From an uncultured Eubacteriales bacterium (lineage in GTDB: Bacteria; Bacillota; Clostridia; Lachnospirales; Lachnospiraceae), in contig ONKP01000036.1 of assembly GCA_900318405.1 (NCBI GenBank), positions 1 to 34,876 of the forward strand: a stretch of DNA of 34,876 nt, read 5' to 3'. This document shows positions 1 to 34,876 of the stretch, piece by piece. Each line of letters opens with the position of its first letter. The first letter of the stretch is position 1. Both the position numbers and the translations under genes were made by a program. The notes beneath the pieces are model-generated. The model worked only from the letters and a program-made list of their open reading frames with translations. It did not search any database and was not told the DNA's origin.

Positions 1-1509
1 TGTCGGGAACAGGATGACATCGCGGATCGCCTCACTGTTCGTGAGCAGCATGACCAGCCGGTCAATGCCGTAGCCAATACCCCCCGTCGGCGGCATGCCG
101 ATCTCCAGAGCGTGCAGGAAATCCTCATCTGTGTGCTGTGCTTCCTCATCGCCTGCAGCGGAGAGCGCATCCTGCGCGGCAAAACGCTCACGCTGATCGA
201 TCGGATCGTTCAGCTCGGAATAGGCGTTGCACATCTCCCAGCCGTTGATGTACAGCTCAAACCGCTCCACCTTGCGGGGATCATCGGGTTTCTTCTTGGT
301 CAGCGGGCTGATCTCGATCGGATGATCCATGATGAAGGTCGGCTGGATCATTTTGTCTTCACAGAACTCGTCAAAGAAGAGATTGATGATATCTCCTCTC
401 TTGTGACGGTCTTCATATTCGATGTGGTGCTCATCCGCCAGCTTCTTGGCCTCTTCATCGGTTTCGACCTGCTCAAAATCGATGCCGGTCTCTTCCTTAA
501 TGGCATCCTCCATGGTCAGACGGCGGAATGGCTTGCCGAGGTCGATCTCATGACCCGTTCCGTCCTCTTTATTTCCATAATAAATGGTCGTCGAACCGCA
601 GACCTTTTCCGCCAGATCGCGGAACATGCTCTCGGTGAGCTCCATCATGCCGTTGTAATCGGTATATGCCTGATACAGTTCCATCAGGGTGAACTCAGGG
701 TTGTGCCGCTGGTCCAGTCCCTCGTTACGGAACACACGGCCGATCTCGAAGACACGCTCCAGACCGCCAACGATCAGACGCTTGAGGTAAAGCTCCAGAG
801 AGATACGGAGCTTCTTGTCCTCATTCAGCGCATTGTAATGTGTGACAAACGGACGTGCCGAAGCACCGCCGGCGTTCTCCACGAGCATCGGGGTCTCGAC
901 CTCCATGAAGTCTCTTCCCTCAAGGAAGCGACGGATCTCACTGATGATCTGTGAGCGCTTGATGAAGGTGTCCTTCACCTCGGGATTCATGATCAGATCG
1001 ACGTATCTCTGACGATAACGGAGATCGGTGTTGACCAGTCCGTGGAACTTCTCCGGGAGCGGCTGCAGGGATTTGGAGAGGAGCGTAACCGTCTTTGCAT
1101 GAACGGTTACCTCACCGGTCTGCGTCTTGAATACAAAGCCCTTCACACCGACGATATCGCCGATATCCATTTTCTTGAATGCCTGATAAGCTTCGTCGCC
1201 CAGCGAGTCGCGCTGTACATAGCACTGGATCTGTCCCTGCTTGTCCTGTACATGGCAGAAAGAAGCCTTGCCCATCACACGCTTGCTCATGATTCTTCCG
1301 GCGATCGATACATCTTTGCCGTCATAGGCTTCAAAATTGTCACTGATCTGACGGCTGTGCTCGGTCTGATCATATTTGGTGATAACGAACGGATCCTTGC
1401 CGGCTGCCTGAAGCTCCGCCAGCTTGTCCCTGCGCACCTGCACGACGTGGTTCACGCTCTGTTCCGGCTTCTGTTTCCTGTTCTGGCGGTTCTGATTTTC
1501 TTCTGCCAT
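1..1509 (-). CDS. lysS: Lysyl-tRNA synthetase, class II (C-terminal end cut by window)
   Basis: Charges tRNA-Lys with lysine in the cytosol using ATP. The translated minus strand shows an N-terminal OB-fold anticodon-binding region (about residues 60-160) and a class II catalytic domain. Motif 2 is visible as VFRNEGLDQRHNPEFT (about 257-272) and motif 3 as GIGYGIDRLVMLL (about 474-486). The frame is still open at base 1 with DVILFP, which normally lies a few residues from the end of LysRS, so only a short tail is missing. The ATG at 1509 follows a GGGAGGAAAT ribosome binding site. The first 30 or so residues are a polar, Gln/Lys-rich leader before the conserved core. It lies 185 bases downstream of greA on the same strand, behind a hairpin terminator, so it may have its own promoter or rely on read-through. 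Identity is very secure. Confidence 0.97.
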   Translation of the reverse strand, partial: MAEENQNRQNRKQKPEQSVNHVVQVRRDKLAELQAAGKDPFVITKYDQTEHSRQISDNFEAYDGKDVSIAGRIMSKRVMGKASFCHVQDKQGQIQCYVQRDSLGDEAYQAFKKMDIGDIVGVKGFVFKTQTGEVTVHAKTVTLLSKSLQPLPEKFHGLVNTDLRYRQRYVDLIMNPEVKDTFIKRSQIISEIRRFLEGRDFMEVETPMLVENAGGASARPFVTHYNALNEDKKLRISLELYLKRLIVGGLERVFEIGRVFRNEGLDQRHNPEFTLMELYQAYTDYNGMMELTESMFRDLAEKVCGSTTIYYGNKEDGTGHEIDLGKPFRRLTMEDAIKEETGIDFEQVETDEEAKKLADEHHIEYEDRHKRGDIINLFFDEFCEDKMIQPTFIMDHPIEISPLTKKKPDDPRKVERFELYINGWEMCNAYSELNDPIDQRERFAAQDALSAAGDEEAQHTDEDFLHALEIGMPPTGGIGYGIDRLVMLLTNSEAIRDVILFPT

Positions 1510-1554
1510 GATTTCCTCCCTGTTTTCTAATGATGATGTATTTCTGATGAATTT

Positions 1555-1588
1555 CAGAAAAGCCGACCGCAAAAAATAAACGGTCGGC
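1555..1588 (-). terminator. Intrinsic terminator between greA and lysS
   Basis: An 8-bp perfect stem (GCCGACCG at 1562-1569 with CGGTCGGC at 1581-1588) encloses an A/T-rich loop. On the minus strand it is followed by a short T-run (TTTTC). It sits 107 bases past the greA stop and 50 bases before the lysS start, so it probably ends or attenuates greA transcription. The T-tract is short, so termination may be partial. Confidence 0.65.
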
Positions 1589-1694
1589 CTTCAACTTCGT
1601 GGTTCTCCTCTGTTATTTATTTCCTGATTTACGCAAGCCTTGTTGTTCCCGGCGGTTTTACCGTTTTTCCCGATCTCCGCAGGCTGCGACTTTC

Positions 1695-2189
1695 TCAGGC
1701 CGTCTTTCCTGCGGGCTGTCCGATCTTCACAACCTTGAACTGCAGTTCTCCGCCCGGCGTATTGATGCTCACGACATCGCCGGCCTCATGACCAATGAGC
1801 GCTGCACCAACCGGTGACTCCAGAGAGATTTTTCCCTCAAGGCTGTTGGCCTCGGTAGCTCCTACAATGTGGAAGCTCATCGTCTGGTTGGTCGAAAGGT
1901 TCTCCACATCGACCTGACTTCCCACATTGACTTTGCTGAAATCGACAGCTTCGTCGTCAGCAACGGTGATATTTTTCAGGATACCCTCGATCTCCTCGAT
2001 CCGGGCCTCCATATGTGCCTGCTCTTCCTTGGCCGCATCATACTCCGCATTCTCGGAGAGATCGCCCTGTGCGCGGGCTTCCTTGAGTTTCTCAGCGATT
2101 TCCTTACGCTTCTCGACCTTCAGGAACTGAAGCTCGTCCTCAAGCGCCTGTTTACCCGCTTTTGTGATAATTGTCGTTTTACTGTCCAT
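1695..2189 (-). CDS. greA: Transcription elongation factor GreA
   Basis: GreA enters the RNA polymerase secondary channel and stimulates cleavage of backtracked transcripts. The 164-residue product is close to the usual 158. It has the N-terminal antiparallel coiled coil (about residues 10-75, containing EKLKEARAQGDLSENAEYDAAKEE, with the acidic tip DLSENAEYD that acts at the polymerase active site). The C-terminal FKBP-like domain includes SLESPVGAALIGHEAGD. I chose the ATG at 2189 because it follows GGGAGG at a normal distance and matches the family's N-terminus; the frame is open 24 codons further up but without family similarity. A consensus promoter lies at 2384-2412, leaving an unusually long leader of roughly 180 bases. 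Confidence 0.96.
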   Translation of the reverse strand: MDSKTTIITKAGKQALEDELQFLKVEKRKEIAEKLKEARAQGDLSENAEYDAAKEEQAHMEARIEEIEGILKNITVADDEAVDFSKVNVGSQVDVENLSTNQTMSFHIVGATEANSLEGKISLESPVGAALIGHEAGDVVSINTPGGELQFKVVKIGQPAGKTA

Positions 2190-2383
2190 ACTGATACTGT
2201 ACCTCCCATGCTTACCTGCCCCGGGTACTCTTCCTTCTGCTGAAGAACGGTTCTCACACACTGCAGATTCGCCATTTCCTCAGGCATGCCGTCTGATATA
2301 TCGGCAGATCTGCCCTTCGTTTCCGGCGTGCGATATGACTTATACAATCACACTGCATATTCCCCCGTCCCGGCAACGCGGAC

Positions 2384-2412
2384 ATTATAATATCTTCCCC
2401 ATGTAATGTCAA
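2384..2412 (-). promoter_or_regulatory. Sigma-70/SigA-type promoter for greA
   Basis: On the minus strand there is a perfect -35 TTGACA (2412-2407), a 17-base spacer and a perfect -10 TATAAT (2389-2384). Transcription would start near 2377 and run into greA (start 2189). Both hexamers match consensus exactly, so this is one of the best promoters in the window. Confidence 0.85.
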
Positions 2413-2472
2413 GAATCATCAAATGCCGGAAAACGCCGGACTGACGCGAAAAAACGGCCTCTCCGAATGCAC

Positions 2473-2501
2473 TTGTTTTTACCGTTTTCAGCCATTATAA
2501 T
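2473..2501 (+). promoter_or_regulatory. SigA-type promoter for the alarmone synthetase / EAL operon
   Basis: -35 TTGTTT (2473-2478), a 17-base spacer and -10 TATAAT (2496-2501). The expected start is near 2508, giving a leader of about 55 bases before the ATG at 2563. It is divergent from the greA promoter, with 60 bases between the two -35 boxes. The 2190-2562 interval holds these two promoters and the greA leader and no other gene that I can support. Confidence 0.75.
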
Positions 2502-2562
2502 CTAGGCAGAATAAATCGAACGGATCAGGGCATGTACAGCGCCCTGCAGACGGGAATGAAAA

Positions 2563-3552
2563 ATGGTACAGCTCACAGACTTTCTGTATTCCGGTGATAC
2601 AGTTATTCATATTCTTCATAAATATGCAACGGCACTTCAGCGTGAAGCGGACAGCGAGAACGATCCTGTCGACGCCGCTCACGCGTCGTTTCTGCTCGGC
2701 ATGCTGGACATGCTGGAGCACAACGACTTCCTGACATCTCAGTCACAGAGAATCCGGGAATTTTACAAGTACATGGCACAGAAGTATCCCTACCTTGCCT
2801 TTACGCTGCGCGGAAGGATCAAGTCACTGATTCGCACGGAGGAAAAATTCAACGGCTACATCGTCAGCTGCTGCCGGTCCGTCTATGCCGCCACCGGCAG
2901 TTTTCCGGATGCGGAAGAGCTGCTGCGGCAGGAAGAGCGTTTCCGCGATCTGATCGCCTACCGCATCGTCATCTCGATGCCGGCCTGTCACCTGAAGAAG
3001 GGCTCGGAACGGGCTGAGGTGGAGAAAAAGCTCATCTATGAGATCGCCAATGCGCTGCCCGGATTCCTGAGCGAACGGGAATTCCGGCCGGAAAAAGTTT
3101 TTAACAGACAGAAGTGCTATAGTTCCCTCCTGAACAGGGATATCCGGCCCTTCTACAGGGATTATGTCGAGCATCCGACGGCCAGCGGGTATCGGGCCCT
3201 GCACATTGCTTTTTATGACGAACAGGCAAAAAGCAACCTGGAAATGCAGATCCGAACGAAAGACATGGATGATTTCGCCGAGATCGGCGACGCCAACCAC
3301 GCGGTATACGAGCAGAATCAGGAGAAAGAGCGCACAGGCGGACAGTCCGACCTGCGCGGAATGAATGCCTGCTTTGACAAGGCTCTGACGCGGGTGGAAA
3401 ATCTGCAGAAGCTGGAGCTCAGTAAAATTGATGTGAATATGTTCCGCGCCATGGACAACTACCGGATCAATGACGGCTGCGGGCTGTATTACGGCCGCCA
3501 GATTCTTCCTTACGAGCACCTGTCGCGTTTTCAGAACGACGAAATCGGATGA
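2563..3552 (+). CDS. RelA/SpoT-domain protein, probable small alarmone (ppGpp) synthetase
   Basis: Likely transfers pyrophosphate from ATP to GDP/GTP to make (p)ppGpp. The 329-residue protein carries a single synthetase-type domain. Visible motifs are GRIKSLIRTEEKF (84-96, basic ATP-binding segment), FRDLIAYRIVI (127-137, with the metal-binding Asp), GYRALHIAF (209-217) and LEMQIRTKDMDDFAEIGDANHAVYE (226-250; the E-x-Q-I-R-T motif and the conserved His). There is no HD hydrolase domain and no TGS or ACT region, so it is not a long RSH protein. An all-alpha N-terminal region of about 80 residues precedes the domain. The IAYR and NHAVY motifs differ from the usual IAGxR and HWxYK, so activity is inferred and not certain. 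The next gene starts within or just after its stop codon, implying one transcript with an EAL protein. Confidence 0.8.
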   Translation: MVQLTDFLYSGDTVIHILHKYATALQREADSENDPVDAAHASFLLGMLDMLEHNDFLTSQSQRIREFYKYMAQKYPYLAFTLRGRIKSLIRTEEKFNGYIVSCCRSVYAATGSFPDAEELLRQEERFRDLIAYRIVISMPACHLKKGSERAEVEKKLIYEIANALPGFLSEREFRPEKVFNRQKCYSSLLNRDIRPFYRDYVEHPTASGYRALHIAFYDEQAKSNLEMQIRTKDMDDFAEIGDANHAVYEQNQEKERTGGQSDLRGMNACFDKALTRVENLQKLELSKIDVNMFRAMDNYRINDGCGLYYGRQILPYEHLSRFQNDEIG

Positions 3553-3572
3553 TTAAAACGGAGGGCCGCAAG

Positions 3573-6242
3573 TTGAAACCCGAATTATTTACTGCATCAG
3601 GTGATACTCCTGACACATCTGCAACTTCGGAATCAGGAGATATCCATGACTCATCCGCTGCTTCGGAATCAGGAGATATCCGTGACGCATCCGCTGCCTC
3701 TGAATCGGGAGATATCCGTGACGCATCCGCTGCGATATTTGATGATTTCAACAACTATATCCCGGGTGCCGTACTGATTGTTAAAGCTACCGGGTCCGGT
3801 GACGGCCAGATCCTCTATGCCAATCGGGAGCTCCTTGACCTGTTTGAATGCCGGGATATGGAAGAGCTGACCGCCTCCTGCGGAGACAACTTCATCTCCC
3901 TGGTATACCCGGATGACAGGGAGGGTGTTCTCTGGTCCGTGCGCTCACATTACGCAGAACATCTCCACCCGGAAGAGGAAACAACGCCGGAAGCCACGAA
4001 TGCGCTTTTTGAAAATCTGGTCCGTTTCCACTATCGCATCCGGACCAGAACCGGCCGGATCATCGAGATCTTTGATCATATCCGGTACCGGAGGATGCCC
4101 GACAACACGCTTGTGTGCTACGGACTTCTGCTCCGCTCTGAATTCAATCTGAACCTGATCGAAAGGGACAGGATGACCGGTCTGCCGACCATGCACGCAT
4201 TTTTTGATGAGGTACAGACCGTACTCGACAGCAGCAGCTGCCATTTTCCCCTGCACTATATCTATATCAACATCACTCGTTTCAAGGGATATAACCTTGC
4301 ACACGGCATAAACAGCGGAAATGCCTTCATCCGACAGACCGCTGAAATTCTGAAACATTGCTTCCCCGGCGCCTGCGTCGGCCGGTTCAATGAGGACCAC
4401 TTCGGTATTTTTACACTAGACGAAGGGTATATGGATGCCGTACAAAGAGCACAGCATGAGGTGCACGCGATCAGTCCGGAATCCACCGTCGAACTGGAAG
4501 CCGGTATCTGCAACATTCCGGATGACGATGAAAATATTCCCGTCAACCTCGCCTTCGACCTGGCCAAATTATCCTGTGAGAATCCGCTTGGCCATATCAA
4601 CCAGAGCATCGGCGTATATAACCGGAAAATGGCGGACTATGTGCGTCAGAAGGTATATATAGAAGAAAATATCGACACTGCGATCGCCCGAGGATACATC
4701 AAAGTCTACTATCAGCCGGTGATCCGCACGATCTCCGGCACACTGTGCAGCTTCGAGGCGCTCTCCCGCTGGATCGATCCGACGTATGGCTTCATGAATC
4801 CCGGTGTCTTTATTCCAACCCTGGAGGAAAATCATCTCATCTACAAGCTGGATCTGTATGTGCTGGAAGAGATCTGCCGCCAGATTTCCGTGGCAGAGGC
4901 AGCAGGCCGGCCGGTTGTCCCCGTATCCTTCAACCTTTCACGGATTGATTTTCTGACCGTTGATATGTTTGCGGAGATCAACAGAATCGTAACAGCGTAC
5001 CATGTATCACCCCATATGATCCGCATCGAGATCATTGAGTCCACCGCGATGCAGGATCCTGAAAAAATGTCTGATATCATCAGAAGATTCCGCACCGCCG
5101 GTTTTCAGGTCTGGATGGACGACTTCGGCAGCGGCTATTCGTCCCTGAATATGCTGAAGGATTTCCATTTCGACGATATCAAGCTGGACATGGCGTTCCT
5201 GCACGAATTTACGCCCGAAAGCCGTGAGATCGTCACGTCTACAACCCGCATGATCAAAAACCTGCATATTCATACGCTGGCGGAGGGTGTGGAGACGGAG
5301 GAGCAGGTAAATTTCCTGAAAAACATCGGGTGTGAGAAAATGCAGGGTTATTTTTACGGCAAACCGGCACCGTATGAAGAGAGCATGCGGCACATCACGG
5401 AGGATCTGAAGATCACGCCGGAGACGCGTGCGCAGTATGCCTATCTTGAAAAAATCGGCGAACTGGATTTTCAGACGGAGCAGGTCATGACAGTTGCCGA
5501 GCTCCTGGATGACGGATCCTTCCATACGCTTTTTGTCAATCCACCGTTTCGTGAGCGTCTGCAGAAACTTGGCGGTATCACGGCCGATGAGCTCCTGACA
5601 AAGCCGCTGGATGATCAGATCCTGTCCTATCATCGTCTGATCGACTTTGTGAAGGAATCAGACTGGAAAGATATCGGGACGGTCAGAAACTATTTCATGG
5701 CTGATGAGGGTCGCTACGTACGCCTCAGCTTCCGCCTGATCGCCAGGGGTGCGGACAGAAAAGCTTTCACCGTCGTGCTCCATGATCTGACACACCAGAA
5801 GCTGAACAGCGATAACGAGATGATGGATTTCATTCTCCGCAGCATGCTCGATTTTTACGACGATATTCTGCTCATCAAAATAAAGGAAAACTACGTGGAA
5901 ACGACCTCGCAGGAAACGTTCTTTCAGTACCCGTCCGGCACAAAACTCAGGGGAATCCGGACCGTCATGAACCGGTTTACCGAAAGCTTTATCTACGCCC
6001 CCGACCGCGAGGCGTTCATGAACTTTATGGATAAGAATTCTCTGATCATGCGAATACGGAATGCGAGAAACAGCTCCCTCATGGGCCAGTTCCGGGTGAT
6101 CACGAAAGACGGAGGACATGAATGGCGGCTGATGAACGTTTATCTGCTGCCAACCGTCAGAGACTGCGTTGTTTTCTGTATCCGCAAATCCATCCTGCAG
6201 AACCAGGACGACGACGCGGATGTCAGGCCCATCCGTTCCTGA
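3573..6242 (+). CDS. PAS / degenerate GGDEF / EAL protein, probable cyclic-di-GMP phosphodiesterase
   Basis: Probably hydrolyses c-di-GMP in the cytosol; no membrane segment is evident. Numbering is from the TTG at 3573, which follows GGAGGG by 7 bases. An in-frame ATG at 3549 overlaps the upstream stop (ATGA) but lacks a ribosome binding site and would add 8 residues. Order: 12-residue repeats (9-54); PAS-like domain (about 60-190); a GGDEF-fold domain whose signature is NEDHF (273-277), so probably not a cyclase; an EAL domain (about 365-615); and a PAS-like C-terminal region (about 625-880). The EAL catalytic set looks complete: FEAL (E395), NLSR, IEIIE, DDFGSGYSS (D516, D517), IKLD, AEGVET and QGYFYGKP. 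The degenerate GGDEF may act as a GTP sensor, as in some other hybrid proteins (inference). It is co-transcribed with the alarmone synthetase. Confidence 0.88.
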   Translation: MKPELFTASGDTPDTSATSESGDIHDSSAASESGDIRDASAASESGDIRDASAAIFDDFNNYIPGAVLIVKATGSGDGQILYANRELLDLFECRDMEELTASCGDNFISLVYPDDREGVLWSVRSHYAEHLHPEEETTPEATNALFENLVRFHYRIRTRTGRIIEIFDHIRYRRMPDNTLVCYGLLLRSEFNLNLIERDRMTGLPTMHAFFDEVQTVLDSSSCHFPLHYIYINITRFKGYNLAHGINSGNAFIRQTAEILKHCFPGACVGRFNEDHFGIFTLDEGYMDAVQRAQHEVHAISPESTVELEAGICNIPDDDENIPVNLAFDLAKLSCENPLGHINQSIGVYNRKMADYVRQKVYIEENIDTAIARGYIKVYYQPVIRTISGTLCSFEALSRWIDPTYGFMNPGVFIPTLEENHLIYKLDLYVLEEICRQISVAEAAGRPVVPVSFNLSRIDFLTVDMFAEINRIVTAYHVSPHMIRIEIIESTAMQDPEKMSDIIRRFRTAGFQVWMDDFGSGYSSLNMLKDFHFDDIKLDMAFLHEFTPESREIVTSTTRMIKNLHIHTLAEGVETEEQVNFLKNIGCEKMQGYFYGKPAPYEESMRHITEDLKITPETRAQYAYLEKIGELDFQTEQVMTVAELLDDGSFHTLFVNPPFRERLQKLGGITADELLTKPLDDQILSYHRLIDFVKESDWKDIGTVRNYFMADEGRYVRLSFRLIARGADRKAFTVVLHDLTHQKLNSDNEMMDFILRSMLDFYDDILLIKIKENYVETTSQETFFQYPSGTKLRGIRTVMNRFTESFIYAPDREAFMNFMDKNSLIMRIRNARNSSLMGQFRVITKDGGHEWRLMNVYLLPTVRDCVVFCIRKSILQNQDDDADVRPIRS
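3597..3734 (+). repeat. 36-bp tandem repeat coding for a 12-residue unit
   Basis: About 3.8 copies of a 36-base unit at the 5' end of the EAL gene encode ASAASESGDIRD-like units. The last two full copies are almost identical, while the first ones have diverged (SATSESGDIHD, SGDTPD). The period is a multiple of three, so copy number can change without breaking the frame. The segment is Ser/Ala/Asp/Glu-rich and probably disordered. Confidence 0.9.
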
Positions 6243-6256
6243 GCTTTCAATGGACG

Positions 6257-6285
6257 GAACGAAGCGCAGCACTTTCGTTCTGTTT
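6257..6285 (+). terminator. Probable terminator of the EAL gene
   Basis: A 7-bp stem, GAACGAA (6257-6263) with TTCGTTC (6274-6280), is followed by TGTTTT and lies 15 bases after the stop codon. The next gene converges from the other strand, ending at 6291. The stem is A/T-rich, so it is only moderately convincing. Confidence 0.5.
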
Positions 6286-6290
6286 TCGCG

Positions 6291-8300
6291 TCACTTCGTG
6301 CTCATACCTGCCGCAAGTGAAGGTATCGACGCTGTGCTCTCCTCTGTCTGCTCCGGAAGGATAAAGCCGGTCTGCCCACTGCCGGCGCGCTGCATGACGT
6401 CATCATAGGCATCCCCGAGCGCCTGCTTCATAATGGCTGTATGCATCCGTGATACCACAACGGTACCATCGGGATAATACAGCGTAAACCAGCAGTGCAG
6501 GCGGCTGCAGGCAGACGGGATCACGATATCCGCCTTATACCCGTTGGACGCATCCCTTGTGTCAGCCGCATCGGACTCAATCCGAAAATCATGCATGGGA
6601 ACCGTAATCGCATCCGCTGCCGTCCGGTCCGTAGAAGTGGTGTAGGTAACTTCTGCCCGTTCAGCATCCATCTGAATGTTAAAGATCGTTACATGCATCG
6701 TGTCCGGATAAGTTCCCTGCCCGAAAGACGAAAAGACATCATCGCCGATCCGTTCCTTCATGGCATCCGTGATCGTGACATCGGACTTGTTCAGCAGGAA
6801 ATCCGACTTATTGGACATCTCCTGCTTCATGGTTTCTTCACCGTACTGCTCTGTCAGTGTCTGCTGGGATGAAAACAGGTTCACGCCCAGTCCCAGCTGG
6901 TTTCCGCTGATCTTCGCACCCAGTGCGGCAACCGTCGTCGGGAACAGATCGATCGTTGCATAGTCTCTCTTCTGGTCCGGCAGTTCATTTTCCGTCCCGG
7001 GATTGATATAGCACACATACGTTTTGCGCTGGTAATCCGGATCCACGTCATTGCAGAAATCGGAATCCATCGTGGTATGGTCACCGCTCAGCACGATCGT
7101 CGTATTGTCATAAAAATCCTGCTTCTGCACCCACCGGACGAAATTCCACAGCTGGCTGCTGGAGCACGCGATGACATTGGCATACTGATTATCACCGAAC
7201 CTGTCGCCGCAAAGCTCACACACATACCCGTCCTCAAAGTGCGTATCCACCGTGAGCATCGTCAGATTAAACGGCTGGTCGCCCTCAGCCAGCTCCGTGA
7301 GCGTTTTCTTCGCGAAGCTGAAAAGCTTCTCATCCTCATATCCCCACCACTGGAAATAATCCGAAGGAATCAATCCCGTATCTTTCGCCCAGTTGTAATC
7401 GCGGATCTCAAAATTCCCGTGATCATTGAAAAAAAGCCGCCGTCCGCCGAAGGTTGCATCAGAGCCCAAAAGGAATACCTGCCGGTAGCCCTCCTGATCC
7501 AGAAGATCTCCCAGCGTAGTCATGCCGAAGAAAAAGCTGTTCTGCGTATCCATATTGTTACGGGTGATAGATGTCTGCAGCGGTGCGCCGCTGGACTGCG
7601 CAAAAATACCCGCCATGGTGTATCCCGTATTCGGATAGACGATGCCTCCGTTCAGCACGCCCGAATTTCCGGCAAAGCACTCATTGGTCTGCGCCAGATC
7701 CGTGAGTTCCGGAATGACATTCTCGTCAAAAGCACCGCCGTCCGCCTTGTCAGCATAGGTCATCTCCATAGACTCGAGGTAGATGTAGATCAGATTTCTC
7801 TTTTTCTGAGGAAAAACAATGTCCGTCGAAACCGGATCAGCATAATGGGTTTCAATAAAATCCGAATCGGAATTCTGGGAATCGATATAACCGGAAAGGT
7901 TAGTTTCCTTACTGAAAAGCAGAACAGAAATGACGATCATCAGCACAGATGACACAATCTCTGAGAGGATGATAAAACGATAGATCCGCGGATGTTTTCT
8001 GCGAACAATGACGGCTGCAACAACAGCGGCAGCCTCAACAACAGCGGCAGGAAGAAAGACCTGCAGAAACAGCGATGTGAAAATTCCGCTTCCGGTTCCC
8101 TCCACCGGCGCCGTCAGATGATAGACCATCTCATCGATGGTGAGCCCGGGCCATGTGCGGTGCGACCACATTTTTGCAAAGAGCACAAGAATGCCCAGTG
8201 CAAAAATAATGAACGACAGGATGGTCAGAAAAAGGCCTGGCGCGACAGGTTTATTGCTGTCTGATGTTGCTGTGCGGCGGTGAACGCGAGATCTGCTCAT
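6291..8300 (-). CDS. LTA synthase / phosphoglycerol transferase-like membrane sulfatase
   Basis: Predicted membrane enzyme of the alkaline-phosphatase/sulfatase fold that moves phosphoglycerol-type groups onto an extracellular acceptor. About three membrane spans (23-44, 73-99, 109-130) are followed by a large extracytoplasmic domain. Catalytic-type residues match the LtaS pattern: E176 in YLESME, T228 in NTGYTMAG (the nucleophile position), and D407-H408 in LSGDHTTMD. VDTHFEDGYVCELC adds the usual HF element. At 669 residues it is near family length, with an extra C-terminal beta-rich tail after about 560. LtaS has five N-terminal spans; only three are clear here, so it may be an MdoB-like or glycan-modifying relative, not the main LTA polymerase. 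The ribosome binding site is weak (AGGG). It faces the EAL gene across 48 bases. Confidence 0.85.
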   Translation of the reverse strand: MSRSRVHRRTATSDSNKPVAPGLFLTILSFIIFALGILVLFAKMWSHRTWPGLTIDEMVYHLTAPVEGTGSGIFTSLFLQVFLPAAVVEAAAVVAAVIVRRKHPRIYRFIILSEIVSSVLMIVISVLLFSKETNLSGYIDSQNSDSDFIETHYADPVSTDIVFPQKKRNLIYIYLESMEMTYADKADGGAFDENVIPELTDLAQTNECFAGNSGVLNGGIVYPNTGYTMAGIFAQSSGAPLQTSITRNNMDTQNSFFFGMTTLGDLLDQEGYRQVFLLGSDATFGGRRLFFNDHGNFEIRDYNWAKDTGLIPSDYFQWWGYEDEKLFSFAKKTLTELAEGDQPFNLTMLTVDTHFEDGYVCELCGDRFGDNQYANVIACSSSQLWNFVRWVQKQDFYDNTTIVLSGDHTTMDSDFCNDVDPDYQRKTYVCYINPGTENELPDQKRDYATIDLFPTTVAALGAKISGNQLGLGVNLFSSQQTLTEQYGEETMKQEMSNKSDFLLNKSDVTITDAMKERIGDDVFSSFGQGTYPDTMHVTIFNIQMDAERAEVTYTTSTDRTAADAITVPMHDFRIESDAADTRDASNGYKADIVIPSACSRLHCWFTLYYPDGTVVVSRMHTAIMKQALGDAYDDVMQRAGSGQTGFILPEQTEESTASIPSLAAGMSTK

Positions 8301-8361
8301 TGAATACCCTGTTTCTGCTGTAAAATGCCCCGGCCAACGTTTACATGGAAATAACGCATTT

Positions 8362-8390
8362 ATTATACCATCTTAACGCAGTCCATCATA
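8362..8390 (-). promoter_or_regulatory. Possible promoter for the LTA-synthase-like gene
   Basis: On the minus strand a perfect -10 TATAAT (8367-8362) is preceded at 17 bases by a poor -35, TATGAT. The start would be about 55 bases before the ATG at 8300. Only the -10 box is convincing. Confidence 0.4.
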
Positions 8391-8451
8391 AAAATATTCC
8401 GGCAGTTTTCGCATTTTGGTGTACTACAAAGAATGCAGATGCCTCAACTTT

Positions 8452-9261
8452 TCACACGGCTTTTTTTACAATGATATGTAAAATCCCGGTTTTGCTCAGC
8501 ACAAAAAGGGCTATATCCATGAACAGGTGTGCGATCAGAACGCTGATGATGACACCGTTCGATGTCAGCAGAAAGTCCACGCGGAAGCCGTACCAGCAGA
8601 TAAATCCGGAAAAAGCGCACATCAGAAGCAGCAGGGGCAGATTCCGGGCAACGCTCATCCGCATGCGGCGAAACTCCTCCACGGTGAAATCGAAAAACAC
8701 GAACCGGCCGATGGCCAGCGTGACGAAGTACAGGATCAGTGAATTATAGTTGGTATCCTGATATATGAAACGGATGTAGAGCAGAATCAGCACGATGTAC
8801 AGGGAGCTGCAGAGCCGCACGGCTGCCTTCTGTTCAGATTCCAGATGCCTCAGCCTCACAAAAATCGTATCCGCCCAGCTGGTGACAAAGACAGACAGGC
8901 AGATAAATACAAGCAGGAACACATCCTGATACTGCTGCCAGAATTCGGTGACTTTGGCCACATAGTAGGCATCCAGCAGATAGTAGAGCGAGAGGAACAG
9001 CAGCACCGAGGTGCTGGAGAACACCATTTCATAGAAACTCTCGATCATGACATAGGGATGGGCCTGTGCTTTTTTCTCTTTTTTCCTGTACCGCCTCTCA
9101 TCCTGCTCCTCCTCGAGTTCCTTCTCCAGTGTTTTCTTCTGTTTCCTCGCCGCAAGGATGATGATCGTCATCACGACGGCGAGGGCAAGCAGAACGACAA
9201 GAAGATACTCCCCGGCATGTGCAAAGTTAAAATAATGTGAGATATAGAAACTGTTCGACAA
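8452..9261 (-). CDS. Multi-spanning membrane protein of unknown function
   Basis: I do not recognise the family. The 269-residue product has an N-terminal span (about 18-37) and then a highly charged, probably coiled-coil segment (38-66, including KTLEKELEEEQDERRYRKKEKK). About six further spans follow (roughly 80-98, 112-130, 148-166, 172-188, 208-226, 236-256). No catalytic motif is visible. It starts with TTG at 9261, supported by AGGAG a normal distance upstream; no ATG near the start would give the full first span. It is 141 bases downstream of adenine deaminase and 151 upstream of the LTA-synthase-like gene on the same strand, so a loose operon is possible. The composition fits a genuine membrane protein and not an antisense shadow. 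Confidence 0.75.
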   Translation of the reverse strand: MSNSFYISHYFNFAHAGEYLLVVLLALAVVMTIIILAARKQKKTLEKELEEEQDERRYRKKEKKAQAHPYVMIESFYEMVFSSTSVLLFLSLYYLLDAYYVAKVTEFWQQYQDVFLLVFICLSVFVTSWADTIFVRLRHLESEQKAAVRLCSSLYIVLILLYIRFIYQDTNYNSLILYFVTLAIGRFVFFDFTVEEFRRMRMSVARNLPLLLLMCAFSGFICWYGFRVDFLLTSNGVIISVLIAHLFMDIALFVLSKTGILHIIVKKAV

Positions 9262-9361
9262 AGTTTATCATCTCCTGAATACAGTTCTCCATTTGTCAGA
9301 TCATCGGCAATCATGATAGCACATTTCCATGCCGTCCCACAAAAAATCAGCCGCATGATCA

Positions 9362-9430
9362 CATGCTCTCCTGCTGCCCCGTCAGGGCTTCAGCCGTCAG
9401 GATCATAGGCTCTCCCGCTGTCCCGTCAGG
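9362..9430 (-). repeat. Imperfect tandem duplication over the adenine deaminase stop codon
   Basis: On the minus strand the last codons of the deaminase (LTGQRESL then stop) are followed 44 bases later by a near copy coding LTGQQESM then stop, in another frame. The two copies (9404-9430 and 9362-9386) differ at four to five positions. A third partial CCTGACGG lies between them. Confidence 0.7.
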
Positions 9431-11124
9431 AATCGGGATTCCGTGACGCTGTACACGCCGCGTGGCGTGCAGCGGATGGCCGGGATCACAGGCAGCGCCA
9501 TAAAAGAGAGCGTGATGAACGGATCCATGTCTTTCGGGACGCCCATGCGGTGCGCACATGTGATCATCCGGCGCAGCTTTTTATTGACATAGGTATAGCT
9601 TCTGTCAGAGATCAGTCCCATGATCGGAAGCTCCAGCGTATCGAAAACCTCTCCATTCCGAACGATGGTATAGCCGCCGTGTGTGCGCTCAATCTCGTGC
9701 ACAGCTGCCAGGATGTCCCGGTCGTTGTCTCCGATGACGATGATATTGTGGCTGTCGTGAGACACACTCGAGGCGATCGCGCCGCCCCGCAGATGGAATC
9801 CGACAACGGCCCCGACGCCCGTCTTGCCTGTGGCATGATGCCGCTCAAATACGGCGATTTTGTCGATCACGCCGTCCGGCGCAAACAGCCCGGTCTCCGG
9901 GTCCGCCGGCAGCACAACATCCTGCCGCTCGGTCAGAATCTGGCCGGGGATCATCCGGATAGCGGGGAACGGCCTGCCATCCGCCCTGATCTGTATACGG
10001 GCCGGATCGACCGGTCCGACGTGAATGGTGTCCATCAGCTTTGCCGGGCATTCGCGCTCCCTGATGTGATGCGGGCGCACGAGCTGTCCCTTGTAGAAAA
10101 CCATCTGCGCATTGAAATCCTTCAGCGAATCCCACACGACGAGATCAGCGTCGAAGCCGGGCGCAACAGCACCCGTCCGGCGCAGCCCGTAACAGCGGGC
10201 CGGCTGGATCGTCGCCATTTTTACCGCGGCGATCGGACTGATGCCCATGCTGACTGCCTTGCGGACATTGTGGTCGATATCGCCCTCACGCGTAATGTCT
10301 TCAATATGCTTATCGTCAGTGCAGAAGCAGAATCCTTCGGTATTGGTATTGTTCTCGACAATACCCTTCACGATCATCTCCAGATTCCGGGCGGCGCTTC
10401 CCTCGCGGATATGACAGGTCATGCCCATGGACCGTTCCTTCATGACGTACTCATAGGTCGTACCCTCGTGATCGGTGGTGACGCCGGCGATCACATAGGC
10501 CGCCAGCTCTTCATCGCTGAGATTCGGCGCATGACCATCCTTGACCTTGCCGTCAAAAAGCTCCAGCTTCTCATTCATGGGCGGATCGCCGTTGATGACG
10601 GACATGCAGTCCATGACCTCGCCCAGTCCCAGCACACGGTGATGGTTCAGATATTTTTTCATCTGGGATGCATCCAGCGTGCAGCCGTTGTCGTCGATCG
10701 GGGTCGCCGGTACGCAGGAAGCGATCATGACATAGACATGCGCCGGCAGGTCTTCTGTCTGCGAGAGCAGATAGTCGATGCCGTCCGTGCCGGACACATT
10801 GGCCACCTCATGCGGATCCACAATGAACGTCGTCGTTCCGTGCTCCTCCGCCTTATTGATCAAAACCTGCGGATTGACCAGCGTCGACTCGAGGTGCAGA
10901 TGTGCATCAATGAATCCGGAAGTCACATACTGTCCTTTGAGGTCGATCTCTTCTTTTCCCGTAAAATCGCCGATGCCGACAATAATGCCATTGGTGATGG
11001 CGATATTGCCCTCCTCCACACGGTCGGTGAATACGTTGACGATCTTTGCATTTTTCAGGACGAGATCCGCCGGAACGAGTTTTCTCGCCGCGCGGGAACA
11101 GGCGATGTATTTATCGAGTTTCAT
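9403..11124 (-). CDS. ade: Adenine deaminase
   Basis: Converts adenine to hypoxanthine and ammonia in purine salvage; a cytosolic metal-dependent amidohydrolase. The 573-residue product is full length. Motifs of the Ade family are clear: FIDAHLHLES (72-80; metal ligands H75 and H77), FIVDPHEVANVSGTDG, GLGEVMD, DHEGTTYEY and CTDDKHIEDI, then TIQPARCYGL, AVAPGFDADLVVWDSL and the C-terminal SHDSHNIIVIGDND region. The ATG at 11124 follows AAGGAG at a normal distance. I looked for a purine riboswitch in the leader and saw none. The extreme C-terminus lies in a small tandem duplication, so the last eight residues may not be ancestral. Confidence 0.95.
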   Translation of the reverse strand: MKLDKYIACSRAARKLVPADLVLKNAKIVNVFTDRVEEGNIAITNGIIVGIGDFTGKEEIDLKGQYVTSGFIDAHLHLESTLVNPQVLINKAEEHGTTTFIVDPHEVANVSGTDGIDYLLSQTEDLPAHVYVMIASCVPATPIDDNGCTLDASQMKKYLNHHRVLGLGEVMDCMSVINGDPPMNEKLELFDGKVKDGHAPNLSDEELAAYVIAGVTTDHEGTTYEYVMKERSMGMTCHIREGSAARNLEMIVKGIVENNTNTEGFCFCTDDKHIEDITREGDIDHNVRKAVSMGISPIAAVKMATIQPARCYGLRRTGAVAPGFDADLVVWDSLKDFNAQMVFYKGQLVRPHHIRERECPAKLMDTIHVGPVDPARIQIRADGRPFPAIRMIPGQILTERQDVVLPADPETGLFAPDGVIDKIAVFERHHATGKTGVGAVVGFHLRGGAIASSVSHDSHNIIVIGDNDRDILAAVHEIERTHGGYTIVRNGEVFDTLELPIMGLISDRSYTYVNKKLRRMITCAHRMGVPKDMDPFITLSFMALPVIPAIRCTPRGVYSVTESRFLTGQRESL

Positions 11125-11169
11125 ATGCGCGCTCCTTTTTCTCTGTAAATTCTATATCATGACGTGAGT

Positions 11170-11194
11170 GTCATAAGTATGATAACCGGATCGC
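11170..11194. repeat. Dispersed repeat family C, copy 1
   Basis: 25 bases beginning GTCATAAGTATGATAAC, matching 27033-27057 at 23 of 25 positions. Both copies sit 30-50 bases upstream of the start codon of a minus-strand gene. A short inverted match (TATCATGAC at about 11154-11162) precedes this copy. Its role is unknown. Confidence 0.65.
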
Positions 11195-11362
11195 CAGTGC
11201 TTTCGCGATTTCTTCTCAGCCCGGGCTCCCCAGCGTCGAGGTTCTCGCGTCAGACATATACATTGTGTTTGTCAAACCTGTCCGTGATTCTGAGAACTGA
11301 TATAAAACCACGATAACACAAATATGACAAAAGTCACATCGGTTTTATTACGCGCTTCACTT

Positions 11363-11389
11363 CTGACATTGAAATTCTTTCGCTATACT
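11363..11389 (+). promoter_or_regulatory. Possible promoter of the ABC exporter / two-component operon
   Basis: -10 TATACT (11384-11389) with CTGACA (11363-11368) 15 bases upstream. The spacer is short, so the -35 assignment is uncertain. It would give a leader of about 160 bases that includes the family A half-repeat. Confidence 0.4.
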
Positions 11390-11480
11390 GGGTATGATTC
11401 GAAAAATCGATATACAGGGTCTGTTACATACTGTTCACCTGTCAATGATACGTTAAAGCTTTCGGCAGAATGTCCAGATA

Positions 11481-11526
11481 TACAGATGCTTCAACCCGCA
11501 ACCATCCGCAGACGCCGGTGGTTAGA
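11481..11526 (+). repeat. Dispersed repeat family A, half-element in the ABC gene leader
   Basis: 46 bases starting TACAGATGCTTC and ending in the core CCGCAGACGCCGGTGGTTAG. It matches the reverse complement of 16176-16222 with only a few differences, and the end of the window (34833-34876). It lies 31 bases before the ABC ATPase start. No facing second arm is present, so this copy cannot form the long hairpin. Confidence 0.85.
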
Positions 11527-11556
11527 ACAACAATGCATCACGGAAGGAGATTTTCC

Positions 11557-12600
11557 ATGGATCAGAATGTTGTGATCAGGCGCGATTCAGATATCGCCGG
11601 GAACACACAGTCTTCAAAGCACATGTCAGACGTCAGCAGCGCGGCATCTCAGCCTTCATCCCGCCAGCCTGTCGTCAGGATCAGCGGTCTGGTCAAGCGC
11701 TACCACGAAAAAGTGGCCGTGGATCACTTCTCACTCGAGGTCGGAGAGGGAGAGATTCTCGGTCTCCTGGGCCCGAACGGTTCCGGCAAGACGACGACGC
11801 TCAACTGCCTCCTGGCACTGCTGAAATACGATAAGGGCGACATTGAGATTTTCGGAAAGCCCATGGATCCGTCAGCATACGACATCAAACGGGATATCGG
11901 CGTCGTCATGCAGAATGTGGCCGTGATCGATTCTCTCTCCGTGTACGAGAACATTGATTTTTTCTGCGGGCTCTACATCCGCGACAAAGCCCTGCGAAAA
12001 AAATATGTGGAACAGGCGATCGACTTCACCGGGCTCAGTGATTACCGGAAATACCGTCCGAAAAAACTCTCCGGCGGCCTGCTCCGGCGTCTGAACATCG
12101 CCTGCGGCATCGCGCATCATCCGAAGCTTATTATCTTCGACGAGCCGACGGTGGCTGTTGACCCGCAGAGCCGCAATGCCATCCTCGAGGGCATCCGGCG
12201 TCTCAACAAAGAGGGTGCCACCATCATTTACACCTCCCACTACATGGAAGAGGTCGAGGAGCTCTGCTCCCGGATCGTGATCATCGATAACGGCCGAGAG
12301 GTAGCAGAGGGGACCGCCGCCGAACTCAAGGCGAGTCTCCGGAACCGCGAGACCATCACGGTCGAGGTTCGTCAGATCTCGGAAGAAAATCTCCGCGGCA
12401 TACGCGAGATCAACCACGTCTACGATGTGGTGCAGAACGGCGGCACACTGGTCATCCGCTGTGACGGCGGAAGCCATAACCTCGTGCACATCATGAATTT
12501 CTTCATGGAAAAAAATATCGACTTCGGCAGGATCAGCACGCAGCTGCCGACGCTGAACGACGTCTTCCTCGAGATCACTGGAAAGGAATTGAGAGACTGA
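11557..12600 (+). CDS. ABC-2 type exporter, ATP-binding protein
   Basis: Energises export through the two following permeases. The 347-residue protein has a non-conserved Ser-rich N-terminal extension (about 1-38) and then a standard nucleotide-binding domain. Walker A is GPNGSGKT (72-79), the signature is LSGGL (171-175), Walker B is LIIFDEPT (191-198), the D-loop region is VDPQ and the switch His is H228 in TSHYMEEVEEL. A C-terminal domain of about 90 residues follows, as in the CcmA/DrrA/NatA-type group. I chose the ATG at 11557 because AAGGAG precedes it by 7 bases; an in-frame ATG at 11470 would begin upstream of the family A repeat and translate through it. It heads a run of five genes, ending in a two-component system that probably senses the exporter's substrate or the damage it causes (inference). 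Confidence 0.93.
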   Translation: MDQNVVIRRDSDIAGNTQSSKHMSDVSSAASQPSSRQPVVRISGLVKRYHEKVAVDHFSLEVGEGEILGLLGPNGSGKTTTLNCLLALLKYDKGDIEIFGKPMDPSAYDIKRDIGVVMQNVAVIDSLSVYENIDFFCGLYIRDKALRKKYVEQAIDFTGLSDYRKYRPKKLSGGLLRRLNIACGIAHHPKLIIFDEPTVAVDPQSRNAILEGIRRLNKEGATIIYTSHYMEEVEELCSRIVIIDNGREVAEGTAAELKASLRNRETITVEVRQISEENLRGIREINHVYDVVQNGGTLVIRCDGGSHNLVHIMNFFMEKNIDFGRISTQLPTLNDVFLEITGKELRD

Positions 12601-12637
12601 TGTTCAGGCATAGATTCAACGTAAAGGAGCTGAGTGA

Positions 12638-13948
12638 ATGACGTTCGGACATATTTTTCTCTACAGGATCAAAGAACTTTTCCGGCAGAAATGGTGCGTC
12701 GGATGGAACTTTCTCTTTCCTCTCGTCCTGGCCACAGCCTTTTTCGTCGGTTTCGGAAGCTTTATCAGGAACGCTGATATCCTGACGACCGTTGACGTGG
12801 CCGTTGTGGAAACACAGGACGATGAGATGAGCAGTTCCTTCGTCGATCTGGTGAAGAAGCTGGATTTCATGAACGTCAGCGTCGTCGACGATGAGGAAGC
12901 GCAGGAACTCCTGAAGGACGGAGACGTCGCCGGCATCCTCTACGCGCCGTCATTTACCGCAAACACAAGGCAGCTGCTTAACGGAAACACCCTGGACAAT
13001 GCGTCATCTGCTGCAGACACGCTGCAGATATCTGTAGAAAATATCGGGAGCTCGTCGATGCTGACGGAGGACGCGAAACAGGCATCCTACTGGATCAATG
13101 ATCCGACGCTCACCGTGGCGGAAAACGGCGTCAACCAGACGATCCTCTCGCAGTTTCTGAAATCCTACATCGCCAATGAGAAGGAGATGGCAATGATCAT
13201 CACCTCCGCAGATGATCCCTCTGCCATACCCGCAGCTATACAGAAAACCGCTGACATGATGGCAGAGGATATGACATTCGGCTCATCGGATGTCAGTCTG
13301 CGGTATACCGACGACGGGAGAGGTCAGCTCTCTCCATATATGCATTACTTTTTCGCCCTGATCGCCATGGCGAGTCTCTTCGCCTCCTGGATCAGCACGA
13401 GTATCCTCGATGAAGCCATGGCCAATCACTCGGAGATTGGCAAGCGGAACGAATGCGCACCGGTGCCCAGAGCTGTGTCCCTGACCGCGAACATTCTCTC
13501 CGGCCTCGTGATCCAGGTCATCAGCGTGACATGCCTGATCCTGTACATCCAGTACGTTCTGAAACTCAACTTCAACGCACCGCTCGGCTATGTCATCCTG
13601 ATCTCCGCCGTGTGCAGCGCGACCGGCATCGCCTTCGGCGTGATGTTCGGCGCCCTCCTCGGCAATCATCCGGCGACGACGACAGCTGTGCCATTGCTTT
13701 TTTCCATGGGGTGCTCTTTCCTCAGCGGCCTCATGGTCGGCAACATCCAGCAGATCATCCAGGCAGCCGCTCCGTGGATCAACCGCATCAACCCCGCTGC
13801 TCTGCTCACAGACGGCCTTGACTCCCTCGGCAGCTACGGCATCGGTCCCGCCTACTGGCAGGATGTCCTGATCCTGCTCGCTCTCACAGCCGCAGCCATT
13901 GCCGTGAGTTCCCTGATCCTGAGGAGGAAAAATTATGCCAGTCTTTAA
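12638..13948 (+). CDS. ABC-2 type exporter permease (first)
   Basis: 436-residue membrane subunit with ABC-2 architecture. There is one N-terminal span (about 23-43), a large extracytoplasmic domain (about 45-230) and then a block of five spans (about 236-258, 284-306, 318-338, 346-368, 405-425). The ATG follows AAGGAG. It starts 38 bases after the ATPase and overlaps the next permease by 14 bases, so translation is probably coupled. The substrate cannot be read from the sequence. By analogy with ABC-2/NarL-type cassettes in Firmicutes it may export an antimicrobial, lipid or peptide. Confidence 0.88.
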   Translation: MTFGHIFLYRIKELFRQKWCVGWNFLFPLVLATAFFVGFGSFIRNADILTTVDVAVVETQDDEMSSSFVDLVKKLDFMNVSVVDDEEAQELLKDGDVAGILYAPSFTANTRQLLNGNTLDNASSAADTLQISVENIGSSSMLTEDAKQASYWINDPTLTVAENGVNQTILSQFLKSYIANEKEMAMIITSADDPSAIPAAIQKTADMMAEDMTFGSSDVSLRYTDDGRGQLSPYMHYFFALIAMASLFASWISTSILDEAMANHSEIGKRNECAPVPRAVSLTANILSGLVIQVISVTCLILYIQYVLKLNFNAPLGYVILISAVCSATGIAFGVMFGALLGNHPATTTAVPLLFSMGCSFLSGLMVGNIQQIIQAAAPWINRINPAALLTDGLDSLGSYGIGPAYWQDVLILLALTAAAIAVSSLILRRKNYASL

Positions 13949-15110
13949 AGCATTTTTCAAAATCCTGAAAGTGAAAGGTGCCATCGTCCTCATCTACGTT
14001 GCGGCCTTCATCGCCTTTATGTTTGGCATCACGCTGCAGAGCGAAAGTGCCGGGGAATCGATGTTTCAGACAAAAAATCTGTATGTCGCCGTCTGGGACA
14101 AAAGCCGCAGCGCACTCTCCGACCGGATCATTCAGATGCTGCAGGGTGAAAACGAGGTGAGTGTTCTGACAGCTGATGACCTTCAGAAGCTTGGAACCAC
14201 TGAAAAGGAACAGCTGCGGGAGCTGAACGATGATGTGCGCTACGGCGTCTTTGATTACGTGCTGATCTTTCCGGAGACCTTTGAAGATGATGATCAGTAC
14301 AGTTATTTTTCCACCTCGGACAGTTCCGCCGGCTACATCATCAGCGAACAGATTGACACCTTTCTCAAATGCCTGAAGATCAATATGGCTGCAGGCATGG
14401 ACGGCGACGAGGCGCTGGAAAAAGCCGCCGAAGTCTCCGACGCATCGCAGAACGCAGAGATCCGGATGGCTGACTTCTCTGATGAAGGTGGTTCCACCCA
14501 CGACAGCCTGTATTACCTCTACCGGTTTATGTGCTATTCCGTGATGATGGCCATCGTCATCGGCATCTGCACGGTCATGACAGGTATGAAAAATGATGAC
14601 CTCGTCCGACGCATCCACTGCTCTGCCCTGTCCTCGCAGAAGATCAGCCTTGCCAGATTTTCGGCATCTCTCCTCTTTGCCGTCGGCGTTATGGGACTTT
14701 TTGTTCTCATCGCCTCCATCTACTGTCTCGGCAGCGCAGACATGAGCAAAAACAGCGCCTATATTCTGAACCTCGTTCCGGTTGTGATCATGTCTGCCGC
14801 ATTTGCGTATTTGCTGAGCACACTGACCGCCGACGAGAGTATAATAAACATGATCACCAACATGGTCAGCCTGGCGATGAGTTTTATGTGCGGTGTATTC
14901 ATTGAACAGAACATGATGCAGCCCGGCGTGCTGAAAGCCGCACAGTTCATGCCGTTCTACTGGTACGTGCAGGGCGTCGACCTGGCGGACGCATCGGTCT
15001 CCGTTACTTCGCCCGCGTTCCTGCAGTGCATCGGGATCCAGCTGCTCTTCGCAGCGGCATTTGCCGCAGCCGGCATCGTCATTTCCAGGAGCAGAGCCGC
15101 CGGGAAGTGA
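13935..15110 (+). CDS. ABC-2 type exporter permease (second)
   Basis: 391-residue partner of the preceding permease with the same layout: N-terminal span (about 14-32), extracytoplasmic domain to about 190, then about five spans (roughly 195-215, 240-262, 270-290, 300-320, 363-385). The ATG at 13935 lies inside the 3' end of the previous gene, preceded by GAGGA. Two different permeases with one ATPase suggest a heterodimeric membrane channel. It ends 24 bases before the sensor kinase. A long open frame opposite it is treated as a shadow. Confidence 0.88.
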   Translation: MPVFKAFFKILKVKGAIVLIYVAAFIAFMFGITLQSESAGESMFQTKNLYVAVWDKSRSALSDRIIQMLQGENEVSVLTADDLQKLGTTEKEQLRELNDDVRYGVFDYVLIFPETFEDDDQYSYFSTSDSSAGYIISEQIDTFLKCLKINMAAGMDGDEALEKAAEVSDASQNAEIRMADFSDEGGSTHDSLYYLYRFMCYSVMMAIVIGICTVMTGMKNDDLVRRIHCSALSSQKISLARFSASLLFAVGVMGLFVLIASIYCLGSADMSKNSAYILNLVPVVIMSAAFAYLLSTLTADESIINMITNMVSLAMSFMCGVFIEQNMMQPGVLKAAQFMPFYWYVQGVDLADASVSVTSPAFLQCIGIQLLFAAAFAAAGIVISRSRAAGK

Positions 15111-15134
15111 AAATTTACAGAAAGTATTTGAAAA

Positions 15135-16085
15135 ATGATTGAGAAGGCAGTCTCCCAGTCCGTCATTTATATAGCTCTGGAATGCATTCTGATGACAGAA
15201 GGCGTCACCGCAGGAAGCGTGGTGATGTCCCTCTGTCTTTTCGTCGTGATGACCGTTGCCATCATTCTGCCGGAGAAAAATCTCCCGGAAAAAATACTGC
15301 GATTCGTACCGGTTCCCGCCTGCTTCATCGCCGTCCAGTGGCTTACGGATCGCCTCGCCCGGAACCGCCGGATGCTCCACACCATGCAGGACAGCGACCG
15401 TGAACTCGAAATGGCGCTGCGCGAGCAGAACCGGAAACTCCTGGAAGAACAGGAATATGAGATCCGTCTGGCCACCATGTCCGAGCGAAACCGCATTGCG
15501 CGGGAGATTCATGACAACGTGGGTCATCTTCTCTCCCGGGCGCTCATCATGCTCGGTGCCATCCGAACCGTGAACAGGGACGATGCGCTCGCACCGCATC
15601 TCGATCAGCTCGATCAGACGCTGGACACGGCCATGCAGGAGATGCGCAGCAGCGTGCATGATCTGCATGATGACTCCATTGATTTTCAGAAAAATATCGA
15701 CGATATGGTAAAAGAGCTGAAGGCTTCCGGCCGCTGCCAGGTCGTCACCGATGTGGATGCGGACATCTCGCTCGAAAAGAACATCAAAATCACCCTGATT
15801 GCGATCGCCCGGGAGGCCGTCTCGAATTACCTGAGGCACAGCAACGGCGACCGCGTGGAGATCACCGTCCACGATCATCCCGGCTTCTGCACGCTGTCTG
15901 TCAGTGACAACGGCACGCTGACGCCGGAGACAGCAGCAAAAATCCGGCGGGGTCCCGGGCCGGGTGCGGGCAACGGGCTCGGAAATATCCGCGAACGGGC
16001 GGAGAGTCTCGGCGGAACGGCTGCTTTTTATACCGATCATGGGTTCAAAGTGTTTGTGAATCTGCCAAAAGCTGCATGCAATTAA
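15135..16085 (+). CDS. NarL-type sensor histidine kinase
   Basis: Membrane-linked sensor that autophosphorylates and passes phosphate to the response regulator downstream. In 316 residues it has a short hydrophobic N-terminus (about two spans within 8-70) and a coiled linker rich in Glu/Arg (80-118). The HisKA_3 dimerisation helix carries the phosphorylated His (H126 in IAREIHDNVGHLLS). The ATPase domain shows an N-box (REAVSNYLRHS), a G-box (VSDNGT) and GNGLGNIRERAESLGG. There is almost no extracellular loop, so it probably senses within the membrane or through the ABC permeases (inference). The ribosome binding site is weak; an in-frame TGA two codons before the ATG fixes the start. It is followed by a 183-base gap holding a palindromic repeat. 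Confidence 0.9.
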   Translation: MIEKAVSQSVIYIALECILMTEGVTAGSVVMSLCLFVVMTVAIILPEKNLPEKILRFVPVPACFIAVQWLTDRLARNRRMLHTMQDSDRELEMALREQNRKLLEEQEYEIRLATMSERNRIAREIHDNVGHLLSRALIMLGAIRTVNRDDALAPHLDQLDQTLDTAMQEMRSSVHDLHDDSIDFQKNIDDMVKELKASGRCQVVTDVDADISLEKNIKITLIAIAREAVSNYLRHSNGDRVEITVHDHPGFCTLSVSDNGTLTPETAAKIRRGPGPGAGNGLGNIRERAESLGGTAAFYTDHGFKVFVNLPKAACN

Positions 16086-16090
16086 ATAAG

Positions 16091-16224
16091 AATACAGATA
16101 CTTCCACCCGCAACACGCTCTCGCTCGTCCTCGACGCAGCGGTGGTAAGTTCGTCCTTCGCTTATGCTCGGACTCTCTAACCACCGGCGTCTGCGGATGG
16201 TTGCGGAGTGGAAGTATCTGTATT
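16091..16224. repeat. Dispersed repeat family A, full palindromic element between kinase and regulator
   Basis: Outer arms of 24-25 bases (16091-16114 and 16200-16224) are complementary except for one bulged base. Inside them a second pair (GGTGGT at 16141-16146 with ACCACC at 16180-16185) and a small third pair (GTCC with GGAC) continue the hairpin. The right half (16176-16222, read in reverse) is the same unit as at 11481-11526, so the element is two facing half-units, the left one altered by an internal insertion. It starts 5 bases after the kinase stop and ends 44 bases before the regulator start. No open reading frame or T-run is evident. Confidence 0.9.
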
Positions 16225-16268
16225 TCTCATTGTTGTACAGTTAGTTATACAGGAAGAGGTTGTAAGTA

Positions 16269-16991
16269 TTGGATATCCGAATTTTGATTATTGATGACGA
16301 TGAACTGGTGGCGATGTCATTGGAGATGATCCTGAATGCCGAGGATGGCATGACTGCTGTCGGGAAGGGGTACAGCGGCACTGATGCGATCCGCCTGTAT
16401 GATGAGTTTCTGCCGGATGTGCTGCTCATGGATATCCGCATGAAGGATATGACCGGGCTCGATGCCGCAGAGCAGATTCTGGCGGCGCATGCGGATGCGA
16501 GGATCCTCTTCCTCACAACTTTTTCTGATGACGAGTATATTGTGAAGGCTCTGCAGCTTGGCGTGAAGGGTTACCTGCTGAAGCAGGATTACCGGTCTGT
16601 CGCCTCATCGATCCGCGCCGTATACAACGGACAGAACGTATTCGGCGGAGCGGTCGTGGAAAAGCTGCCGGGGCTGATGCGGGCTGACAGACCAGTATCC
16701 AGCGAAAAAAACAGCATGTCCGCTTCAGATATGACAAACAGCCAGAGCGGCAACAGCGACGGCGACGGAACAAGTGATGAAAAAATCCAGAGAAACTATG
16801 TTTCGAAGGGCATCACCGACCGGGAATACCAGCTGATCCAGCTTGTGGCCAAGGGTCTCTCCAATAAAGAGATCGCCGACAGGGTTTTTCTCTCAGAGGG
16901 AACCGTCAAAAACTACCTGAGCAGCATTCTTGACAAGCTCGATCTGAGAGATCGCACGCAGCTGGCCGTATATTACTATGAAAACCGATAA
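16269..16991 (+). CDS. NarL/LuxR-type response regulator
   Basis: DNA-binding partner of the upstream kinase, likely controlling the exporter operon. The receiver domain spans about 1-120, with the acidic pocket at D10-D11, the phosphorylated D55 in LLMDIRMKD and the conserved K105. A LuxR helix-turn-helix lies at about 175-235 (ITDREYQLIQLVAKGLSNKEIA, then FLSEGTVKNYLSSI). The two are joined by an unusually long Ser/Asn/Asp-rich linker (about 132-176). The start is TTG at 16269, supported by AGGAAGAGG about 9 bases upstream. Its stop codon is immediately adjacent, with no spacer, to the stop of the convergent dehydrogenase gene. Confidence 0.92.
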   Translation: MDIRILIIDDDELVAMSLEMILNAEDGMTAVGKGYSGTDAIRLYDEFLPDVLLMDIRMKDMTGLDAAEQILAAHADARILFLTTFSDDEYIVKALQLGVKGYLLKQDYRSVASSIRAVYNGQNVFGGAVVEKLPGLMRADRPVSSEKNSMSASDMTNSQSGNSDGDGTSDEKIQRNYVSKGITDREYQLIQLVAKGLSNKEIADRVFLSEGTVKNYLSSILDKLDLRDRTQLAVYYYENR

Positions 16992-17963
16992 TCAGTACCC
17001 TCTCTTCCTGTCCACCTCGTGCACAAGCGGCCTGCCGTTCAGGAAATTTTCCAGGTCTTCGCAGAACATCTCCACGCTTTTTTCGCGGGTATAATTCAGC
17101 GTCATCTGGCCGGCGCAGTGAGGTGTCAGCAGTATATTTTTCGCGGTGCGGAGCGGGCTGTTGGCCGGCACGGGCTCCGTCTGCATGACATCCAGTGCCG
17201 CTCCGGCAAGTTTTCCTTCGTTCAGCGCATCGGTCAGAGCCGTCTCATCGATGGCACTTCCTCTTCCAACGTTGACCAGATAGGCTCTTTCGGGAAGAAG
17301 GGCGATCATATCTCTGTTCAGAATTCCGATCGTCTCCGGTGTCTCCGGAAGGCTCATGACCAGAAGATCCGTCTGCGGAAGCACTGACGCCAGTTCTGAG
17401 ACACGGCACACTTTATCATATTCCGGTGACATTCTGCCGCTCCGGTTCACGCCCACGACAGATGCCGGCTCGAATCCCCTCACGCGCTTCGCAAAGGTGC
17501 TTCCGATGTCTCCGGTCCCGAGAACGGTGATCCTGCTGCCGCACAGAGAATGCATGGGAATCTCGTGCCCCCATTTCTCTGCCGTCGTGTCATTCATTAT
17601 TTTTTCATAGGAAACAAACTGACGCATCATGATCAGCGACGTCATGATGATATGCTCAGAAATCGTGACACCATAGGCTCCTGCGGAATTTGACAGATGA
17701 CAGCTTTCGTTCGGAAGAACCCCCTCCGTCAGATAATGATTCACACCGGCCCAGTGGGTGCAGAACCATTTCAGATTTTTTGCTTTATGCAGGGGTTCCG
17801 GATTCGATCCAAACATGATATCCGCATCTGCAGCTTCTGCTTTCGCTTCCTCCAGATTGGTCACAAAACAGGTCGTGCAGCCATGTTTATCCGCGATCTC
17901 CCTGATTTTCTGCTTCTGTTCTTCCGTTATCTGCCAGTAAACAAGAATTTTATATCCCATCAT
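16992..17963 (-). CDS. D-isomer-specific 2-hydroxyacid dehydrogenase
   Basis: NAD(P)-dependent reduction of a 2-keto acid to a D-2-hydroxy acid, or the reverse. The 323-residue product is full length. The nucleotide-binding loop is GTGDIG (149-154). The catalytic triad is present: R234 in NVGRGSAID, E263 in QTEPVPANSPL and H282 in TPHCAG. The substrate-side segment HWAGVNHY and SAGAYGVTISEHIIM are typical of the phosphoglycerate-dehydrogenase-like superfamily, but the substrate cannot be assigned. Two tandem ATGs (17963 and 17960) follow GGAGG; the second has the more usual spacing. Divergent from exonuclease III and abutting the response regulator stop with zero gap. Confidence 0.88.
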   Translation of the reverse strand: MMGYKILVYWQITEEQKQKIREIADKHGCTTCFVTNLEEAKAEAADADIMFGSNPEPLHKAKNLKWFCTHWAGVNHYLTEGVLPNESCHLSNSAGAYGVTISEHIIMTSLIMMRQFVSYEKIMNDTTAEKWGHEIPMHSLCGSRITVLGTGDIGSTFAKRVRGFEPASVVGVNRSGRMSPEYDKVCRVSELASVLPQTDLLVMSLPETPETIGILNRDMIALLPERAYLVNVGRGSAIDETALTDALNEGKLAGAALDVMQTEPVPANSPLRTAKNILLTPHCAGQMTLNYTREKSVEMFCEDLENFLNGRPLVHEVDRKRGY

Positions 17964-18023
17964 GGATACCTCCGCATTTCCGCTTCTGATCTTTCACCGT
18001 GATTTTTCTCTGATACAGATCTG

Positions 18024-18052
18024 TTTTTTAATTTCACCGGCAATAGTATAAT
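18024..18052 (+). promoter_or_regulatory. Possible promoter of the exonuclease III gene
   Basis: A perfect -10 TATAAT (18047-18052) with a T-rich, non-consensus -35 (18024-18029) at 17 bases. The start would fall near 18059, about 38 bases before the ATG. Confidence 0.45.
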
Positions 18053-18096
18053 GCATATAACCGATTCTGCCAAACAGAGGAATGGAGACAAATACA

Positions 18097-18855
18097 ATGA
18101 AAAAACTCATCTCATGGAACGTCAACGGCCTCCGCGCCTGCTACGGCAAGGGGACCTTCATGGAATTTCTGGAAAAAGAGCAGCCCGATGCGCTGATGCT
18201 GCAGGAGACAAAACTGCAGGCCGGCCAGATCAGTCTCGATCTGCCCGGGTATCATCAGTACTGGAATTACGCGGAAAAGAAAGGATATTCAGGCACCGCA
18301 GCCTTCGTAAAAGAAGAACCGCTGAACGTGACGCTGGGACTTGGCATCGAGGAACACGACCATGAGGGCCGTGTGATCACGATGGAGTATCCGGATTTTT
18401 ACCTGATCACGGTCTATGTGCCGAATGCCAAAGAAGATCTCTCCCGTCTCGCCTACCGGCAGGTATGGGAAGATGACTTTCTTGCATACGTGAAAAAGCT
18501 GGAAGAGAAAAAGCCTGTTATTTACTGCGGCGATCTCAACGTCGCGCATGAGGAGATCGACCTGAAGAATCCGAAGTCCAACCGCGGTCACGCCGGTTTC
18601 ACCGATGAAGAACGTGCCAAATTTGACAACGTGCTGGCCTCCGGAATGATCGACACGTACCGTTATTTTTATCCCGATAAAACCGGCGCCTATTCCTGGT
18701 GGTCCTACCGTTTCCGCGCCCGCGAGCACAACGCAGGCTGGCGGATCGACTACTTTGTCACCAGCAATTCACTCCGCGACAGACTGCAGGATGCCGTCAT
18801 CTACAGCGATGTCATGGGGTCTGACCACTGCCCGGTGGGGCTGATTCTGAATTGA
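18097..18855 (+). CDS. xth: Exodeoxyribonuclease III / AP endonuclease
   Basis: DNA repair nuclease that cuts at abasic sites and trims 3' ends. The 252-residue length fits the ExoIII family. Motifs are SWNVNGLRA (N8/N10 region), MLQETKLQ (metal-binding E37), [35 protein letters not shown] (the Asp/Asn pair), AGWRIDYF and SDHCPVGL (catalytic Asp-His). I used the ATG at 18097, preceded by GGAG, because it gives the canonical [11 protein letters not shown] start; an in-frame ATG at 18082 would add five residues. It stands alone between a divergent dehydrogenase and a convergent permease. Confidence 0.95.
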
Positions 18856-18940
18856 CCTCCCACTGTTAACCCGCAGGCTTTCAGGTACTACGATCTGTAA
18901 AGCTGTTCTCTGAAAATTTGGGCATTTCCTGCATTCATAA

Positions 18941-18978
18941 AAATTACCCGGCGCGACTGGTTCGTGCCGGGTATTCTT
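18941..18978. terminator. Bidirectional terminator between exonuclease III and the AEC permease
   Basis: An 8-bp perfect stem (TACCCGGC at 18945-18952 with GCCGGGTA at 18966-18973). On the minus strand it is followed by ATTTTTA and on the plus strand by TTCTTAT, so it could end both converging genes and is better for the minus strand. Confidence 0.7.
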
Positions 18979-18998
18979 ATATGCCAAGCGATGGAAAC

Positions 18999-19085
18999 CG
19001 TGCTTCACGGATTTGATCCCGTAATCGCGCATTCTCTTCACTCGATCTCTTCGTGATCGGGTGCGGCTCTCTGTACGCATAAATT
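18999..19085. repeat. Dispersed repeat family B, copy 1
   Basis: An intergenic stretch that aligns with 33911-33998 at roughly two thirds of positions. Shared blocks include ATCGCG, CACTCGATC, CGTGATCGG and CGCNTAA. It contains a small hairpin, CGATC-to-GATCG (19043-19059). It lies just past the 3' end of the AEC permease gene. No protein is evident. Confidence 0.6.
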
Positions 19086-19095
19086 GTACGGCAAT

Positions 19096-20031
19096 TCAAG
19101 CGAACATCGCCCCATAGAACGCAATGATCAGCGGGATCGTAACGATGCAGAAAATGATCCCGAGCATATTGCAGATACTCGCCTTCAGCGGCTGATTGTC
19201 ATAAAGGATCGCAAGCTGAGAGACGGTCGCCGCCGGCGGCGCTGCGATAGCCATAAACGCCACCTGCAGGACCGGCACAAGATCCGGATGCTTCGCCATG
19301 AAACCTGTCGCATAGAGCAGAAGCAGCATCAGGGACGGAAGCGCAATGAGACGCAGGAAGATCACCAGATAAGCCTTCCTGCAGGCAAACACCTCCGGGA
19401 GTTTTGCGGTGGCGATCTGCATACCGATGACAAGCATGGACAGCGGCCCGACCATATCTCCGAACCCGGTCATGACAGTCGTGATGACATCCGGCGTGTG
19501 AAAGCCTGTCAGAAGAAAAATCAGCCCGATGAAGACAGAGATCATATTTGAATTCAGGAACGCCTTCTTCAGATTGATCTTTTTCTCACCGCGGATCGCG
19601 GACATACCGTGTGTCCAGACAAAAATATTGAACGGGATCTGCATCGCGCCGGCGTAGAAAACCATGTCGCTGCCAAGCGTCATGCTGACCAGCGGCATGA
19701 TCAGATTGCCGACGTTCGGGTAGATGATGGTTGTGCTGTCGATCGCATCCAGATGCATCGGTTTCCTGAGTGCCCACGTGAACAGAACAGCTACGGCAAA
19801 ATACGCTGTTGAAAGAATCAGCGCGGCAATAAATCCCCGTGTCTTTTCCGGCGTGATATCAATCTGAAAAGCATTGATGATCAGGCATGGCGTAAAGACA
19901 TCGACGACGATTCTGGAAAGAATTCCGGTATCCTCTGCCTTTACCAGACCGAGGCGGACAATGAGGAAACCGATGACTGCCTCGAGCATCATCGAACCTA
20001 ATTTTGATACAAGAACCCATGTTGATGCCAT
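19096..20031 (-). CDS. AEC (auxin efflux carrier) family permease
   Basis: Membrane transporter; bacterial members move malate, malonate and other organic anions, but the substrate here is unknown. The 311-residue product is typical in length, with about nine to ten spans. It shows the family hallmarks IVVDVFTPCLIINAFQI, the PNVGNLIMPLVSMTLG helix, PLSMLVIGMQIA and AAPPAATVSQLAILYD near the C-terminus. The ATG at 20031 follows GGGGGA by about 6 bases. It is divergent from the thiamine promoter at 20240, so a role in thiamine-precursor transport is possible, but nothing in the sequence supports it and it lacks a riboswitch. Confidence 0.88.
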   Translation of the reverse strand: MASTWVLVSKLGSMMLEAVIGFLIVRLGLVKAEDTGILSRIVVDVFTPCLIINAFQIDITPEKTRGFIAALILSTAYFAVAVLFTWALRKPMHLDAIDSTTIIYPNVGNLIMPLVSMTLGSDMVFYAGAMQIPFNIFVWTHGMSAIRGEKKINLKKAFLNSNMISVFIGLIFLLTGFHTPDVITTVMTGFGDMVGPLSMLVIGMQIATAKLPEVFACRKAYLVIFLRLIALPSLMLLLLYATGFMAKHPDLVPVLQVAFMAIAAPPAATVSQLAILYDNQPLKASICNMLGIIFCIVTIPLIIAFYGAMFA

Positions 20032-20239
20032 ATCTGTCCCCCGTTATTTTTCCCTGCTGCCTTCTCCCTGTCATCCCATTGTTGCTGCAGCCCTTTGAAT
20101 GATTCCAGGTGTCTCTGAATGCAGTCCCTGATGCATGTATCGCTATGCTTCATCAGCCTTCATTTAGCAATTTTCCCTATTGTAAACCCGAATCCGTCGG
20201 ATGTGTCAGTTTTTATGTTTTCCGACCGGCCCCTCCGTG

Positions 20240-20268
20240 TTGCGCAATACATTTCCAGGTGCTATACT
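20240..20268 (+). promoter_or_regulatory. Promoter of the thiamine operon
   Basis: -35 TTGCGC (20240-20245), a 17-base spacer and an extended -10 TGCTATACT (hexamer 20263-20268). The start would lie near 20275, just ahead of the TPP aptamer. Confidence 0.7.
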
Positions 20269-20289
20269 GGGCAGGTATTAAAAATTCAA

Positions 20290-20374
20290 GAGACAGGGGA
20301 GCTTCACAGCTGAGAGGTGCGATTGCCGCACGACCCTAAAAAACCTGATTTGGATAATGCCAACGTAGGGAGCG
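20290..20374 (+). promoter_or_regulatory. TPP (thiamine pyrophosphate) riboswitch aptamer
   Basis: The conserved parts of the THI element appear in order: GGGGAGC, CTGAGA (20310-20315), ACCCTA (20333-20338), AACCTGATTTGGATAATGCC (20342-20361) and GTAGGG (20365-20370). An intrinsic terminator follows at 20429-20461 and the coding start is at 20542, so TPP binding would be expected to end transcription before thiM-thiE. The regulated pathway matches the downstream genes. Confidence 0.96.
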
Positions 20375-20428
20375 CTGCAATAGCACTGTGCCGTTTGCCG
20401 GCGACAGTCGCATGTAACCGTATACTGA

Positions 20429-20462
20429 CGGGCAGAGTCTTCAGGCTCTGCCCGTTTTTTAT
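20429..20462 (+). terminator. Riboswitch-controlled intrinsic terminator
   Basis: A 9-bp perfect stem, CGGGCAGAG (20429-20437) with CTCTGCCCG (20446-20454), is followed by TTTTTT. It is placed between the TPP aptamer and the thiM-thiE start, as expected for a transcriptional off-switch. Confidence 0.9.
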
Positions 20463-20541
20463 ATCGATGAATTGCTTCTTCCCCGTCTCCTGAAAATATC
20501 GGACACACTGCATGTGCCGAAAAAATATACCGGGAGAATTC

Positions 20542-22152
20542 ATGTTATTTCACACACACCCTCTGGTTCACCTGATTACCAACCGGGTGACGATGAATAA
20601 AACAGTCAACGGCATCCTCGCAGCCGGCGGCCGCGCGATCTGCGCTGACGCACCGGCAGAGGCTGAGGATATTACCGGCCTTGCCGATGCGCTGGTGCTC
20701 AACACCGGCATGCCTTCAGAAGAACGCGTGCGCGCGATGCTCATCGCCGGAAAAAAAGCAAACGCGAAAGGTATCCCTGTTGTGCTGGACCCGGTCGGCG
20801 CGGGTGCATCCGGTCTGCGGAATCAGATTCTGACAACGCTTCTTTCAGAAATACGCTTTACGGCGATCCGCGGCAATGCTTCTGAAATTGCCGCCCTCTG
20901 CCGCGTCTCCTTCCGGTCAGGCGGCGTAGAGGATGTCGGTGCAAGGGCTTCCGTGGAAGCCATGCGGGAACTTTCCCGGCGAACCGGCGCCGTGATCATC
21001 GCGACCGGGGAAGAGGATATTGTCATCCGGGACGGAGATGCGCCTTGTCAGACGCTGACCGGCGGATCACCGCTCCAGAAGCAGGTGACCGGGAGCGGAT
21101 GCATGCTCTCCGGCATCCTTGGCGCAGCTCTCGCCGATGCCCGGCTGAAATCTGCCGCAGACGCCCGGACTGCATGCATCAGACATGACGCATCCATAAT
21201 GACTGCCAGTAACGAAAATACAGTTCTCTTTCCGGCAGCGGACAGGAAAAAAGATACCCTCCTGTCAGATCCGTCAGATAAAAAAGGTACTTTTCCATCT
21301 GACAGGGGCATAGCGAATGCATCTGATGCCGACATACCCGGATCTGCTGACAAATCCGACTTTGACACAGCGGTCCGCCTGCTGAAGCTCTACCGCCGGG
21401 CCGCTGCCGATGCCGAGGCCATGATGCGGCGGCAGGGTTTTTTTGGCACAATGAGCTATGAAACTTTTCTCACCGATGCACTGAGCCGCATAGGACGGCC
21501 GGCATGGAGCAGGCACTGTCTTTCTCTGTACGCCGTGACAGACCGCGCCTGGCTGAACGGACGGACGCTGGCCGATGTGACGGAGCAGGCCCTGACGGGC
21601 GGTGTCACGATGGTACAGCTCAGAGAAAAAATGATCGATCCGGATGATTTCGTCCGGGAGGCAAAAGAACTTGTGCCCCTCTGCCATCGTTTCGGCGTGC
21701 CGCTCATCATCAACGATCATCCGCAGTTTTGTCAGAAGGCCGGCGCGGACGGCGTACACCTGGGGCAGGACGACATGTCTGTCCGGGAAGCCCGGCGGAT
21801 TCTCGGTCCGGACGCCATCATCGGTGCCACGGCACACAATGTGGAAGAAGCCGTCCGTGCAGAATCGGACGGTGCCGATTACCTGGGAAGCGGTGCCGCC
21901 TTCGGATCCCTGACGAAAAGAAATGCCGTCCGTATCAACCCGGAAGAATACCGCAAAATCACGTCGTCCGTGCACATCCCGGTCGCGGCGATCGGCGGAA
22001 TTCATGAAGACAACATCCTGAAACTGAAAGGACTCGGCCTCTCGGGCGTTGCCGTCGTGTCCGGTATTTTTGCTGCTGAAGACATCGAAAAGGCGGCCGG
22101 GCGGCTGAAACACCTGTCCACGCTGATACAGGAACCCCCTTGCTGCGTATAA
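20542..22152 (+). CDS. thiM-thiE: Hydroxyethylthiazole kinase / thiamine-phosphate synthase fusion (ThiM-ThiE)
   Basis: Bifunctional thiamine enzyme of 536 residues. The N-terminal ThiM part (about 1-320) phosphorylates hydroxyethylthiazole; it shows VLDPVGAGASGLR, IRGNASEIAAL and VTGSGCMLSG (C187). The C-terminal ThiE part (about 325-530) joins HMP-PP to thiazole phosphate; it shows TMVQLREK, LIINDHPQFCQKAGADGVHLGQDDMS, IIGATAHN, GADYLGSGAAFGS and VAAIGGIHEDNI. The ThiM part is about 60 residues longer than usual because of a low-complexity Asp/Ser/Ala/Lys-rich insert (about 205-275, bases 21154-21366) between GSGCMLS and the C-terminal helices. The ATG at 20542 follows GGGAG; in-frame codons upstream are ignored. 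It is first in the riboswitch-controlled set. Confidence 0.95.
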   Translation: MLFHTHPLVHLITNRVTMNKTVNGILAAGGRAICADAPAEAEDITGLADALVLNTGMPSEERVRAMLIAGKKANAKGIPVVLDPVGAGASGLRNQILTTLLSEIRFTAIRGNASEIAALCRVSFRSGGVEDVGARASVEAMRELSRRTGAVIIATGEEDIVIRDGDAPCQTLTGGSPLQKQVTGSGCMLSGILGAALADARLKSAADARTACIRHDASIMTASNENTVLFPAADRKKDTLLSDPSDKKGTFPSDRGIANASDADIPGSADKSDFDTAVRLLKLYRRAAADAEAMMRRQGFFGTMSYETFLTDALSRIGRPAWSRHCLSLYAVTDRAWLNGRTLADVTEQALTGGVTMVQLREKMIDPDDFVREAKELVPLCHRFGVPLIINDHPQFCQKAGADGVHLGQDDMSVREARRILGPDAIIGATAHNVEEAVRAESDGADYLGSGAAFGSLTKRNAVRINPEEYRKITSSVHIPVAAIGGIHEDNILKLKGLGLSGVAVVSGIFAAEDIEKAAGRLKHLSTLIQEPPCCV

Positions 22153-22170
22153 CACCTCATACTGTATACG

Positions 22171-22363
22171 TCCGCGCGGCGCTTTGCGCGGAACGATGAT
22201 TTCTGCAGGCGAAACGATGATCTCTGTGAGCGATACGATGGTCTCTATGAAGCGATGATATCTTTATGATCCTTTCATTCTATGAACCGATACAGATACT
22301 GAGGGCTGATACAGATACTGACGGGAGCGGCTGACAAAGCAACGCTGTATCTGCGTTTGTCAG
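22171..22363. repeat. Degenerate short tandem repeats and hairpins between thiM-thiE and thiW
   Basis: The 289-base gap contains three kinds of structure. A GC-rich hairpin pairs TCCGCGC (22171-22177) with GCGCGGA (22186-22192). About four diverging copies of a 17-21 base unit beginning CGATGAT or CGATGGT follow (22194-22270). Then comes a direct repeat of GATACAGATACTGA (about 22289-22322) and an 8-bp hairpin CTGACAAA / TTTGTCAG (22331-22363). TACAGATACT is also the first block of the family A repeat. No T-run follows the hairpins, so they are not convincing terminators. Confidence 0.6.
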
Positions 22364-22441
22364 AATAGATAAATGCCGGGGAACCGGCGGATACAGGGGA
22401 AGATCATTTCCGACGATCATCCCCGGAAGGAGGAAAATCTG

Positions 22442-22972
22442 ATGTCACAGGAAAAAACAAGAAAACTCGTCGCGTCGGGCGTCCTGGTCGCAGTCATCAT
22501 CTGCCTCTCGGGATTCTATATCCCGGTAGGTGCATCCAAGTGCTTTCCGATCCAGCACATGGTCAATGTACTTGCAGCCGTTCTGCTCGGGCCGTGGTGG
22601 GGCGTCGGCATTGCTTTTACCGCCAGTCTCATCCGCAATCTGATGGGAACCGGAACGCTGCTCGCATTTCCGGGAAGTATGGTGGGCGCACTGCTCTGCG
22701 GTCTCGTCTTCAGCAGATGGAAAAAGCTGTTCCCGACGTACATCGCAGAGGTTTTCGGCACCGGTGTGGCGGGAGGCATACTGGCCTGCCCGATCGCTGC
22801 TCTGCTGATGGGAAAGGATGCTGCGCTCTTCGCGTTCGTGCTTCCGTTCCTCGTCAGCACAGCCGGCGGCACACTGATCGCAGCTGTCCTGATCGGCGTT
22901 CTGAGCCGGACGCACGCACTCAGCTACATGAGAAACATGCTTGACGGCGGCAGGGCAAAACAGACGGCATGA
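22442..22972 (+). CDS. thiW: ThiW, predicted thiazole-uptake S component of an ECF transporter
   Basis: Membrane substrate-binding subunit that would work with the shared ECF ATPase/EcfT module encoded elsewhere. The 176-residue product has about five to six spans and the characteristic opening VLVAVIICLSGFYIPVGASKCFPIQHMVNVLAAVLLGPWWG, followed by ASLIRNLMGTGTLLAFPGSM. ThiW is linked in the literature to thiazole salvage by its association with TPP riboswitches and ThiM, which fits this locus. The ATG at 22442 follows AAGGAGG by 8 bases; an in-frame ATG at 22373 is ignored. It lies within the thiamine locus, 289 bases after thiM-thiE. Confidence 0.9.
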   Translation: MSQEKTRKLVASGVLVAVIICLSGFYIPVGASKCFPIQHMVNVLAAVLLGPWWGVGIAFTASLIRNLMGTGTLLAFPGSMVGALLCGLVFSRWKKLFPTYIAEVFGTGVAGGILACPIAALLMGKDAALFAFVLPFLVSTAGGTLIAAVLIGVLSRTHALSYMRNMLDGGRAKQTA

Positions 22973-23293
22973 TGTCATTTCCCGGCGCCGGGACCGTTCT
23001 GAGCATGCAGATCATAACCGTTCAGACTGACCGGGAATGCTTTCACCAGACCGTACACAAAGCACTTAAATATTTTTTATAACCGAAAAAAGCGGAGGAC
23101 CGGGGGCACCACCTTCTTCCGCTATAGAAAGCGGCGGACACCGCTCAGAAGTTTTCCGCCGTTACCGCGGTGTATGTCACAGTCAGATGCAGGATATCAC
23201 GCCGATGAATAAAAACGGACCTGCAAAACCGGCTGCGGCAGACTGCCCATGCGGTTTAATGCACAGTTACGGCTGAGCTGAAAGGAGTTCAAC
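22973..23293 (+). other. Structured intergenic region between thiW and thiD, possible leader RNA
   Basis: 321 bases without a supportable gene. At 23091-23161 several segments can pair in mutually exclusive ways. AGCGG (23130-23134) can pair with CCGCT at 23119-23123 or at 23141-23145, while CGGCGGA (23132-23138) pairs perfectly with TCCGCCG (23155-23161). A weak -10-like TATAAC (23078-23083) precedes this. I do not recognise a second TPP aptamer or another known riboswitch class here. Confidence 0.4.
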
Positions 23294-24202
23294 GTGAGAA
23301 CAGCATTAACAATCGCCGGGAGTGATTCCAGCGGAGGCGCCGGTATTCAGGCTGATATCAAGACCATGATGGCGAATGGTGTGTATGCCATGTCCGCCGT
23401 CACGGCTCTGACTGCCCAGAACACGACCGGCGTCACGGGAATCATGAATGTATCCCCGGCATTTCTGGAGATGGAGCTGGACAGCGTATTTACGGATATC
23501 AGACCAGACGCAGTTAAGACCGGCATGATATCCTCGGCTCCGCTGATCCGCTCCATTGTACGGAAGCTGAAGGAATACCATGCCGGTCATATTGTTGTTG
23601 ATCCCGTCATGGCGGCAACCAGCGGAGCCAGGCTGATCGATGAGGACGCCGTCGGCGAACTCATCCGGTCGCTGATCCCGCTGGCAGACATCGTGACCCC
23701 CAACATTCCTGAAACAGAGGTTCTCTCCGGACTTTCTGTAACAGATCCGGCATCCATGGAAAAGGCTGCCCGAATAATCGGTGACAGCTGCGGCTGCGCC
23801 GTCCTCGTCAAGGGCGGACACAGCACCGGCTGCGCTGACGATCTGCTGTATATACCTGTTGCTGACAAGACAGATAGTCACATCGGCGTGGCAGGGAATA
23901 CGACCGCAGACACCCGGGACATTGCAGACAGAAAACCGGTGCCCGGAAGCCCGTCAGAGCCGCAGCTGATATGGTTTCGCGGCAAACGGATTCCTTCCTC
24001 CAACACACACGGCACAGGCTGCACGCTTTCGAGTGCCATTGCTGCCAATCTTGCGAAGGGTTTTCCCCGGGCCGAAGCTGTCAGACGTGCCAAAGCTTAC
24101 ATCAGCGGCGCGATTGCGGCAGGCCTGGACCTGGGTCACGGAAGCGGTCCGGTTGACCACGGATTTGATCTGTCGGGTTATTTTTTCAGTCATGAGCAAT
24201 GA
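23294..24202 (+). CDS. thiD: Hydroxymethylpyrimidine (phosphate) kinase ThiD
   Basis: Phosphorylates HMP and HMP-P to give HMP-PP for ThiE. Ribokinase-fold motifs are GSDSSGGAGIQADIKTM (8-24), AVTALTAQNT, VVDPVMAATSG, IVTPNIPETEVLSG, VLVKGGH and the anion-hole NTHGTGCTLSS. The product is 302 residues, against about 266 for E. coli ThiD. The excess is a low-complexity insert of about 35 residues (roughly 196-232, rich in Asp, Thr, Pro and Ala) between the LLYIP strand and LIWFRGKRI. The start is GTG at 23294, supported by AAAGGAG 7 bases upstream. It is 111 bases before thiC. Confidence 0.95.
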   Translation: MRTALTIAGSDSSGGAGIQADIKTMMANGVYAMSAVTALTAQNTTGVTGIMNVSPAFLEMELDSVFTDIRPDAVKTGMISSAPLIRSIVRKLKEYHAGHIVVDPVMAATSGARLIDEDAVGELIRSLIPLADIVTPNIPETEVLSGLSVTDPASMEKAARIIGDSCGCAVLVKGGHSTGCADDLLYIPVADKTDSHIGVAGNTTADTRDIADRKPVPGSPSEPQLIWFRGKRIPSSNTHGTGCTLSSAIAANLAKGFPRAEAVRRAKAYISGAIAAGLDLGHGSGPVDHGFDLSGYFFSHEQ

Positions 24203-24313
24203 TCTGCGGATTTTTTTTACAGTCATGAATAATCATCGGCCGGGTTGTTCTTACAGTCATCAGGATCCGGCAGTCAGATGTAAAAATCAGAAAAAGTCAG
24301 GAGAGAACAAACT

Positions 24314-25627
24314 ATGGAAAGAAATTATGCAACACAGATGGAAGCTGCCCGCAAGGGCATCGTAACCCCGGAAATGGAGAAAACTGCAGCGAAGGAAAAC
24401 CGCAGCGTCGATGAGCTGCTGCCTCTGATTGCCGAGGGAAAAGTCGTGATCCCCGCCAACAAAAATCACTGCAGTCTGGACCCGAACGGCATCGGAAGCT
24501 TGCTGAAAACAAAAATCAATGTCAACCTCGGCGTCAGCCGCGACTGCAGGGATTACGATGTGGAAATGCAGAAGGTCATGAGCGCGGTCAATCTCGGCGC
24601 GGAGGCGATCATGGATCTTTCGAGTCACGGCAACACCCAGCCGTTCCGCCGGAAACTCACGCACGAATGCCCGGCCATGATCGGCACCGTACCGGTCTAT
24701 GATGCGGTAATCCATTACCGGCGCGATCTGAACACGCTGACAGCAAAGGATTTCATTGATGTCGTAAGACTTCACGCAGAGGACGGCGTCGATTTCGTCA
24801 CACTGCACTGCGGCATCACCAGAAAAACCATTGAACAGATCAAAAGCGGAAAGCGCAGGATGAACATCGTCAGTCGCGGCGGCAGCCTTATTTTTGCCTG
24901 GATGAGCATGACCGGGGAAGAAAATCCTTTCTATGAATATTATGATGAAATTCTGGACATCTGCCGCGAATATGATGTGACCATCAGCCTCGGAGACGCC
25001 TGCCGTCCCGGCTGCCTCGCCGATGCGACCGACGGCGTACAGATTGAGGAACTGCTGCGCCTCGGCGAACTCACACAGCGCGCATGGGATAAGGATGTAC
25101 AGGTCATGATCGAGGGTCCGGGGCATGTACCGATGGATCAGATTGCCGCCAATATGAAGATAGAGCAGACCATCTGCAAGGGCGCACCCTTCTATGTCCT
25201 GGGGCCGCTCGTCACGGATATCGCGCCGGGTTACGACCACATCACCGCAGCGATCGGCGGCGCCATCGCAGCGATGAACGGCGCGGCATTCCTCTGCTAT
25301 GTAACCCCTGCCGAGCATCTCGCTCTGCCGGATGTCGAGGACGTCCGCGAAGGAATCATCGCCGGCAAAATTGCCGCCCACGCGGCCGACATAGCAAAGG
25401 GCGTTCCCGGCGCCCGTGACCGGGACGACCGCATGGCTGATGCCCGCCGCAGGCTCGACTGGGATGCGCAGTGGAAGGAATGCCTTGATCCGGAAAGAGC
25501 GAGGGCCATCCGCGAAAGCCGGGCACCGGAGGATGATCACAGCGATACCTGTTCCATGTGCGGCAAATTCTGCGCAGTCCGCAGCATGAACAAGGCACTG
25601 GCAGGAGAGGTCATCGATATTCTCTGA
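24314..25627 (+). CDS. thiC: Phosphomethylpyrimidine synthase ThiC
   Basis: Radical-SAM enzyme that rearranges aminoimidazole ribotide into HMP-phosphate. The 437-residue product is the shorter clostridial/archaeal-type form without the long N-terminal domain of E. coli ThiC. Typical segments are [87 protein letters not shown] and [20 protein letters not shown]. The C-terminal cluster motif reads C413-S-M-C416-G-K-F-C420, a CX2CX3C spacing; the motif usually quoted is CX2CX4C. The ATG at 24314 follows AGGAGAG. It is last in the thiamine set. With ThiD it supplies pyrimidine; no thiazole-synthesis genes are in the window. Confidence 0.96.
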
Positions 25628-25943
25628 CTTTATTATCTGACTTCATTCACTGAACGCATACTCCGTCTTCATTCATGACTTCCTTTGCCAGCCACCTCCC
25701 CACAGTCAGAACGAGAGATTTCCGACGTCATACAAATCATGACCAGGGCGGTTGTACACCATACCATGTACTGCCGCCCCGGATCGGGAAATCCTCTGCT
25801 GCGTCTGCCGAAATATGCTATGATAGAAAATATCAGACATGACTTTTTCCTGTGCAGCATGCAAAAAGACTGTATCATCCTTTGACATGTGAACGTACTC
25901 AGGAATTATCCTGCAACCGGATTCGGAAATGTCCAACCGCTAT
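25628..25943. other. Intergenic region after thiC with no supported gene
   Basis: 316 bases. A TG-extended -10-like TATGAT lies near 25818-25823 on the plus strand but has no gene to serve. A 76-codon open frame on the minus strand (25706-25936) has no ribosome binding site and no recognisable domain. I see no strong terminator for thiC. Confidence 0.4.
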
Positions 25944-27001
25944 TCATGATACGAACGGACTTTCTCCCGCAGCGTCGAGGATGAGATGGCTGACATTTTC
26001 GTGGAAAAAGCTGGAGCCCGGCACTGCCCCGACGCCGACATTTTCCGCCAGCCAGTAGCAGAACTTCACATCATCCTTCACGTCAAATTCGGATACATCC
26101 ATCAGGACGTAATAAGCGCCCTGCGGATCCGTAAAGCGGAAGTCGAGATTCTTCAGACCTCCGACAAACAGATTTTTCATGTGGGTGTAGTGATCCTGCA
26201 GCTCCTTATAGTAACTGTCCGGGAACTCGAGTGCCGTCACAACAGCCTCCATCAGCGGAGCCGGTGCGCCCACGGTCAGGAAATCATGCACCTTCTTCAC
26301 CCTCTCGATGATCTCCGCCGGACCGAGCACATAGCCGAGACGCCAGCCCGTGATGGAATAGGTCTTGGACAGGGAGCTGATGCTCAGCGTCCTTTCCTTC
26401 ATGCCCGGCAGCGTGGCAAAATAGCGTCATATTTTCCGGCAAGGTCAGCGATCACCAGAAGCTCTTCCCTGGAAAAAACCTTACCGGTGGGATTGGACGG
26501 ATTGCAGAGGACGAGCGCCTTCGCTCCCTTCCTGAACGCATCTTCCAGCACTTCCGGATCAAAATGGAAATCCGGCGGCACGAGAGGCACATAGATCGGT
26601 TCTGCACCGGCGAGGATCGCATCGGCGCCGTAATTCTCGTAGAACGGTGAAAAAACAATAACCTTGTCTCCGGGATTGACGACGGTCAGCATCGCACACA
26701 TCATGGCCTCTGTGCTTCCGCAGGTGGCCACGACCTCACTGTCCGGATCCCAGTCGATGCCCATGAAACGGCTCTGTTTTCTGCATAGCGCCTTTCTGAA
26801 GCGCTCGGAACCCCATGTCACCGCGTATTGATGCGGCCCCTCTTCCGCCACCTCTTTCAGTCTGTCCGTAATCGCCTTCGGCGGATCGAAATCCGGAAAA
26901 CCCTGGGACAGGTTGACTGATCCGTATTTATTGCAAACCCTCGTCATCCGCCGGATCAGTGAATCTGTGAATGATGCGGTTCTGTCCGATAATTCTCTCA
27001 T
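25944..27001 (-). pseudogene. PLP-dependent aminotransferase (class I/II), disrupted by internal deletion and frameshift
   Basis: The gene would encode a fold-type I aminotransferase. The 5' part (27001 down to about 26418) encodes LSQGFPDFDPP, the CGSTEAMMCAM helix, VIVFSPFYENYGADAILAGA and LCNPSNPTGKVFSREEL, then stops at 26399 after KYDAI. The 3' part (about 26417 to 25944) resumes in another frame with ATLPGMKERTLSISSLSKTYSITGWRLGYVLG, which carries the PLP lysine. About 20 codons that normally contain the DEIY segment binding the cofactor ring are missing at 26415-26421. The C-terminus also stops about 15-20 residues early. The start at 27001 follows GGAAGGA. Two separate open frames remain, but neither could fold as an active enzyme. 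Confidence 0.88.
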
Positions 27002-27032
27002 ATATAAATCCTTCCCATGCGATGAAGTGGAT

Positions 27033-27094
27033 GTCATAAGTATGATAACTGGATTGCTACGCGCTCTCGCGCTCCTCCCTCATATAACTATGAC
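27033..27094. repeat. Dispersed repeat family C, copy 2 (with inverted arm)
   Basis: Bases 27033-27057 match 11170-11194 at 23 of 25 positions. Here the repeat also has a facing arm: GTCATA-AG-TATGA (27033-27045) pairs with TCATA-TAAC-TATGAC (27080-27094), giving 11 base pairs around a small internal loop. The loop holds a CG-rich CGCGCTCTCGCGC segment. It lies 32 bases before the aminotransferase pseudogene start. Confidence 0.65.
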
Positions 27095-27199
27095 ACTCTC
27101 CGGTGTTTTCAGATACTGCCGTATTTGCTGTATTGCTGGCTATCACAACTTTTCCGCAAGACAGCATACGCAACACAGGACAGACACAGGCTCTGACAC

Positions 27200-28612
27200 T
27201 CAGACAGCTACCTGATCTGCCTGCTCTGCACCTTCCGGCTGCAGATAACTCTTATGGTCGTTCAGGATGTGTCTCCTGTCAAGGGCATCTTTGATTCCCC
27301 GCATTGCCTGAAGGGCAACGGGATCAAAATGCTGTGCCAGATATTTCTGCTTGGTGAGACCGATGCCGTGTTCTCCGGAAGCCAGTCCGTCGAGCTCTGC
27401 CGTTTTATCGTAGACAGCAGTCAGTGCCCTGTCAGCATCGCGTTTCCACTCCGCATCACTGCGTGCTCCGCGGGCGAGATTGATGTGGATATTGCCGTCA
27501 CCGGCGTGTCCGTAGACAGCCATCAGCATCTGGCTCTTCTCCGCCAGTTCATCGGCAAAGGTGACAAAATCAGCGATGCGGTTGACCGGTACGACGATGT
27601 CGACCGGAATCTGCTCGGATACAGATTCAACCGCCGTGCAGAGAGCGCCGCGCACTTTCCATACAGCTTCCGCCCGCTCCGGATCGAGCTCGCTGAAGCC
27701 AAAGGCGCCGTTGGCAAGCACGAGTTCTTCTGTCTTCTTCACGTTCCTGGCAACCTCCTCCGCATCTCCGTCGAAGGTCATCAGAATATAGGCGCCGGCT
27801 TCGGGATACGGATACCGGATGCCTGTATATTTTTCTCCGATCTTTGCGACGCTGCGCTCGACGAATTCCAGCGCCGTCGGCTGTGTATTCGCATGGAAGA
27901 TTCGGATCACGTTGCTGATGCCGCTCCGGATATCCGCAAATGCGGCAATCGCGTTGACAGTCGTCTCCGGTTTGGGGATCAGCTTCAGCACGCAGCGGGT
28001 GATGACCGCCAGCGTACCCTCTGAACCGATGATCAGATTTTTCAGGGAGAGCCCGGTCGCGTCTTTCACGGTCTTCGTTCCGATCGTCGTGACCTCGCCA
28101 TCGGCAAAGACCACTTCAAGGCTGCGCACAAAATCTCTCGTGACACCGTAGCGGACAGCTCTCATGCCGCCGGCGTTTGTGCTGATATTGCCGCCGATCG
28201 TGCTGTTTTTTTCGCCCGGATCCGGCGGATAGAAAAGGCCTCTCGCCTCGACATACTGCTGCAGATCCTTCAGGAGCACACCCGGCTCAACCGTCACGGT
28301 CATGGTCTCCTCATCGATCTCCAGGATGTGATTCATCTTCGTCAGGATCAAGACGATCCCGCCTTCGAGCGGAACGGTCGATCCTGTCAGATTCGTGTTC
28401 GCGCCGCGGGGCGTCACCGGTATGTGGTGATTCCAGGCGTACCGCATGATCCGGCTCACTTCTTCCGTACTTGTGGGAAAAATAACTGCGTCCGCCGTTC
28501 CCTGCAGGCTGCCGTGCGCATATCTGGTATATTCTTCACCTATATTTTCCGTGATCAGCCGGTCACGGTCCGGAATGATCTTTGCCAGATCCTCTCTCAG
28601 TTTATCCGCCAT
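27200..28612 (-). CDS. GlcD-type FAD-binding oxidase (glycolate / D-2-hydroxyacid dehydrogenase)
   Basis: Flavoprotein expected to oxidise a D-2-hydroxy acid such as D-lactate or glycolate. In 470 residues it has the VAO/PCMH-type FAD domain (VIFPTSTEEVSRIMRYAWNHHIPVTPRGANTNLTGSTVP, then GGNISTNAGGMRAVRYGVTRDFV and IGSEGTLAVITRCVLKL). The C-terminal FAD-oxidase domain shows YGHAGDGNIHINL, with the metal-binding His, and SGEHGIGLTKQKYL. I chose the ATG at 28612 because GGAGGTGG precedes it; in-frame ATGs at 28651 and 28669 have no ribosome binding site and the latter overlaps metQ. It is 35 bases after metQ, so apparently the last gene of the met operon, which is unusual and hints at a substrate link. 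The electron acceptor is not evident; no GlcE/GlcF partners are present. Confidence 0.9.
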   Translation of the reverse strand: MADKLREDLAKIIPDRDRLITENIGEEYTRYAHGSLQGTADAVIFPTSTEEVSRIMRYAWNHHIPVTPRGANTNLTGSTVPLEGGIVLILTKMNHILEIDEETMTVTVEPGVLLKDLQQYVEARGLFYPPDPGEKNSTIGGNISTNAGGMRAVRYGVTRDFVRSLEVVFADGEVTTIGTKTVKDATGLSLKNLIIGSEGTLAVITRCVLKLIPKPETTVNAIAAFADIRSGISNVIRIFHANTQPTALEFVERSVAKIGEKYTGIRYPYPEAGAYILMTFDGDAEEVARNVKKTEELVLANGAFGFSELDPERAEAVWKVRGALCTAVESVSEQIPVDIVVPVNRIADFVTFADELAEKSQMLMAVYGHAGDGNIHINLARGARSDAEWKRDADRALTAVYDKTAELDGLASGEHGIGLTKQKYLAQHFDPVALQAMRGIKDALDRRHILNDHKSYLQPEGAEQADQVAV

Positions 28613-28647
28613 GTTCTCCACCTCCGTATATCCGTCATTGGGATTCT

Positions 28648-29667
28648 TCATGAGAATTTGTAATCCCATGCGCTCTTGAAGTAACCCTTGAATTCATCCT
28701 GGAAGATCTGCTTCGTCTCATCGGTCTGGAATCTCTCCACGATCCGCTTCACAGCCTTTGTATCTTTGTTCTTATCCTTGACCGCGATCAGGCAGAAATA
28801 ACTGTCATCGTCATATTTGGACTCTTCGTAGATGGCCGTATCCGGATCGATGCCGGCATCCAGTGCATAGTTGCCGTTGACGACGGCCGCATCTACATCC
28901 GCCAGTGCCGAAGGTACATCCGATGCATTCATCTCCACGATGTCGATTTGCTTATTATATTTCGTGATATCGCTGACTTCAGGATTTGCGCCGGCATCAT
29001 CGGAAAGCTCGATCAGTCCCGCGTTTGCCAGCAGCTTCAGCGCACGACCGCCATTGGATGCATCATCCGGAATGGCAATCTGATCACCGTCCTGAATCTC
29101 ACTGACATCATCATATTTATTCGAATACAGATTCATCGCGATGATGAAGGTATCTCCCGCAGAGACGAGATCGTCCCAGCCCTGATCAGCCTTCGTCGCA
29201 TCAAGAAAAGCATGATGCTGATGCGAGGTGATAGTCAGCTCGTCATTTTCCAGTGCCTCATCCGGTGAAATGTAATCCGAGAACTGTACCAGCTCGATGT
29301 TGATGCCTTCCTTTGCCAGATCGTCTTTGATCGGGTTCCAGATATCTTCATAGATAGCAGCCGTAAGTCCTACTTTGACTGTCACCGGGTTCTCCACGCT
29401 GTAGCTGTCCAGCGTTCCCTCCGCCTCTGCGCCGTCAGACGAATCACTGCCGGCCGATTCATTTGCCGAAGGTGTTTCCAGAGAATCCGCTGAAACTGTG
29501 CTGACGGAATCCGCTGCTGATCCTGTGTCCGAAGATGACGCGGCGGACGACGATGCGGAAGATGCCGCAGAAGATGTTGCTGACTGCGCAGCGCCGCTGC
29601 TGCCGCAGCCTGCCAGTGTCAGTGCCGTAAGTGCCGCAAGTGCAAATGCTCCGATATTCTTTCTCAT
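28648..29667 (-). CDS. metQ: MetQ/NlpA-family substrate-binding lipoprotein
   Basis: Membrane-anchored receptor that delivers methionine or a related compound to MetI-MetN. The signal peptide ends in the lipobox LAGC with lipidated C21. A Ser/Ala/Asp-rich linker of about 65 residues (22-86) is longer than normal and probably disordered. The NlpA domain then starts at PVTVKVGLTAAIYEDIWNPIKDDLAKEGINIELVQFSDYISPDEAL and includes TITSHQHHAFLDATK, IAIPDDASNGGRALKLLANAGLI and VVNGNYALDAGI. The ATG at 29667 follows AAGGAG by about 8 bases. Third gene of metN-metI-metQ. Methionine itself is inferred from the family; relatives also bind Gly-Met dipeptide or cystine. Confidence 0.92.
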   Translation of the reverse strand: MRKNIGAFALAALTALTLAGCGSSGAAQSATSSAASSASSSAASSSDTGSAADSVSTVSADSLETPSANESAGSDSSDGAEAEGTLDSYSVENPVTVKVGLTAAIYEDIWNPIKDDLAKEGINIELVQFSDYISPDEALENDELTITSHQHHAFLDATKADQGWDDLVSAGDTFIIAMNLYSNKYDDVSEIQDGDQIAIPDDASNGGRALKLLANAGLIELSDDAGANPEVSDITKYNKQIDIVEMNASDVPSALADVDAAVVNGNYALDAGIDPDTAIYEESKYDDDSYFCLIAVKDKNKDTKAVKRIVERFQTDETKQIFQDEFKGYFKSAWDYKFS

Positions 29668-29712
29668 AATCTTTTCTCCTTCTTCCCCTGAATTTTGTCT
29701 GTCTCCTGCGCT

Positions 29713-30393
29713 CTAATGCGTATTCTTCTTCGCCACCAGGCTTCCCGCCAGCTGCACGCCGGTTACGATCACAACCATGGCAATAATGGAAGCAATGGTT
29801 ACATCCGTCTGTCCCCTGTCGTGACCGTACCGGATCGCGAAATCACCAAGACCTCCGGCGCCGACCGCTCCGGCCATGGCTACAAGGCCGAACAGGCTGA
29901 TGATCGTGATCGTCGTGCCCCTCGCAATGGGTGCGATGCTCTCACGGAGATAGACGCGAAAAACAATGCCCGGGCCGCTGCAGCCCATGGATTCGGCCGC
30001 CTCTATTTTCCCCTTTTCCACTGTGGCGAGTGCTGTCTCGACCTGCCGTGAATAGAACGGCGCACATCCGATAACCAGCGGAACGATCGCTCCCTTCAGT
30101 CCGATGGCCGTTCCCATGATCAGTCTCGACAGCGGCATCAGCCCCGCCAGCAGGATGATGAACGGAATCGAGCGGAGCAGGTTGACGATCTTGTCAAGCG
30201 TCTGATACACCGCTGCATTTTCAGCGATCCCGTCCCTCTTTGTCACGGTGAGCGTGATGCCGACGGCCAGTCCGATGACAAAAATAAACACGCCCGACCA
30301 CGCGGTCATGACCAGCGTATCAGCGATGGCTTTCCAGAAGTCATTGCTTTTTTCAACCACATTTGGCATCCACTGTGCGATAATCTGTCCCAC
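29713..30393 (-). CDS. metI: Methionine-type ABC transporter permease MetI
   Basis: 226-residue permease with about five spans. The ATPase-docking EAA loop is IEAAESMGCSGPGIVFRVYLRESIAP, and the conserved AGAVGAGGLGDFAIRYG follows. The start is GTG at 30393, chosen because GGAGGTG lies 8 bases upstream, inside metN. This makes a 41-base overlap with metN and suggests translational coupling. An in-frame ATG at 30369 would shorten the protein by eight residues. It ends 45 bases before metQ. Confidence 0.93.
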   Translation of the reverse strand: MGQIIAQWMPNVVEKSNDFWKAIADTLVMTAWSGVFIFVIGLAVGITLTVTKRDGIAENAAVYQTLDKIVNLLRSIPFIILLAGLMPLSRLIMGTAIGLKGAIVPLVIGCAPFYSRQVETALATVEKGKIEAAESMGCSGPGIVFRVYLRESIAPIARGTTITIISLFGLVAMAGAVGAGGLGDFAIRYGHDRGQTDVTIASIIAMVVIVTGVQLAGSLVAKKNTH

Positions 30394-31477
30394 TTTTCAG
30401 CACCTCCACTCTGATATGTCTTGACCGGATGTAACGGATGGCCTCTCTGACGGACTCCACAGGTCCCTCCAGTACAGCCACCAGACCTCCGATCGGCCTC
30501 GAGTCCACATAATCAGTATTTCCGCAGAAAATATTGACATCGATGCCAAACTTTCTGGATACCTCGGACACCATCGGGTAATCCGCACTGTGCGGCTCCG
30601 GATAGGTCAGCCGGACTATACACTGATGATCGCTGATATCGACCAGCGGATCGTTCTCCGCGATCAGCTCATCGATCCGCGTCAGATGCATTGTCGTGTT
30701 CACGAAGTCTTTGGTGATCTGGCTCTCCGGACTGCTGAAGATGGAGAACGCCGTTCCCTCCTCGACGATTTTTCCGTGCTCCATGACGGCTACCCTGTCG
30801 CAGATCTCACGGACCACGTCCATCTCGTGCGTGATCAGGACGATCGTGATGCCGAGCTCCCGGTTCAGTTTTTTGAGGATCTTCAGCACCGTTTTCGTCG
30901 CCTGCGGATCCAGGGCGCTTGTGGATTCATCGCTGAGCAGGATTTCCGGATCCGTGGCCAGCGCCCTCGCGATGGCTACCCGCTGTTTCTGTCCGCCGGA
31001 AAGTTCGGAGGGATAGACAGCTGCCTTATCCCGGAGCCCGACCAGATCCAGCAGCCTGTCAACTTTCTCCCGGATTTCTTCTTTTTTTAATCCGGTGTGC
31101 TGAAGGGGAAAGGCCACATTCTGGAATACGGTTCTTGATGCGAAAAGCTGGAACTGCTGGAAGATCATGCCGATCCTCCGACGCTGCTTCCTCAGTTCCT
31201 TTGGCTTCAGATCTGTGAGATCGACCCCATCCAGCCATACCCTGCCGGACGTCGGCTGCTCGAGAAGATTCATGATCCTGACCAGGGTGGACTTTCCTGC
31301 ACCGGAGAAACCGACGATACCGAGAATCTCACCTCTGTTCACTGTCAGGCTGATATTTTCGAGTGCTGTGAAATCGCTGTCCTTTGTCCGGAAGATTTTC
31401 GAGACGTTCTCGATCCGGATAGCTGCTGTGGTATTCTCACGCACATCGGCTGCTTTTTCTCTTACTGCTGTGCTCAT
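30353..31477 (-). CDS. metN: Methionine-type ABC transporter ATP-binding protein MetN
   Basis: Drives uptake through MetI. Numbered from the ATG at 31477 (374 residues). Walker A is GFSGAGKST (56-64), the Q-loop IFQQFQLF, the signature LSGGQ (159-163), Walker B ILLSDES (179-185) and the switch His lies in ITHEMDVV. The C-terminal NIL/ACT-like regulatory domain (about 265-365) is present, as expected for MetN proteins inhibited by internal substrate. AAGGG precedes this ATG; an in-frame ATG at 31513 lacks a ribosome binding site. It heads the operon metN-metI-metQ-glcD-like. No SAM riboswitch or T-box was recognised in the leader. Confidence 0.93.
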   Translation of the reverse strand: MSTAVREKAADVRENTTAAIRIENVSKIFRTKDSDFTALENISLTVNRGEILGIVGFSGAGKSTLVRIMNLLEQPTSGRVWLDGVDLTDLKPKELRKQRRRIGMIFQQFQLFASRTVFQNVAFPLQHTGLKKEEIREKVDRLLDLVGLRDKAAVYPSELSGGQKQRVAIARALATDPEILLSDESTSALDPQATKTVLKILKKLNRELGITIVLITHEMDVVREICDRVAVMEHGKIVEEGTAFSIFSSPESQITKDFVNTTMHLTRIDELIAENDPLVDISDHQCIVRLTYPEPHSADYPMVSEVSRKFGIDVNIFCGNTDYVDSRPIGGLVAVLEGPVESVREAIRYIRSRHIRVEVLKSGTDYRTVDAKCG

Positions 31478-31513
31478 CTCCGCATCACCCTTACCTTTAA
31501 TGATTAATTCCAT

Positions 31514-31897
31514 GTTTTCTTAGCTGTTTGCTATGGTATGCACTCTATCACAACGGGAAGGGTTTGTATAATCCAATAAATATATGCCTGGCTATAAATA
31601 GTTTTTATATGTATCAGACCACATTATGTACTATTCACTCTTTGCAGCCACTGTCACACATGGAGACTTCCAACCTCGCCAACCACCGACGCCTGCGGAG
31701 GTCTCGGTTTGGGAGTCTCCATGTGTTCCGTGGCCCTGGACCTGCATTTTAACCGCAATAAACAGACCACAGATATTGAGGTATCACAGCCGGAACATTT
31801 TCTGTATAATAAGAGAAAATGCGATTCAAGCAACCGCAATAACCGGCCTGACTGACGCCGGTTTTATACGGAAAACGGATAGGAAGGACAACAGCAG
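31514..31897. other. Divergent intergenic region between metN and the thioesterase
   Basis: 384 bases without a gene that I can support. It contains the family A variant palindrome (31656-31726) and a possible plus-strand -10 TATAAT (31805-31810) for the thioesterase, with no clear -35. A second TATAAT-like box lies near 31565-31571 on the plus strand without a target. No metN promoter stands out. Confidence 0.5.
31656..31726. repeat. Dispersed repeat family A, variant palindrome with different outer arms
   Basis: A 13-bp perfect outer stem (31656-31668 with 31714-31726) extends inward with near-complete pairing to about 21 bp. The outer arm sequence (ACACATGGAGACT) differs from the other copies, yet the inner AACCACCGACGCCTGCGG (31681-31698) is the family core in reverse with two substitutions. 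The stem is kept although its sequence has changed. Confidence 0.75.
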
Positions 31898-32368
31898 ATG
31901 AATTATCAGACTTTCCGCGATCTTGCGACAGATGAAGAATATGGTACACAGGAAGAGATGGAGCGGGTATTTCACAGCGTCACGGAGGGCACCGATGAGA
32001 CCTGCTGGTGCTTTAATGAATGCCTGGCGCCGAAGTTCATCTCCTGTTCATGGGAGAATCTGGAGCTTACGCTGCAGTATGATATCGCCACATGGATGCT
32101 GAATCCGGCCGGTATTGTACACGGCGGGATCATTTCGTCCGGATGCGATCTCGCCATGGGTATGCTGACCCGTTACCTGAAACGCAGAAATGACTGTGTC
32201 ACCGTTCAGATGCAGATGCAGTTCATGCGTCCTGTCACCGGCAAGGGGAATTTTCTGGTGAAGGCGAAATCCGACAAGGCCGGAAGGAATCTGTATTTCA
32301 TGAGTGCCCGCGTCTACCGTTCTTCTGATGCCGAACTGGCCGCGCTCGCCAGCGCAGAATTCATGTAA
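31898..32368 (+). CDS. PaaI-type hotdog-fold thioesterase
   Basis: Predicted acyl-CoA thioesterase. The 156-residue product has the hotdog signature NPAGIVHGGIISSGCDLAMGMLTRY (69-93), with the HGG turn (75-77) and the acidic D84 at the usual catalytic position. It is followed by TVQMQMQFMRPVTGKGNFLVKAKSDKAGRNLYFMSARVY, typical of the 4HBT fold. The first 50 residues are less conserved. The ATG at 31898 follows AGGAAGG by about 10 bases. Its substrate cannot be assigned. It is apparently transcribed alone; the next gene has its own promoter. Confidence 0.87.
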   Translation: MNYQTFRDLATDEEYGTQEEMERVFHSVTEGTDETCWCFNECLAPKFISCSWENLELTLQYDIATWMLNPAGIVHGGIISSGCDLAMGMLTRYLKRRNDCVTVQMQMQFMRPVTGKGNFLVKAKSDKAGRNLYFMSARVYRSSDAELAALASAEFM

Positions 32369-32412
32369 TGATCATACACACCTGATTGATCAGCTCCGAA
32401 CATATTTTCAAG

Positions 32413-32440
32413 GTTTACGCAAGATTAAGTATGCTATAAT
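32413..32440 (+). promoter_or_regulatory. Extended -10 promoter for the alanine symporter gene
   Basis: Extended -10 TGCTATAAT (hexamer 32435-32440) with GTTTAC (32413-32418) 16 bases upstream. The start would be near 32447, only 7 bases before a hairpin with a GAAA loop (32454-32469). Confidence 0.7.
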
Positions 32441-32453
32441 GTGAGTAAATTGT

Positions 32454-32469
32454 GTTTCGGAAACGAAAC
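32454..32469 (+). other. Hairpin with GAAA tetraloop at the 5' end of the symporter mRNA
   Basis: GTTTCG (32454-32459), a GAAA loop, and CGAAAC (32464-32469): a perfect 6-bp stem with a GNRA tetraloop. It sits just after the predicted transcription start and before the ribosome binding site. It could stabilise the 5' end of the message (inference). Confidence 0.5.
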
Positions 32470-32488
32470 GGGGGAAAGGTGACAGAGA

Positions 32489-33904
32489 ATGAACAGTATA
32501 CTGACCAATCTGACGGCGTTTTCCGTAAAGCTTGATACGGCCGTGTGGGGCATTCCCATGCTGATCCTGCTACTCGGTACGGGAATCTTCCTGAGCGCAA
32601 GGCTTGGCTTTCTGCAGTTCCGCAAATTTGGAACGATCATGAAAAACACGGTCGGAAAGCTTTTTAACGGAAAATCCGCCAATAAAAAGGGAACGCTTTC
32701 TCCGGTACAGGCGCTCACAACTGCACTTGCGGGAACAGTCGGCACCGGCAATATCGCCGGCGTGGCAGGAGCCATCGCCATCGGCGGTCCGGGTGCGATC
32801 TTCTGGATGTGGATTGCCGCCCTGTTTGGCATGTGCACCAAATACGCAGAAATCATCCTCTCCGTTCATTATCGGAAAAAGAACAACAAAGGAGATTTTG
32901 TCGGCGGGCCGATGTACTACATCGAGAACGGCCTCGGCAAAAAATGGAAATGGCTTTCCGTAATCTTCTGCATATTCGCCATGGTTGCGGCACTCGGCAC
33001 CGGCTGCATGACGCAGATCAATACCATCGCAACTTCTATCGGATCCGTATTCACGGCATACAATCCATCCATTGACGACGGCACGCTCCACATGATCTAT
33101 ATCATCATCGGCGTCATCGGAGCCATTCTCACGATCCTCGTTCTGTTCGGTGGTCTGCAGAGAATCGGCAGTGTCACGGAAAAGCTCGTACCTGTGATGG
33201 CACTGGTCTACATTCTAACCTCGCTGGTTGTTGTGATCACGCATGGCAGCAGGATCGGTACTGTCTTTGCACAGATCTTTGAATGTGCCTTTGAGCCATC
33301 GGCACTGGGCGGCGGTCTAACGGGCGTGGCGATTCAGCAGGCGATGCGTTCAGGATTCGGCAGAGGTATTTTTTCCAATGAAGCCGGCCTCGGCACGGCG
33401 CCGATTGCTCACGCGGCAGCCGATGTCGAGCATCCGGTAGAACAAGGAATATACGGCGTATTTGAGGTTTTTGCTGATACCATTGTCATCTGCACGCTGA
33501 CGGCTCTTGCCATTCTGACCTCCGGCTGTGCGGGACAGTTTTACGGAAAATCAGCGGCAGCGGATCTGACGATCATGGCCTTCTCCACGACCTTCGGCAA
33601 TAAGCTGGCCTCTCTCATCATTGCCGTGTGCATCACGATGTTTGCTTTTTCCACACTGCTGTCTTGGAGCCTGTACGGCGCACGCTGCATGGAATTTCTG
33701 GCCGGACCGCGTGGAATGGCCGTTTATGAAGCCATCTACATCGTCTTCGTTGTCATCGGTGCCGGCGTCAAACTGGATCTCGTGTGGAACTTGGCGGACA
33801 GTATGAATGCGCTGATGGCGATCCCGAACCTGATCGCCGTGCTGGCGCTGTCGCCTGTCGTTGTAAGACTCACACGGGATTATGCGCAGAAGAATAAGTT
33901 TTAA
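32489..33904 (+). CDS. Sodium:alanine/glycine symporter (AGCS family)
   Basis: Secondary transporter importing alanine, glycine or a related amino acid with sodium or protons. The 471-residue length is normal, with about ten to eleven spans. Signature regions are TALAGTVGTGNIAGVAGAIAIGGPGAIFWMWIAALFGMCTKYAE (about 78-121), GGPMYYIENGLGKKWKWL and SGFGRGIFSNEAGLGTAPIAHAAA (about 287-310), all typical of AlsT/AgcS/DagA proteins. The ATG at 32489 follows AAAGGTG by about 9 bases. It is monocistronic, between its own promoter and the terminator at 34006-34038. Confidence 0.95.
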   Translation: MNSILTNLTAFSVKLDTAVWGIPMLILLLGTGIFLSARLGFLQFRKFGTIMKNTVGKLFNGKSANKKGTLSPVQALTTALAGTVGTGNIAGVAGAIAIGGPGAIFWMWIAALFGMCTKYAEIILSVHYRKKNNKGDFVGGPMYYIENGLGKKWKWLSVIFCIFAMVAALGTGCMTQINTIATSIGSVFTAYNPSIDDGTLHMIYIIIGVIGAILTILVLFGGLQRIGSVTEKLVPVMALVYILTSLVVVITHGSRIGTVFAQIFECAFEPSALGGGLTGVAIQQAMRSGFGRGIFSNEAGLGTAPIAHAAADVEHPVEQGIYGVFEVFADTIVICTLTALAILTSGCAGQFYGKSAAADLTIMAFSTTFGNKLASLIIAVCITMFAFSTLLSWSLYGARCMEFLAGPRGMAVYEAIYIVFVVIGAGVKLDLVWNLADSMNALMAIPNLIAVLALSPVVVRLTRDYAQKNKF

Positions 33905-33910
33905 TCCTTC

Positions 33911-33998
33911 AAACACGCTTTGCGAGATTGATTTCGTTATCGCGACGTTCGCTACACTCGATCACTCCGTGATCGGATGTGTCACTCAGTTCGCGTAA
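33911..33998. repeat. Dispersed repeat family B, copy 2
   Basis: Aligns with 18999-19085. Here the internal hairpin is stronger: CGATCAC (33959-33965), a TCC loop and GTGATCG (33969-33975), a perfect 7-bp stem. It lies between the symporter stop and the terminator, so it would be transcribed in the symporter's 3' region. Confidence 0.6.
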
Positions 33999-34005
33999 GT
34001 TACGC

Positions 34006-34038
34006 AAAAAGCCCGCGGCTCAATGTCGCGGGCTTTTC
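34006..34038. terminator. Bidirectional intrinsic terminator
   Basis: An 8-bp perfect GC-rich stem, AGCCCGCG (34010-34017) with CGCGGGCT (34027-34034), is flanked by A-runs on the left and T-runs on the right. It can end both the plus-strand symporter and the minus-strand gene that stops at 34067. Confidence 0.9.
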
Positions 34039-34066
34039 TGTATCTATCATTCTTCAAATTTAAATT

Positions 34067-34714
34067 TCAGGCATTTCTGTCTTCGTCATCGTAATAATCA
34101 TCGTCATCGTAATCGCGAACCGTCTGCTTTTTGGTCAGATCCGGCAGCGTCACATCCGAATCAATCTTCTTCGCGAAGCGGTCATAATTGGTCATCGAAC
34201 TCGTGACCGTAAAACGCTTTCCGCCGTTCGGCCGGATCACAAGGCTCTGGCTCTCAGCCGCCGTCTGACCGCCGTTCTTTTTTACCGTGCGGATCTCGCT
34301 GAACGATGTCTTGAAGCGCTTGCCGAATGCCGGCTCAATCATGATCTCATCGCCGGTGACCATGACACGCTCCACCAGCACATGCCTTGCAATCATAAAA
34401 TACAGAATTCCGACAACGACAGATACGGCAATCTCGATAATCAGAACGACAATCTGCATTTTTTCGGAATTTTTCAATGCCAGATAACCGATCAGTCCAC
34501 AGACAGCCGCCGCGACAATGACCAGAAGAATTCCCTTCATAATCCCGGACCCACGGTTCTTGACCAGATAGTTATCCGGATTGTCATCCTTCGCCAGTCT
34601 CTTCTCCTCGGCTGTTACACCGGATGTCTGTGCTGATATCGTAATGATCAGACAGAATATTACGCAGAGGATCACACCGATCCACTGCAGCATAAATTCA
34701 AATATTGTCTGCAT
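34067..34714 (-). CDS. Small membrane protein of unknown function with an acidic tail
   Basis: I do not recognise the family. The 215-residue protein has three predicted spans (about 8-28, 59-80, 87-107). A soluble domain of about 90 residues follows (110-195), whose pattern of short strands (VMVTGDEIMIEPAFGKRFKTSFSEIRTVKKNG) resembles bacterial PH-like domains, a weak similarity only. It ends in an extremely acidic Asp/Tyr tail (DYDDDDYYDDEDRNA). The ATG at 34714 follows GGGAGG by about 7 bases. It has its own near-consensus promoter and shares a bidirectional terminator with the symporter gene. Confidence 0.75.
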   Translation of the reverse strand: MQTIFEFMLQWIGVILCVIFCLIITISAQTSGVTAEEKRLAKDDNPDNYLVKNRGSGIMKGILLVIVAAAVCGLIGYLALKNSEKMQIVVLIIEIAVSVVVGILYFMIARHVLVERVMVTGDEIMIEPAFGKRFKTSFSEIRTVKKNGGQTAAESQSLVIRPNGGKRFTVTSSMTNYDRFAKKIDSDVTLPDLTKKQTVRDYDDDDYYDDEDRNA

Positions 34715-34765
34715 GTAAAGCCTCCCGCACCGAAACCTTATGTTTCTGTAAACCCAGATACTCAG

Positions 34766-34794
34766 ATTCTAGCATCAGCACGATATGATGTCAA
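34766..34794 (-). promoter_or_regulatory. SigA-type promoter for the small membrane protein
   Basis: On the minus strand a perfect -35 TTGACA (34794-34789), a 17-base spacer and an extended -10 TGCTAGAAT (hexamer 34771-34766). The start would be about 45 bases before the ATG at 34714. Confidence 0.8.
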
Positions 34795-34832
34795 ACTGCA
34801 CCAGTTTCATCGTTACTTCCACAACTCAGAGA

Positions 34833-34876
34833 TACAGATGCTTCCAACCCGCAAGACCGCAGACGCCGGTGGTTAG
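34833..34876 (+). repeat. Dispersed repeat family A, copy running off the window end
   Basis: TACAGATGCTTCCAACCCGC followed by the 20-base core, which ends exactly at the last base of the window. It matches 11481-11526 apart from a small indel. Whether a facing arm follows, making the full palindrome, cannot be seen. Confidence 0.85.

Follow-up and report, generated by a model that had tools for sequence, protein, structure and literature searches.

A dispersed palindromic element, probably MITE-like, with a conserved folded centre in many genera of Lachnospiraceae

We describe scattered hairpin elements that apparently form a large, undescribed family across numerous genera of a single bacterial family (f1 in our searches, taken to be Lachnospiraceae). 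The element is probably a non-autonomous, MITE-like palindrome with a conserved RNA-type folded centre, and in at least one subclass it inserts like a small transposon. The window, the stretch of 34,876 nucleotides that was analysed, contains a single whole unit together with a 5′ half, a copy with an internal deletion and another truncated at the contig end (Table 1).

Copies in the window and across genomes

The preliminary description of this DNA had reported a repeat with a perfectly conserved 20-base core. The core is identical at 11506-11525 (+), one base away from the coordinates first given, at 16177-16196 (-) and at 34857-34876 (+), and the block TACAGATRCTTC...CCGCAA is common to all three of these copies, as had been noted. 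The fourth, mismatched core, at 31679-31698 (-), has three mismatches over 20 bases and two over the 18 bases originally named. No match to the window core occurred in 100 dinucleotide-preserving shuffles. Further copies had been anticipated genome-wide, and the core was indeed located at 37 places with at most three mismatches, compared to none for the reversed pattern. Four of the 30 places tested for their distance to contig ends lie within 200 nt of one, where 0.5 were expected. The window is itself a whole contig, thus its last copy is truncated. The core belongs to the 5′ half of a folded unit of approximately 136 nt.

Table 1. Element copies and the core of the complete unit in the window.
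Feature	Position	Strand	Remarks
Class 1 copy, 5′ half only	11474..11525	+	Outer arm CCAGATATACAGATGCTTC, CCGCAAC, then the 20-base core
Complete class 1 unit, 136 nt	16090..16225	-	137.7 bits with R1, 123.7 bits with R2
Core of the complete unit (5′ strand of the bulged inner stem)	16177..16196	-	
Class 2 copy, arms ACACATGGAGACT	31628..31753	-	Ends placed by eye
Class 1 copy, 5′ half, truncated at the contig end	34827..34876	+	

The complete unit has a predicted RNA fold of -74.4 kcal/mol (z -10.1) and sits between ORFs that read, by eye, as a histidine kinase and a response regulator, with its conserved strand antisense to both. The first copy is located upstream of a reading frame taken, also by eye, for an ABC-transporter ATPase, and the 3′ half of this copy was not found in the 1500 nt searched downstream. 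Both the apical and the side hairpin are gone from the class 2 copy, as is the 3′ strand of its inner stem, and the degraded ends of this copy resemble GTTAC...GTAAC.

The covariance modelling that had been recommended recovered the unit in many genomes of the family. Model R1 was positive in 10 of 16 congeneric genomes and revealed a dispersed element with up to 52 matches per genome (26 in G000, 27 in G005 and 52 in G015). Model R2 was positive in 84 of 200 family genomes, drawn from 200 genera, at E<=1e-6, a rough threshold given the short calibration of the models; G217 has 43 matches. A class-wide search returned 7 positive genomes out of 291, all from the same bacterial family.

We considered whether a permissive model had taken ordinary strong hairpins or terminators for homologues. 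Long paired arms do raise the bit score in a long-stem model, and the calibration leaves the E-values rough. However, the core sequence CGCCGGTACTTAG...TTAGTACCGCTGCG...AGCGNRAGCG recurs, slightly altered, in widely separated genera and the class-wide search gave no matching genome outside the family, which makes this explanation extremely improbable.

The element does not correspond to a known Rfam family, a possibility raised at the outset. At gathering scores, the 4227 Rfam models matched the window only at a TPP riboswitch, away from the element copies. At E<=5, ten loci yielded five matches; all were weak, with scores far short of gathering, and they miss the element except for one partial overlap (L092 1763-1863). 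A possible likeness to part of 5S rRNA was dropped because it was not borne out by the Rfam search. Carriage by phages was looked for in viral contigs with two exact-pattern scans, which would miss diverged copies, and neither returned a match. We found no paper recognisable as describing the motif, and none containing its letters, in a literature search with subscription papers and supplements outside its reach.

Fold, covariation and genomic context

The unit is comprised of a long palindromic outer stem, a three-way junction, a bulged inner stem and a small hairpin capped by a GNRA loop. The full length is about 120-155 nt in the model, or about 200 nt counting the outer ends of class 2. 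Alignment A3 contains 1160 cells changed on both sides of a pair, compared to 302 in shuffles, and 43 of its 45 pairs covary (34.8 in shuffles). In A4, which was built from loci not used for model R2, the corresponding values are 1115 cells versus 354, and 40 of 45 pairs versus 35.7. Alignments A2 to A4 were fitted to the model and lean towards it, and their rows are related by descent so that the cells are not independent. The GNRA loop is present in 97 of the 100 A3 rows and in 68 of the 71 A4 rows, its third base being either A or G. Strong covariation together with this loop adds support to the earlier suggestion of a structured RNA.

On the core strand, G-T mismatches far outnumber A-C mismatches (37:2 in P3 and 57:1 in P4, with a further P4 count of 50:2). 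In freely aligned arms the two are similar (148:129), which counts against the reading that we favour. Pairing of the arms only at the DNA level was considered and dropped, because the P1 model pairs of the independent set A4 show a G-T excess (68:24). The arms keep pairing while their sequence changes, and the core fold is conserved.

Most copies in G015, some in G010, G006 and G008, and most of the nine G217 class B copies lie, by eye, within terminator-like stems of the GGGGCTGYCGCA or GGGGCTGT type that are accompanied by runs of A and T. A GC stem followed by a T run was seen by eye at most G015 and most G217 class B copies, and is absent at the complete window unit. All nine class B copies have a sense gene on their left. 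The 16 scored G217 copies outside the terminator class are divided equally by orientation relative to the left gene (8 sense, 8 antisense), which fits poorly with a purely read-through RNA role. Inspection of the G217 positions by eye for a replication-strand bias gave no clean two-block pattern. G006 and G008 share copies at apparently orthologous sites, and one such pair (L100/L101) carries a matched change in both arms.

The terminator-like stems, the consistent sense gene beside class B and the shared sites with their matched arm change are each what would be expected if the element were a regulatory or terminator-tip RNA passed on by vertical descent, present in multiple copies as the shared end of many transcripts and not mobile at present. 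We regard this as unlikely, since congeners have sites without the element, class 2 carries 8-bp duplications (below), and the remaining G217 copies are in mixed orientation.

Ends, target duplications and the mobilising enzyme

Class 2 has terminal inverted repeats, GTTACAGTTCA...TGAACAGTAAC, and 8-bp target duplications were found for this subclass in two species. A perfect 8-mer duplication flanks 8 of 72 candidate end pairs, two of the 8 being one insertion, compared to 0.4% of 5112 mispaired controls; 16 of 72 pairs score at least 5, compared to 0.8% of the same controls. One insertion is common to G000 and G005 (duplication CCTTTTAC, 562 of 580 bases identical) and has lost its centre by different internal deletions in the two species. 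By eye, target duplications were not seen for class 1, for G015, G010 and others, or for G217, and a sharp common end was not seen in classes other than class 2. Congeners lack two of the window copies at the orthologous positions, read by eye: the first copy is absent upstream of the orthologous gene in three (G005, G009 and G012), and the complete unit is absent between the same two genes in two (G009 and G012). The MITE-like reading offered in the preliminary description is strengthened by the duplications in one subclass and the sites without the element in relatives. Taken together, the class 2 ends and duplications and the absences in relatives lead us to a MITE-like element with an RNA-like core.

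The strand specificity of the fold and the mixed orientation to genes would also suit a single-stranded-DNA element, in which an HUH or tyrosine-recombinase enzyme would recognise the core hairpin of a single strand, comparable to IS200/REP or attC recombination. DNA too tolerates G-T over A-C and has stable short G..A loops. Yet the 8-bp duplications of class 2 are fixed in length, which is not expected of Y1/HUH enzymes, the restriction to GNRA fits RNA better, and no matching enzyme was seen; this reading is quite unlikely.

The search for an autonomous class 2 partner drew on G000 and G005, both incomplete assemblies, where 63 end matches (the reversed control gave 4) included no inverted pair 1-3 kb apart. 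An insertion sequence with the same ends was likewise not found, in a comparison made without an insertion-sequence library. The partner may have been lost or left unassembled. We use the term MITE-like rather than MITE because no partner with the same ends was found.

A RAYT or IS200-type driver had been suggested, together with a search for such a gene flanked by the arms, and neither is supported. Only two Y1 genes of the IS200/IS605 type are present in the element's own genome, and both loci are without the arms, the core or the 3′ motif (nearest, 4 mismatches in 15), so an IS200/IS605 origin of the ends was rejected. RAYT was rejected as the driver on its co-occurrence with the element, counted by hand: of the 200 family genomes, 34 reach at least 55 bits with model NF047646, the element is carried by 12 of those 34 versus 84 of 200 overall, and 72 of the 84 element-positive genomes are without such a match. 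The best RAYT match in the own genome scores 19.7 bits. The copies are short, intergenic, palindromic and numerous, as REP/REPIN elements spread by RAYT would be, but a conserved centre with free ends is the reverse of the REPIN layout. REP/REPIN sequences are defined by a stem of 5-13 bp next to a GTAG or CGTC tag (PMC3733652), and by eye the consensus has no such tag. With the RAYT counts also against it, a REP/REPIN identity is very improbable.

Proposed mechanism and comparison with known systems

For the MITE-like element that we favour, a DDE-type transposase encoded elsewhere would move full units in trans via their ends. The units would then decay by deletion of the hairpin centre, giving half-units and minis. 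The arms would drift in sequence yet stay paired through selection on transcripts, template switching or both. The core fold may be kept for its function as a folded RNA upon transcription of the site, for example as a 3′-end or terminator-tip structure, or alternatively because the mobilisation machinery needs the core. More tentatively, the family as a whole could be a mobile noncoding RNA, whose three-way junction itself aids spread or controls host transcripts; it would then be a transposon of about 140 nt defined by its fold, with ends free to become any palindrome.

If our reading is correct, the different evolution of core and arms across many genomes provides a natural test bed for the upkeep of long palindromes, where RNA selection and template switching, in the available part of one source, are the competing causes (PMC8794818). 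It would also place an unannotated, folded, often multi-copy intergenic element in numerous genera within one large bacterial family, with some copies forming the tips of transcription terminators, and the usual MITE rule would be inverted to a conserved centre and free ends.

Bacterial MITEs, such as CIR/NEMIS, RUP and ERIC, are non-autonomous DNA transposons. The element resembles them in being short, intergenic, non-coding and present in many copies, with terminal inverted repeats and target duplication. Conservation in ordinary MITEs lies in the ends, whereas here the ends vary by class and species and the folded centre is conserved. The bcr1 repeats of the Bacillus cereus group are dispersed, about 150 bp long, predicted to form folded RNA and regarded as mobile. 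By description, the element is similar to bcr1 in size, dispersal, predicted folded RNA and presumed mobility, in a different host group.

Comparison with REP, BIME and REPIN sequences, as described in the accessible part of the source (PMC3733652), indicates common features in intergenic palindromes, often 3′ of genes, with a possible RNA role; the element differs in lacking a GTAG/CGTC tag at the stem foot, in its larger three-way fold and in having no RAYT association. The 'mobile/repeat sequence candidate' MRSC-65-2, in the portion of its description available, likewise shows strong covariation, has dozens of copies per genome and is suspected to be selfish, but it consists of one long stem bearing a UYCCGG repeat and occurs in diverse phyla (PMC11109978), whereas our element has a three-way junction and is found in one family only. 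Palindromic candidate RNAs from the human microbiome are likewise folded, palindromic loci, and terminators are predicted for most of them; in the available part of that report (PMC8040213), the four examples that are palindromic come from Bacteroidetes, unlike the element described here.

The repeat unit and its copies

The core CCGCAGACGCCGGTGGTTAG, which the preliminary description had reported as repeated, is present in the window as three identical copies and one diverged copy, against none in 100 shuffles. Further copies had been expected genome-wide and were found: our search of the source genome (2.18 Mb in 91 contigs, the window being all of contig C77) gave 37 core places at up to three mismatches, the reversed pattern giving no hit. 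At up to two mismatches, the core was confined to this genome and one congener, G005, among the 61 genomes searched. A degenerate core matched seven contigs of RUG484, taken as G005, in a named species collection, and matched once in each of five other organisms, which we took as chance. RUG484, recorded as 'uncultured Clostridiales bacterium', is presumably a rumen assembly, judging by the assembly name.

Alignment of the copies shows the core to be a single strand within a larger unit, which runs in the order outer arm, CCGCAAC, core, apical hairpin, ACCACCGCTGCGTCGAGG, a small GC-GNRA-GC hairpin, GTTGCGG and outer arm. RNAalifold folded the 15 full units into 45 pairs, with two-sided changes in 25. 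For the complete window unit, the folding energy is -74.4 kcal/mol (z -10.1) with the core strand and -76.1 (z -9.1) with the opposite strand; by this measure alone the two strands cannot be distinguished. A crude test located a paired 3' arm within 500 nt of 28 of the 39 core loci in the source genome and G005 (27 clear, L027 doubtful); three of the other 11 are cut by or near a contig end.

In some copies the apical loop contains additional nested hairpin modules, and such copies reach a total length of up to 426 nt. Modules such as GCGAGCAGTGAGCCACAT... and TGACGTGATAAAA... lie in the apical loops of L002, L003, L004, L013, L026 and L081; the loop modules occur in copies at unrelated sites and resemble hairpins inserted into hairpins. 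In the congener G003, the unit is embedded in a longer repeat, with some 60–70 extra left-side bases common to seven of nine copies (L090, L097, L150, L151, L152, L153 and L170).

Features of the window
Feature	Position	Strand	Remarks
Core CCGCAGACGCCGGTGGTTAG	11506-11525	+	identical
Core CCGCAGACGCCGGTGGTTAG	16177-16196	-	identical
Core CCGCAGACGCCGGTGGTTAG	34857-34876	+	identical
Core, diverged copy	31679-31698	-	
Complete unit	16090-16225	-	sole complete one in the window
5' half copy	11474-11525		
Class 2 copy	31628-31753		internal deletion
Copy cut by contig end	34827-34876		
Kinase gene (named by eye)	15135-16085		orthologue at L315 in G005
TPP riboswitch	20285-20389		Rfam RF00059, 54.7 bits; upstream of the next ORF
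ORF resembling a thiM/thiE fusion (named by eye)	20512-22152		
36-bp tandem repeats, three	3596-3703		near start of the next ORF
Long ORF	3549-6242		

Range and RNA-like core

The element family is genuine and widespread. R1, a covariance model built from the 15 full units, matched 10 of the 16 genus genomes and had no match in six. With up to 150 candidates scored per genome, the counts are lower bounds: at least 52 in G015, 31 in G010, 27 in G005, 26 in the source genome, 19 in G007, 10 in G003, 5 in G008, 4 in G006, 3 in G013 and 1 in G001. R2, a model from 100 units of 99 loci, had matches at E<=1e-6 in 84 of 200 genomes from the family, which is probably Lachnospiraceae (up to 16 candidates scored per genome). 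A class-wide draw gave matches in 7 of 291 genomes, all seven within the same family, and G217, a two-contig genome, gave 43. Rfam matched the TPP riboswitch alone in the window and nothing in the element, and a search with ten loci at E<=5 returned five weak matches, none credible. We found no published description of the family in the portions of the literature searched.

The core is RNA-like. In A3, an alignment of 100 rows, 92.7% of cells are paired, falling to 33–44% with slid structures, and 1160 cells hold two-sided changes versus 302 in shuffles. That 43 of the 45 pairs show any two-sided change is less telling, because shuffles already reach 34.8. A4 comes from 67 loci, none used for R2, that belong to other genera or to G217, and 71 of its 75 rows are distinct; it has 1115 such cells versus 354, and 40 of 45 such pairs versus 35.7, 40 being reached by 1 of 500 shuffles. 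Each alignment was fitted to the model, leans towards it and comprises related rows. In the side hairpin, the loop is of GNRA type in 97 of 100 rows of A3 (exceptions L040, L159 and L171) and 68 of 71 of A4 (exceptions L226, L240 and L279). On the core strand, G-T to A-C pairs number 37:2 in stem P3 and 57:1 in P4, with a smaller excess in P2 (23:12) and P2a (10:4); for P1 the ratio is 46:26 in the outer part and 36:37 in the inner part. The corresponding A4 ratios are 50:2 for P4, 68:24 for P1 and 56:34 for the remaining core, where 14 of the 34 A-C fall at a single column pair. A single inherited G-T pair makes up much of the P4 count.

Outer arms and gene context

Freely aligned arms of 158 copies contain 148 G-T and 129 A-C (p 0.28), a near parity that indicates no RNA-strand bias there; such a bias is present in the A4 model pairs of P1. 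From G217 we chose 15 class A copies, of which all but L219 (14) were scored. Similarity between copies is 45% for the 18-nt arms, versus 35% for shuffled arms, and 80% for the cores; within a copy, crude local alignment pairs on average 72% of the 18 arm bases (44–94%). The congeners G006 and G008 have copies in common at apparently orthologous sites; one such pair, L100 and L101, differs by a single matched change in both arms. The arm pairing may be kept by selection or by template switching (PMC8794818).

Using a crude ORF caller on the 158 copies, we scored the flanking genes of 94, after dropping 51 for ORF overlap and 13 too near a locus end. They are convergent at 35, both antisense at 30, both sense at 18 and divergent at 11; an earlier, cruder count (n=90) gave 29, 28, 18 and 15, respectively. 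The 25 scored in G217 comprise 9 convergent, 8 sense, 8 antisense and no divergent. By eye, the arms extend into stems that resemble terminators and have runs of A and T in most G015 and most G217 class B copies, and in some copies of G010, G006 and G008. All nine terminator-type copies scored in G217 are preceded by a sense gene, and the other 16 divide into 8 sense and 8 antisense to the gene on the left.

Mobility and a candidate driver

Class 2 copies, which differ from class 1 in their outer arms, have the ends GTTACAGTTCA...TGAACAGTAAC in the source genome and G005. Target duplications were sought at 72 candidate end pairs; each locus contributed several of these, and many are spurious. 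Perfect 8-bp direct repeats flank 8 of the 72, versus 0.4% of 5112 mispaired controls; a duplication score of at least 7 was reached by 11 (0.5% of controls) and of at least 5 by 16 (0.8%). Two of the eight perfect repeats, L191 in the source genome and L200 in G005, are one insertion, identical at 562 of 580 bases. The two species have the same 8-bp duplication with differing internal deletions, 83 and 62 nt remaining, which suggests that full units insert and later lose their centre.

Reading the window copies by eye, with neighbour genes likewise named, we found that the ABC gene of G005, G009 and G012 lacks an upstream counterpart of the 5' half copy, and that no counterpart of the complete unit lies between the kinase and regulator in G009 or G012. 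The latter comparison covers these two genomes, since the G005 kinase gene (L315, on G005:C113) is interrupted; by eye, it enters a transposase-like frame.

The preliminary description had proposed spread by a RAYT protein and a search for an IS200-type gene flanked by the same arms. Of the two Y1 transposase genes in the source genome, one (L031) adjoins a TnpB-like gene in IS200/IS605 style and the other is truncated where its contig ends; the arms, core and 3' motif are absent from both of the loci retrieved. The RAYT model NF047646 scored at least 55 bits in 34 of the 200 family genomes, 12 of which have the element versus 84 of 200 overall (counted by hand, both draws assumed to be the same 200 genomes), which speaks against that proposal. 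The 8-bp duplication points to a DDE transposase in trans, and such an enzyme would move the element; a search for class 2 ends turned up no long pair. Of the affinities suggested at the outset, the likeness to MITEs holds in class 2 copies and the likeness to a structured RNA in the core.
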